Origin: a virus
IMG/VR virus record: IMGVR_UViG_3300024348_000069
Coordinates: 1 to 48,426 of that record
DNA: 48,426 nucleotides
Direction: 5' to 3' (one strand)
Each line of letters opens with the position of its first letter. Position 1 is the first letter of the stretch. Made by a program: the position numbers and the translations under genes. Positions 1-48,426 of this stretch are shown here, one piece after another. The notes below the pieces were generated by a model that was not told where the DNA came from, did not search any database, and saw nothing but the letters and a program-made list of their open reading frames with translations.

Positions 1-567
1 CGAAGCGAGGTTATTGCTTCTATTATAGCATACCAGACTACGAATCTCAATGACTTTAATAAGGCATTGCGTCAGTCTAGGTTATCTGCTACACTTGATT
101 CTCTTGATAACTCTATCATCTCTACCGATATCTTTGCACAGCCTGTCATTGAGATCAAGCCTACATTGTCTATTGTACAGAATCCCGCATTCTCTTATGA
201 GTCTTCGCTAGTACAACCATATCCATTTGATGCTGTTACTGGCTTCTCATCGTTCAAGCCTGCTATTAAAACAAGTAAGTTCACGATAGAAGGATCGCTT
301 GTCACACTACAAGACGATGGTAAGGGTTCTATGATGGCTGTTACAGCGGGTACAAGTATACAAGGTGTATTCAAACGTAACGTCGGTACAATTGATTATA
401 GCACAGGTGATGTTAAGTTGTCAAATCTTATTGTTGACTCATATGAAGGTGATGCTATCAAGTTCACTGCTAACACAATTAATAAAGATGTCAAGTCTCC
501 TAAGGACAGAATCATCTCTATACGCAACCAAGACATTACAGTTAACGTAACACAATTAACGGAATAA
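1..567 (+). CDS. gp6: Baseplate wedge subunit gp6, C-terminal part (cut by window edge)
   Basis: The reading frame is open from the first base, so this is the last 188 codons of a longer gene; a TTG at 67 is not a needed start. T4 gp6 forms the ring of the baseplate wedge and belongs to the gpJ-like baseplate family. Seen here: near the 5' edge a DFNKALRQSRL segment followed by a paired Asp/Ile stretch, like the FNKTFRRS-type segment I recall from gp6 of marine T4-like phages. The end is a beta-rich GTIDYSTGDVKLSNL strand pair and a charged ...RIISIRNQDITV tail. It lies three bases before the gp7-like gene and upstream of gp8, the same order as in T4. The assignment rests on motif memory plus gene order; an alignment of the complete protein would settle it. 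Confidence 0.78.
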   Translation, partial: RSEVIASIIAYQTTNLNDFNKALRQSRLSATLDSLDNSIISTDIFAQPVIEIKPTLSIVQNPAFSYESSLVQPYPFDAVTGFSSFKPAIKTSKFTIEGSLVTLQDDGKGSMMAVTAGTSIQGVFKRNVGTIDYSTGDVKLSNLIVDSYEGDAIKFTANTINKDVKSPKDRIISIRNQDITVNVTQLTE

Positions 568-570
568 AAC

Positions 571-3294
571 ATGCTAGACGTTTCAAGTAATATTTCGACA
601 TTCATCGAAGAACAGTATCCTGCTCTCTATAGGGAAGAGGGTAATTTTCTTGTTGAGTTCACGAAAGCATACTACGACTTCAACGACTCGACTATGGATA
701 GAAATATTCCAAAGCTACGAGACCTTGATACGACACTAGCCAATTTCCTTATCTTCTTTAAGAAGAAGTTCTTACATGAGTTACCTCTTGATACGATAAT
801 CGATACTAAGTTTATTCTAAAGCATATTCAAGACTTATACAAGAGAAAAGGTTCTGAAGAATCACTCCGCTTGCTATTTCAAATGTTCTATGATACAGAG
901 ATCGAAGTCTTCTATCCTAGTACGAATATACTAAGACCATCTGATTCAGTATGGGGTGGGGCAATCTATCTAGAACTCCAAGCTGTGGCTTCTGTAGTAG
1001 ACTATCCAGTACAAAGAGGCGATAAGCTGAACGGAGACATATCGGGTGCTATAGGGTTTGTAGACGAGATCGTCTTCATTAACTTCACTGGGTCGTTAAT
1101 ACCTATTGCGTATCTCTCTAATGTATCAGGAACATTTTCGTCAGACGATGGTATTATAATCACACGTGGTACAGAACCTTCTGTCAACTATGGTAAGCTG
1201 ATACAGGGTTCTCTTAGTACAATTACAGTAAACTCTTCTAATAGAATAGCTGGACAACAAATCGGTGAAAAATTAAAGATACAATCGTCTAATACTGGTA
1301 CGTCTGGTACAGCATCAGTTAAAACAGTATCTACTGTAAGCACTGGTCAGATCGACTTCTCTATATCAGATACTGGATATGGATACACATTACCTACTAC
1401 TAATAACGACATCTTAATATCTAATCAAGTTGTTGTGCTTCAGCAGTCCTTAACGCCTACTATCAATATCGGTGATTGGATTTACGCACAAGGGCATTCC
1501 TCTGCTGTGACTCAGATCAGTACTGCGTCTGGGGCGGCTTCTGTATCGGGAGCGGCAAATATCACAGGTGGCGGGCGAATCGTTGGATATGATCACCCCC
1601 TTGTTTATGTGAATACTGTAGAAAGAACACGTGCCGAGTTTCTTGCCTATGTGAAAGCCCAACTTCAACTAGCGGTTGATAAAGACCCATCGATTGATCC
1701 TAAGATGAGTGCAGTGTTTAATCGCAATCATACTAATGGTTATAGAATTGGTGATATCAGTAACTCAGGTTATGTTGCACTTCAAGATAGATATATCACG
1801 CAACTAGATGTTACTGCACTGACTGCTTATATTGCTGATACTGAGTTTCCTCTTTTGCACCCATTAATGGTGACATGGATAGAAGACGTATTACTGCCTA
1901 ATGTTCTTGCTACTGGATACGGTTACGACTTTAACGTATTACCTACTAACGGTCAAACTAACTTTATTGTGGGTACACAGACATTAAATGGTGTGAATCT
2001 AGGAGCCTTTAATGATAGTGCTTCTTATACTATCGACTCTATCTCTGAGACTGATCGTGAGAATGTAGATATCATTGTTGACTTGATTGGAGACTTTACT
2101 AACACACCACTTCAAGTTACTGTCAATGCTACAGCAATGGTTAATCCTAGAGTGTATGAGATCAATGTTCCAGGCAACACTAACTTCATGTCAGTTGGTG
2201 CGCCTGATAACAATGTAGGTACTCGATTCACAGCCGACGGCGCTGGAACTGGAACTGGTACTGTTGTTGATGTTGTAGAGACTAACTATAGGATGAGTGG
2301 TGCTACAGAAGAGACATTGAATACTAAATTCAAAGACGCATTTATTCCTCTTAATGTTACAATAGGCTCTATCGATAATATCATCGCAGGTAACGCAGGT
2401 AATCAATACACTAGTGATGTGTTCACAGAAGCAAACTTTGCTGACGTATCAAGATTTGATAAGAAAGATCCTATTCTGACATTCAATGCTCCTGACTTCT
2501 TACTAGAAGTAGGTGATATCGTAACTCAGAATCTTACTATCGAAAACCCTAATCTCAACTGGGAAGCTGAGGGTGATACTCAGTACATACCTTATGTCGC
2601 TAAGGGAAGGTTCTTGAAGCGAGAGGGCAATGACTTCTACTTTAAGCAACTTAGCTTCTATGACTTTCAAGCAGGACAGAATGCTATCATCAGAGGCAAT
2701 AATGAAATGATCTCTGCGGTTGGTAGAGATTCGTCATCTTTGCCTATGGGAAGAAATGCTGTCATCGATGGTCCAGCTAGTTATCAAACTGGTCAGATTG
2801 AATCAGTCAACTTACTAAACACTGGCTATAGATACTCTGACAATGAAACAGTCAACTTACTTGACACAAATGATATAGTTGTTGCTACAGCAAAGATAAG
2901 AACACAGGGACCTGGCTTGACTGAAGGTAGATGGAGAACGACTACTTCATTCTTAAGCGAGAACACTAAAAAGATTGCAGACAACTATTACTATCAAGAG
3001 TATTCATATGAGATTGGATCTATTGTTGATCCCGACAAATATAAGTCCCTTATCGATAATGTGGTAGGCGTTGCTGGTACAAAACTATTCAGTGCCCCTC
3101 TTATAAATAGTAATAACGATCTTTCTTCAACGCTTGATGTTGAGTTTCAGGTTTGGGATATAACAGAAGATGGACTCCAGAACGAAGAAGGAACACAGAT
3201 TATTAACACTGAACAGAATACGGGACTGGTAGCTACAATAATAACTCTGGATGAGACAACGAGTGCTTCAATAACAACATCGATAGGAACTTAA
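571..3294 (+). CDS. gp7: gp7-like baseplate wedge protein
   Basis: Predicted baseplate wedge component, 907 residues. The N-terminal about 130 residues hold a pattern found near the C-terminus of T4 gp7: an ALYREEGNFLVEF helix, a region leading into LYKRKGSEESLRLLF (about residues 88-102) and then a beta-turn with EIEVFYP. T4 gp7 has the equivalent YSTKGIEASYKFLFKVLY followed by an acidic beta segment. T4 gp7 is 1032 residues with this domain near its end; here the domain is at the start and is followed by about 750 residues rich in Thr, Ser, Asn and Gly that I cannot match to T4. Residues about 528-570 carry a GNTNFxSVGA...GTGTGT module also seen in two proteins further downstream. Position between gp6 and gp8 supports the call. 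The long C-terminal part could instead be a peripheral, fibre-docking extension. Confidence 0.72.
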   Translation: MLDVSSNISTFIEEQYPALYREEGNFLVEFTKAYYDFNDSTMDRNIPKLRDLDTTLANFLIFFKKKFLHELPLDTIIDTKFILKHIQDLYKRKGSEESLRLLFQMFYDTEIEVFYPSTNILRPSDSVWGGAIYLELQAVASVVDYPVQRGDKLNGDISGAIGFVDEIVFINFTGSLIPIAYLSNVSGTFSSDDGIIITRGTEPSVNYGKLIQGSLSTITVNSSNRIAGQQIGEKLKIQSSNTGTSGTASVKTVSTVSTGQIDFSISDTGYGYTLPTTNNDILISNQVVVLQQSLTPTINIGDWIYAQGHSSAVTQISTASGAASVSGAANITGGGRIVGYDHPLVYVNTVERTRAEFLAYVKAQLQLAVDKDPSIDPKMSAVFNRNHTNGYRIGDISNSGYVALQDRYITQLDVTALTAYIADTEFPLLHPLMVTWIEDVLLPNVLATGYGYDFNVLPTNGQTNFIVGTQTLNGVNLGAFNDSASYTIDSISETDRENVDIIVDLIGDFTNTPLQVTVNATAMVNPRVYEINVPGNTNFMSVGAPDNNVGTRFTADGAGTGTGTVVDVVETNYRMSGATEETLNTKFKDAFIPLNVTIGSIDNIIAGNAGNQYTSDVFTEANFADVSRFDKKDPILTFNAPDFLLEVGDIVTQNLTIENPNLNWEAEGDTQYIPYVAKGRFLKREGNDFYFKQLSFYDFQAGQNAIIRGNNEMISAVGRDSSSLPMGRNAVIDGPASYQTGQIESVNLLNTGYRYSDNETVNLLDTNDIVVATAKIRTQGPGLTEGRWRTTTSFLSENTKKIADNYYYQEYSYEIGSIVDPDKYKSLIDNVVGVAGTKLFSAPLINSNNDLSSTLDVEFQVWDITEDGLQNEEGTQIINTEQNTGLVATIITLDETTSASITTSIGT
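3102..3109 (+). promoter_or_regulatory. TATAAATA inside the gp7-like gene (possible internal late promoter)
   Basis: Exact T4 late-promoter octamer on the coding strand about 200 bases before the gp8 start. In a sequence this AT-rich a few chance copies inside genes are expected, so this may be incidental. Similar internal copies are at 5012-5019, before the DUF4815 gene, and 9914-9921. Confidence 0.25.
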
Positions 3295-3305
3295 CGGGTA
3301 CAATA

Positions 3306-5150
3306 ATGGCAAAAATTATTACTGAAAATTTTAAAGTAGAGACTACGAATGAGTTGTTCGACTCTTTCATTAGTACTAATAGTACCTTAAGCTCTAACTT
3401 TGCAACGTCTCTGGCAGCGTTCAATACTACAGGTAGCTTGAGTCTTTCATCCAACGACCAGTCTGCTATAACCGGATTTGTTAATACTCAACTAGCATCA
3501 CTAAAGCCAGAGTCTGATTACTACATCATGGGATCTAGTGTTGATAAAGCTAATGTCATTTTAAATACCCAGTTTGAAAAGCGAGAGTTTCAGAGAAGAG
3601 TAATATTTGGAAATAAAGTCACTGATGACGATGTTCGCTATATGTTCCATCGAAATACTTGGACTCAGAATACGGTGTATGATGACTTCGATGATACTCA
3701 GGACGTTGGCACTCTCAACATGTTTGTCACGATCACGAATGATGAAGGAAACTACTACGTCTACAAATGCATTCAAAATAATAATGGGGGTCCGTCGATA
3801 GTAGCGCCAAGCCTTAATGCTGGTGTTGATGGAGGCTTAAGTCAGGACTCTGCATACGAAACTATAACATCTAGTGATGGATATGTTTGGAAGTATATGT
3901 TCTCTGTAACTAATTCAGACGCACAAGTATTCGCTACGACTGATAGTTTGCCTCTGCCTTATCCTTCATACGGAGACACAGCAGTCAAGGCAGCTGCCGA
4001 AGAGAGCATATCTCAAATCGTAATTTCTAATACTCCTAATGGTCTATTTTCAAAGTGCGTATTTGGTCCAGCGACTAGTACGGCAGACTCTTCTGTTGTA
4101 TCACTAGACTCAGTTGTAGTAGATGGCACGGACACTAATAAGAAAAGTATTGGAATTAAAATATCTCCTAAGTCTGGACCATTTCTAGATACTGGAAATA
4201 ACTTCTACACGAATCTATATCTATGGAGAAGTGATGGTAAGGTATTTGATATCTTAACTTCTAGGGTAACTGATGCCAGTGGAGTTTTCATTGACGTGAC
4301 TATATCTACTACAGAGTCTAAATCATCATTTGATAGTGGGGGCTTGACATACATGCTTGTTCCTAAAATCTCTGTGAGCAGAAGCACGAGTACAGGTACT
4401 CCGTGTATTGCATATGGCATTATAGATAAATTCGGAACTCTGGTAAATGTCGAGTACGTGTCTAAGGGTACGAAGTACAAATACGCTACAGCAACCGTTC
4501 TTTTACCTCCAGGAGTACAAGACGCAGCCATTCAAGGAGGGTTAACGCCCACATCTCTGAGGGCAGTGATATCTCCGACAGGCGGACACGGATCAAATCC
4601 TATTAACGAAATGTCAATGAGTAGGCTAGCGGTAATCACTAATTTTTCTGGTGAAGACCTATTGATACCAGACACTAACTATTACACTAAAGTGGCTCTA
4701 TTAAAGAATCCCACGTTTAGCGATGGAACAAAACCAACACAGTTCGATAATAGAACAGTGATAACTATAGCAGGTGATCAGACATCTACTGCTGTACCTG
4801 GTAAATACATAACACAAGACGTTGCTTTGTCAGGAGGTACTGGCACAGAGACCGAGACTGTGGTAAGTAGAATACACGAAAGTGTTTATGATGGTAGCAC
4901 CAATACTCTGATATATTTGGTTGACTACTCTGGAGATTTTCAGAATATATATCAGACAGGGGCTATCTACGTAAGAGATACACCAACTTCTACAACAGCT
5001 AATAGTTTGAGTATAAATAATGCTAGTAATGATGTTGTTTATGGGAAGTATTCTCCGTACGCTGGAGAGATTCTACATTTTGTAGACTTTGATCCTATTC
5101 AGCGTCAAGCAGATCGTAAAGAAAAAATAAAGTTTATCTTCGACTTTTAA
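3306..5150 (+). CDS. gp8: Baseplate wedge subunit gp8
   Basis: Homologue of T4 gp8, a dimeric wedge protein that binds gp7 and gp10. Visible matches in order: an N-terminal segment with YIMGSSVDKANV and a YMFHRNTWT stretch, a GNYYVYKCIQNN strand (T4: GWLVYRCLDV), then DGYVWKYMFSV near residue 190 (T4: DGYVWEYLFEI) followed by a PLPYPSYGD segment, and a C-terminal GEILHFVDFDPIQRQADRKE...FIFDF, closely parallel to the T4 ending GEMIYMENRPPI...ILFTF. At 614 residues it is nearly twice the T4 protein (334); the extra length lies between the DGYVW motif and the conserved tail. It directly follows gp7 and precedes the DUF4815 gene. This is the firmest T4 landmark in the window. Confidence 0.9.
   Translation: MAKIITENFKVETTNELFDSFISTNSTLSSNFATSLAAFNTTGSLSLSSNDQSAITGFVNTQLASLKPESDYYIMGSSVDKANVILNTQFEKREFQRRVIFGNKVTDDDVRYMFHRNTWTQNTVYDDFDDTQDVGTLNMFVTITNDEGNYYVYKCIQNNNGGPSIVAPSLNAGVDGGLSQDSAYETITSSDGYVWKYMFSVTNSDAQVFATTDSLPLPYPSYGDTAVKAAAEESISQIVISNTPNGLFSKCVFGPATSTADSSVVSLDSVVVDGTDTNKKSIGIKISPKSGPFLDTGNNFYTNLYLWRSDGKVFDILTSRVTDASGVFIDVTISTTESKSSFDSGGLTYMLVPKISVSRSTSTGTPCIAYGIIDKFGTLVNVEYVSKGTKYKYATATVLLPPGVQDAAIQGGLTPTSLRAVISPTGGHGSNPINEMSMSRLAVITNFSGEDLLIPDTNYYTKVALLKNPTFSDGTKPTQFDNRTVITIAGDQTSTAVPGKYITQDVALSGGTGTETETVVSRIHESVYDGSTNTLIYLVDYSGDFQNIYQTGAIYVRDTPTSTTANSLSINNASNDVVYGKYSPYAGEILHFVDFDPIQRQADRKEKIKFIFDF
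5012..5019 (+). promoter_or_regulatory. TATAAATA inside the gp8 gene (possible internal late promoter)
   Basis: Exact late-promoter octamer about 150 bases before the start of the 1724-residue DUF4815 gene. It could supply extra transcript for that gene, but its in-gene location and distance make chance occurrence equally likely. Confidence 0.25.
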
Positions 5151-5167
5151 GGAAAAGAGTATAATAC

Positions 5168-8100
5168 ATGGGCATTAACACAGACTTAAACGTTGATCCG
5201 TACTATGATGACTTTGCTGAGGCAAAACAGTTTAACCGTATTCTGTTTAAACCAGCTAAGGCAGTTCAAGCACGTGAATTAACACAATTACAAACTATTC
5301 TCCAAAAGCAGGTTGAACGCTTTGGCTCAAACATCTATAAAGAGGGTACTGTTGTCAGTGGTATTAACCTTACTGCTAGACCAGACATCTTCTATGTTAA
5401 GCTAAACGATCAAGCAGACTTTACTGATCCTTCAGTCTTCGATCAAACGGGTAAAGTGACGTACACCGTTACTGGCGGAACGTCTAAGCTTATCGCTAAC
5501 ATCTTTAAAGGTGATAATGGTTTCCAAACTCAAGATCCCGATCTTAAAACTTTTTATGTTAATTACATCGGCTATGATGGAACTCAGTCTGCAACTACGA
5601 ATGTTAAACAGTTTCAACAAGGTGAAGTTCTAACTGTTAAAGTTGCTAGTGTAGAAGATGCTGAATCTGCAAGTCTTTATGGTGCCGTAGGCACAACTGT
5701 CAAAACCGTTACTGTCGCTACTGTGTCTGCCCACGCAGGAAGATCGTTCGGTGTTACATGTGAAGAAGGTGTTCTTTATCAGAAAGGACACTTCATCTTT
5801 GTTACTGAACAGTCAATCATCGTTTCTAAGTACTCTACTATTCCTGGTAACGTGTCTGTTGGTTTTACAATCAACGAAAACATTATCACATCTGGTCTAG
5901 ACTCAACTCTATTGGATAATGCCGCCGGATTTAATAACGAGAATGCTCCTGGTGCTGATAGACTTAAGTTAGTACCAACTCTTATAACTCATAATAGTGC
6001 AACTGAACCAGAAGAATTCTTTGCACTTATCAGATATGTCGATGGTAATGCGGTACGTATTCGTAGTGAGACCCAGTTCAACTCTATCTCGGATGAGATG
6101 GCACGTAGAACTTATGACGAATCTGGAAACTACATTACGAACGGATTGAATGTCACTGTAGAGCAGATCGACGGTGATGCATATGCCGTTGTTGCTCCTG
6201 GTAAGGCATACGTCTTCGGTAATGAAGTACGAAACATTTCTTCTAGAAAGCTTTTAATTAATCCAACAACTCTCACACAGACTAAGTTAAACCAACACAC
6301 TGGTGTGACTTATGGACAATACTTCGCTTACACTCATAGCGGCAGTAATCGGCCTCTAAATTCTTTCGATTTTAATGCTCAAAGATATTCTCTATATAAC
6401 AACTCAACTATCATTGGATCATGTTCGGTATCTAATGTTACTCCTGGTAAAATCTTTGTCTATGCTATAATAAAAAATGCAGGGCAAGAGAATACAGCCA
6501 TAACTAAAATTGCTGATACTGTATTAACCACCTCAGAACTATTTGGAGCTAATAGTGGCGGTAAAATATTCGATGCTGGTAAAGAAAATATGGCATCTGC
6601 AACCGCAGTTAGTTTCACGCAAAGATTCAGAATTGCCTGTAGCTCTTCGAACACACATACACTTACTCCAACAGCCACGCATAAGCCTATTGCAAACTCT
6701 TCAGTTTTTGCTGTAACATCTGGCAACATACTTATTCCCGCTAATACGGTTTCGTATTCAGGAACTGATGTCGATATCGTACTAGCAACCACTGGAGCTT
6801 CGTTCTTATACTACGATGCAATTGTATCTGGCACAGTATCAGACGGTTTGGATGAACTAGATGTCTACGTCAAATCAACTTGGAATAACGGTCAAGCAAC
6901 TATAGGTCTGCCTAACGCAATCAAGCTGTTAGAAGTTATAGACGATAACGGAGCAGGTGCTGACGTAACAGGAAAGTTCAGACTCGTAAATAATCAGAAC
7001 GACCACTTCTACGGAATATCGTACCTCACGAATAAGGTAGGCGAAACAGTATCTAACAACAATCTTAGAATTAAAGTTAAGGTGTTAAAGAGAACTTCTA
7101 ACTTAGGCAGTGGATATATTTCAACGTCAAGTTACAATAGTGTGCCTAGTAAAAATCTTATACAAGACTATGTTGGCAAGAATGGGGTTAGTTACAACCT
7201 AATCAATTCTTTCGACTTTAGACCATATCTCAGCCCAGTAGTATCCTATTCTGTAGGTGTATCAGGCGCACAATCAGCCTCTGTTATATCACCAACGGTA
7301 GTCGCAGGAATATCTCCTGCTAACGAAAGCACTATAACATCAACGCAGTCTTACTACATGTCTAGAATCGATAGCGTAGTTGTTGATGAGTTTGGCGATA
7401 TTGCATTGTATGAGGGCGGTGAAGCAGAGAACCCTAGCATTCCCGAACTTAAGGGATTGTACGCAATTAATAATATATTTGTGCCAGGAAACATAACAAC
7501 AGTATCTGGTAACAATAGAATTAAACTTTCAGATGTGTCGAACAAGAACTATACGATGAAAGAGATCGCTGGTATTGAAGACAAGATTGATAGACTTACA
7601 GACCTTGTATCTCTGAGTCTATTGGAAACAAAAGCTAGAGACTTTTATATTGATGACGGAGCCGGCAATAATAGATTTAAGAACGGAATATTAGTAGACG
7701 CCTTCAAGGGAATGCAGAACGGTGCTTTAGAAGATCCAGAATTTAGAGCCGCTATTGATAAGACTCGTACAGTTGCTTCTCCATCTGTAGTTCAGTTTCC
7801 TGTTGATCTAAAGACATCTACATCTAGCGGAGCAAACACTTTTCAGGATATTGTGACTCTAGCAGACACAGGCACAAGAGTGACTGTGATTACACAGCCA
7901 TTCGCAACTAACTTTAGAAATTGTGTATCTAACTATTGGAGCTTTGATGGTAAGGCTTCCATCGAGCCTCCGTTTGATGCGGGATATGATGTCATACAAA
8001 ATCCAGAAATCAATATAGAGATCGATGTTGCTGGACCTATGTTAGACCTTATTGATAATCTTCAAGAACTTATTCCTCTCACTAGAGAAAGCTCTAGTTC

Positions 8101-10342
8101 TGTTACTAGTCAGTCAGGTAATGTCATAACCACAACGACTACTAATACTTCAAATTCTTTAACTGCTGATACCCAAAGGTTTACTGAGAGTGTTGGCAAC
8201 TTTGTCACAGACATCTCAATGAAACCTTATGTTCAGTCTAGAGAAGTTAAAATTCTTGTTTCGGGTTTAAGACCTGATACTAGACATTACTTCTACTTTG
8301 AGGAAGTGGATGTGAACGCTCATGTATATCCAGGTGGAGTTATTTCTACTGCGGTTTCTGGTGGCGGCACAGAGTACAATGTATCGGATGTTGAGATTGC
8401 AGGAACTCTTGGTACAGCAATTCGTACTGACTCAGAGGGCACACTATCAGCAGTCTTTGTTATTCCTGCAGGCACTTTCTTTGTCGGAGAAAACACACTA
8501 GAGATTGCAGATGTTAGTCAGTACAGTAGCATCTCTTCGGCTAAAACCTCTTACACTAGAGCGGTCTATAGAGCATACAACTTCTCTATTGGCAAATCTG
8601 AATTAAGCACTACTACCCGTACGATTGATTTCGATACAACATCATCTTCTAGAACAATCACAAGTAGACGCATTGAAAGAGATAGGAATACTGATCCTAT
8701 TGCACAGACTTTTGTTGTACGTGCATCACAAACATCTGGAGCATCAGTTGCTTTCATTAGCGACTTAGACCTATACTTCAATAGGAAATCTACAACTACA
8801 GGCGTTACAGTTGAAATCAGAGAAGTTATTAATGGATATCCTTCTAGAACACTTCTACCTTTTGGCAGAAAACATCTTAGATCAGATCAAGTATCTGTAT
8901 CAGCAGACGGATCTGCTGTAACAACTGTTACGTTCAAGAATCCTGTTAAGCTTCAAGTAGAAAAAGAATATTGCTTTGTTGTTATGCCAGATCAGAATTC
9001 TCCTGACTATCTAATATACACTTCTAAAGTTGGCGCAAATGACTTAGCCTCGGGATCTGCAATCACGAATGATTGGGGTGACGGAGTATTATTTACGTCT
9101 ACTAATGATAGTGCCTGGAAATCTTATCAAGACGAAGATATTAAATTTAAGTTGAAAAGATATCAATTCCAATCAACAGCAGGTTACGTAGATTTAGAGC
9201 CCAACGATATGGAATTCTTGTCTATAACTGGAACAACTGGAGTTTTCAGAAATGATGAATTAGCATATATCCAGAAAGCAACACAGTACTCAGCCGGAGT
9301 CACAGCCAGGGCATTGACAATTACTGGCGGAAGCGATTTCGCTGTAGGAGATTATGTTCTTCTCATAGATGGCGCTAACAAATTTTTATCTGAGATTGTG
9401 GCAGCCACTAATAGCGGTGCAAACTTGACTCTGAGAACTCCTTATAATCTAACAGCAACTACTTCAGCAACAGCATACCTTGCAGTAGCTGGCAGAGTTT
9501 CATACTTCAACAGTAGAAATAGTCTAAAACTATTCTTACGCAAAGGTTCTGCCAGAGTATCAAATTATATTGAAGCCGGTGACGTTATAACAGGATACTC
9601 AACAGGAGCATATGCAACTGTGTCATCTATTGACGATGAAGCTATCTCATATTTTCAGCCACAAGTGTTCACTAATAACTCTATCAAGACATCTACTAGT
9701 TTAACTCTATATAATGGATCAGCAATTGATAAGAGTATAGAAGATAATGGAAACGTCTATACGACAAACCTAGCTAGAAGCCTAAAGAGTTTGACTAACA
9801 TCGTTAAGCCTGATGGCACTGTGCAAGACTTTAAGATTAGGGTTGCCATGACTAACAATGGTTTTCAATCTGCTTCTCCTATTGTGGATGCAGACATATC
9901 TATGATCAATGCATATAAATATAACATAACAAGCAACACAAGCACTTCATCTAATTGGATAACAAAAGAAGTTATTCTAGCAGAGAAGTTAGACGCAACA
10001 GGACTAAAAGTTCTATTGAGTGCGTTCAGACCAGCTGGCACAATGATCGATGTGTATGTAAGATTTGTTTACCCAACAAATGTTGATGTACAAAGTTCTT
10101 GGGTGCAGTTAGTTAATGCTTATCCAGAAATGTACTCTAACTCATCTAACACCAAAGACTATAGAGAGTTCGAATATAATCTCACTGAAGCAGATCCAGC
10201 ACTTGAGTATAGTACTTTTCAGGTTAAGTTTGTGTTACGACATGCGACTACAACAGAGATAAACTCAAGTGACCTAACAGTTACTCCTGCAGTAAATCTC
10301 TTCCCTCACTTATATGATTACAGAGCGATTGCATTGACATGA
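5168..10342 (+). CDS. DUF4815-family giant baseplate/tail-fibre structural protein
   Basis: 1724-residue virion protein. The N-terminus (INTDLNVDPYYDDF then FNRILFKP and VQARELTQLQTILQKQVERFG, residues 1-55) is the signature of the DUF4815 family found in large tail-associated proteins of marine and other large phages. Around residue 1020 lies a fibronectin-III-like LRPDTRHYFYFEEVDV segment. From about residue 1176 comes DPIAQTFVV followed by a lectin-like beta-sandwich (DLYFNRKS, VEIREVINGYPS, FKNPVKLQ, YCFVVMPD). The C-terminus ends YDYRAIALT, a usual ending of this family. There is no transmembrane segment. It takes the place where T4 has gp9/gp10, so a role as baseplate-peripheral or fibre-docking protein is likely but inferred. 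Its stop codon overlaps the next start (ATGA), indicating translational coupling to the small coiled-coil protein. Confidence 0.8.
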   Translation: MGINTDLNVDPYYDDFAEAKQFNRILFKPAKAVQARELTQLQTILQKQVERFGSNIYKEGTVVSGINLTARPDIFYVKLNDQADFTDPSVFDQTGKVTYTVTGGTSKLIANIFKGDNGFQTQDPDLKTFYVNYIGYDGTQSATTNVKQFQQGEVLTVKVASVEDAESASLYGAVGTTVKTVTVATVSAHAGRSFGVTCEEGVLYQKGHFIFVTEQSIIVSKYSTIPGNVSVGFTINENIITSGLDSTLLDNAAGFNNENAPGADRLKLVPTLITHNSATEPEEFFALIRYVDGNAVRIRSETQFNSISDEMARRTYDESGNYITNGLNVTVEQIDGDAYAVVAPGKAYVFGNEVRNISSRKLLINPTTLTQTKLNQHTGVTYGQYFAYTHSGSNRPLNSFDFNAQRYSLYNNSTIIGSCSVSNVTPGKIFVYAIIKNAGQENTAITKIADTVLTTSELFGANSGGKIFDAGKENMASATAVSFTQRFRIACSSSNTHTLTPTATHKPIANSSVFAVTSGNILIPANTVSYSGTDVDIVLATTGASFLYYDAIVSGTVSDGLDELDVYVKSTWNNGQATIGLPNAIKLLEVIDDNGAGADVTGKFRLVNNQNDHFYGISYLTNKVGETVSNNNLRIKVKVLKRTSNLGSGYISTSSYNSVPSKNLIQDYVGKNGVSYNLINSFDFRPYLSPVVSYSVGVSGAQSASVISPTVVAGISPANESTITSTQSYYMSRIDSVVVDEFGDIALYEGGEAENPSIPELKGLYAINNIFVPGNITTVSGNNRIKLSDVSNKNYTMKEIAGIEDKIDRLTDLVSLSLLETKARDFYIDDGAGNNRFKNGILVDAFKGMQNGALEDPEFRAAIDKTRTVASPSVVQFPVDLKTSTSSGANTFQDIVTLADTGTRVTVITQPFATNFRNCVSNYWSFDGKASIEPPFDAGYDVIQNPEINIEIDVAGPMLDLIDNLQELIPLTRESSSSVTSQSGNVITTTTTNTSNSLTADTQRFTESVGNFVTDISMKPYVQSREVKILVSGLRPDTRHYFYFEEVDVNAHVYPGGVISTAVSGGGTEYNVSDVEIAGTLGTAIRTDSEGTLSAVFVIPAGTFFVGENTLEIADVSQYSSISSAKTSYTRAVYRAYNFSIGKSELSTTTRTIDFDTTSSSRTITSRRIERDRNTDPIAQTFVVRASQTSGASVAFISDLDLYFNRKSTTTGVTVEIREVINGYPSRTLLPFGRKHLRSDQVSVSADGSAVTTVTFKNPVKLQVEKEYCFVVMPDQNSPDYLIYTSKVGANDLASGSAITNDWGDGVLFTSTNDSAWKSYQDEDIKFKLKRYQFQSTAGYVDLEPNDMEFLSITGTTGVFRNDELAYIQKATQYSAGVTARALTITGGSDFAVGDYVLLIDGANKFLSEIVAATNSGANLTLRTPYNLTATTSATAYLAVAGRVSYFNSRNSLKLFLRKGSARVSNYIEAGDVITGYSTGAYATVSSIDDEAISYFQPQVFTNNSIKTSTSLTLYNGSAIDKSIEDNGNVYTTNLARSLKSLTNIVKPDGTVQDFKIRVAMTNNGFQSASPIVDADISMINAYKYNITSNTSTSSNWITKEVILAEKLDATGLKVLLSAFRPAGTMIDVYVRFVYPTNVDVQSSWVQLVNAYPEMYSNSSNTKDYREFEYNLTEADPALEYSTFQVKFVLRHATTTEINSSDLTVTPAVNLFPHLYDYRAIALT

Positions 10343-10524
10343 GTATAGACACAACATTCGAGAGACGTGAGTCGGCAATAATTAACACTGATGTTTCTGC
10401 ATTTCGTTCAGCTAAAGCTAGGATAGAGCAGACTAAGTTTATTAAATCTATGGAGCAACGCATATATAAATTAGAGTGTGCGGTAGAATCGCTACAACAA
10501 ACATGTAAAGAGAAATCGAAATGA
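10339..10524 (+). CDS. Small coiled-coil protein coupled to baseplate genes
   Basis: A 61-residue protein that starts in an ATGA overlap with the DUF4815 gene and ends in an ATGA overlap with the S74 fibre gene. This double coupling argues strongly that it is real. The second half (SMEQRIYKLECAVESLQQT) shows heptad spacing of Ile, Leu, Val and Leu and would form a short coiled coil; the first half is charged. It has no signal peptide or membrane segment. A role as a trimerisation adaptor or assembly helper between the DUF4815 protein and the fibre is inferred from position. I do not recognise a named family. Confidence 0.72.
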   Translation: MSIDTTFERRESAIINTDVSAFRSAKARIEQTKFIKSMEQRIYKLECAVESLQQTCKEKSK

Positions 10525-11825
10525 GCATAACATTATCCCAAATTACAAACGAAAATACTTTCGGCATCTGGAAAGATAGAACGAATGCGATCATTACAGG
10601 TCTAGGGACTGTCGTAACTCTAGGAGACACTGCTTCGAACAACACAGGTAATATTTCTTTGACTGGCAACGTGAGCGCCGCAGGTAAACTCATTGCTAAC
10701 ACTATAGACTCTGTGAATGGTAACCTAATAACAGTTGACGAAAACGTTCATATAAATGGATATCTAGACTTAGACTCGCAATCGAGTGGCACAGCTTCAG
10801 TATTAAACATGAGGAATAATGGAACACTTACGTGGGTCATGTCAACCAACGCAAATCACACAGATTTATCTTGGAAAAATGGACTAAAGGAACTTATAAT
10901 TGATGGAGATGGAGTGGATTCTTCTACTGCATTGTTGACTGGCAATAATATTAAATTGGATAAAGGTCTTCTTCCGTCATCGATAGACGCAAACACAACA
11001 GGTAGCGCCGCAACAACTGCTAAGTGGACAACTTCAAGAACCGTAACTTTTATCCGAGACACAGATTTAGCCGGTGATGTAACTGGTAGTTTTTCTATAG
11101 ATGGCTCGGGTGACGTGTCTGATGTAAAGTTAGCTGTAGCAGACAATAGTCATAATCACACAACCTCTAACATCACAGACTTTGCTACTGCGACAAGTGG
11201 ATTTGCTCTTAAATCTGGAGCTAGTTTTGTAGGTGCAGACGGAGTTATCAAAGTAGGATACAATGATTACATTCAACTCGGTGGGATCCAGGGATCAAAT
11301 CTGGCGGGCGGAACTCTTGGCGAGGCTTATATTAAATATGGATCCAATATAGGTGGTAGTCCCAGGTTACTAACAATAGGTCTAGAACCAACTGCCAGTG
11401 CTAGTACTACACCAGCTGGTATGATACTTGAGTTACAGGGTAAGAGTTTGAGTATTAGAAATAATGATGCTATTAAAATTGGCTTTAGTAGCGATACTGG
11501 CGACATCACAGCATTCGGCGACATCACAGCATTCGGCTCTTTCTCTGATCGAAGACTGAAAGAAAATATTGTTAAGATTAAAAATCCTTTAGATAAAATA
11601 TCGCAAATTTCTGGATATACTTTCAACTATATCGGTGACGATGAGCCTATGACTGGTGTTATCGCACAAGAAATTGAAGAAGTTTTGCCTGGGATAGTCT
11701 ATGAGACAGAATCAGTTGACGGAACTTCAGCTAAAGCAGTAAGACATGGAAACATAGTTGGACTTCTAATAGAGGCGATTAAGGAACTTAAGGCCGAAGT
11801 CGAAGAACTCAAGAAGGAAAAGTAG
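10521..11825 (+). CDS. Short tail fibre with C-terminal S74 self-cleaving chaperone
   Basis: 434-residue fibre-like protein. The N-terminal half is Thr/Asn/Gly-rich with strand motifs (NISLTGNVSAAGKL, HNHTTSNITDFATATS) typical of trimeric fibres. The last 93 residues form an intramolecular chaperone (peptidase S74) domain beginning SDRRLKENI. The Ser-Lys pair used for autocleavage in this family (spacing SDxRLK) is present as Ser342 and Lys347, so the chaperone should be released after trimer folding. GVIAQEIEEVLP and a terminal Leu/Glu/Lys coiled coil complete the domain. A perfect 18-bp tandem duplication lies just before the cleavage site. It may be the functional counterpart of the T4 short fibre, but no gp12 motif is visible; the sequence only shows an S74 fibre. 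Confidence 0.85.
   Translation: MSITLSQITNENTFGIWKDRTNAIITGLGTVVTLGDTASNNTGNISLTGNVSAAGKLIANTIDSVNGNLITVDENVHINGYLDLDSQSSGTASVLNMRNNGTLTWVMSTNANHTDLSWKNGLKELIIDGDGVDSSTALLTGNNIKLDKGLLPSSIDANTTGSAATTAKWTTSRTVTFIRDTDLAGDVTGSFSIDGSGDVSDVKLAVADNSHNHTTSNITDFATATSGFALKSGASFVGADGVIKVGYNDYIQLGGIQGSNLAGGTLGEAYIKYGSNIGGSPRLLTIGLEPTASASTTPAGMILELQGKSLSIRNNDAIKIGFSSDTGDITAFGDITAFGSFSDRRLKENIVKIKNPLDKISQISGYTFNYIGDDEPMTGVIAQEIEEVLPGIVYETESVDGTSAKAVRHGNIVGLLIEAIKELKAEVEELKKEK
11501..11536 (+). repeat. Perfect 18-bp tandem duplication before the S74 cleavage site
   Basis: The unit cgacatcacagcattcgg occurs twice back to back, at 11501-11518 and 11519-11536, and encodes GDITAFGDITAF in frame. The second copy ends eight bases before the Ser codon of the predicted autocleavage site. 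Perfect identity suggests a recent slippage duplication or a length-variable linker. Confidence 0.95.
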
Positions 11826-11827
11826 AG

Positions 11828-13177
11828 ATGGCTATTACTTCATCTGATCCCGATGATAATGTAAACACCAGACCACCTGCTCTTAGTTTTGGATCTGCGG
11901 CATTGGCTGCGGGTCAAGCAGATTCAAACGCAGATGGCACTCAAAGTTTAAGAGTAGAATTTCCATCTGAAACTGACACTGCTACATCATCCGCACCTGA
12001 AGGAGCATCCCTAAGTGAGTACTATAAAGACGGCGGCATAGTTCCTGCAAACATACCCGAAGTCGAAGAAGTCGCTAACGAGTACGTGCCTGAAACGCTA
12101 AGAGTACCTGGTTTGCATCCACCTGACGAGGATCTTTATGAAGATGGTCCAGGTAGAGGTGTGACGTTCACATCGAGACCATCACTCAACGGCGATCCAT
12201 TCTACATCAGATTACCTTCCAACACTGGTGGAGTTGGCACCGTAAGATATGTTTGGGGTACGAATATACAATTTGATGTTGCTAACAGTAGCATGGTTTC
12301 CGTATTATTTCCAGTAGTGTATAATGGCCAAGAATACAAGCGTTCCATCCTCAACTCAACTGTTTACACATATACCGAAACTGATGGAATCGAGTACCAA
12401 TATGTTCAAATTGCAAGAAGACCGGTACCTATAGCTGGTACACCATCACGAGATATAAATGATAGTGTTCCTAGAAGTGGACCTATTAAATTCTCGGATC
12501 TATATGGTGCTCAAAGAATTATAAACAATACGATAACTGTGCCTGCACTAGAAACATCTAATCTAGAGAGTGAAAGAGGAGTTGAGCCAGACGGATCACA
12601 GGGTGCCCTATTTGGCTCAGGTCTGAGCATGGGTGCAAATACCACGAACGTTAATTACTGGCCTACAGGATTTACACCGAATGCTGTGTTGAAAAGAGTT
12701 AGCTTTGATATAGGATTTGATGCCAGAATAACAGTCACATCAACTGGTGGTAATGTGCCATTCACAGTCAAAGGAAGTAAAATCGTGAATAACGGAAACT
12801 ATCTAAGACTAGACATAAGATATCCAGGCTGGAGAATAATTGGTCCTAGCGGAGGTGCTGTTATGTCAAGCTTCAATGCAGGAGAAAGCATAGGCACAAG
12901 TGAAACCAGATTTATCCCAGCTTTTGGCATAACAATAGATGAAGATCCAGGAGCGGACACATCAGTGGCAATTCCGGGTGCGAATAACAACTTAAATCCA
13001 CTTCCCTTCATACCAACGAAAGTTGTGGACAATGTTACTGAAAGAGGCACATATTACTTAGAGTTTACCGCTCAAGTAAGAAACTATTCGTTTACGAATG
13101 TCTTCAACCCACAAATAATACCCGCAGGGATATATTGGAAAACAGAAGCGTTTGATATAAAGATTGAAACTACTTAA
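11828..13177 (+). CDS. Virion structural protein, fibre/spike-like
   Basis: 449 residues, starting two bases after the S74 fibre stop. Residues about 1-100 are acidic and low-complexity (Asp, Glu, Ser, Ala). They include LSEYYKDGGIVPANIPEV, and later (about residues 205-230) NDSVPRSGPIKFSDLYGAQ, both patterns I associate with tail-associated proteins of marine phages (SEYY-GGG-VP and SGPIxFSDxYG). The rest is predicted beta-rich with no catalytic motif. The late promoter for the next transcript lies in the gap after it, so this gene is probably the end of the preceding unit. The exact place in the virion is unknown; a collar, whisker or small spike are alternatives. Confidence 0.55.
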   Translation: MAITSSDPDDNVNTRPPALSFGSAALAAGQADSNADGTQSLRVEFPSETDTATSSAPEGASLSEYYKDGGIVPANIPEVEEVANEYVPETLRVPGLHPPDEDLYEDGPGRGVTFTSRPSLNGDPFYIRLPSNTGGVGTVRYVWGTNIQFDVANSSMVSVLFPVVYNGQEYKRSILNSTVYTYTETDGIEYQYVQIARRPVPIAGTPSRDINDSVPRSGPIKFSDLYGAQRIINNTITVPALETSNLESERGVEPDGSQGALFGSGLSMGANTTNVNYWPTGFTPNAVLKRVSFDIGFDARITVTSTGGNVPFTVKGSKIVNNGNYLRLDIRYPGWRIIGPSGGAVMSSFNAGESIGTSETRFIPAFGITIDEDPGADTSVAIPGANNNLNPLPFIPTKVVDNVTERGTYYLEFTAQVRNYSFTNVFNPQIIPAGIYWKTEAFDIKIETT

Positions 13178-13195
13178 TAACTGTCTAGTAATATC

Positions 13196-13203
13196 TATAA
13201 ATA
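13196..13203 (+). promoter_or_regulatory. T4-type late promoter (TATAAATA)
   Basis: Exact TATAAATA preceded by C, in a 61-base gap, 35 bases before the start codon of the tailspike candidate. T4-type late promoters are recognised by gp55-containing RNA polymerase. Location in a true intergenic gap with a short predicted leader makes this convincing. Confidence 0.75.
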
Positions 13204-13238
13204 AGATTAGAGACAACAAACATTAAAGGCAACAGAAG

Positions 13239-16211
13239 ATGACCATAAAATTTAGCGGATTAAGTGCGATTACGACACCAGCAAATGCTGATCTCTTTGC
13301 TCTGTCCGACACTTCAGCAACCGCAAGTAAGAAGATTACGTTTGCTGACCTTAAAACATCTATCATAGACGCTAGTACATTCTCCTCTAGTGGACCTAAC
13401 ATACCTTTAATAATTACAGGATTAAATGCTTACGATAGCGGAAATGGTAATGCACTTAAAGCAACTCAATTATATTCTGGCGGTGCATATAGAGATGCCT
13501 CATACTTTTTAACGTACGGTAATATTGCTGGAGCACCACCTATACCGGCGGATGTAAAAGACTTAGCCAACACAACAGGATATGTAAGATTTCAAGGAGC
13601 TGTAGCAAACTCGGGTACAGGACTTGTATGGAGTGGATCAGGAACCAATAACACTGGTAACTCGACCACAATATCAACTAGTAATATACCAGAAGGCACA
13701 AACCAATATTACACTCTCGCTAGAGGAGCTGAAGCGGTAGTATCAAACTTTGGCGAACAATTTAATATCTATAATAGCACATTCGATAAGGGTGATGTTA
13801 GAGATAGTCTAGACGCAGAGGCAGCAACGTTTAGAAATATTGTAGTCTCTGACGGTCAAAACCAATCCAACACCATACGATTTGCTTCTGGTAGTTACAG
13901 TAAGAAAGCTAACTATGCTAAAGGTCAAATCTTAAGGCTTTATGGAGCATCAACACTCTTTGCTTCTGACGCAATGGCAACATCATTCTCTGTCACTGCT
14001 ACAGGATTTGCATCAACTAGTGGAACGTCTAAGACCGGCACGGGTGGTACGATAAATTACTCTTATAAGATTTGTGAATTTGATATAGTTACTGGAGAGA
14101 TTTCTGCGGCTTCTGCGGCAATCACTAGACCTATAGGAGTTCCGACAACATCTGGAGCAAGTACGGTTGCTGGAGCATTCAACGCATCAGTGTTTAATAA
14201 AGTACTATTCTCTAGTGTGCCTGCTGATAAAGGCATACTCATATACAGACAAATAGGAAGCAGTGCCTTCGAACTTGCAACAGTCGCAGGAAGAAAAGAA
14301 GTAGATGATGGATATTGGATTGACTATCAAGCATTTGATTATACCTCATGGTCTGGAAAGAATGATGTCACTAACACGTATACAGCAATCACTCATTTCC
14401 CGCTAACACCTCCAAGTGTAGCTAAGAGAGGTTGGGTAGATAAAACTGTCACGTCTGTTGTAGATAACGGCGGCACATTCGATGTGGTCTTAGACGATTT
14501 TGTGTTTGTGAATGCAGGCAATGCTGTTCAAGTATCACACAATGATACGCAAATTATTCAATCAGCTATTGAGTCAAACTCTGCTGTAGGCAAAAAGAGT
14601 ATCGTACTTAATGCTAAAACATATAACTCTTCGCAAATATCTATCCCAGATAACTTTGGACTAGTAGGAACATCTTACATCACTAAGATCAAGAAATTAG
14701 CTTGGTCTGGAGGAGAAGCTGGTGCAGTAAACTCTACGTTCATCAAATCGAAAAACAACTCTGGAGCTACTTCGCTCTCTATAGTTGGAGTAGACATCGA
14801 AGGTAATGCGGCAAATCAATTTTTATTCCCAGACAATACTGTAAAAGAAAATAACTATCTTTTAAATTTTGGAATTAACTGTAGCTCACTTCTACTAGAT
14901 AGAGTTCGAATCAACAACTCAGTAGGCGGTGGAGTTTGGGCAACATCACCTATTGAGATGAAAATCAACACAAGTGAGATCATAAACAGCGGGACAACAG
15001 ATAGATACAGCTATTCTCCTTTAGTCGCTGACTTCGGTCAAGACACTATGATCGTGGGTAATAGATTTCAGAACTACACGAACTACCTAGACACTTCTGT
15101 GACCAATAAAGGTATTGTTGCAAACAACGTCATCAATAACTGTGGTAGTGGATTGTTTGTTTACGGATCAGTATTCTTTATATCATCACCTAATGTTTTA
15201 ATGGGACCAGCACAAGAGTTCTTACCAACTCCAGATATTCTCAACTCAGAGTACGATTTGATTAACATCAATCTAACATCTGCGGCTGCATCGAACTCTG
15301 CGTTTAATAGTCCTATACATGTTTATCAAGAAGACGGTGCAGTGTTTGATTTATCTAAGACAGATGGATCAATTCAGACAGTGGAATACAGAGCATTCTA
15401 TCTATCGAAGACTGCTGGAGGTGTTGAAGAGATTTACGGCACATCAACAAATTCAGGCTCTTTCGTTATCGGTAAGAGATATACAATTCTTACTTTAGGA
15501 AACACAACTCAGGCTAACTGGAATAAAGCCGCAGGCACAGGTGGTTCAAACGGATTAGGCACTGGTACTAGAACGTATTCAGTAGGAGACGATTTCTCAG
15601 CGGCTACAGTAGGCACAGGTGGATCAGGTATGGGTACAGCAACTAGCGGCGGTGTTGATACTATAGAAATTACTGACAGACCAGGTGACGCAACTAGGGC
15701 TAACGGAGAATTTGCTTTTCAGATTCCATCAGCAACAGTACAAGCGATTAAAACCGCAAATGGGGCACACTCTTACTCCACATTAAAAGCGGCTAACGCA
15801 CTGCATGTAGGAATTGGTTGGACAGCATCTCAAAGAACAGAAGTTGCCGCAGGTAACATAAGTACGGCAGCAGGCGTATGGCAAGTAGATAATTCTGATA
15901 ACTCTGTAACAACAACCAATAACGGTACTAATCCAACCTACACATTTTCAATGACAAATCTTAAGTATCTGGCTATAGGACAGAAAGTTAAATTCGACAG
16001 TCATACAGGATTTGCCAATGGCGGAAACATAACAACGGGGATAGTAAAATCAATAACTACCACAGCAGGTACATCGGTCGTAGTATTACAGTTCATGGGC
16101 GCTGGAGGAGGCACGAATAATGCATCCCAGCAAAACTTAACCGCAAGCACAGCGGGTGGAACAATAAATATAATCGATACCTTTGTGATGGCACAAGGAA
16201 GGATAATCTAA
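13239..16211 (+). CDS. Beta-helix tailspike candidate
   Basis: 990-residue virion protein. The N-terminus (KFSGLSAITTPANADLFALSD then SKKITFADLK) is a common virion-anchoring module of marine phage fibres and spikes. Residues about 271-391 form a fibronectin-like domain with ILIYRQIG. Residues about 436-671 look like a right-handed parallel beta-helix of the pectate-lyase superfamily: NDTQIIQSAIES, a KKSIVLNAKTYNSSQISIP strand turn, then repeated short strands with Asn ladders (IVGVDIEGN, KINTSEIINSG, GIVANNVINNCGSG). Such folds in phages often bind or cut surface polysaccharide, but I cannot point to a catalytic pair, so enzymatic activity is not claimed. A GNTTQANWNKAAGT module (from about 743) follows. 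It is the first gene after a late promoter and one base ahead of the next gene. Confidence 0.7.
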   Translation: MTIKFSGLSAITTPANADLFALSDTSATASKKITFADLKTSIIDASTFSSSGPNIPLIITGLNAYDSGNGNALKATQLYSGGAYRDASYFLTYGNIAGAPPIPADVKDLANTTGYVRFQGAVANSGTGLVWSGSGTNNTGNSTTISTSNIPEGTNQYYTLARGAEAVVSNFGEQFNIYNSTFDKGDVRDSLDAEAATFRNIVVSDGQNQSNTIRFASGSYSKKANYAKGQILRLYGASTLFASDAMATSFSVTATGFASTSGTSKTGTGGTINYSYKICEFDIVTGEISAASAAITRPIGVPTTSGASTVAGAFNASVFNKVLFSSVPADKGILIYRQIGSSAFELATVAGRKEVDDGYWIDYQAFDYTSWSGKNDVTNTYTAITHFPLTPPSVAKRGWVDKTVTSVVDNGGTFDVVLDDFVFVNAGNAVQVSHNDTQIIQSAIESNSAVGKKSIVLNAKTYNSSQISIPDNFGLVGTSYITKIKKLAWSGGEAGAVNSTFIKSKNNSGATSLSIVGVDIEGNAANQFLFPDNTVKENNYLLNFGINCSSLLLDRVRINNSVGGGVWATSPIEMKINTSEIINSGTTDRYSYSPLVADFGQDTMIVGNRFQNYTNYLDTSVTNKGIVANNVINNCGSGLFVYGSVFFISSPNVLMGPAQEFLPTPDILNSEYDLININLTSAAASNSAFNSPIHVYQEDGAVFDLSKTDGSIQTVEYRAFYLSKTAGGVEEIYGTSTNSGSFVIGKRYTILTLGNTTQANWNKAAGTGGSNGLGTGTRTYSVGDDFSAATVGTGGSGMGTATSGGVDTIEITDRPGDATRANGEFAFQIPSATVQAIKTANGAHSYSTLKAANALHVGIGWTASQRTEVAAGNISTAAGVWQVDNSDNSVTTTNNGTNPTYTFSMTNLKYLAIGQKVKFDSHTGFANGGNITTGIVKSITTTAGTSVVVLQFMGAGGGTNNASQQNLTASTAGGTINIIDTFVMAQGRII
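16163..16170 (+). promoter_or_regulatory. Weak late-promoter-like AATAAATA
   Basis: A one-base variant of TATAAATA, inside the end of the tailspike gene and 42 bases before the next start. Relatives of T4 tolerate variation at the first base as I recall, so weak activity is possible; chance is as likely. Confidence 0.25.
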
Positions 16212-16212
16212 T

Positions 16213-19200
16213 ATGTCAAGTATAACAAATGTTAATAATAATGCCAGCGTAGTAAACGTAGGAAGAACAACTCCAGTATCACCGGGGGTTCAGCCAGCGT
16301 CTAAATCTATTCCTGTCGTAGTCGCATCTGATCAGGTAGCAATTCCTGTAGAAGAGCAAAACAAAGTACAATCTGAAGTAGCACTGTCGCTTCTAGGTAT
16401 TCCACGTGCTGAGGTCGCTTTAGGCATCTTTGCAGACGTTAACACGTATGATGTTAACCCAACAGAGTGGTCATCTAGTCCTCAATATCACATCACTGGT
16501 CACGGTATCAAGCATCTTCCCAACGAAGCTGGTGCATTAGTAGAAGCTCCTAGAAACAAGACAGCAGTCTTGACATCTAAACGTTTCTTCAGATATCAGC
16601 CTGGTCGTGTATCTGCCGCAACATTTGGTGTTAAGAGTACTACAAGTGCCGCTAACTTCGCACAGAATCCTGCTATCAGAAAGTTCGGAATCTACGATAA
16701 CTTTGATGGATATTTCTGGGAAACTAGAAACGATTCTCAAGAAGATAACTTCTCTGTAGTAAGACGCTCACAATCAATGATTAAGGCTCCTACTTCACCA
16801 ACAGGTATTGCAGGCCAATTCTTAAAAGGCGGAGCTCCTGGCAATGCAACAGTGGCAGTAACACAGAACGATGACTACAGAGTTATCGGACAAGGACAAA
16901 AAGAGACTGTTGTTGAAAGTACGCTTCTCGTAAAAGATAGAAAACTAATCACAGATAATAGATTTTCAATTGTCGATACCGCACTCGCAGCCGCAGTATC
17001 AGCTTACAGTACTACGGGCAGTGTTAGTGTCACATCGCCTAAAAACGGTACCACTGTAAACGGATACTCCATTACATCAGGAAGCTATACTGCATCTGGC
17101 AATTTCTATACAGACCTAGCATTATCGATTAACGCTGTTACCAATGCTCCCGATATCTCAGCCGCACAAGTTGAACTAAAGTGTAAACGTGATATGGATT
17201 ACTGGATTGAAAATTATCTATTAGATATGGAATACGGTGGAACTGCACACACTAATTTAAACGTGAGTAACTATGCAACTGGTTTATTCCCACAGATTGC
17301 TACATTTGAAAAAGCAATTCACGCACAACTTAAAATTGTTCTAGATGGATATGCTGGAATTACTTCAGCAGGCGATACTAAGATCACATCACTCACTGCT
17401 ATCACTCAAACAGCATTTAACCGCAATAATGGCCAATCTGTACTAGTGCCTTCTGTGCCCACTTCTGGAGCATATGGAACAAGAAATAAACTAGAAACAG
17501 TCTTCGCAGTCAAGAAAGAGTATTGGGCATATGTTGTATCTGTATCAACAGCCGCAAATGCCGCTATCACATATAATGTTCCTAGTACCGGACCAAGTGC
17601 CAGCATTACCCCACTTGATATTAAATATAAGTGTCAGCGAGACGTTGGATACATCATCGATGGATACTCAAATGACATATCTGGTGGAGGTGATGCTGAG
17701 ACAAAGTACAACATGACTATGTACTTCAAGAATGGTCGACCTAATACATCTGATCCCGGCGAGGGAATGTCTATCTATTCACAGACAAACGGCTCCGGTG
17801 TTTTAGCAGAGATCGAAAGACACACACACCTTAGAGATAAGATTAAAGCAGATTTAGTAACATATGGCTTTGGTACAACGACAGCAGAATACAAAAAGCT
17901 TGTAATTCTTGCAGACAGAGTTATATCTAACTTCTCTGTCGAGAATCAGCAAAGCATGGATTTAGGAGAAAAAGGATTTGCAGGTAACTTAGTTGCTTTA
18001 CGTGACGGACTAGTTGTGACTCACGCCGCTGTCTTTGACCCAACTCTTCTTAAGACTGCTGAAAGCATAGTTACAGTTGCTATTGGATCAGACGCAGGGG
18101 CTAATCTGGGTACACCAAACTCATTCAAGCTATCTAAAGGACATGTTACCTTTGGTCAACACGTTAGAGTTAAGACTTGGTCAAACGTTGCTTCAGTCAC
18201 TACTTGTGGTACTTTAGTACCAGGTACAGTATACAAAGTTGTTAAAGTGTATGGTCCTAAGGGTAATGAGTTTACATTACAAGACGAGGCAGGCTTAGCA
18301 CAAGAATTCACTGTTCAACAAGCAAGTGATGCTGGCACAATGTATCTTGAGACAGTCGTACCGTTCATCTTCCCTAAAGTGTATCAGCCTTCAACGGCTG
18401 GATATTGGGACGACTTTAGTCCTAGTTTAGATATTAACTCAGACGTATTCCCCAAAGGAATGGTATTTCCATACATGTATGCAAGTGACACCAATCTTTT
18501 AAGTGACGCTTCAGAATCTAAAAAAGTAGGATACATTAACACTGCATTAGATATTTCTACAAGTGGTAATTTGAATACGGTCTGCACACAAATGGATACT
18601 GTAAACTTTACACCAGAATATATCAACTGGATTAAGAACAACGTTAAGCCGGAGTACTATGGAGTTTATGATTATCGTGTTCCTAGATCACGTTTCAGTC
18701 ACGATACTCTAGATGGTAAGAGTTCTGCCTCAGGTACTTCTAAGAATAGAGTGTACAGTGATCTCGCAACTGGAGAAAGTGGTATCGCTCGACCTGGTCA
18801 GAGATATTCAATAGGATCAGGCACAAGCGAAGTGCAACAGTTCACAGACAGTCTCTACAACTTCGACTTTACTAAAGTTACCATGCTTAAGATTGAATTC
18901 TCTTGGTACGGTGCTGTTGGTGCATTGTTCTTAGCATATGTTCCAGTAGAGAACGGAGAAGCGAGATGGGTGAGAGTGCATCACCTTCGTGCATCGAATC
19001 AGTTAAAGATTGCCTCTCTGGGTAATGCGACTCTTCCTATCACATACACAACATTTGGCGGTGGTGATACTAAGTCTCTAGGTGATGGAGAAGATGCTAC
19101 TCCCACCGACAGAGGATACGGAGCCGATTCACACTCTATCGTCAAATATGGTGCTTCTTACTATATTGATGGAGGTGATAGAGGTACTGTTCGCTTATAC

Positions 19201-20295
19201 AGCCACAATAACGAAGATACTCAAACTGCATACGGTAAACAGTGGACCATTGCAAACGGTAGTGTTTCAAGCGGAAATAAAATCGCAATCAACTCTACAT
19301 CACTTGGAGCAGGTAATCCTACAGTTAACGTTGATCCTAGATTCTTTATGGGAGCAAGAGTCAAAACGTCTAACAAGACCGACCAAAACATTAAAGTTGT
19401 TTGGGCAGATTCTACACACGTGTACTTGTCTTCGTCACCTCAATCAACTACAGGCATTAAGTTACTCGTTGATCGTGCTAACTCCACATTCGGTCTAGAG
19501 ACTAAGAAAGTTATTTTAAGTACACGAGAGTCGAATGCAGTACGTAACAGAGTTCAGGTTTATCCTACTAAACTGTCTACTTCTAACTTAAGTTCTGGAG
19601 CAAGTGCCAATCCAATTAGAATGAGATTTAAGAAGACTCCTATATTCCAAACAGACACGGTTTACTTAGGAAGTATTACTCTTTCAGCCCAATATACAAT
19701 TACGGCCGCAAATCTTCCGTTAGCTGTGACAGAATCAGGTGGAGCGGGCACATTTATGGATAACGCAGAAAGTCTATATGGATGGTTCCAATCTACAGTT
19801 GGTGTCGATGATGTAACAGTCTTCGGTAGACTATACAAAGATTCGGATCAATACTACTTTGAGTTATTGGAATCTTTCAACGCTGATGTAGTTCTCAAGG
19901 CAGGAATATTCTTACCCGATGCAAGATTCAGCGCAGATGGTGTATATGCAACCGGTACTGCTTATAGTACAAGTGGCAGTCAATATTTGTTGCGCCCTCC
20001 ACTAGCGCAAATAACGCAAAGTAAAGTGTTATCAGAAAAAGAAGGATTAAGCTCAGTAAAAATTGCTAATGACTTTGTAGTTCCTATTCCTGGAACTGGT
20101 ATTAACGTAGCGACTATATACTTACAGGCGGGAACAGAACAACTTGACCTTGCACCTTATTTTGATTACAATAAAGAGTATCTATCGTTTCCGTTGACAA
20201 ATCAGGCAGATAGTCTTTATTTCACAGTAGACTCCGACACAGCGGCGAATACTACAGATGAGGTAAGCATAGGTTGTACGTGGGAAGAGCAGTAA
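16213..20295 (+). CDS. Large virion protein, paralogue A of a tandem pair
   Basis: 1360 residues. It shares with the next gene product several blocks in the same order: IPVEEQ...LLGIPRAE then FADVNTY and W (residues about 44-85), RFFRYQPGR (about 117), and further on KIEFSWYGAVGALF, GEARWVRVHH and a KYGASYYIDGGDRGTV strand (from about residue 893). Proteins of this architecture are structural proteins of marine T4-like phages as far as I know; no enzymatic domain is visible. The middle contains two segments with CKRDMDYWIENYLLDMEYGG and CQRDVGYIIDGYSNDISGGG, an internal repeat of a Cys-x-Arg-Asp helix. The C-terminus is beta-rich. Probable role: tail-fibre or adhesin component. The start follows a one-base gap after the tailspike gene, so the two are likely translated together. 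Confidence 0.65.
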   Translation: MSSITNVNNNASVVNVGRTTPVSPGVQPASKSIPVVVASDQVAIPVEEQNKVQSEVALSLLGIPRAEVALGIFADVNTYDVNPTEWSSSPQYHITGHGIKHLPNEAGALVEAPRNKTAVLTSKRFFRYQPGRVSAATFGVKSTTSAANFAQNPAIRKFGIYDNFDGYFWETRNDSQEDNFSVVRRSQSMIKAPTSPTGIAGQFLKGGAPGNATVAVTQNDDYRVIGQGQKETVVESTLLVKDRKLITDNRFSIVDTALAAAVSAYSTTGSVSVTSPKNGTTVNGYSITSGSYTASGNFYTDLALSINAVTNAPDISAAQVELKCKRDMDYWIENYLLDMEYGGTAHTNLNVSNYATGLFPQIATFEKAIHAQLKIVLDGYAGITSAGDTKITSLTAITQTAFNRNNGQSVLVPSVPTSGAYGTRNKLETVFAVKKEYWAYVVSVSTAANAAITYNVPSTGPSASITPLDIKYKCQRDVGYIIDGYSNDISGGGDAETKYNMTMYFKNGRPNTSDPGEGMSIYSQTNGSGVLAEIERHTHLRDKIKADLVTYGFGTTTAEYKKLVILADRVISNFSVENQQSMDLGEKGFAGNLVALRDGLVVTHAAVFDPTLLKTAESIVTVAIGSDAGANLGTPNSFKLSKGHVTFGQHVRVKTWSNVASVTTCGTLVPGTVYKVVKVYGPKGNEFTLQDEAGLAQEFTVQQASDAGTMYLETVVPFIFPKVYQPSTAGYWDDFSPSLDINSDVFPKGMVFPYMYASDTNLLSDASESKKVGYINTALDISTSGNLNTVCTQMDTVNFTPEYINWIKNNVKPEYYGVYDYRVPRSRFSHDTLDGKSSASGTSKNRVYSDLATGESGIARPGQRYSIGSGTSEVQQFTDSLYNFDFTKVTMLKIEFSWYGAVGALFLAYVPVENGEARWVRVHHLRASNQLKIASLGNATLPITYTTFGGGDTKSLGDGEDATPTDRGYGADSHSIVKYGASYYIDGGDRGTVRLYSHNNEDTQTAYGKQWTIANGSVSSGNKIAINSTSLGAGNPTVNVDPRFFMGARVKTSNKTDQNIKVVWADSTHVYLSSSPQSTTGIKLLVDRANSTFGLETKKVILSTRESNAVRNRVQVYPTKLSTSNLSSGASANPIRMRFKKTPIFQTDTVYLGSITLSAQYTITAANLPLAVTESGGAGTFMDNAESLYGWFQSTVGVDDVTVFGRLYKDSDQYYFELLESFNADVVLKAGIFLPDARFSADGVYATGTAYSTSGSQYLLRPPLAQITQSKVLSEKEGLSSVKIANDFVVPIPGTGINVATIYLQAGTEQLDLAPYFDYNKEYLSFPLTNQADSLYFTVDSDTAANTTDEVSIGCTWEEQ

Positions 20296-20298
20296 CTC

Positions 20299-23200
20299 AT
20301 GCCAAAGCAGATAAAACTTGGACTGGATAAAGTACCAGCTCCAGTTACGAAGCAGTTTACCCAGCTAATAGATATTGAGGGCAACCTTCTTTTCGATGCC
20401 GCTGGTAATCCTGTAATAACTGAAGACGAAGCTACGCTAGGGTCATTCTCGACCTCAGCTGGCTCGACTTCAATTAATATTAATAATAGGGACAATAATC
20501 CTATTATCAGTATACCTGTAGAAGAGCAATTCTCTGAAACGTCAGAGGTCAGTAGCTCTCTACTAGGTGTTCCAAGAGCAGAAGAACAACTCAGCCTATT
20601 CTCAGATGTTTCAACTTACGGCTTGGACGAAGACAACTGGAACTATTATACGTTTAGTGGTAATTCTTCACCAGCAGAATGGTACAATAAAGAAAATCCT
20701 ATATTCGGCAGTAGACAGAATCCTGCGTTCTATGAAGGATCAGAAGAGCAAGCATTGTACCTCAAATCTTTTCCTTCTCAGTATACTTTTCCAGGAAGCA
20801 CGATAGCAGAAAACAGATCCACCGCAACAGAAACAATGAAGTCATATATGAACTTCATTGCTATGGGTCGATATCTATACAATATATTTGAGCCAATAAA
20901 TCCAGTATTCGCAGAAAGTAATTTCTTAAATAGCAATATTGAAGTCGTAAATTCCCAAAATACAACAATTCCTACTGCCACGGCAGGAGCTTTCATAAAA
21001 GAATCACTAAGTTTTAATGGAGACGGTAACTTTTTTGACGTAGAATATGGTCCTGACTTTCAGGATTCTTGTAATCAAATAGAAAGATACACATACATTT
21101 TTGGCAGAATGATTGACGGAGATGCAGGATTTCCAGATTTGCCAACAAATCAGTATCCACAAGGACCTGATTTCACAGATACAGATATAGGTAGAGCGGC
21201 ACGTGAATTTTTAGCTAAGAACTGTAGACCAGGTGGAAGTTCCACATCAGAAAAATTTGCCATTCTTCAAAGTAATAAAACTTTCCGATATCAACCAGGT
21301 AGAGCGAGTGGCTTCACTTTTGGTGTTAGACAACAAACAGACACTTCTTCATCTGCAAGTTTTATTGAGTGGGGTTGCTCAAACGATACAGACGAATACA
21401 TGTTTCAGCTTAGAGGGTCTACTTTTAATATCATTAGAAGAAGTACTATTAGGATGCCAGATGCGCTATTAGTCAGACAAGGATTAGAGGCTTCAGATCA
21501 AAGCGACAAGGCAATTCAACCTAAAGGAGTTGGCACTGGAGACGCTTTATGGGAAACAGTTATACCTAGAACAAAATTTAATGGCGATAGCATGTTGGGT
21601 AGTGGTAAATCTGGTTACATTCTATCGTTTGAAGACGTTACTATGTACAAGATTGAATTCTCTTGGTATGGTGCTATTGGTGCTAAGTTCTACGCATATG
21701 CTCCCGCATCTGTAGGTGAAGCTCGATGGATATTAATGCACACATTTGTAATTGAGAATGGTTTAGGTAAACCAGTGTTGAACAATCCAGACTTTAAATT
21801 TAAGTATCTAATATATACTGCGGACACAGCAACTCTCAAATATCCCATTTATCTATACAAGTACGGAAGTAGTTACTACGTTGACGGTGGGGATGAAGGC
21901 ACTATTAATCTAACGAGTGTGACAGCAGACAGTAAAGAGTTCACGCAAAGAACTCCTATAATAGGAATTCTACCTAAGCAAGAGCTGACAAATACTGCCG
22001 GCGACGGAATACTAAACTTTAAGAAAGCTTATCCGACCACATTATCAGTTACAAGTGATAAAGCAACTAGAGTGGACATAGAGTCTATTGCCGGTTCACC
22101 AGACGGAGTGCATTATAGTTATGCTCCTTCGCTTCATAATGGAACACACGCATTATCCAGAAATCTAAACTTTAAGTTTAACGGCACTGTCGGGTCAACA
22201 ATAGACCTTCCAACAGGAAACACTGTGTCCGGTGGCAACTTTGTTGTAGGTACCGTGTATAAAATAACAAGTCTCGGAAACACCACGAATCAACAATGGA
22301 ATACAGCCGCTGGCACATCTGGTATAAATTACTCAGTTACAGGCACGTACAACTGCTTTACGGCCGCAACTGCTGGAACAGGAACAGGAACAGTTGTTGA
22401 TAACATTCTTGACATCAAAGACGATTACGGCAAGATAATCGCAGATGGAATTTACAACACATATCTAAGATACAATGAATTCAATAAGAGCAGTAGCCCA
22501 GTTTATAGAAAACAAGGATACAATTTAGTTACTGGCGGGGATGTAAGGATCAGTAAATCTCAAAAGATGGACGGTAGTGTTATCGACACATCAACAGGTC
22601 CTACCTTTAGCGGTAAGATCACAAACTTTCATTCTGTCTCGACTTCGACTGTGCCTATACAAGCTAATAACTTTAAAATTCACTGGTTAGATCCTGATAG
22701 TAGAGCCTCATCAACAGTATACCGACATTTCACTGATTATGCCATATGTATAGGAGAAAATTTAGGATTCGTTGATGGTACAGATGGAAATAAATTGAAG
22801 TATACTAAAGGCGATGGTACTACCGTGCCTTTCAATTTTGACGATGTTATATCTGTAAAAGGATCTCAGGTCGGCACAGCAATAAACTATTCAAATAAGG
22901 CAGAGTACGTTGAGTGGGATCCTTCTTACGGAGATAGATTCGATGTAGATGTCCGCCTGCCTAGACCCGCAGGGGAAGATTCTGGAAGTGTGAGTGCAGT
23001 TAAAGGTGAAGTGCGAGTAGTTAATTATGGCGTTTCTTCAGTGGAGGAAGGCACCGGAGACTTCGCAGGAAAATTTAAAATAACATTCAGTAGTTCTGCT
23101 CCAACAGCATCTATGTTTCCATTAGACTCAACTGGAGCTGTCATACCAGGCACCTCTGAAGTAGGCGTAAACGGAGAGGGTCTAGGAATATTCTATGTTA

Positions 23201-23832
23201 CTGCTCCAGAGTTTAATTCTAGCAGTCAATATTTTATATATGTCGATGAAAATCCAAATACTTTTGGAGGCTCAAGAAATATTGTAACAACTGGCGTTCA
23301 GACTAAGACGATCACATTGACAGATGACTGGCAATTGGCTGATAGATTCTCGCAGCCACAATTTACTGTATCCAAGGCGGTAAAATTCAACGCACAGCCA
23401 CTATATCTCACTATCGCAATGCATGATGAGGCTAAGGTAAACAGTATTGTCGTTGAAGAAATAACTCAAGATAATGTGCAAGTAAGTACTCCTAAATTCA
23501 TTAAAGGCGATGAGTGTCCTAACTTGTCTATCGTAGCAAGTGGACTATCTAGTGACGTGTTATCACCTTCTGCATTCATATCGGAAGATAAGCAATCTAG
23601 CATTAGATTTGATACACAGACATTGAACCCTCTAAGACCAGGAGTCAACATATATTCGTTCTTTATTGCGGCCAACATACCTGCACAATTCGACTTATCT
23701 AATATATTCGGTAGAGACAGAAAAGGATTAGCTAGAGGATTGCTAAATAATCAAGCAGTGTTCTTGACTGCATCATCAGTTGACGGATCTACAGGTAATA
23801 TAGAAATGACTCTTACGGCAAAGGAACAATAA
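20299..23832 (+). CDS. Large virion protein, paralogue B of a tandem pair
   Basis: 1177 residues, three bases after paralogue A. The N-terminal 70 residues (KQFTQLIDIEGNLLFDAAGNPV) are unique. From about residue 72 it follows paralogue A: IPVEEQ...SLLGVPRAEEQL, FSDVSTY and W, then KTFRYQPGRASGFTFGVR, KIEFSWYGAIGAKFYAYAP, GEARWILMH and KYGSSYYVDGGDEGTI. The DNA over the KIEFSWYG block is almost identical to that in paralogue A. Residues about 649-695 carry a VYKITSLGNTTNQQWNTAAGT...GTGTGTVVDN module. Paralogue A's Cys-Arg-Asp helical repeats are less obvious here; QIERYTYIFGRMIDG may be a diverged counterpart. A structural or adhesin role is inferred. The stop overlaps the start of the LRR gene by one base (TAATG). 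Confidence 0.65.
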   Translation: MPKQIKLGLDKVPAPVTKQFTQLIDIEGNLLFDAAGNPVITEDEATLGSFSTSAGSTSININNRDNNPIISIPVEEQFSETSEVSSSLLGVPRAEEQLSLFSDVSTYGLDEDNWNYYTFSGNSSPAEWYNKENPIFGSRQNPAFYEGSEEQALYLKSFPSQYTFPGSTIAENRSTATETMKSYMNFIAMGRYLYNIFEPINPVFAESNFLNSNIEVVNSQNTTIPTATAGAFIKESLSFNGDGNFFDVEYGPDFQDSCNQIERYTYIFGRMIDGDAGFPDLPTNQYPQGPDFTDTDIGRAAREFLAKNCRPGGSSTSEKFAILQSNKTFRYQPGRASGFTFGVRQQTDTSSSASFIEWGCSNDTDEYMFQLRGSTFNIIRRSTIRMPDALLVRQGLEASDQSDKAIQPKGVGTGDALWETVIPRTKFNGDSMLGSGKSGYILSFEDVTMYKIEFSWYGAIGAKFYAYAPASVGEARWILMHTFVIENGLGKPVLNNPDFKFKYLIYTADTATLKYPIYLYKYGSSYYVDGGDEGTINLTSVTADSKEFTQRTPIIGILPKQELTNTAGDGILNFKKAYPTTLSVTSDKATRVDIESIAGSPDGVHYSYAPSLHNGTHALSRNLNFKFNGTVGSTIDLPTGNTVSGGNFVVGTVYKITSLGNTTNQQWNTAAGTSGINYSVTGTYNCFTAATAGTGTGTVVDNILDIKDDYGKIIADGIYNTYLRYNEFNKSSSPVYRKQGYNLVTGGDVRISKSQKMDGSVIDTSTGPTFSGKITNFHSVSTSTVPIQANNFKIHWLDPDSRASSTVYRHFTDYAICIGENLGFVDGTDGNKLKYTKGDGTTVPFNFDDVISVKGSQVGTAINYSNKAEYVEWDPSYGDRFDVDVRLPRPAGEDSGSVSAVKGEVRVVNYGVSSVEEGTGDFAGKFKITFSSSAPTASMFPLDSTGAVIPGTSEVGVNGEGLGIFYVTAPEFNSSSQYFIYVDENPNTFGGSRNIVTTGVQTKTITLTDDWQLADRFSQPQFTVSKAVKFNAQPLYLTIAMHDEAKVNSIVVEEITQDNVQVSTPKFIKGDECPNLSIVASGLSSDVLSPSAFISEDKQSSIRFDTQTLNPLRPGVNIYSFFIAANIPAQFDLSNIFGRDRKGLARGLLNNQAVFLTASSVDGSTGNIEMTLTAKEQ

Positions 23833-26318
23833 TGGCTACTTTTAGAGGCTTAAACGTCCAAAAAGCATTGAACGATGTCGATAATAAGTCGCAGTCGCTA
23901 ATCAACTTGGGTCTAGACCAGCGAGATTTGTCTCTGTTACAAGGTATTACTGCGGCAGGAATATCAACCAGTGAACTACATACACTAGCCAATCTAGTAG
24001 AAGATCAGAAAAAGGTTCTATATTCTCTGGCCGAATCCTCTGAAACTCTTAGTGGGATACTAACGGGATTAAGCGATATTCAAGTACCTCAAGAGTATAA
24101 CGTAAGATATGATGACCAAGTAAGAGCATCTGCGATCAAGTATAATTATTTAGATTTCTCTCTTTATGGCAATGCCAATGAAACAAAGAGCGCAGACATA
24201 TCAACATCCCGAGTATCTTCTTGGTCAACAATTGGCACATCAATACTCTATGGAGGCGAAATTAAAGTTACTGGTTCTCAGATTGAACTGTCTTCTTTAA
24301 AAACAACTTCTAATCCAGTCACGAAGCTTTTCAGATCAGAAGTGCCAACACATACAGTAAAACTGAATATTAATGGCTCACCCCAAACCTTTCTTGCGAT
24401 GAAAGGCATACCGATGGAACTACAAGGGTTCTTTCGAAATGCCAATTTTAGTCATGCAGTTACAGCAGTGAGCGACACTCAGGGTGACGTGCCTGGCACA
24501 TGGAGAATAGTTAATAACGACAACGGACAAACATATAACTCTGGTGATGGCACTTCGGCACATCCAGGCAATCGTGGAGTAGGAGCAGTAGGAGCACCAG
24601 CGACATACCCATTTAATGATAGTAGTAGCAGATCAAGAACAGTTCAGTTTTATTACGATCCTTCTAAAATTCTTGAATTACGTACTCCTGGAATAAACCT
24701 AACCGAGTGGACGACATCTAAGTTACCAGTTTTGGAAAGACTCGGGTTGAATAATAATGACTTATATGTGTTACCTAGTTTCAGAAGTGATGCTTCTAGT
24801 AAAGATGGCATACTGACTCCAGGAGGACTTGCTCCAGTCTTAGAACGTATAGACATAAGCTCTAATAACTTATCTAGAGCGAGACACGCAGACGGCACAC
24901 AGATTGTCGCTAATCATCAGCTAAACACTTTGCCTACAACACTCACACATTTGACCATGAATGGCGTGTTTTCAGATAGCACAGATATCGATCTTCTAGA
25001 TTATGAAAATTTATCCTCTTTAATCTTCGGAACATATTATTCTCGTAACGCACAGAGACGAATGACCGGAGGCGTAGTAAGTCCAAAAACTTACACTAAT
25101 GTGGCACAAAGTAAGGGCATAGCAGTATATAGAATCTACCATCAGCCAGCTACACAGTTAGCCAACGGTGTGTGTACAAGTGAAAATTTACAAGACCTAT
25201 ATTTTCCTCATACCGGAATCAGCGAAAAAGAAGGTGGCGGTGACATTACTATTGCAAGTAATGTTATATCTAATTTCGAAAGTTACAGTAATGGTCATAA
25301 CGTAGTCGATATGTCGAATAAATCTTCCCTAACCAAATACTTTCAGCAATTCTCCAGCGGAGGCAGCACTGCAAGTAGCAGGGCTATAGGAAGCAAGTTT
25401 GCTGGATGCACAAGTTTACAGCGCCTAGATTTTTACAGCTCTAGTGTGACGGGTAATATAGGCACTATATTTACATCTTTACCAGCTCTAACGTATCTAG
25501 AACTAAGGCGGACGTCCGTTAGTGGACAATTGTTTGATGATAGTTTTGCAAATACCAATTCTTTACAAAATTTCTATGTTGAAGGAACTGCTATAAACAC
25601 TGCTGATTATTTTGGCACACAGGATTCAATCGATAACAACTCTGGCAGCGGAGAAGTATTTAAGAATACGCCCGATATGAGATGGATTTATTGTTATAAT
25701 AATCGTAACATAAGAGGTAAGTTACCAGACTTTAGTTCCAATTTCGCTTTAACAGGATTATATTTTTATGGCACAGGACTTAATGGACCAATTCAAACCT
25801 TTGCTAATTGTACAAGTCTTTACTATTTAAATTTAACTAATAACGCCTTCACCGGCGCTGTTCCGGCGTTCACTGGTAACGGCCTTAAATACATATACTT
25901 GTCCTCCAATCAGCTTGCTGGTCAAATTCCTAGTTTTACCACTCCGTACCTATATCAGTTACAGTTACAATATAATAACTTTTCTGGAAATGTTCCAGAT
26001 ATGTCTGGGTGCACAAGATTGCAAAGAGTTTATCTAAACAATAATAATATAAATGGATATGTTCCAGGCGCACTACAGTATAACTCATCACTATCTATTG
26101 TAGATTTTAGTAATAATCAGTTACCTAACACAGCAGGATCGAATATCATAGCGGATCTATTTGAGAACTACAGTCTTAATCCTAGACGTGGAGTATCTGT
26201 TAACTTACTAGGTAATCCAATGAGTAGAAGTGGAATAGAAAACGATGGTACAGATGGAGATTCAAGCACGGCTAATAAATTGAGCTTCTTGGAAAACTTC
26301 TGGACTATTCTAATATAA
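23832..26318 (+). CDS. Leucine-rich-repeat virion protein, candidate adhesin
   Basis: 828 residues. The N-terminus (FRGLNVQKALNDVDNKSQSLINLGLDQRDLSLL) resembles virion-attachment segments of marine phage fibres. From about residue 270 to the end there are many leucine-rich repeats with the LxxLxLxxNxLxG pattern: LPVLERLGLNNNDL, LERIDISSNNLS, LTYLELRRTSVSGQL, LYYLNLTNNAFTGAVPAF, LKYIYLSSNQLAGQIPSF, LYQLQLQYNNFSGNVPDMSG and LQRVYLNNNNINGYVPGAL. The later repeats have the GxxP form known from plant-type and some bacterial surface LRRs. There is no signal peptide or anchor, as expected for a virion protein. Such a solenoid is well suited to binding a protein or glycan receptor; that role is inference. 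It is joined to its upstream neighbour by TAATG and lies ten bases before the next gene. Confidence 0.75.
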   Translation: MATFRGLNVQKALNDVDNKSQSLINLGLDQRDLSLLQGITAAGISTSELHTLANLVEDQKKVLYSLAESSETLSGILTGLSDIQVPQEYNVRYDDQVRASAIKYNYLDFSLYGNANETKSADISTSRVSSWSTIGTSILYGGEIKVTGSQIELSSLKTTSNPVTKLFRSEVPTHTVKLNINGSPQTFLAMKGIPMELQGFFRNANFSHAVTAVSDTQGDVPGTWRIVNNDNGQTYNSGDGTSAHPGNRGVGAVGAPATYPFNDSSSRSRTVQFYYDPSKILELRTPGINLTEWTTSKLPVLERLGLNNNDLYVLPSFRSDASSKDGILTPGGLAPVLERIDISSNNLSRARHADGTQIVANHQLNTLPTTLTHLTMNGVFSDSTDIDLLDYENLSSLIFGTYYSRNAQRRMTGGVVSPKTYTNVAQSKGIAVYRIYHQPATQLANGVCTSENLQDLYFPHTGISEKEGGGDITIASNVISNFESYSNGHNVVDMSNKSSLTKYFQQFSSGGSTASSRAIGSKFAGCTSLQRLDFYSSSVTGNIGTIFTSLPALTYLELRRTSVSGQLFDDSFANTNSLQNFYVEGTAINTADYFGTQDSIDNNSGSGEVFKNTPDMRWIYCYNNRNIRGKLPDFSSNFALTGLYFYGTGLNGPIQTFANCTSLYYLNLTNNAFTGAVPAFTGNGLKYIYLSSNQLAGQIPSFTTPYLYQLQLQYNNFSGNVPDMSGCTRLQRVYLNNNNINGYVPGALQYNSSLSIVDFSNNQLPNTAGSNIIADLFENYSLNPRRGVSVNLLGNPMSRSGIENDGTDGDSSTANKLSFLENFWTILI

Positions 26319-26328
26319 GGACTTAGAG

Positions 26329-27306
26329 ATGGCGCAAGGATTTGTAAGAACATTAAATTTTCAAGAAAGCGATACTGGAGCTTTAGATAGAGGAATACTT
26401 GATAACTTAGGCGGAATAAACATAACGGATGATTTGCTACTTTTCGACGGCAACTCAAAAAGTATTTCTAAACTTGTTGCGGCCGACTACACTGTTACGA
26501 ATGGAATAGTAACTGTGAGCGGAGAAGGTAAAGTTGCTTTCTCTGACGGAACTAAACTTTCTATAGACGGAAGTGGCTTTCCTGGAGGTAATAACTACGA
26601 CTATGAAGTTTTCAATTCCAACGGCATTGATCAATTTAAAGTAAAGGATTCATTAGGAACAGTAAATCCATCAGGCACATTGCGAAGAAGCGATTATGTT
26701 ACTCAGGCTAACATGAGTAATCTCAGTGTTAAAAGACTAGAGACATCCAACTCTATTAGCGATGGAGTATCGGCAGATCAAAATTCTGGTGGAGATGTAT
26801 TTAACGACTTTGCGTTTAATGAACAAGTGACATACATTGAAGAAGCTCTAGGGCTATTTTACTATAAGAGATCCAGAATACCTCGCACTTATGAACTAAG
26901 CACATTCAATATTCCTATTAAATTTTCTGGAGCAATTCAGATAATGAACAGTGTTGCAACACCAACAACAGTGCCAGATGACGATAGTCCAGGCTTGTTT
27001 ATCGTGGACGCTTCAAACCCGTCTACTGCCGCTGTACGTGCGTTTAGCGATTCATCTAACCCATGGTCCCAGGTTGCTACTGGCACCGCTAATGGCGCAT
27101 TGCACACAGACGAAGACAACGCTCAGGCTAACAGATTATTCTTTGATCCAGTCTCACAGCCTACTACACCAAATATCAAAACCGTCAATTCTTCAGGAAC
27201 TCAAGTCACTTTGCTCGCATCTGAAACAATCACAGTGTCAACCGCAACACACAAGTTGCCTGTCCAAATTAACGGCGAAACTTTCTTTCTACTTCTTAAA
27301 GCTTAA
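26329..27306 (+). CDS. Virion structural protein of unknown role, convergent with minus-strand gene
   Basis: 325 residues. It is beta-rich and acidic, without a catalytic motif: FVRTLNFQESDTGALDRGIL at the start, a central ...LGLFYYKRSRIPRTYELSTF stretch, and a C-terminus THKLPVQINGETFFLLLKA. The last motif resembles the C-terminus of the minus-strand neighbour (SKYFPIQTPSGTTYKILIA) and, as I recall, endings of other marine phage structural proteins. Its stop codon overlaps that of the opposing gene inside the palindrome AGCTTAAGCT. It probably belongs to the same late transcript as the LRR gene. The function is not recognised; fibre-associated by location only. Confidence 0.55.
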   Translation: MAQGFVRTLNFQESDTGALDRGILDNLGGINITDDLLLFDGNSKSISKLVAADYTVTNGIVTVSGEGKVAFSDGTKLSIDGSGFPGGNNYDYEVFNSNGIDQFKVKDSLGTVNPSGTLRRSDYVTQANMSNLSVKRLETSNSISDGVSADQNSGGDVFNDFAFNEQVTYIEEALGLFYYKRSRIPRTYELSTFNIPIKFSGAIQIMNSVATPTTVPDDDSPGLFIVDASNPSTAAVRAFSDSSNPWSQVATGTANGALHTDEDNAQANRLFFDPVSQPTTPNIKTVNSSGTQVTLLASETITVSTATHKLPVQINGETFFLLLKA

Positions 27307-29801
27307 GCTATTAGTATCTTGTAAGTAGTTCCTGATGGAGTTTGTATTGGAAAATACTTGCTTGATGTGGGCGGTGCTGATATCGAGACAATATGATTTG
27401 TCGGCAAAGTTAACGCTAATTCGCCAAAAGATAGTCCCTCGACCTCTAAGTTTGGGTTTGATGAAGGTGTAGCAAGACCTAACTCCGTGCCTTCAAATGG
27501 CGGTGCAGTATTCAGAGGAATAATGCAGAACTCTTTGTTTCTCGTTGCTACGACATTACCCGGATCATTTTTACAAAAAACTAACGTTGAGGCAGCATTT
27601 AAAGAGCCATTGACCGAAGCTGTAAGCGTGATAGTGGTGCCATTGACAATAGAAGCAACTGTTGTGCCGTAGGTAACAACTGGAGTTCCAATTAGATTTC
27701 CACTCGAATCTTTAAGTCTGCCATCAAACTGTACAAAGTCTCCGACAGAAACTCCACTACTGGTTGTCAACACGACCGAATTGCCAGTTGTAGTTGCCGC
27801 TACTTCTCTACCATAAACTCCTGCACATGAAAGAACTGAAGACTTATCGTCTAGACCACGACTTGCATAGACTGCAACTATAGAGCCTCCAGCAGGTCCT
27901 GATAGGTTTCCTCCAGATACAGTAATATTGTTTTGACTTCCTGCTATAGTAGACAAGATGGTTCTTCTTCTAGTTGTAGAGTTAGACGTTCCATTATCGG
28001 CAACACCGAACAGTAACATATCTTCATACACCCTAGATGGCTCGGGTCCTTCTCCAGACATAGAATATAAAGAACCAGTAGCTCCACCACTAGAGCTTAA
28101 CTTATAAACTCCCACCAGTCCATTGTTCTTCCATATCATAGAACTAAACGTACCGTTAACTGCTATGCCAGTATCGGTCTTAATAGTATCCTTCACGTAT
28201 GCGTAATAAACTGTCCCCTCAGGATTAGATCCACTTATCTCTCTTAACTGATAGGTGTAGTATGTGGAACCATTTTTAAACGTTATCCAATCTCCTACTG
28301 AACATCCAGTCCAGTTTGCAGCCCCAATTTTACCAAACGTATCGATCATAGTCACAGTCTTCATAGTCACTGAAGTGTTGGCGCCAGTGACAGACACAAG
28401 TTTCTCGCTGTGAAGTTTTGGTATAGTATATGGCATGGATAGAGTAGCATTAACTCTAATAGGACTAGTAGATAGCTGGTTCAAAAATCCAGCTTTACCG
28501 TCTTCGAAGTATTTGTAAGTGAATGGACCAAAAACTTGATTTCGGTCGAACGTAGAATATAATCTATTAAAGGGAAGCTTATCGTTGTCTAAAGTGTATT
28601 CAGCAAACCTTTTATTCACATAATTTGCTCCAGTAGGAGTACCCGTGCCAAATCCTGCGGCGTCATTAGTTATGGTTGGATACCAAACCGTGTATCTAAC
28701 TCTAACTCTACCACCTCTTTTTTGAGGAGTAAAACGTATTGGACTACCTACGATATCTACACCACCAGAATGATCGAATGTCACAGTGCCACTATATCCT
28801 GATACCGGCACTGTACAAGTTTTACCAATAATATCTACGCTTTTTACAACTTGTCCTGCGGCTAAAGCGGCGTTATAACTCTGACCAGGTTTTCTGGCTA
28901 CCATTCCGACGCACACGTATTTTTCTCCAGTAGGAGACGCATTTGTCAGATCCATAGTGGTTACTCCACTGCTTACAGTGAACGTGATGCCCGTTATTGC
29001 TTGACTAAAGTTAAACACGCTCTTTAATTGCGTCCAATTATTATCATTTCCTGCGTCAACTACGTCCTCCTCGATCATAAATAAACCAGTAGACTCCCAC
29101 TCTTGTGCATAGTCTCCTGACAAATATCCTATCCATTGAATAAGACCATATGTGTCTGGAAAAGATGGATGCAACTTAGCAGAGAAATCGAATACGCCGT
29201 CGTTCCAAAAATCGACGGGATATACCATGTCTCGATAATCGCTAACAAGAGAAGTGGAGAACAGATTGTTGCCTAACGAACCAATAGGATTAGTACTCAA
29301 ATTGCCTGTTGTTGAAACAGATGTAACGGGATTGATTCTATCGGATGTCACAAAGCGAGCAATAGGACCATCCCCGCCATCAATCCATGGAGGATTGCCT
29401 ATAACTGATTTAGAATTACTAATATGGTCCTGTAAGGTTCTCGTGGGCTGTACTGGCAGATTGGTACCAGGAGATATAGGTACGGTCGAAACGTTTCCAT
29501 CTGCATCAGTTGTAGTGGTCGTTAAAGATGTTCCTACACCTACGGTGAACTTGACTACACTGTCATTAAGAGCAAGCAAATCTGAAGATTGTCCTGCGTC
29601 ATTTACACTATCGCTCAATCCAGTGTTTCTTAGTCCTTTCACAGGTCTTATATCTTCTATAGTGAACCCGGTGCTATCACCGTCCTCATCTCTTGCGCTT
29701 GAGATATTGTCAAGCACGTTAGATAACGCCGAATCTGGATTGGTTAGATCCGATAAATTTTTATCTGCCCTTAGGCCGAACTTTAAGTATTTTGTGGTCA
29801 T
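27303..29801 (-). CDS. Virion structural/fibre-like protein on the opposite strand
   Basis: 832 residues from the chosen start, and the only minus-strand gene seen. A longer reading begins at 29858, but that would place the late promoter inside the gene; starting at 29801 gives MTTKYLKFGLRADKNLSDL, a start I associate with virion proteins of marine T4-like phages, and leaves a leader of usual length. Features: RNTGLSDSVNDAG early, a DGVFDFSAKLHPSFPDTYGLIQWIGYLSG region (about residue 200), RVRVRYTVWYP (about 350), SVTGANTSVTMKTV, a SVGDFVQFDGRLKDSSGN strand region and a C-terminal YFPIQTPSGTTYKILIA. No enzyme motif is visible. Likely a fibre or collar-type structural protein. Its reversed orientation within a long plus-strand late block is the odd point. 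Confidence 0.65.
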   Translation of the reverse strand: MTTKYLKFGLRADKNLSDLTNPDSALSNVLDNISSARDEDGDSTGFTIEDIRPVKGLRNTGLSDSVNDAGQSSDLLALNDSVVKFTVGVGTSLTTTTTDADGNVSTVPISPGTNLPVQPTRTLQDHISNSKSVIGNPPWIDGGDGPIARFVTSDRINPVTSVSTTGNLSTNPIGSLGNNLFSTSLVSDYRDMVYPVDFWNDGVFDFSAKLHPSFPDTYGLIQWIGYLSGDYAQEWESTGLFMIEEDVVDAGNDNNWTQLKSVFNFSQAITGITFTVSSGVTTMDLTNASPTGEKYVCVGMVARKPGQSYNAALAAGQVVKSVDIIGKTCTVPVSGYSGTVTFDHSGGVDIVGSPIRFTPQKRGGRVRVRYTVWYPTITNDAAGFGTGTPTGANYVNKRFAEYTLDNDKLPFNRLYSTFDRNQVFGPFTYKYFEDGKAGFLNQLSTSPIRVNATLSMPYTIPKLHSEKLVSVTGANTSVTMKTVTMIDTFGKIGAANWTGCSVGDWITFKNGSTYYTYQLREISGSNPEGTVYYAYVKDTIKTDTGIAVNGTFSSMIWKNNGLVGVYKLSSSGGATGSLYSMSGEGPEPSRVYEDMLLFGVADNGTSNSTTRRRTILSTIAGSQNNITVSGGNLSGPAGGSIVAVYASRGLDDKSSVLSCAGVYGREVAATTTGNSVVLTTSSGVSVGDFVQFDGRLKDSSGNLIGTPVVTYGTTVASIVNGTTITLTASVNGSLNAASTLVFCKNDPGNVVATRNKEFCIIPLNTAPPFEGTELGLATPSSNPNLEVEGLSFGELALTLPTNHIVSISAPPTSSKYFPIQTPSGTTYKILIA

Positions 29802-29836
29802 TTTAAATCCAATGTTGTTGATGGCTCTGTTCTTAT

Positions 29837-29844
29837 TATTTATA
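29837..29844 (-). promoter_or_regulatory. Late promoter (TATAAATA) for the minus-strand gene
   Basis: Exact TATAAATA on the minus strand, 35 bases before the chosen minus-strand start codon. It overlaps by four bases a plus-strand copy, forming the palindrome TATTTATAAATA at 29837-29848. Confidence 0.7.
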
Positions 29845-29848
29845 AATA
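29841..29848 (+). promoter_or_regulatory. Late promoter (TATAAATA) for the rightward fibre genes
   Basis: Exact TATAAATA in the divergent intergenic gap, 26 bases before the start codon of the small virion gene. It is the right half of the same palindrome that carries the minus-strand promoter, so two polymerases could not occupy both halves at once. Confidence 0.75.
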
Positions 29849-29874
29849 CAAGTAGCATACATTAGGGAAAAATC

Positions 29875-30216
29875 ATGGCAATTAAAGCAAATATTGTAAT
29901 AGATCAAGGCACTGATTTCTCTGCATTGATCGATGTAGAATCATCAGCCGGAGGCTCCATAGGGGTCTACGATTTAACTGGTTTCACAGTAGCCTCTCAG
30001 ATGAGGAAAACTTACGCATCTGCATCACCAGCCGCAACGTTCGGCTGTTCGCATAATGGTGCGTTGGGACAAATATCAATAACACTGGCTAATGCAGTAA
30101 CTAACGCATTGGAGCCTGGAAGATATCTATACGATATCGAGATTACTTCTAGCGGTGGAGCTAAACAGCGAGTCGTAGAAGGAGTCGTAACAGTAACAGC
30201 AGGAATGACGAGATAG
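29875..30216 (+). CDS. Small virion protein, Ig-like beta-sandwich candidate
   Basis: 113 residues. The pattern VIDQGTDFSALIDV, then YDLTGFTVASQMRKTY, GQISITLANAVTNALEPGRYLYDIEIT and a final QRVVEGVVTVTAGMTR is a recurring small protein family next to baseplate and fibre genes in many tailed phages. In that family the DLTGY...QMRK and GRYxYDxEI blocks are strands of one beta-sandwich, like the N-terminal domain of some upper-baseplate proteins. It begins the rightward unit after the divergent promoter and has a strong leader (GGGA six bases before ATG) that is nearly repeated before the chaperone-like gene at 38149. A connector role between baseplate and fibre is inferred. Confidence 0.7.
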   Translation: MAIKANIVIDQGTDFSALIDVESSAGGSIGVYDLTGFTVASQMRKTYASASPAATFGCSHNGALGQISITLANAVTNALEPGRYLYDIEITSSGGAKQRVVEGVVTVTAGMTR

Positions 30217-30220
30217 CATA

Positions 30221-30439
30221 ATGGCAAATATAAAGGCGAAGCTTACGCCGCAACAGAATTTCTTAGTAACCAATTACCAGATCAATGCCGCCACTATCAG
30301 ACTCGGTGACCTCTTTGACGTAGACGGAACTGGGCAAGAAGACGGGGCTATCATTGTCTACAATGGTACCAGTACGAAGTGGGAAGCTTCTACTGAACTC
30401 GATAATATAAATACAATTATAAATGGAGGCAACTTTTAA
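30221..30439 (+). CDS. Small fibre-associated protein
   Basis: 72 residues, four bases after the previous stop. Sequence signs: an N-terminal lysine-rich ANIKAKLTPQQNFLVTNY, a GDLFDVDGTGQEDGAIIVYNG turn and a KWEAST...INGGNF ending. Short proteins ending in NTxINGGxF recur directly before large fibre genes in marine T4-like phages as I recall. Its last codons contain the late promoter for the next gene, and its stop overlaps the next start (TAATG), so the two are translationally linked as well. The function is unknown; attachment of the following fibre is plausible. Confidence 0.65.
   Translation: MANIKAKLTPQQNFLVTNYQINAATIRLGDLFDVDGTGQEDGAIIVYNGTSTKWEASTELDNINTIINGGNF
30406..30413 (+). promoter_or_regulatory. 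T4-type late promoter (TATAAATA) for the repeat-rich fibre
   Basis: Exact TATAAATA within the last codons of the 72-residue gene, 25 bases before the start of the 767-residue fibre. The spacing matches that of the divergent promoter to its gene (26 bases), which argues for function despite the in-gene location. Confidence 0.6.
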
Positions 30440-32742
30440 TGTCTATAATTAAGATCAGAAGATCCACCGGCACGGCAGCACCGTCCAACGTTCTCGCATT
30501 AGGCGAGATGGGATATGCTTACGGTAGTGGCACACAAGCAAACGGCGGTGATAGACTATTTATCGGTACCGGCGGCGAAACTAATAACCTAGCAAATGTC
30601 GTTGATGTTATTGGCGGTAAGTACTTTACAGACTTACTAGATCACGTTCACGGAACTAGAACCGCTAGCTCTGCGTTAATCGTAGACGCTAACGGTAAAC
30701 TAGATGTATTGGATGTAGATAACTTAAAGTTAGACGCAAACACTATATCTTCAACCAACACTAACGGCAATATTATACTTGATCCTGCCGGCACAGGTAC
30801 GATTGAATTAGATGCTATTACCAACTTTGCATCTAGCGCAACATTTACTGGATTACTTAATGCTGATGGTGGCATTGCAGTAGATACAAACAAATTCACA
30901 GTAGCAGATACGACTGGTAACACTTTAATCGCAGGTACTTTAGGCGTTACTGGCGAATCAACACTTGGATCCGCAATTGTTAGTGATTTAACAGATAATC
31001 GTGTTGTAATTGCAGGTACCGCAGGCGCTCTAGAAGATGATTCGAACTTTACGTTCGACGGAACAACGTTTAAAGTTGGCACAGATACTACCGATAAGTT
31101 TACAGTCGCAGTAGCAACAGGCAACACTGCAATTGATGGCACACTAGGAGTTACTGGCGAGTCAACTTTAGCATCTGCTACCGTAAGTGATTTGACAGAC
31201 AATCGTATTGTTATTGCTGGCACAGCAGGCGCTCTAGAAGATGACGCTAATCTAACATTCAACGGAACGACATTCACAGTTGCGGCCGCTACACAACTTA
31301 CTGGCGTAGCTACTGTAACAGGTCAATTAAACGTAGACAACATTCGTGTTGATGCTAATACTATATCTTCTACTAACTCTAACGGCAACATCGTGTTGGA
31401 TCCAGCTGGTACTGGATATGTGACAATTACTGGAACAAATGGATTTGTTATTCCAGTTGGTACAAATGCTCAACAGGGACCTAATGTCGCTGGTGCTATT
31501 AGATATAACAGTGAGAATACTCAATTCGAAGGATACTCAGGAGCTAATTGGTCATCACTCGGTGGTGTACGTTCAGTTGACGGTCTAACATATATCATTG
31601 CTGAAACTAGTCCTGGTAACTCAGACGATACACTACACTTCTACACTGCAACAGGGGCGGCCGCTAATAAAAGAGCAATGTTTCTTGATGAAGATCAGCT
31701 AAGTGTTTTAAACGACACTGCGTCTTCATCTAGCACAACGGGATCATTTATTACTGCCGGCGGTGCGGGTATTGCTAAAGACCTCTATGTTGGCGAAAAC
31801 GGCGTATTCACACTCGATGTAGCAGTCAATGGTGGCGATCTAACAACAACCGCAACCACGTTTAATTTAATTAACACGAATGCAACGACACTTAATATTG
31901 GTGGTGCGGCAACAGCAGTAGATATTGGTGTTGCAACCAAGACTGTTACCAACGTATTCGATGGCACAACTTCTATTAATCATAATGCCTCTGTTGATGG
32001 GGACTTTAGCGTAGGCGCCGGGAACTTCACAGTAGCACATTTAACAGGTAACGCTGAAACTGCTGGCAATATGGTTGTTCAAGGAGATTTAACTGTAAAT
32101 GGTACTACTACCTCTGTAAATACCGACACTCTAGACGTTGAAGATGCTCTGATTAGATTAGCATCTGGTAACACTGCCGATACAGTTGATATTGGTTTTG
32201 TAGGTAGATACAGTGATGGAACAAACGACCAGTTTGCAGGTCTCTTCAGAGATGCAACAGGAAAAGAATGGCACTTATTCGATGAGTACATAGATACGGA
32301 TCTTACCGATAATGTCATTGACTTGTCAGATGCTTCGTTTAGCCTGGCTAACTTGAACCTAGATGTTGTTAAATTCAGTCAGAAGTCGTTTACTCTTACC
32401 GGTGATGTAGCTGGTACTATCAATATGACTGACATGGGTTCTACTAACCACTCTATGGCAGTTACGATTCAGCCCAACTCGGTTGCTCTTGGTACCGATA
32501 CGACTGGTAATTATATTGCTACTATCGTACAAGCTACAGGCGGTGCAACAGACAATAATAGTACAACAAACAATGGACTAGTAATAACAGGAAGTGGTAC
32601 AGAAACTGCCGCAGTAACATTGAAGAACAACTTAGCAGATACAGCAGGTGGAATTGGTACGTCTACATATGACGCAACTAATTTTGATGTCAGTGCCGCC
32701 GGAGTTGTTACTGTTGATACCATTGATGGTGGAACGTTCTAA
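30439..32742 (+). CDS. Repeat-rich tail fibre protein
   Basis: 767 residues. The N-terminus IIKIRRSTGTAAPSNVLALGE with GDRLFIGTGGE and IGGKYFTDLLDHVHGT is a familiar fibre-attachment module of marine T4-like phages. The shaft contains two in-tandem 62-residue repeats (codons at 30892-31077 and 31096-31281) with GTLGVTGESTL, VSDLTDNR and VIAGTAGALEDD, and a separate pair of DANTISSTN..GNI.LDPAGTG segments at 30730-30798 and 31348-31416. Near residue 549 lies a GDLTVNGTTTSVNTDTLDVED cassette shared with three other fibre genes. No S74 or lectin domain is seen. Probable role: proximal long-fibre segment that trimerises. It is preceded by its own late promoter and followed by the longest intergenic gap of the window. 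Confidence 0.78.
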   Translation: MSIIKIRRSTGTAAPSNVLALGEMGYAYGSGTQANGGDRLFIGTGGETNNLANVVDVIGGKYFTDLLDHVHGTRTASSALIVDANGKLDVLDVDNLKLDANTISSTNTNGNIILDPAGTGTIELDAITNFASSATFTGLLNADGGIAVDTNKFTVADTTGNTLIAGTLGVTGESTLGSAIVSDLTDNRVVIAGTAGALEDDSNFTFDGTTFKVGTDTTDKFTVAVATGNTAIDGTLGVTGESTLASATVSDLTDNRIVIAGTAGALEDDANLTFNGTTFTVAAATQLTGVATVTGQLNVDNIRVDANTISSTNSNGNIVLDPAGTGYVTITGTNGFVIPVGTNAQQGPNVAGAIRYNSENTQFEGYSGANWSSLGGVRSVDGLTYIIAETSPGNSDDTLHFYTATGAAANKRAMFLDEDQLSVLNDTASSSSTTGSFITAGGAGIAKDLYVGENGVFTLDVAVNGGDLTTTATTFNLINTNATTLNIGGAATAVDIGVATKTVTNVFDGTTSINHNASVDGDFSVGAGNFTVAHLTGNAETAGNMVVQGDLTVNGTTTSVNTDTLDVEDALIRLASGNTADTVDIGFVGRYSDGTNDQFAGLFRDATGKEWHLFDEYIDTDLTDNVIDLSDASFSLANLNLDVVKFSQKSFTLTGDVAGTINMTDMGSTNHSMAVTIQPNSVALGTDTTGNYIATIVQATGGATDNNSTTNNGLVITGSGTETAAVTLKNNLADTAGGIGTSTYDATNFDVSAAGVVTVDTIDGGTF
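30892..31281 (+). repeat. Two in-tandem 62-codon fibre repeats
   Basis: The units at 30892-31077 and 31096-31281 are separated by 18 bases and encode closely similar 62-residue blocks (KFTVA..TGNT, GTLGVTGESTL, DLTDNR, VIAGTAGALEDD). A 17-base exact match, ggcgctctagaagatga, occurs in both. They are consistent with duplication of a shaft unit. Confidence 0.85.
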
Positions 32743-32837
32743 ATAGATTTAATCATTATGAAGTGTAGGTATATACCGTAAACACTAATTGATAATATAC
32801 GCAGGCTATATAGCCATTATATCAGATGTGAGGACAG
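32743..32837. promoter_or_regulatory. Intergenic region with two perfect palindromes
   Basis: This 95-base gap is the longest non-coding stretch. It holds GGTATATACC at 32768-32777 and GGCTATATAGCC at 32804-32815, both perfect palindromes with centres 37 bases apart. No TATAAATA, clear terminator hairpin with U-tract or small gene is visible. It could be a control or recombination site; this is unproven. Confidence 0.45.
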
Positions 32838-33800
32838 ATGTCAACAATTAAACTAAGACGCAGTGGCGTTGCGGGTAAGACTCCAACTATTGCTCAGTTG
32901 GACTTAGGTGAAATAGCACTTAATACCTACGACGGAAGACTGTACATAAAGAAAGATGTCGGTGGTACGCAATCCATCGTTGGAATATATGGTTCTCCTG
33001 TCAGCGAGGAATCGATTTACATCGACTCGTACACTGGTACCAATACTCAAGTAGATTTCGCCCTATCTTATATTCCTAAAGACGAGCAGTACGTTTACGT
33101 TAGCATAAACGGCGTACAACAACACGTTAGTGAATATTCTCTCTCTGGGTCGACGATCACATTCACAACTGCACCATTAAATACTGATGAAGTAGAAATA
33201 CGAGTACATGACACTATTACTAACAGTATAGCAGTTCGTGACTATCAGCAATATGTATATGGCAGTTTATCGTCTGCAACACAAGTTACAGGCGCTGATG
33301 ATAATGGAGTAGTTCTTGCATACGATGTAGGTAAAGTAGAAGTCTATGCAAACGGTGTAAGACTTGTAGACGGACTAGACTATACAGCAACCAACGGCAC
33401 GATAGTTGCGTTCACATCACCTCAAACAGTAACAGGAACAGTGGAAGTAGTATCTCTGTCACGTGCTACATTTACTGATAAACTTGAGCCCTTAGTTCCA
33501 GGCACAACAGCACTCACTACAACTACTGCAAACCAAGTAGTTGATACTTTCCCTGCTACTACAAACAGAACAGCAAAATACGTAATACAAATGACTTCTG
33601 GCACAAACTATCATGCTACAGAAGTTCTTCTTATACATGACGGGACAACAGTTCATATGACAGAATATGGTACAATATTTACAAATGCGAGTTTGGGTAC
33701 GGTCAACAGTGACATATCAGGAGGATCAGTAAGATTGTTAGTTACACCCGCCAACATAAATACTACAGTAAAGATTCAACGACTTTCGGTAACGGTGTAA
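32838..33800 (+). CDS. Tail-fibre connector/structural protein
   Basis: 320 residues. The N-terminus STIKLRRSGVAGKTPTIAQ then LGEIALNTYDGRLYIKKD is a standard virion-binding module of phage fibres (short strand, LGElaiNtxDGrLYIKK). Two beta-sandwich segments follow, with YVYVSINGVQQHVSEYSLSG...TFTTAPLNTDEVEI and VEVYANGVRLVDGLDYTATNG...TSPQTV; each has the NGVxQ/R...DYxxxxxTIxFxxxP pattern, suggesting an internal duplicate. The final about 90 residues resemble a fibre distal strand region (KYVIQMTSGTNYHATEVLLIHDGTTVHMTEYG). It lies three bases ahead of the big S74 fibre, so it may form the joint for that fibre. It starts after the gap with palindromes. Confidence 0.7.
   Translation: MSTIKLRRSGVAGKTPTIAQLDLGEIALNTYDGRLYIKKDVGGTQSIVGIYGSPVSEESIYIDSYTGTNTQVDFALSYIPKDEQYVYVSINGVQQHVSEYSLSGSTITFTTAPLNTDEVEIRVHDTITNSIAVRDYQQYVYGSLSSATQVTGADDNGVVLAYDVGKVEVYANGVRLVDGLDYTATNGTIVAFTSPQTVTGTVEVVSLSRATFTDKLEPLVPGTTALTTTTANQVVDTFPATTNRTAKYVIQMTSGTNYHATEVLLIHDGTTVHMTEYGTIFTNASLGTVNSDISGGSVRLLVTPANINTTVKIQRLSVTV
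33755..33762 (+). promoter_or_regulatory. Late-promoter-like CATAAATA
   Basis: A one-base variant of the late octamer inside the end of the connector gene, 41 bases before the S74 fibre start. The same variant lies before the fibre gene at 46596. Confidence 0.3.
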
Positions 33801-33803
33801 AAT

Positions 33804-36800
33804 ATGGCAACTAGAATAAAATCAAATCAGATAACCGACAATGTAATCACGGCCGATGATCTGCATTCAGCAATCACGATTAACACTACTTCAACTATAA
33901 ACTCAGGTAGTATAACATCAACGGGTTATATAGAAGCGGCAGGCAATATATCTACTGGCGCTGATGCTGGTAGACTACGAGCAGGCGCTTCGAATGAAAT
34001 GCAACTGTACTTCTCTGGATCACATGGACTCTTAACTAGTTCCACCGGCAACTTCACTATAGATAGTGCTGGCGATATTTTTCTGAACGCTGATGGCGCA
34101 GATATCGTATTAGCAGACGATACAGTTGATTTTGGTAGATTCAAAAGAGATGCTGGTGACTTTGTAATCAAAGCTGAAACAGTAGATAAAGACATCATAC
34201 TCAGAGGTACTAAAGCTGGTAGCCCTAATGTAACTATTGACGCACTTCTACTCGACATGTCAAACGATGGTCGTGCAACATTCAACGAAAATGTGAACAT
34301 CAACGGCAACTTGCAAGTAGATGGCACACAAACAATTTTAAATACCACAACCCTAGATGTAGAAGACATAAACATCACAGTTGCTAGTGAAGCCACTAAT
34401 AGTCAAGAGGCAGATGGTGCTGGTATAACTATAGACGGTGCGGGCGCAATCTTTGCTTGGAGCCATGCACAAGGATCAATGACACTCAACAAAGAGTTGA
34501 GACTTGATAATAATAAAGGTCTTTTCTTTTCTAATGCCGCCGCCAATGCAACACTTGGTATAAAAGCAGACGCATCAGATAATATCACATTCAGACAAAA
34601 TGGTAACTGGGACAGACTAGTTATTAAAAATACTGGCGTTGACGTTTCTGGAGTATTGACTCCAAGCGGCGGCATCGTAATACCTGGCGCACTGAACAGT
34701 CCTCCAACTATCAGATTGGACATGAGCGGTAACTTAAGTCAAGGTAATGTTACAGGTAAAATAGAATTCTATAACGCTGATGCCACTGATTACACACCTG
34801 GCGTATTTGGCATCATTAGAGGCGTAGCAGGTCCTTCTGGTGGCGAAGGGTCGATTCAGTTCTTAGTTGACATGCCTAGTGAAGGTACAGATGCAAATAA
34901 CATTGCACTACATCTTAATGGTAATGGATATGTCGGTGTCGGTACAGATGCTCCTTCTGCTTTATTACACGTTAAAGAAGATGTAGATTCTTTTATAATG
35001 AAAGTAGAGAACGATGGTAATTCTGCAGGAACATCTGGAGCTTCATACGCTGACGCATCAGATGGTTTATGGGTAGATACTCGTTGGAATACGGCTACTA
35101 ATACTCCTTTTAAAGTTACTTCTAATAGTGGCACTACCCCTATGATGATTATCAAGGGTAACGGAAAAGTGGGTATTGGCACGGAACAGCCAGATTTAAC
35201 ACTCCATGTTGATGGAGTAAATGGATATCCTGGAACTACAGGAAGTACTCCTGTTGGGCACATTGCTATTAGAGCAAAAACCGACAGTTCGAGTCACGGC
35301 GCTCATATCGGTGTAGCTAATGCTTCTCCTTGGGGGACCTGGATTCAAGCTCAAGATGCAGGCAACTTGGCGACTAATTATCCCTTATTGTTAAACCCAA
35401 ATGGTGGCAACGTTGCAATCGGAACGACTGATCCTTCTACTAGTAAATTGCGAGTATACAATTCCACTGTGTCAGGCAATACTAGACTTCACGTACATAA
35501 CGATAAAAATGGTGATGCGGCTGAACTTAGACTTGAAGGAAAAAGAACGTCTAATAACGACACTGGTCAATTATTATACGTTAACTCTGGAAATGTAGTT
35601 GCAAGAATTTCCGCAAACTCTTCAGCAGACGATGGAGACTTAAGATTTTATACAAGTGCGACAGGAACTGGTCAGAACATAGTAGAAGCTATGCGAATTG
35701 CCACTACTGGTCAAGTCAATATAGGTGAGACTCCCGCACTAGTATCTGGTAGCAACCCTAGACACGTACTTCATATAGGAGGGACTTCAGTAAATCCTTC
35801 GTATGAGCAATTGTCTATGTCACCTGGCTCTAATTCTACTGGAGAAGATGCTACTAGAGTCAGAATGGCTAATGTGGGTAATGATTTTTACTTAACGAAC
35901 AACTATTACAATTGGGGTACTCATCGCTTCGATGAGGCGACTGAAGGTCAAGCGTTCTTTAAGATGGGCGAAGACGGAAGATTCTCATTTGGTGGACGAG
36001 ATTCTGCAAGCACAGATTCTCCTGTTTATAAGGCTGGTATAGGCTATGACGGTAGTATAAGTGCTGGTAGCAGTATGACTATGATCAACGGTTTAGGTAA
36101 ACTAAATGTTGTGGGTGATAGCGATGTAAGTAATGCAGATGTTGAACTTCGACTATATGACTATGATGAAACAGTAGGTAGTGCTGTCCCGGCAATAGCA
36201 TTCTATAAAGGCACCAATACTGGACCAGAGAGATTTGCTGAGATTAGAGCAAACGATGTAAACGGCGTGATAATTAAAGATGGCTCTGGTAGTGACTTGT
36301 TTACTGTGGGTTTAACTGGATTAGTAACTCAATCTGGTGCTACACGAATAAGCGATAGCGGCTACGCTTCGCCAACTAACTGGGTAGCGGGCGATTGGGT
36401 TACAACACATACTGTACCATACGGAGAAGTTGTATGTGAAGTAGGCATCGAATGGAACTCCCTAGATGCGCCAAGCGGTTCTCACCATGGTTGGAACACA
36501 ATAAAAGTTGGCTCTCATTATAATTCTTATAATTATGGTTGGGAGACTACCCTTGAGTTACTAGATCATACTGCTCATAACGGATTTTACTTTGATCAAT
36601 GGAGAGTTATTAGACCAGACGGATATGTAAATGGACAGGCACAACTTCTACAAGGAAGAATATCTGCAAACGTAACCGCTGGAACATTTAGAAGTTGGGT
36701 GTTAAATAGAGTAGGATCAAATAACACGGTTGCAACTCCTGTTACGCCAGTAGTAAATAATAGTCCTACTGGCAACACTATGCAGGCTAGACTTTGGACT

Positions 36801-37619
36801 TATGGAAGACAGAAAAAGGCACTATATGGCGACATGGCCATTACAGGTGACCTATCAATAGGAAGATTGAAAGCCAGTGAAGATACTAGAGTTGAAATCG
36901 TAACTGATGAAGCTGGTACTTATGACGCTATTCTACAACTAGGATCAGGACAATACACTACTCCAGTTGTTACGACTGAAGGTTTTCAGTTATGGTATGA
37001 TAACAGTTCGGGTCACACATATTTCAATAATACGTATAGCGATGGTGATATGGTATTCGTCACCGCCTCTTCAGCCGATAAGGCTACTACACCTCAGGTA
37101 ATGAAAATCGATCATGATGGTTGGGTTGTAGTAGGCACAGGAAATGCGGCAGGTCAAAATAATGTGAGTATGAAAGACGGTCGCATAATGCTTGATAAGT
37201 CAACTGACTGGAATATAGAAAGCGGTCTAGGCAGTTCAAGTGGATCGCATATAAGATTCAAACATGGTACTACTGATAGAGGTAGCATCACAACAAGTAC
37301 ATCAGGAACAACATTTAATACTGCATCAGATATTAGACTAAAAGATAATATCAAGACGATAGAGAATGGTAAAGAGAAGTTATTGAAGTTGAACCCCGTA
37401 ACTCACACATGGAAAGAAGATGAGAGTGGTGTTACAGTACATGGCTTTATTGCACAAGAAGTCCAAGATATCATACCAGAGGCAATTGCTGGTGACGAAG
37501 ATACTATGATGAGCATGGACTACGGTAGAATTACGCCAGTAATTGTAGCGGCTTTGCAAGATGCGTTAAAAGAAATAGAAGAGTTAAAATCACGAATTAG
37601 TGATATGGAGAATAAATAA
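33804..37619 (+). CDS. Long tail fibre with S74 self-cleaving chaperone
   Basis: 1271-residue fibre. The N-terminus ATRIKSNQITDNVITADDLHSA is a common fibre-anchor module. Around residues 168-235 it has the GNLQVDG...NTTTLDVEDINIT cassette found in three other genes here. Repeated shaft motifs follow: GYVGVGTDAPSALLHV, GKVGIGTEQPDLTLHV, NVAIGTTDPSTSKLRV. Residues about 859-996 form an aromatic-rich insert (GDWVTTHTVPYGEVVCEVG...HHGWNTIKVG) unlike the shaft. The C-terminal 97 residues are an S74 intramolecular chaperone with the Ser-Lys pair Ser1175 and Lys1180 (SDIRLKDNI) and a terminal coiled coil. After self-cleavage the mature fibre should end near residue 1174. The stop overlaps the next gene's start (TAATG). 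It is the best candidate in the window for a receptor-binding long fibre. Confidence 0.87.
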   Translation: MATRIKSNQITDNVITADDLHSAITINTTSTINSGSITSTGYIEAAGNISTGADAGRLRAGASNEMQLYFSGSHGLLTSSTGNFTIDSAGDIFLNADGADIVLADDTVDFGRFKRDAGDFVIKAETVDKDIILRGTKAGSPNVTIDALLLDMSNDGRATFNENVNINGNLQVDGTQTILNTTTLDVEDINITVASEATNSQEADGAGITIDGAGAIFAWSHAQGSMTLNKELRLDNNKGLFFSNAAANATLGIKADASDNITFRQNGNWDRLVIKNTGVDVSGVLTPSGGIVIPGALNSPPTIRLDMSGNLSQGNVTGKIEFYNADATDYTPGVFGIIRGVAGPSGGEGSIQFLVDMPSEGTDANNIALHLNGNGYVGVGTDAPSALLHVKEDVDSFIMKVENDGNSAGTSGASYADASDGLWVDTRWNTATNTPFKVTSNSGTTPMMIIKGNGKVGIGTEQPDLTLHVDGVNGYPGTTGSTPVGHIAIRAKTDSSSHGAHIGVANASPWGTWIQAQDAGNLATNYPLLLNPNGGNVAIGTTDPSTSKLRVYNSTVSGNTRLHVHNDKNGDAAELRLEGKRTSNNDTGQLLYVNSGNVVARISANSSADDGDLRFYTSATGTGQNIVEAMRIATTGQVNIGETPALVSGSNPRHVLHIGGTSVNPSYEQLSMSPGSNSTGEDATRVRMANVGNDFYLTNNYYNWGTHRFDEATEGQAFFKMGEDGRFSFGGRDSASTDSPVYKAGIGYDGSISAGSSMTMINGLGKLNVVGDSDVSNADVELRLYDYDETVGSAVPAIAFYKGTNTGPERFAEIRANDVNGVIIKDGSGSDLFTVGLTGLVTQSGATRISDSGYASPTNWVAGDWVTTHTVPYGEVVCEVGIEWNSLDAPSGSHHGWNTIKVGSHYNSYNYGWETTLELLDHTAHNGFYFDQWRVIRPDGYVNGQAQLLQGRISANVTAGTFRSWVLNRVGSNNTVATPVTPVVNNSPTGNTMQARLWTYGRQKKALYGDMAITGDLSIGRLKASEDTRVEIVTDEAGTYDAILQLGSGQYTTPVVTTEGFQLWYDNSSGHTYFNNTYSDGDMVFVTASSADKATTPQVMKIDHDGWVVVGTGNAAGQNNVSMKDGRIMLDKSTDWNIESGLGSSSGSHIRFKHGTTDRGSITTSTSGTTFNTASDIRLKDNIKTIENGKEKLLKLNPVTHTWKEDESGVTVHGFIAQEVQDIIPEAIAGDEDTMMSMDYGRITPVIVAALQDALKEIEELKSRISDMENK

Positions 37620-38128
37620 TGTCAGTTCTTATTGGTCCACAAAGACTAGAAGTAAACGCAGGAAACGCAATTGTTCGTGGAGACGGCGAAGGAACAAAAT
37701 CATATTACGTTGAAAAAGGTGCGGGGCAGCCGGGTGCAACTGCGGTAAACATACTTAGAATGAGAAAGCACTACTGGGGATCTGGTAACGTAGAACTTAA
37801 GATAATGAGAAGATACTATACTGGTCATTGCTTTGGTCATTTCATACTTCACGGTCACACTAGGTCGACCCACAATCCTTATACAGGCATAGAAACCATA
37901 CACAATACTAGTTCACCAACTCCTTATTGGACTTCTATAGATTATAGTCAAGCAGGTACAGGCGGAGATGGTTTTGCTGATTTACAGTTTGATATTCCAG
38001 GATATTTCGGATATTCATTAGAAATAAATGCTGTTGGGTGGGGTCATGTATACTCTTCTCATGAGAGCGGCACAAATGATATGTACGATAGTATGTGGAG
38101 TGGTAACTCTTGTTTTGTATATACGTAA
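37619..38128 (+). CDS. Orphan tip-like protein coupled to the S74 fibre
   Basis: 169 residues, start overlapping the fibre stop by one base. Unusually rich in His, Tyr, Trp and Gly: MRKHYWGSGNVELKIMRRYY, GHCFGHFILHGHTR, then FDIPGYFGYSLEINAVGWGHVY and a final NSCFVYT with the second of two cysteines. A predicted compact beta domain, without a signal peptide. I do not recognise a family. Because it directly follows a self-cleaving fibre and has the aromatic composition of sugar- or protein-binding tips, a distal adhesin is a reasonable inference; a fibre-specific assembly factor is the alternative. Confidence 0.6.
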   Translation: MSVLIGPQRLEVNAGNAIVRGDGEGTKSYYVEKGAGQPGATAVNILRMRKHYWGSGNVELKIMRRYYTGHCFGHFILHGHTRSTHNPYTGIETIHNTSSPTPYWTSIDYSQAGTGGDGFADLQFDIPGYFGYSLEINAVGWGHVYSSHESGTNDMYDSMWSGNSCFVYT

Positions 38129-38148
38129 ATATTAATTAGGGAAAAATT

Positions 38149-38433
38149 ATGGCAATTCATGAATTAGACGACGGCGAAGAAATGTTGGATCCCATGACTG
38201 GTGATCCGATAACAGATGAGGCTCATAGATTTCACATTTTTAGTGAAATTGCAGAGGCACCCATGAAGACACTGAGATTAGAGAGAAACTACAGACTTGC
38301 AGAAACGGACTGGATGGCAAACTCTGACGTAACAATGAGTGCAGAGTGGTCTGCATACAGGCAAGCACTCAGAGATATCACAGATACGTATTCGAGCCCT
38401 AACGATGTAGTATGGCCTACTAAACCAGAATGA
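38149..38433 (+). CDS. Phage tail assembly chaperone-like protein
   Basis: 94 residues. The C-terminal half reads LRLERNYRLAETDWMANSDV...WSAYRQALRDITDTY and ends VVWPTKPE. This is the pattern of the phage tail assembly chaperone (APC) family: RxxRNxxLxxTDW, a polar loop, WxxYRQaLRDI and a terminal W-P-x-x-P. Members accompany fibre or tail genes and help fold or attach fibres; the partner is not known here, but the flanking fibres (before and after) are obvious candidates. The N-terminus is acidic (HELDDGEEMLDPMTGDP). The leader (ATTAGGG, A-rich spacer) is nearly the same as that of the small virion gene at 29875. Confidence 0.82.
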   Translation: MAIHELDDGEEMLDPMTGDPITDEAHRFHIFSEIAEAPMKTLRLERNYRLAETDWMANSDVTMSAEWSAYRQALRDITDTYSSPNDVVWPTKPE

Positions 38434-38438
38434 TACAT

Positions 38439-38446
38439 TATAAATA
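38439..38446 (+). promoter_or_regulatory. T4-type late promoter (TATAAATA)
   Basis: Exact TATAAATA in the gap after the chaperone-like gene, 44 bases before the TTG start of the next fibre. It is followed by a leader with a strong GGGGAG ribosome site that is repeated before the fibre gene at 46596. Confidence 0.72.
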
Positions 38447-38469
38447 ATAGTAACAACAAAACATATAAC

Positions 38470-38498
38470 CGCTATTGGGGAGAGTGAACCTTGGCAAC
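38470..38498 (+). promoter_or_regulatory. Duplicated translation leader, copy 1 (TTG start)
   Basis: 29 bases spanning the ribosome site and first codons, identical at 27 of 29 positions to 46575-46603. GGGGAG lies eight bases before the TTG. An in-frame TGA sits one codon before it, so no longer in-frame start exists. Confidence 0.8.
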
Positions 38499-41400
38499 AA
38501 CTAAAGCCTTTGAGTTAGCACAGCTAAGTGCATTGACCACAGTCGATGCCGGCATTGATATATCTGGCAATATCACAGATCAATCTATCGTTGGTTCAAC
38601 TTCCGATAGCACTGCTGATGCACTCAACATAAAAGACTCAAGCGCCGATACTCTTCTTAGAGTGAGAAATGATGGCGTTGTTCTTATTGAAGATAATTAT
38701 CTGTATGTAACTGCCACAGCAGGCGCATATTTTGACGGCTCAATCAAAGCACGTGGCGGTATTCATAGCGACACAGCAGGCGCAAAATTAAATTTATCAG
38801 ATACAGAAGGTGTAAATGTAGCAAGTACAACTACATCTACTAGTTCAACAACTGGCGCACTCATCGTTGGCGGTGGTGCAGGTATTGCAGAGAATTTATA
38901 TGTCGGTGGTAATACAGTTATCTCTGGCGATCTAACAGTTGAGGGCTCTACCGTAACTCTCAATACGACAGACCTGAACGTTGAAGATAAGAACATCACT
39001 CTCAACTATCATGCAACAGCAGATACCTCTACATCTGCGGATGGCTCTGGTATTACGATACAAGATGCTGTAAATTCAACTACTGACGCAACTATCTTGT
39101 GGGATGCTACAGGCGATAAATTTGACTTTTCTCATAGCATAGCTGTTACAAGTACGAATCCAGTTTTAACCCTTCAAGACACAGACGCTACTACCACATA
39201 CAACAGAACAGAATTTCAAAATTCTGGTGGAGGGTTGAATTTTAACACTCGACATTCTGATGGAACTTTTGTATCCACTGATTATCAAATAGGCAAAAAC
39301 GCTTCAGGTGCTGTTGAACATAAGTGGTTTATTGGCACTACAGCTAGATCCAGAATTACATCTGCTGGAGATGCAGAATGGTATGAAGCCAATAGCGGAT
39401 CACCTCGAGTCGGTATGCATTGGGATTATACTGATGGCTACTTAGGAATAGGTGATACAGCGCCTGAAGCACCGCTTTTCATAAACGGAAACGAAAGTGC
39501 TGTAACTGATTTAACTCCTGTCCTTTGGGCTAGAAGTAAAACTGGCGCATCTATTACTCAGATGAACGTCAAGGGCGATCAGATACAATTTGGCGGTGGT
39601 GGTACACTTGATACATCACCGACTATGACGATTGATTACGGCTCAAACTCAGTTGGTATTGGTACGCAAATCCCATACGGAGTGACTCATTGGCAGAAAT
39701 CTTCAACAGTTAATTTAGTTGCAACAAATACAGGTGCAGATGGGCAAGCAGATGCTACTGTTATGTCTCTAATAGGTCAGGCAAGAGGATACAGTAACAA
39801 TCTTGCTAAATTGGCAAGCATAGACTTTAAAACAGACCCTACTACTTGGTATTATGGAGCTATGACGTTTAATGTTGCTAACCTTGATGGAACAGACATT
39901 TCTCGTACTCCCTTAGAGGCTATGAGAATAAACCGTCTTGGTCAAGTTGGTATTGGTACTGGCACAGACGTTGATGAACTCTTACACATAGAAAAATCAG
40001 CAGGGACAACGCTAGTAAAAACAGAAGTAGCGGCAAATAGTACAGTTGGACTTGAAATTGCAAAGACTGGTACTACGACTCAATCTTGGAGAATTGTAGA
40101 CGGACAGACAGTAAATGGCGTTTTAGAGTTTTATGACTTAACCAATACTACTACCAGAATGTCTATTAAGGGTAACGGCAATGTTGGTATAGGAACAGCT
40201 TCTCCAGGTGCGGCACTACACGTTGTAGGTCCAGCGGCAAGACCAACAGATTTAGCCTCTCTCGATACTGCTTCTACTGCACAATTTCAATCAGATGCGA
40301 GCAACTTACATAGTTTATATATTGCTGAAAATGCTTCTGGATCTATAATACAGGTCACTGATGGAACCACGAATAGCTCAACTGCAAAACCTCTAGCATT
40401 ACAGCCGTTTGGTGGTGAGGTTGGCATTGGTACACTTACAACTGCACCAACAGCAACTTTACAAGTAGGCAATCTTGTTTCAGGTGAAACAGGTAATGTA
40501 ATAATTAATTCAGAAGGTGGAAATCCTGTTGGGTTAAAAGTTGCATCTCGTACAAATAGAGCCCGTATTCAAGTTGCTGATAACGACACCTCAGGATTTA
40601 TTATTGCTGAAGGTAGCATATTTAGTTTAGGCTTTGCAGATCAAGCAAGTGATAACAACGTAAACATTACGAATGCGTATGATGTTGGTATTGGTACTCA
40701 GACGCCAGCGCACAAACTTGATGTCGTAGGTGCTATCGGTGCAAGTCAAGTTCGTCACTCAATTAGACCATCGCTCAACATAGATTTCGCTAACTCAAAA
40801 GAACTTGATTCACGCATTAAATTCTATCGTGATAGCGTTGCTACTTACTATGATAGCAGTGGTAAACTAAAATATGCTAATCTGAATGAACCACGACTTG
40901 ATCACGACCCATACACTGGTAAGAGTAAAGGTTTGTTAATTGAAGAGGCGAGAACGCCTATAATGACATACAGTGAACATTTACATATAGCATTGCCCGT
41001 TGAGTTTAGCGCATATTGGAAAACTAACTATGCAATTGCTCCTAACGGAAAAATGGATGCCGCCGCTTTGTTTGGTGGAGGTAATGCTAGTGCGAGAGCG
41101 ACAACATCTTACTCAGGTGCAGGCACATATACATTGTCAGTCTATGCTAAGAATAATGCGAGTAATGCAAGTGGACGTTTTGCTATCTGGGCATATTCGG
41201 GCGGTTGGGTTTTTTCTAGGACGTACACTTGGTCTGGAGACACAGTTGTTCCATCAGATGCCTCTGACACTACAATAGAAGTCATAGGTAACGGATGGGT
41301 CAGAGTAACGGCTACTTGGACCACAACTGGCAATGGCTCTTTTCAACTTTCACCAGGCGCATACGCAAACTATGCTTCTGGAGACTCTACTTTATTTTGG

Positions 41401-42624
41401 GGATTAAACTTACAACGTAATGAAACATGCTCGACTTCTTATATTCCGTCTGATACAAAATTTACTTCACGTGCAAGCGTAGCAACGTATTACGATGAAA
41501 CGGGTACGATCACGACAGCACCCGCACAAACCGCACGACATGGTTATGCTTATGACGGACGTAACTGGGTAGAAACTGGACTGATACTAGAAACAGCTTC
41601 TACTAACATGCTTTACCATAGTACAAAGGGAAGTGATTTATACGGAGATGTACTGGCAGCAGAAGCTATATGGACTATGACTGATAGTTCGACTGATGTA
41701 ACTGCACCTGATGGCTCTTTGAAAACAACTAAAGGAGTAACAGGTACTAGCGGTAATAGCTGGTATTGGCAAGTTAGTCCGTTCTCATATACAAACGGAA
41801 ACACATATACTCATAGTGCTTGGATAAGATGTGCGGCAGGCACAACCGGCACTGTTGCGATGAACGTATATCCTCAAAATGGGGCGACTAGTGTTACTGC
41901 AACTGACGAATGGCAAAGAGTTTCGGTTACTTTTGTTTATAATAGCGGAGTCGCTAATCCTTATATTGGATTTGTTTCTCCTCAACATAGTAGAACATTT
42001 TACTTTTGGGGTTGGCAGATTGAAGAACAGAGCCGACCAACATCATATATAAAGACTTTGGGTTCGGCTGTAACTCGGGCGGCAGATGTCTCAACCAGTG
42101 TAGCATATACTAGAGCGCAAGATTTTGCTCGTATCGATGACATCTCTTGGTATAATCCAAAAGAGTCTACTATTTACGGAGAAGCTACGTCTCTCACTGG
42201 CGACTCGAATATGGGAGGGTCTGGCTGTCTATGGGGTATCACAGACGGAACAAGTACTAATAGATACTTGCTGAGAAGATATACCACTGGTGGCAGTGCA
42301 ACTCACAGCGGTTATACTTTTAGACTTTGCGATATAGATTCTAATAACGATTATTTTCCTTCAGTGACAGTTTTACCTCTTTGGCAAGACACTGAAATAC
42401 ATAAGATGGCGTTATCTATAAAACCGAACTCTCAGATCGCCGCCGCAGACGGAATTGATGCACAAATGCCTAGCATAACAACTGCCGAATTCGATAAACC
42501 AACTATGGTTGAAATAGGATTTGCGGGGTCATCTGCGGCGTGGAACGGACATATTAGAAAAATTTCATATTATCCAGAGCAGTTACCCATTACAGAATTA
42601 AAAGCACTTACGGAGAATAACTAA
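38491..42624 (+). CDS. Tail fibre with two tandem carbohydrate-binding-like domains
   Basis: 1377 residues, TTG start fixed by an in-frame TGA just upstream and a strong GGGGAG site. The N-terminus is ATTKAFELAQLSALT. Around residue 146 is the GDLTVEG...NTTDLNVEDKNIT cassette, followed by shaft motifs SVGIGTQIPYG, VGIGTGTDVDELLHI, NVGIGTASPGAALHV and DVGIGTQTPAHKLDV. Residues about 814-1007 and 1029-1207 are two similar jelly-roll domains, each opening GLLIEEARTPIM or GLILETASTNML, containing a long YTLSVYAK or YTHSAWIR strand, and closing with TSYIPS or TSYIKTLGSAVTRAAD. These resemble carbohydrate-binding modules of phage fibres. The C-terminus WNGHIRKISYYPEQLPITELKAL is a common ending after such modules. 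No S74 domain. It is linked by TAATG to the next gene. Sugar binding is inferred, not shown. Confidence 0.8.
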   Translation: MATTKAFELAQLSALTTVDAGIDISGNITDQSIVGSTSDSTADALNIKDSSADTLLRVRNDGVVLIEDNYLYVTATAGAYFDGSIKARGGIHSDTAGAKLNLSDTEGVNVASTTTSTSSTTGALIVGGGAGIAENLYVGGNTVISGDLTVEGSTVTLNTTDLNVEDKNITLNYHATADTSTSADGSGITIQDAVNSTTDATILWDATGDKFDFSHSIAVTSTNPVLTLQDTDATTTYNRTEFQNSGGGLNFNTRHSDGTFVSTDYQIGKNASGAVEHKWFIGTTARSRITSAGDAEWYEANSGSPRVGMHWDYTDGYLGIGDTAPEAPLFINGNESAVTDLTPVLWARSKTGASITQMNVKGDQIQFGGGGTLDTSPTMTIDYGSNSVGIGTQIPYGVTHWQKSSTVNLVATNTGADGQADATVMSLIGQARGYSNNLAKLASIDFKTDPTTWYYGAMTFNVANLDGTDISRTPLEAMRINRLGQVGIGTGTDVDELLHIEKSAGTTLVKTEVAANSTVGLEIAKTGTTTQSWRIVDGQTVNGVLEFYDLTNTTTRMSIKGNGNVGIGTASPGAALHVVGPAARPTDLASLDTASTAQFQSDASNLHSLYIAENASGSIIQVTDGTTNSSTAKPLALQPFGGEVGIGTLTTAPTATLQVGNLVSGETGNVIINSEGGNPVGLKVASRTNRARIQVADNDTSGFIIAEGSIFSLGFADQASDNNVNITNAYDVGIGTQTPAHKLDVVGAIGASQVRHSIRPSLNIDFANSKELDSRIKFYRDSVATYYDSSGKLKYANLNEPRLDHDPYTGKSKGLLIEEARTPIMTYSEHLHIALPVEFSAYWKTNYAIAPNGKMDAAALFGGGNASARATTSYSGAGTYTLSVYAKNNASNASGRFAIWAYSGGWVFSRTYTWSGDTVVPSDASDTTIEVIGNGWVRVTATWTTTGNGSFQLSPGAYANYASGDSTLFWGLNLQRNETCSTSYIPSDTKFTSRASVATYYDETGTITTAPAQTARHGYAYDGRNWVETGLILETASTNMLYHSTKGSDLYGDVLAAEAIWTMTDSSTDVTAPDGSLKTTKGVTGTSGNSWYWQVSPFSYTNGNTYTHSAWIRCAAGTTGTVAMNVYPQNGATSVTATDEWQRVSVTFVYNSGVANPYIGFVSPQHSRTFYFWGWQIEEQSRPTSYIKTLGSAVTRAADVSTSVAYTRAQDFARIDDISWYNPKESTIYGEATSLTGDSNMGGSGCLWGITDGTSTNRYLLRRYTTGGSATHSGYTFRLCDIDSNNDYFPSVTVLPLWQDTEIHKMALSIKPNSQIAAADGIDAQMPSITTAEFDKPTMVEIGFAGSSAAWNGHIRKISYYPEQLPITELKALTENN

Positions 42625-45023
42625 TGAGTAAACTAATTGGAAACAATCCTAATCAAGTGCCGAGTAATGCAGACTTAGGCACTGCCGCATTCATGGATAA
42701 GAAAGACTTTCTACTCTCAAGGGGTAGTGAAATGTCTGCGATCAATTCTGTTATTCCTGGTAATGCTTCTGACTTGTTCATCTATGATACAAGTAAAGAT
42801 AGCGACAATGGCGCTTGGAGAAAGCGGACACAGAACACAAGTTGGTATAATGAGAGATTGAATACGACAACACGTGGTAGTCGTAGAGAATTTCCTGCTG
42901 TTGCTGTTATTGTAGCTAAAGTCGATAGAATAACTATTTACGATGGTGATGACCCAACTCTTCCTATGTGGATGACATTCGAACCAGGCGGAATTATTGA
43001 TTGGGCAACGAGTTCTCAAACACGATTATCTGTTCATATGTTAAACGGTCAACTCGCTGAAGTTGGACATGACGGTGGTAATATATTCAGCTTCATAGAA
43101 GACTACGTTTATGTATTGTATTCCTCAATTAACTACCTAATAACTTCTAGTAGAACAATCGAAGGAAGAAATAATCCAGCAAGTTATATTGCTGGCACGG
43201 GCACTGCGCTTAATACCTATGTTGTAGGCTCGTATGCAATGGAAGATGTAGCCATGACCGTCCTTCCTAACGCACCAATAGACGAAAAGACTGGACTACC
43301 TGCGGTAACGACAGCGGTTGCTACTGATCTCGGTGTGAGTGTGATTAAAGGCAATAAGTCTGTTACTACTATAACATCGTCTACTGCGGCAGGAGGTGGA
43401 TATGATCCACATCACGTATCATTCGATAGAGATAATAGACTAGTACTACTTCAGGCTTATGACAGTTCTGGCATTTATTTAGATATATTTGATGACATTC
43501 CTCTATCAAATGTTGCTGGAGCACTATCGTATAGTGCCGCTACAAGTTATACTTACTTAGACACTGGGTTAAACATTACAGGTACTACTGCGGCTAGAAC
43601 ATTTAAAGACTTAGTACACGTTAAAGATGATATAGCTATGGGCACCGATCAGCAGTTGACCCTATTAAACTCTGTTCCAAATAATCCCACTAAATCGATG
43701 GTCGCTTATATTGATAATGATTTCGCCACAGGTTGGATGGTAGGCGACACTAAGTTAGCTACACTGTGTAACACTGACGTAAGTGATCTTCATGGTACTG
43801 ATTTCGTTAGTAATGGCAACTTTAGTAGTTCTAATTTAAGTCAATTCAGTGCTTACAATTCTGGATCATTAGGAGCATCAATAGCTGTTGTGGGTGGAGA
43901 GTTAAAACTGACTCACACTGGCACAGCAAACTATGCGTTTGCAACATTTACATGGGCGGCGGAGATAGGGCAAGTATACAGAGTTAGCTGTGATTTGAAG
44001 AACGGCAACGCATCTTACGCTCATTTTAAACCCCATTCGGGCTGTACTTGGAACCCCGGTGATAAAACACATGGCGGGACTTCCTACGAATCGACAACTC
44101 ATACAGTGACAGCTACAGCTACAACTGCTCAACTTCGTTTACAATTAGTAGGATCTAATGGTTCATACGCATACTTCGATAACGTCTCAGTGACTAAAGC
44201 AGAACATGATCGTACTGTAAACAACGAAAGCCTTAAAGTATTCGGCACTGTTCCTAAAACTCCTGTAATGCCAGGCGCTGAACTAATGGCATATGGACCG
44301 TTTACTTCAAGCAATTACTTAGAGCAACCATACAACAGTGATTTAGATTTTGGTACTGGTGATTTCATGTACTCTATGTGGATATATAGAAGCTCTTTAC
44401 CGACTAGCACACACGAAAGATGGTTTGGTACTGCCGCATCAAACGGTGACGATAGAATAGACATATTCTCTAATGCCGGCACTGATAATATAGCGTTTTA
44501 TTCAATAGATGCTGGTGCCGTGAGGGGCGATATTAGAATTACGGGTATAGCCATAAATAAATGGCATTGTTTACATTTTACACGACAGGCTAACGTTTAT
44601 CGTATATATCACGATGGGGAACTGAGAGGTACCAATGTAGGTTCAGCAACATTAGCTAACTATGCCGCAAACACAGATAGAAGAACTCATATAGGTGCGG
44701 CAGAGCATTGGGATACAGGCAGGGCTGTACTAGATGGAAAAGTGGCTTTAGCTAAAATTTCTGGAACAGTACCCACAGCCGAACAGATTAAGAGAATGTA
44801 TAATGAAGAAAAGCTTTTATTCCAAGAGAATGCCAAAGCTACTCTATTCGGAAACAGCAGTACCAAAGTGACCGCCTTGGCTTATGATGACACTACAGAC
44901 GTACTTCATGTCGGTAACGGCACAGGTAGATCAGACTTTCGTGGATTACGTAGAATAAATAACACAACTAGAGCAATCACTTCTGCAATGTCAGCGGTTG
45001 ATGGTTTAATTGTAGAGGACTAA
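42624..45023 (+). CDS. LamG-type adhesin
   Basis: 799 residues. The N-terminus GNNPNQVPSNADLGTAAFMD is a common fibre-anchor module, followed by a AWRKRTQNTSWYNERLNT...SRREFPAVAVIVA segment and a region with beta-propeller-like strands (about residues 200-360: DPHHVSFDRDNRLVLLQAYD). Residues about 394-530 look like a CBM-type jelly roll (FVSNGNFSSSNLSQF ... YFDNVSVTKAEHDR). Residues about 565-730 form a laminin-G/concanavalin A-like domain: FGTGDFMYSMWIYRS, a NKWHCLHFTRQANVYRIYHDG strand pair, and RRTHIGAAEHW, ending with EQIKRMYNEEK. Such domains bind glycans in other systems. It is likely a receptor-binding protein or distal fibre component. It is coupled (TAATG) to the preceding fibre, so the two may be used in one structure. 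Confidence 0.8.
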   Translation: MSKLIGNNPNQVPSNADLGTAAFMDKKDFLLSRGSEMSAINSVIPGNASDLFIYDTSKDSDNGAWRKRTQNTSWYNERLNTTTRGSRREFPAVAVIVAKVDRITIYDGDDPTLPMWMTFEPGGIIDWATSSQTRLSVHMLNGQLAEVGHDGGNIFSFIEDYVYVLYSSINYLITSSRTIEGRNNPASYIAGTGTALNTYVVGSYAMEDVAMTVLPNAPIDEKTGLPAVTTAVATDLGVSVIKGNKSVTTITSSTAAGGGYDPHHVSFDRDNRLVLLQAYDSSGIYLDIFDDIPLSNVAGALSYSAATSYTYLDTGLNITGTTAARTFKDLVHVKDDIAMGTDQQLTLLNSVPNNPTKSMVAYIDNDFATGWMVGDTKLATLCNTDVSDLHGTDFVSNGNFSSSNLSQFSAYNSGSLGASIAVVGGELKLTHTGTANYAFATFTWAAEIGQVYRVSCDLKNGNASYAHFKPHSGCTWNPGDKTHGGTSYESTTHTVTATATTAQLRLQLVGSNGSYAYFDNVSVTKAEHDRTVNNESLKVFGTVPKTPVMPGAELMAYGPFTSSNYLEQPYNSDLDFGTGDFMYSMWIYRSSLPTSTHERWFGTAASNGDDRIDIFSNAGTDNIAFYSIDAGAVRGDIRITGIAINKWHCLHFTRQANVYRIYHDGELRGTNVGSATLANYAANTDRRTHIGAAEHWDTGRAVLDGKVALAKISGTVPTAEQIKRMYNEEKLLFQENAKATLFGNSSTKVTALAYDDTTDVLHVGNGTGRSDFRGLRRINNTTRAITSAMSAVDGLIVED

Positions 45024-45025
45024 AT

Positions 45026-45718
45026 ATGACTGTATACGCTAACAAGCCTACTTTTAACGTAAGAGAAAAACTGAAAGAGTTGGATCGTAAACCGGGTGAC
45101 TTTGGTAATAAAATATATCAGACTAATACTTCAGAAGACTGGAATAAAATTACAAACTTAGATGTATCGCCTCTTCCGTATTGGACAGGATATTATCCTA
45201 CAAACAGTGCTGTAGGGCAAACTAATTCCACTCATACATTTTTAGATAGTGGAAACCAGAGATATTACACATTAAATAACGGGAATAATGGACCAAACGC
45301 AAGGTTTAGAATGCATGGAACATTGCGTGGAGAGTTTGAATTAGGATTTACTCTTGGTTATTCTTGGGGATGGTCAGGCATCTGGGTAGCACCGAGAAGT
45401 AATTTCAACCCAACGTCTAATTATCATAAAGATGCTAATAAACCTCACGTTAGAATATTTAATAATAGTTCAAATAATCTCGCTTATGCTTCTTACAAAG
45501 ATTACGGTGATACTAGTTATACAAATACTACACAAAATTCAGGATTTTCATCTGGAATGTTTAAATTATGGAGAGATTCAACAGGTATGATGTATTTTAG
45601 ACCACCTAATAACACTGACTACAGTTTGTTTAGAACTGACGAGGACATTTTTATAGCAAATGAGACTCAGCCGCCAAACTTTGTAAAACTAGAATATGTT
45701 TTATGTGCATCTCACTAA
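45026..45718 (+). CDS. Fibre-like virion protein
   Basis: 230 residues, two bases after the LamG gene. The N-terminus YANKPTFNVREKLKELDRKPGDFG followed by a TSEDWNKI helix matches the INVREKLKELD-type module at the start of marine phage fibres. The rest is rich in Asn, Tyr, Thr and Phe (RYYTLNNGNNGPNARFRMHG, ELGFTLGYSWGWSGIWVAP, FKLWRDSTGMMYFRP) and looks like a single beta domain; the MHGTLRGEFELGFTL...WVAP stretch has a lectin-like feel but no definite motif. A small adhesin or tip subunit is inferred. A weak AATAAATA lies 64 bases upstream inside the LamG gene. Confidence 0.6.
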   Translation: MTVYANKPTFNVREKLKELDRKPGDFGNKIYQTNTSEDWNKITNLDVSPLPYWTGYYPTNSAVGQTNSTHTFLDSGNQRYYTLNNGNNGPNARFRMHGTLRGEFELGFTLGYSWGWSGIWVAPRSNFNPTSNYHKDANKPHVRIFNNSSNNLAYASYKDYGDTSYTNTTQNSGFSSGMFKLWRDSTGMMYFRPPNNTDYSLFRTDEDIFIANETQPPNFVKLEYVLCASH

Positions 45719-45736
45719 CAGCATATTGGAGATAAT

Positions 45737-46234
45737 ATGAATTTTTTAAATATAGACATCATGGTACTAACCCAAGCAATTATGAATACTGGTTGGGAAA
45801 AGTCGATGAACGTCAATGATGACGGTAGTATAGAATGGCACGGAGAATCGGGCTATCCTACGAATCAAGAGATATACACTGAAATTGATGAACTAATAAC
45901 AGACTGGACATATCTTCAGGCTAAATCTAGACTAGCACAATATGTACTATCAGTTGGACGTGAAGAAGTTATTGAAAACCAAGCTACAGGCGAACAAGTC
46001 TGGAATGAAGAAACTGAGGAAATGGATGACGTTATGGCTGATGTTGTTACTGTCACTGCTATCGATGCACTAGATGCAACTGTCGAAATTATCACGTATG
46101 ATGAGAATGAAGTAGCTACAACATCCACAGTTGAGAACCCTCTCATCACAGCAGATGTAGCAGAACGTGCAGAAGCACAAGTAATTGTGGATGCAACACC
46201 ACAATCAGTTATTGATACGTATAACGGAGAGTAA
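45737..46234 (+). CDS. Acidic fibre-associated protein, assembly-factor candidate
   Basis: 165 residues, very acidic, with a clear GGAG ribosome site. Residues about 29-70 (GSIEWHGESGYPTNQEIYTEIDELITDWTYLQAKSRLAQY) resemble the front part of tail-fibre assembly proteins, where an IxW strand and a PTxxEI helix precede a helical LxxxRxxL segment. Unlike the protein encoded at 38149 it lacks the final WPxxP. The second half is an Ala/Val/Thr/Glu/Asp-rich low-complexity helix. It stands one base before the next small gene. Best read as a fibre-associated assembly factor; the similarity is partial. Confidence 0.55.
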   Translation: MNFLNIDIMVLTQAIMNTGWEKSMNVNDDGSIEWHGESGYPTNQEIYTEIDELITDWTYLQAKSRLAQYVLSVGREEVIENQATGEQVWNEETEEMDDVMADVVTVTAIDALDATVEIITYDENEVATTSTVENPLITADVAERAEAQVIVDATPQSVIDTYNGE

Positions 46235-46235
46235 A

Positions 46236-46559
46236 ATGATATACCTAAAAGCCGAAGATGAAGCAACTTTCATAACCGCACTGAAGACAGCGGGCTGGGC
46301 ATGGGATACAGAGGATGATGCAGTTGATGTCGATGCATACAACGCAACACATAGCCTTGATATCATTGGCAGAATTCACTTAGAGACTGGTAACATGATT
46401 GAAGTTGAAGGTCCAGATGGAGAAGAAGTTGAAGTGCCGGAAACAGCACCGACTGATGGTTGGCATGCTAACTTATTACTACACGGTGAAGAATTACCTA
46501 GCGAACTTTCTGGATTTGTAATTGATGCGCCTAGTAATCCTGCAAGACGATTTGCATAA
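46236..46559 (+). CDS. Small conserved fibre-cluster protein
   Basis: 107 residues from the chosen ATG. A longer frame starting at 46185 would overlap the previous gene by 50 bases and lacks a supported start, so it is rejected. The sequence IYLKAEDEATFITALKTAGW, HSLDIIGRIHLE, TDGWHANLLLHGEELPSEL and a final PARRFA follows a small phage protein family I recall near tail-fibre genes (MIYLxA start, LDxIGxI, DGWHxNL, and an xRxFA/xRVWA end). The function of that family is unknown to me. Acidic middle with PDGEEVEVPE. It begins one base after the previous stop, suggesting co-translation with the acidic protein and a paired role for the fibre genes upstream. Confidence 0.7.
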   Translation: MIYLKAEDEATFITALKTAGWAWDTEDDAVDVDAYNATHSLDIIGRIHLETGNMIEVEGPDGEEVEVPETAPTDGWHANLLLHGEELPSELSGFVIDAPSNPARRFA

Positions 46560-46562
46560 ATA
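46555..46562 (+). promoter_or_regulatory. Variant late promoter (CATAAATA)
   Basis: A one-base variant of the late octamer overlapping the previous stop codon, 33 bases before the GTG start of the next fibre. Together with the leader that follows it parallels the arrangement before the fibre gene at 38491. Confidence 0.45.
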
Positions 46563-46574
46563 ACACTATAATAA

Positions 46575-46603
46575 CGCTAATGGGGAGAGTGAACCGTGGC
46601 AAC
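46575..46603 (+). promoter_or_regulatory. Duplicated translation leader, copy 2 (GTG start)
   Basis: Second copy of the 29-base leader at 38470-38498, with two differences, one of which changes the start codon from TTG to GTG. GGGGAG spacing and the in-frame TGA one codon before the start are kept. Confidence 0.8.
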
Positions 46604-47288
46604 GAATAAAGATTTCATAGTCAAAAATGGGCTGTCCGTTGGCGAAGACATCAGCGTATCAGGCTCTGTCACATCGAATCTCCAATTTGACGATTCTGTA
46701 GAGATACAACTTGGAACAGATTCCGACTTCCGAATATATCACGATAACACTCATGCTTGGATAAGAGATAGTGGCGATGGTGACTTATTTGTAGATACTG
46801 ATGGAGCAAAAATATCTCTGATCAGTGGCGGTAGTTACGCTACTGGTAAAATGGCAGACTTTGTAAAAGATGGAGCGGTTACACTCTATCATGACAATTC
46901 TGGTAGACTAGCTACCACTTCTACTGGTGTAGACATTACAGGCGATCTAGCCGTATCTGGCGACTTAAACATTACTGGTGATATAAATTCAGTATCAGTA
47001 ACAGATTTAGATGTCACAGACAAAACAATCACATTAGCAAGCGGTGGAGGTGGCGGTAGTGCCGCTGATGGCGCAGGAATAATCGTAGACGGTGCTAGTG
47101 CATCTTTAGTCTACGCACTAACAGGCGATAAATGGGTCTTCAATAAAGCTCCGTATCTCAACACGAATAGAATACTAACGAGTGCTGACACGGGTACTGG
47201 CAACTCACTTGACGCAGATATGGTCGATGGTAAACACTTCGATGATATAATTTCAGAAGCAACAGCACTTGCAATTGCATTAGGATAA
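46596..47288 (+). CDS. Short modular tail fibre protein
   Basis: 230 residues, GTG start set by the in-frame TGA and the GGGGAG site. Contents: an ATNKDFIVKNGLSVGEDI anchor similar in style to the 38491 fibre, a FRIYHDNTHAWIRDSGDGDLFV shaft strand motif, a GDLNITGDINSVSVTDLDVTD cassette (from residue 122) shared with three other fibres, the ADGAGIIVDGASASLVY and KWVFNKAPYL continuation, and a C-terminal SLDADMVDGKHFDDI motif typical of fibres. It is much shorter than its relatives and lacks a tip domain, so it is probably one segment of a multi-protein fibre with the downstream gene products. Confidence 0.75.
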   Translation: MATNKDFIVKNGLSVGEDISVSGSVTSNLQFDDSVEIQLGTDSDFRIYHDNTHAWIRDSGDGDLFVDTDGAKISLISGGSYATGKMADFVKDGAVTLYHDNSGRLATTSTGVDITGDLAVSGDLNITGDINSVSVTDLDVTDKTITLASGGGGGSAADGAGIIVDGASASLVYALTGDKWVFNKAPYLNTNRILTSADTGTGNSLDADMVDGKHFDDIISEATALAIALG

Positions 47289-47292
47289 AAAC

Positions 47293-47628
47293 ATGGCAAA
47301 TATATTTAAATTAAAAACATTCGACGGATCAAGTACTGCGCTGAACACAAACATGACTGTGTACACAGCACCTTCAGCAACGACATCTATCGTCTTAGGA
47401 TTAACACTATCTAACATAGCATCAAACACGGTCTATGCGACAGTGATAATTGAGAACAATGATGGAGACAACATCAACTTTCTCAAGAATATTCCTATAC
47501 CGACAGGCTCAGCCGTTGAGGTTATGGCAGGAAATAAGATCGTCTTAGAGACATCTGATGTACTCAAAGTCAAATCAGATACAGCTAATTCTATTGATAC
47601 AGCAATGAGTGTAATGGAGCAAACTTAA
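47293..47628 (+). CDS. Small virion protein next to fibre genes
   Basis: 111 residues, four bases after the previous stop. It has a one-domain beta pattern: TVYTAPSATTSIVLGLTLSN, ATVIIENNDGDNINFLKNIP, IPTGSAVEVMAGNKIVLETSD and a final SIDTAMSVMEQT. I recall the same architecture (TSIVxGLxLxN, KNIPIPxGS, GxKIVLExxD) in small proteins beside fibre genes of marine and other tailed phages, of unproven function. The stop overlaps the following fibre start by one base (TAATG). A connector or capping role is inferred from position. Confidence 0.65.
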   Translation: MANIFKLKTFDGSSTALNTNMTVYTAPSATTSIVLGLTLSNIASNTVYATVIIENNDGDNINFLKNIPIPTGSAVEVMAGNKIVLETSDVLKVKSDTANSIDTAMSVMEQT

Positions 47629-48426
47629 TGTCTTACATTGGCAATTCGCCCGAAAACGTATTAAGAAATCGTAGAGCAATCTATGAATTCGTTGCAACTG
47701 CTGGTCAAACAGCCTTTTCTGGCGTTGATTCAAATGGTGCCACATTAGATTTACTGCAAGACAACGAACAGTCAGTCTTTCTGAACGGCGTTAGAATTAT
47801 TGCCACTGATGACTATACAGTATCAGGCGAAACACTCACTCTAACTCAAGCCGCATCTGTTGGTGATATTCTCATAGTAGAGACGCAAGGTGAAGTCGCT
47901 AACGCTACCACTTATACAAGAAGTGAGGCTGATGCACGATACGTAAATTACAATGGAGATGTGATCTCTGGTAACATACAGATAGCTGGTGATTTGACTG
48001 CAAACAGTCTTGCCATTGATACAGATACTTTTTATGTAGATGCGGCCAACAACAAAGTTGGTATTAATCTTACTGGACTAAATCCTCAAGAAGCACTTCA
48101 TGTCGCAGGCAATATTCGAGTAAACAATAATCAAGAATTTAGAACGACTGATACTGGTGGAACTACTCGTACAATCATGCGGGTAAACAATTCTGATCAA
48201 TTGGAATATGGATGGAGTGGTGCAGGTCCTGTCAAGTTTATGGGCGGTGGGTCATATGCCGAGAAAATTCGTATTCATACTGACGGCAATGTAGGCATTG
48301 GCGGTGTTACTGCTCCCGTCACTGCACTACATGTTGACCCAGGCTATGTAACGTTAGGCACATCATCTGGAACAGACAACTCTTGGATAAACAACGTAGA
48401 AGACGGCAACTTAGAATTAGTCAACG
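47628..48426 (+). CDS. Tail fibre protein, N-terminal part (cut by window edge)
   Basis: The ATG overlaps the previous stop, and the frame stays open for 266 codons to the window end, so the C-terminus is missing. N-terminus SYIGNSPENVLRNRRAIYEFVAT is a common fibre-anchor module; a VFLNGVRIIATDDYTVSGETLTL beta-sandwich, an ARYVNYNGDVISGNIQIAGDL turn, and shaft motifs KVGINLTGLNPQEALHV and NVGIGGVTAPVTALHV follow. The shaft motif matches those in the 33804 and 38491 fibres. Whether it ends in an S74 or lectin domain cannot be seen. Confidence 0.8.
   Translation, partial: MSYIGNSPENVLRNRRAIYEFVATAGQTAFSGVDSNGATLDLLQDNEQSVFLNGVRIIATDDYTVSGETLTLTQAASVGDILIVETQGEVANATTYTRSEADARYVNYNGDVISGNIQIAGDLTANSLAIDTDTFYVDAANNKVGINLTGLNPQEALHVAGNIRVNNNQEFRTTDTGGTTRTIMRVNNSDQLEYGWSGAGPVKFMGGGSYAEKIRIHTDGNVGIGGVTAPVTALHVDPGYVTLGTSSGTDNSWINNVEDGNLELVN

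Follow-up and report, generated by a model that had tools for sequence, protein, structure and literature searches.

The 48,426-nucleotide stretch analysed here (the window; IMG/VR record IMGVR_UViG_3300024348_000069) belongs to an uncultured marine T4-type (T4-superfamily) myophage and is the gene cluster for its attachment to the host, with virion or fibre coding filling nearly all of the sequence from T4-type baseplate genes to the right edge. Features lie on the plus strand unless stated, and genes are named by their first coordinate. The left end holds the C-terminal part of a gp6-type baseplate wedge gene, cut by the window edge (1–567; phrog_219, E 2.5e-22; phiM12 gp6 by profile), a gp53/gp7-region wedge protein (571–3294; phrog_17744, E 9e-96; phiM12 wedge subunit, E 9e-114) and a gp8-type wedge (3306–5150; phrog_438, E 9e-45; phiM12 gp8, E 3e-51), in the T4-superfamily order gp6, gp7-region, gp8. 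The next gene (5168–10342) encodes a VrlC-type baseplate protein that matches the annotated VrlC of phiM7/phiM19 (34% over 97%) and Mosig (E 8e-193) as well as the DUF4815 chain 9euf (E 3e-33). In pelagimyophages and cyanomyophages the region between VrlC and neck gp14 has been published as the "host recognition cluster" (HRC; Zaragoza-Solas 2020, PMC7029224), and this gene is its border on the left.

The first-pass annotation had read 10521–48426 as one continuous fibre/adhesin locus opening with an S74 short fibre, and such a locus is real: 14 of the 23 closely packed ORFs are fibre, virion or fibre-assembly proteins by family search or via homologs, two further ORFs (26329 and 27303) match S-TIM5 gp117 and gp116, the gp117 match being weak, and seven small or medium ORFs (11828, 30221, 37619, 45026, 45737, 46185 and 47293) have no assigned function. 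Its continuity to the right edge was confirmed, and its limits were revised. The locus proper starts at 10339, directly 3' of VrlC, and 48426 is only the contig end rather than a boundary, because relatives reach neck gp13 further on; the window stops inside fibre gene 47628, with the right border gp13/gp14 lying outside. No glycosyltransferase or metabolic gene turned up when the window ORFs were scanned against Pfam and PHROG, and tRNA and Rfam scans of the window gave nothing. As a nucleotide search in phage records returned no match to the window, relatives were sought by protein. MAG contigs pointed to Cellulomonadaceae TMED98 and Opitutales bins, which were judged binning contamination, and no host is claimed.

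Comparison of gene content among relatives, as the first-pass annotation had proposed, separated a conserved part A (10339–33800) from a mosaic part B (33804–48426). Part A begins with a 61-aa protein (10339–10524; same place in 12 relatives; Mosig, E 1.6e-5) and the expected short fibre with an S74 self-cleaving chaperone end (10521–11825; PF13884, 58.6 bits), whose ends are conserved and whose middle is variable. The following protein, with no fold assigned and no family (11828–13177), evolves fast (31–53% identity vs 58–82% for the baseplate) and is a candidate tip adhesin. A beta-helix virion protein comes next (13239–16211; profile E 3e-20 to S-TIM5 gp121); the Beta_helix family was matched in 4 of 13 homologs, with gp121 just below the cut-off, and the family search gave no such match in the window copy itself. 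Two large virion structural proteins, both phrog_1645 and paralogous to each other (E 2e-19), are homologs of S-TIM5 gp120 (16213–20295; E 1e-203) and gp119 (20299–23832; E 2e-144), the "virion structural" label of the S-TIM5 homologs being taken from the sequence record annotation. When 20299, 13239 and 26329 were searched against the PDB by profile, nothing convincing emerged.

The leucine-rich-repeat (LRR) protein (23832–26318), a homolog of S-TIM5 gp118, carries an LRR_8 match (E 2e-15; 56.6 bits vs a curated cut-off of 27) that is also present in 15 of 16 homologs. The LRR fold suggested earlier, a solenoid, was borne out by an AlphaFold2 model (pLDDT 79), for which Foldseek returned LRR ectodomains (E 2e-12); the match to S-TIM5 gp118 stands at E 2.6e-15. 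The locus points to an LRR protein as a conserved part of phage tails, which the papers searched did not describe. Next to the LRR gene, a conserved cassette protein (26329–27306) present in 19 relatives occupies the position of gp117, which it matches weakly by profile (E 6e-4).

Convergent with 26329 lies an inverted gene (27303–29858, minus strand) homologous to S-TIM5 gp116, which is likewise inverted (E 1.3e-12). Its true start is probably codon 20, at about 29801, because the starts of relatives align at MTTKYLKFG. The fold search of its low-confidence structure model gave no significant match. An invertible segment around this gene was rejected, since the inverted repeats are short and scattered and the minus-strand orientation is kept in 56 of 57 loci. 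At the head of the gene, in the window's clade, stands TATTTATAAATA (29837–29848, no strand assigned), in which two T4 late-promoter boxes, one TATAAATA per strand, form a perfect palindrome. Of 19 whole-contig relatives, 18 have it at this position, as do 20 of 37 distinct loci. This putatively bidirectional late promoter could drive both the inverted gene and its neighbour, if it fires both ways, and could explain how a near-universally inverted gene is expressed with those around it. The LRR tail protein and the palindromic promoter are the new parts of the locus. Further T4-type late promoter boxes lie 35 nt upstream of the 13239 start codon (TATAAATA, 13196–13203), 25 nt upstream of the 30439 start codon (30406–30413; kept in G001, G012, G018 and G025) and in part B (38439–38446). 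Such boxes ahead of structural genes are a T4-superfamily feature, and 57% of the TATAAATA boxes fall 15–110 nt upstream of a start codon, compared with 2.9% of random positions. Generic sigma-70 and terminator scans gave matches no commoner than in shuffles.

Part A then continues with a fibre-assembly type protein (29875–30216; LtfC/phrog_3304-like; phrog_3304, E 3e-21; LtfC sub-threshold; Mosig fibre protein, E 5e-32), a conserved 72-aa protein (30221–30439; 76–99% in the four closest relatives; Mosig, E 3e-8), a fibre/virion protein of a Mosig-type submodule (30439–32742; phrog_15769, E 3e-39; Mosig fibre, E 2e-37) and a fibre-base protein (32838–33800; phrog_17885, E 5e-11), the first ~60 residues of which head fibres of 1,100–1,400 aa in G029, G038, G039 and G042.

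Part B is a mosaic in which about three fibre units follow one another in tandem, their tips swapped and fused. Unit 1 consists of an S74 fibre with VGIGT-type shaft repeats (33804–37619; PF13884, 57.8 bits), which gives mosaic matches to G012, G051, G052, G018 and G001, a small protein with no fold assigned and no family (37619–38128), and a tail fibre assembly chaperone (38149–38433; PF16778, Phage_tail_APC, E 1e-16). Unit 2, to which the box at 38439 belongs, opens with a fibre shaft bearing jelly-roll domains (38491–42624; phrog_5939, E 1e-68); the tandem jelly-roll reading of this gene found partial support in the resemblance of residues ~992–1116 to the RcGTA head spike fibre 6tb9 (E 7e-9). 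Its LamG-bearing tip, as predicted (42624–45023; PF13385, E 4e-12), is fused to a shaft in G001 and G012 and is a separate gene in the window, G049 and G050. There follow a protein with the same neighbour in G001, G012, G049 and G050 (45026–45718), a small, possibly chaperone-like protein with a conserved C-terminal part (45737–46234; 52–72% over residues 59–164 in G012, G049 and G050) and another small protein (46185–46559; phrog_18574, no function given). Unit 3 comprises a short fibre-base protein (46596–47288; repeat D4), a small middle gene (47293–47628; 39–41% in G012 and G001) and a fibre gene truncated where the window ends (47628–48426; phrog_2710/phrog_18673 tail fibre, weak; open at the contig end). 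Reading 46596 as a broken fibre was rejected, as the triplet of short gene, 102–111 aa gene and fibre recurs in G012 and G001. A 44-nt 5' leader is common to 46596 and 38491, and occurs also in G012, G041 and G051. Several unrelated folds, as the first reading had it, are present across the locus.

The relatives supply the missing border. Both borders, VrlC and gp13, are present in 14 of them, including G012, where neck gp13-gp14-gp15-terminase lies at 59.4 kb; gp13 comes after the LamG block in G050. The locus spans 11–49.5 kb in the relatives that were measured, with a VrlC-to-gp13 distance of 22.4–23.2 kb in core-only relatives and 40–49.5 kb in those with fibre arrays. T4 needs fewer genes for its tail fibres, and the first-pass comparison with T4 was right that this locus is larger. 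It is not unusual in size: at least 38 kb is ordinary for a marine T4-like phage at this position, because the published HRC of the same position has that size class (mean 44.6 kb in pelagimyophages and 34.2 kb in cyanomyophages, PMC7029224). The long adhesin locus therefore belongs to an already described kind, the HRC.

Judged from sequence comparison, part A is conserved, colinear and co-evolving with the baseplate. Its first part, made up of the beta-helix protein, the two paralogs, the LRR protein, 26329 and the inverted gene, recurs in cyanophage S-TIM5 as well as in uncultured phages by the dozen, and is colinear, with the same gene inverted, in 19 whole-contig relatives and S-TIM5. Protein distances follow those of VrlC at r 0.90–0.96 for the genes from 13239 to 27303 and likewise for 30439; tracking is weaker for 10521 (r 0.64) and 29875 (r 0.80), and the test of 11828 covered 5 taxa only. 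About 23 kb of the locus, by this distance comparison, is a conserved virion cassette and not a set of alternative adhesins, and the earlier idea of parallel adhesins loses that part and keeps exchangeable-fibre behaviour for 33804–48426 only.

Such even, slow divergence parallel to VrlC, together with the large paralogous proteins expected of scaffolds and the fixed gene order and orientation, would also suit a purely structural cassette, an outer baseplate layer or collar without receptor binding, leaving host recognition to part B. We give this reading a rather low probability. Against it, LRR and beta-helix folds often bind ligands or act as enzymes, and conservation is lower at concave LRR positions (46%) than elsewhere in the solenoid (57%; 8 sequences, a difference without a significance test). 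Moreover, eight core-only contigs have no part B array ahead of neck gp13, so that adsorption may there depend on the cassette.

Slightly less probable still, several independent receptor-binding organs could work in parallel and give a wide host range, in the style of branched multi-fibre phages such as phiKp24 (PMC9700779) and Ackermannviridae (PMC11414711). In its favour are at least three fibre units that differ in first domain and in tip (S74, jelly-roll, LamG), besides a separate LRR/beta-helix cassette; most of the locus, however, co-evolves with the baseplate instead of being exchanged, and a single beta-helix gene makes no depolymerase set. Units whose first domains differ could also be successive segments of a single long fibre, as T4 gp34-35-36-37 are. 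Several parallel organs are possible, a single organ with its parts in chains or branches suits the data just as well, and a multi-host range was supported by nothing tested. That unrelated contigs were misassembled, or that host-genome adhesin genes are involved, is extremely improbable even for an IMG/VR fragment with ends of uncertain nature, and is refuted for part A, as independent contigs share the order at 45–98% identity and the VrlC region of the window recurs in L003 at 100%.

We consider it probable that the whole locus is an HRC in two parts under T4-type late transcription, most likely a standing tail-tip adsorption apparatus (part A) and adjustable fibres (part B). The sequences show the map, conservation, co-evolution, mosaic tips and late-promoter boxes; from these we infer an apparatus that would be built into every virion and inherited with the baseplate. 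Its parts, arranged around the baseplate, would be the S74 short fibre, the beta-helix protein, the two large paralogs, the LRR protein and the inverted partner gene's product, and it would continue into the Mosig-type fibre-base submodule. In part B, each unit would combine a base or shaft with an exchangeable tip (S74, jelly-roll or LamG) and small assembly proteins; units would be swapped by recombination as hosts change, in a row running beyond the window, and the LRR and jelly-roll faces may bind the cell surface. More speculatively, the cassette from beta-helix to inverted gene might be a self-contained, LRR-based tail-tip adsorption organ unlike T4 fibres, fitted to VrlC-type and S-TIM5-type baseplates and switched on in the VrlC clade by a single palindromic late promoter that acts in both directions. 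The division into a conserved apparatus on one side and exchangeable fibres on the other breaks up a large marine locus for host recognition that has been poorly understood, and names genes for testing.

Among known systems, T4 shares late-transcribed long and short tail fibre genes, dedicated assembly proteins and T4-type late promoter boxes; T4 is not known to carry the cassette proteins. Many fibre genes in one virus are also found in phiKp24, with fourteen putative depolymerase fibres (PMC9700779), and in Ackermannviridae, with branched tail spikes (PMC11414711), but those are depolymerase or tail-spike sets, whereas the window has one beta-helix gene and non-enzymatic-looking tips; several beta-helix depolymerases, a trait of phiKp24 and CBA120, were not found in the window, where 13239, via homologs, is the only beta-helix gene. 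Sinorhizobium phage phiM12 has the baseplate order gp25-gp6-gp7-gp8-VrlC and a fibre between VrlC and gp13, with only one fibre and one assembly gene there, about 3.4 kb. The published HRC (PMC7029224) agrees in its place after VrlC and, judged from the relatives, before neck gp13/gp14, its size class, its variability between relatives (here a mosaic part B beside a conserved part A) and the tail fibres inside. It differs in that the pelagimyophage HRC (PMC7029224; Mosig map) holds many glycosyltransferases and other non-fibre genes, whereas the window ORFs are fibre/virion-like or unassigned. Mosig carries the submodule 29875-30221-30439-32838 in the same order; the cassette of beta-helix, 16213, 20299, LRR and inverted gene was not found in Mosig or S-PM2 at profile sensitivity, except that one S-PM2 fibre partially matches 16213. 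S-TIM5 lacks VrlC, has PhoH after its inverted gene and, over the 45 kb examined, showed no late promoter of the palindromic kind, yet its gp116-gp121 region is the closest counterpart of the cassette: beta-helix, 16213-like, 20299-like, LRR, 26329-like and inverted gene stand in the same order, giving five or six homologs with the last one inverted, as the 26329/gp117 pair reaches only E 6e-4.

The window, a virus fragment from IMG/VR, was of the linear topology class, with about 40% G+C over 48,426 bases, and a tRNA scan of it found none. Family and profile searches placed baseplate genes of T4 type at its start, in the order gp6, gp7-region wedge, gp8 and VrlC, and the closest isolate judged by VrlC was Sinorhizobium phage phiM12 (34%). 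Coding was nearly complete from 10339 to the window end. The first-pass annotation had described 10521-48426 as one continuous fibre/adhesin locus, which was confirmed: 14 of the 23 ORFs from 10521 onward were fibre, virion or assembly genes by Pfam/PHROG or via homologs, two more matched S-TIM5 genes annotated as virion structural, and seven had no function assignment. The claimed folds also stood, namely S74 (two), LRR and LamG, with beta-helix supported via homologs and jelly-roll via a match to the RcGTA head spike.

Gene maps of relatives divided the locus into two parts. Gene order in part A (10339-33800) was kept in the relative contigs G001, G012, G018 and G025, and that of the segment from gene 13239 to the inverted gene, hereafter the cassette, also in about 15 more distant contigs. 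Neck genes followed the cassette almost directly in eight contigs; these phages therefore carry it without the fibre array. Protein distances for 13239, 16213, 20299, 23832, 26329, the inverted gene and 30439 correlated with VrlC distances at r 0.90-0.96 (gp8, for comparison, 0.95), and none of 1,000 permutations attained the observed value. From sequence comparison, part A is a junction of two submodules, the cassette and 29875-30221-30439-32838. S-TIM5 carries the former in identical order and, unlike the window, has no VrlC; Pelagibacter phage Mosig carries the latter in identical order. The cassette was not found in Mosig or S-PM2, except for a partial S-PM2 fibre match to 16213. For the two large cassette proteins, cyanophages S-CBS4 and CrV, both without VrlC, carried partial homologs; tail parts may pass between phage types. 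The predicted structure of the LRR protein (23832; mean pLDDT 79) gave LRR ectodomains as top solved-structure matches (E 2e-12) and S-TIM5 gp118 as top viral match (E 2.6e-15).

The inverted gene (27303-29858, minus strand) was reversed in S-TIM5 and at 56 of 57 loci; the sole exception was a short match at a contig edge. The late promoter is TATAAATA in T4 and KVP40 and NATAAATA in S-PM2 (PMC2984593). Between the two divergent genes, at 29837-29848, a pair of T4-type late promoter boxes overlapped to form the perfect palindrome TATTTATAAATA, for which shuffling gave an expectation of 0.02 per window. The palindrome stood 35 nt upstream of the probable true start of the inverted gene and 26 nt upstream of 29875. 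It occurred as a single copy per contig, at the same place, in 18 of 19 cassette-bearing relatives. Over all 37 distinct loci it was present in 20, confined to the nearer clade; another copy lay in G052, within a stretch showing no cassette. Across the set, 100 of 176 TATAAATA sites stood 15-110 nt before a start codon (random positions, 2.9%; control octamers, 4-23%). One review of T4 late transcription makes no mention of a palindromic or bidirectional late promoter.

Other repeats were also present. The gap between 30439 and 32838 (32743-32837) held two palindromes, GGTATATACC and GGCTATATAGCC, retained with small changes in G001, G012, G018 and G025, and the corresponding G044 gap a similar one, GCGCTATATAGCG. 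Fibre gene 30439 contained two 194-nt direct repeats, 74% alike (30885-31282), of which its homologs in G001, G012 and G018 seemingly lacked about one copy. A 40-80 aa module (..GNTT..W..AAGT....F.A...GTGTGT) occurred in 34 proteins of many families, including the 571 protein (residues 515-575), the 13239 protein (729-806) and the 20299 protein (635-700), and lay at the point of sequence change among 20299 homologs; it looks like a mobile linker domain.

Past 33804, separate segments of the fibre genes matched separate relatives, and on this sequence evidence part B is a mosaic. LamG formed its own gene in the window, G049 and G050, but G001 and G012 had it fused to a shaft, an arrangement that points to 42624 being a fibre tip. 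G012 and G001 also repeated the three-gene unit 46596-47293-47628. Fibre genes 38491 and 46596 shared a 44-nt leader, GGGGAGAGTGAACC(T/G)TGGCAAC (38463-38506 and 46568-46611), which also precedes fibre genes in G012, G041 and G051 and is a possible recombination joint.

Most likely, the cassette would be a tail-tip component in every virion, expressed late from its own promoters, with part B as a source of exchangeable fibres. The cassette may bind receptors, as suggested by its LRR and beta-helix folds, by the phages that carry it seemingly without a fibre array, and by slightly lower conservation at concave LRR positions (46% vs 57% as raw percentages). It may instead be only a scaffold holding the fibres, consistent with its slow, even divergence and fixed order. 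The parts that merit further study are the LRR tail protein, the cassette shared with S-TIM5 and the palindromic late promoter.

Similarities to phiM12, RcapMu and RcGTA hint weakly at alphaproteobacterial hosts, and no host is claimed. The cassette was also present in L232 (NHEZ01000047.1), which starts inside VrlC, and L233, contigs binned to Cellulomonadaceae and Opitutales MAGs; both are probably mis-binned phage contigs.

The earlier interpretation as an adhesion system, perhaps with several parallel receptor-binding organs, was partly supported, and the locus itself is of a known kind: the variable island of pelagimyophages, always lying from VrlC to neck gp14, was named the host recognition cluster by Zaragoza-Solas et al. 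2020 and averages 44.6 kb in pelagimyophages and 34.2 kb in cyanomyophages (PMC7029224). In complete relatives, VrlC-to-gp13 distances were 11.0 kb in G020, 22.4-23.2 kb in seven contigs (two near-identical in that region), 40.0-42.1 kb in five relatives and 49.5 kb in G012. In phiM12, VrlC and gp13 are about 3.4 kb apart. The window's share of the island comprises its left border plus 38 kb or more.

Follow-up and report, generated by a model that had tools for sequence, protein, structure and literature searches.

The window, that is, the whole stretch of DNA that was analysed, is a contig of 48,426 bases from a virus record and probably a fragment. It encodes T4-type baseplate and tail-fibre genes, including two baseplate wedge homologs. 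Its large genes lie on the plus strand, with the exception of the gene at 27303-29801, which points away from the plus-strand gene at 29875. The start codons of these two genes (29801 on the minus and 29875 on the plus strand) flank a perfect 12-bp palindrome, TATTTATAAATA. The features of the region are the following:

27303-29801, minus strand: gene of 832 aa, no family found, conserved start MTTKYLKFGLRADKNL, possible virion protein
29802-29831, minus strand: predicted leader of about 30 nt, deduced from the octamer position of -13 to -6 (PMC1524935)
29837-29848, no strand assigned: palindrome TATTTATAAATA, proposed bidirectional late promoter; read directly, invariant over 16 junction clusters
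29837-29844, minus strand: late promoter octamer TATAAATA, exact, running from 29844 to 29837
29841-29848, plus strand: late promoter octamer TATAAATA, exact
29854-29874, plus strand: predicted leader of about 21 nt, deduced from the octamer position of -13 to -6 (PMC1524935)
29875-30216, plus strand: gene of 113 aa, homologous to proteins with the annotation "L-shaped tail fibre protein assembly" (phrog_1084, phrog_3304)
30221-30439, plus strand: gene of 72 aa, next in the plus unit
30439-32742, plus strand: structural-protein-like gene of 767 aa, downstream in the plus unit, matching virion structural families

With respect to the late-gene setting, hits to tail fibre assembly families (phrog_1084, E 3e-23; phrog_3304, E 3e-21) were obtained for the plus gene, which also has matches in 121 phage records; the minus gene is without a family. 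For the minus-strand protein no PHROGs or Pfam family was found with either the full length or the N-terminus, and phage records yielded no match by DNA similarity or tblastn. Its AlphaFold2 model was poor (pLDDT 54) and strand-rich, and the Foldseek matches obtained with this model were uninformative. Homologs of the protein are about 780 to 1180 aa long and have a recognisable N-terminal motif, KYLKFGLRADKNL. The minus-strand reading frame stays open through the palindrome up to an ATG at 29858. A start at this codon would make the palindrome part of the gene; it was discarded because in three related loci (L011, L013 and L014) the gene can start only at the equivalent of 29801. At the other end, the stop codons of the minus gene and of a convergent plus-strand gene (26329-27306) overlap by four bases (27303-27306). 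The tail-fibre region also contains an 828-aa plus-strand gene (23832-26318) with leucine-rich repeats (LRR_8, E 2e-15) and no PHROGs family.

In T4 the late promoter octamer TATAAATA is located at -13 to -6 (PMC1524935). Defined as TATAAATA with A or T at -13, the T4-type late octamer is present in exact form on both strands of the palindrome, the minus and the plus copy overlapping by TATA within TATTTATAAATA. An earlier note on this DNA had described a perfect palindrome at 29837-29848 with an exact octamer on each strand and a four-base overlap, and direct reading of the sequence confirmed this description. The leaders of about 35 and 26 bases given in the same note are correct as distances between the end of the octamer and the ATG (35 bases on the minus, 26 bases on the plus side), but not as leaders, for which the T4 spacing predicts approximately 30 and 21 nt. 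Taking the T4 octamer position as reference, the predicted starts of transcription are 29831 on the minus and 29854 on the plus strand; they lie 23 bp apart, and each is an A. Folding of the RNA of the two leaders together with the start regions revealed nothing remarkable.

TATTTATAAATA has one exact copy in the contig, compared with 0.009-0.016 copies expected per contig from Markov models of order 1-4. Single TATAAATA octamers are mildly enriched (8 seen vs 4.1 expected, a number reached in 6 of 100 shuffles of the contig). The sole minus-strand octamer precedes the one large minus-strand gene of the region. In the plus unit another TATAAATA (30406-30413) lies inside the 72-aa gene, ahead of the gene at 30439.

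To find related junctions, viral contigs were searched with the 113-aa plus protein (80 loci) and with an alignment of the N-termini of the minus-gene family (41 loci). Both octamers were exact at every locus where the minus-gene family is divergent from the plus gene; the reverse octamer, as part of the palindrome, was present in 33 of 33 such loci and in none of eight in which the gene has the same orientation as its upstream neighbour, counts that do not represent independent events, as the loci are kin to one another. Viewed from the side of the plus gene, and counting distinct junctions, the reverse octamer was found in 10 of 10 divergent arrangements vs 1 of 54 others. The junctions carrying the palindrome comprise 27 distinct sequences, which form 16 clusters at 85% identity; two of these (L118 and L121) represent another gene pair. 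The earlier note had proposed a search of related genomes for the palindrome: in these clusters, a set picked for having it, all 12 bases are invariant, while mean flank identity is 55% on the left and 68% on the right.

The sole divergent junction without the palindrome (L017) carries TATTTATATAAATA, in which both octamers are exact and overlap by two bases instead of four. Relatives possessing the genes but lacking the palindrome were named in the earlier note as evidence against its proposal, and this one case was found; the survival of both octamers there nevertheless favours the promoter reading. Because L017 keeps the two octamers in another spacing, the comparison points to a pair of promoters as the target of selection, rather than a single symmetric site. 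In five contigs with co-oriented minus-gene homologs (L118, L120, L123, L126 and L129) one palindrome each was found, at most a few kilobases upstream; its minus-strand neighbour has an N-terminus matching head-tail adaptors, and its plus-strand neighbour encodes about 105-140 aa. Its presence at another divergent pair in these contigs indicates that the palindrome follows the divergent junction. An exception is L015: the palindrome persists there, yet the gene upstream of it is tail-fibre-like, lies on the plus strand and ends 227 bases away; a recent swap of the neighbour is the simplest reading. Between this upstream gene and the promoter (L015, 3775-4000) there is a strong hairpin (-22.9 kcal/mol, first 80 bases), and any minus RNA from the L015 palindrome would be antisense to the upstream gene.

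The same 12-mer occurs in T4 itself. The T4 genome (NC_000866) contains exactly one TATTTATAAATA, at 116450-116461 between the baseplate genes 26 and 51, at distances of 21 and 17 bases from the two ATGs, and RB69 also has exactly one, at 26/51. It was absent from nine other reference T4-like genomes, including KVP40, RB49, S-PM2, P-SSM2 and HTVC008M. Ten further viral contigs, with gp51 identity down to 44%, were compared at 26/51: the palindrome is exact in nine, and in the tenth (L183) it is replaced by TATAAATATTTATA, with two exact octamers. Selection on the palindrome as such was set aside, as L017 and L183 alter the palindrome yet keep both octamers. The T4 annotation has five divergent gene pairs, one of which is palindromic. 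In two pairs, 4/53 and inh/segE, the octamers of the two strands are interlaced (the minus octamer of inh/segE being AATAAATA), and the remaining two have an octamer in the plus direction only. The sites at 4/53 (L176, T4 77349-77371) and inh/segE (L547, T4 112021-112042) represent a second compact solution beside the palindrome. In the literature searched there was no account of the T4 26/51 site as bidirectional, and there were no mapped starts for it.

Viral sequences were also scanned for copies of the palindrome that have ATGGC within the next 12-40 bases, with TAATTATAATTA serving as control palindrome. Among the matches listed, which are samples for both palindromes and include two sites counted from both strands, there was a divergent ORF on the far side in 22 of 87 cases for TATTTATAAATA vs 1 of 62 for the control (Fisher p 4e-5). 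The pairs include head closure/neck (L206) and neck/another gene (L208), and the 113-aa family was found opposite an unrelated gene starting MKTILTLKYG (L207, L232, L244, L270 and L287). A 14-base version was located between two divergent ORFs in 7 of its 103 copies in a viral scan and is not itself specific. Two contigs have multiple copies (eight palindromes in a 291-kb and six in a 72-kb contig), of which many, though not all, lie between divergent ORFs. The earlier note had called overlapping divergent late promoters unusual. This is true for the individual genome, which usually has one copy, but not across T4-like phages, where the palindrome recurs at 26/51 of T4 and RB69 and at other pairs: the palindromic arrangement is recurrent in T4-like phages, T4 included, at several gene pairs.

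In two contigs a different spacing was observed. The pattern of TATAAATA, exactly four bases and then ATG was counted 21 times in IMGVR_UViG_3300018430_000021 (291,102 bases; L246 and L571-L590) and 11 times in the L216 contig (75,221 bases), with the reversed pattern occurring 2 and 0 times and a seven-base spacing 3 times and once, respectively. Twenty of the 21 sites of the 291-kb contig were read, and all 20 start ORFs of at least 110 aa. Judged from sequence, the four-base spacing suggests leaderless late mRNAs that would start at or within the AUG in this jumbo phage, whose contig gave a weak match to gp55 (E 1e-6). At two sites of the same contig (L557 and L558, position 997 each) the arrangement CAT-N4-TATTTATAAATA-N4-ATG leaves only 20 bp between divergent genes, both of which would be leaderless.

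Comparison of the loci lends good support to the central proposal of the earlier note, that the palindrome consists of two overlapping divergent T4-type late promoters. We consider it highly probable that TATTTATAAATA serves as one bidirectional T4-type late promoter, and on the available sequences this is the best reading by a wide margin. The competing view that the plus promoter alone is active, with the reverse octamer as an AT-rich by-product or a relic and the minus gene transcribed from elsewhere, is improbable. It would be compatible with L015, where the reverse octamer occurs without a divergent gene, and with several loci at which the plus octamer alone precedes the plus-gene family in the absence of a divergent neighbour, but the reverse octamer is exact at all divergent loci and absent from the co-oriented ones, and L017 and L183 have re-formed it in other spacings. 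L015 and L012 are alike to about 15 bases past the palindrome and then have different neighbours, and members of one plus-gene family face different divergent genes; the promoter block might therefore be mainly a module boundary for the exchange of tail genes by recombination, conserved as a joint. As the main explanation this is slightly less probable still, for it explains neither why co-oriented loci have lost the reverse octamer nor why both octamers occur in other spacings (L017, L183), although a role as module boundary can coexist with a promoter role. Least probable of all is that the site binds a dimeric phage regulator or another protein and resembles late promoters only secondarily, since, even if the perfect palindrome, invariant over 16 clusters, would suit such a site, L017 and L183 change the symmetry and keep both octamers, and non-divergent members of the plus-gene family retain the plus octamer only, or no octamer.

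The first four bases of the octamer TATAAATA, TATA, are self-complementary, so two octamers can share them, which gives TATTTATAAATA. Moreover, T4 late promoters consist of a -10-like element with no conserved -35 sequence (PMC7892883), hence two of them can be fused through a common TATA. The late RNA polymerase, in which the host core is joined by the phage sigma gp55 and aided by the gp45 sliding clamp, would read TATAAATA on either strand. Two relatives (G019 and G020) encode gp55 (E 2e-62) and gp45 (E 7e-67); neither gene was found in the window, a fragment. Gp33, a short and divergent protein, was undetected in G019 and G020 and was found in T4, HTVC008M and G032.

The minus transcript would start at about 29831 and serve the 832-aa gene, and the plus transcript would start at about 29854 and serve the 113-aa tail-fibre-assembly-like gene together with those that follow it. 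The activated T4 late complex extends far upstream, with gp33 near -39 to -35, and the sliding clamp adds a footprint of about 13 bp (PMC2988020). Given this footprint size and starts 23 bp apart, back-to-back complexes should not fit, and mutual exclusion of two late complexes at the palindrome is expected. We infer that the site fires in both directions from the above positions under steric exclusion: it would be opened in either direction, never in both together, with one transcript per opening event. As the earlier note proposed, such a site might set the balance between the two transcripts. The polarity of clamp activation is set by the nicked strand (PMC2988020), which suggests that clamp orientation could choose the direction. 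It is conceivable, though rather unlikely, that the orientation of the arriving clamp determines to which side a perfectly symmetric late promoter fires, the transcript ratio being coupled to fork direction or to the nicked strand. If so, the ratio of two virion transcripts would be set by replication or nicking and not by promoter strength. Such a site would be a simple device for T4-like phages, 12 bases sufficing for a pair of divergent late genes. The question posed is how a symmetric site with the same core both ways splits initiation, and whether the oriented clamp decides; the T4 26/51 copy makes it testable in the best-understood late transcription system.

Ordinary T4-type late promoters (PMC2988020, PMC1524935) share with the window site the octamer TATAAATA and the lack of a -35 element, but they are single and directional, whereas the window site would consist of two that overlap. 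The T4 26/51 site is similar in having the identical 12-mer once per genome, flanked by divergent genes for virion assembly, and differs in the genes served and in belonging to a distant phage group. At T4 4/53 and inh/segE, opposite-strand late octamers likewise serve a divergent pair within about 50 bp; there, however, the octamers are interlaced without overlap, and the starts would be side by side. No description of overlapping T4 late promoters was found in the literature searched, which covered few subscription journals, so an earlier account is possible.

Bidirectional promoters of bacterial sigma70 are known from the work of Warman, Grainger and colleagues and are defined by divergent starts 7-25 bp apart (PMC10268837, PMC12825309); the predicted window starts, 23 bp apart by octamer position, would fall in this range. 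Also as in that class, a symmetric -10 element, here a perfect 12-bp palindrome with TATA common to both directions, would be used both ways, and steric competition is possible; in E. coli, competition between the directions occurs only at high activity (PMC12825309). The sigma70 sites have imperfect symmetry and a spacing of most commonly 18 bp, use the sigma70 of the host and often give rise to a non-coding antisense RNA, whereas in the window two protein genes flank a palindrome that is perfect and made up of the gp55 octamer.
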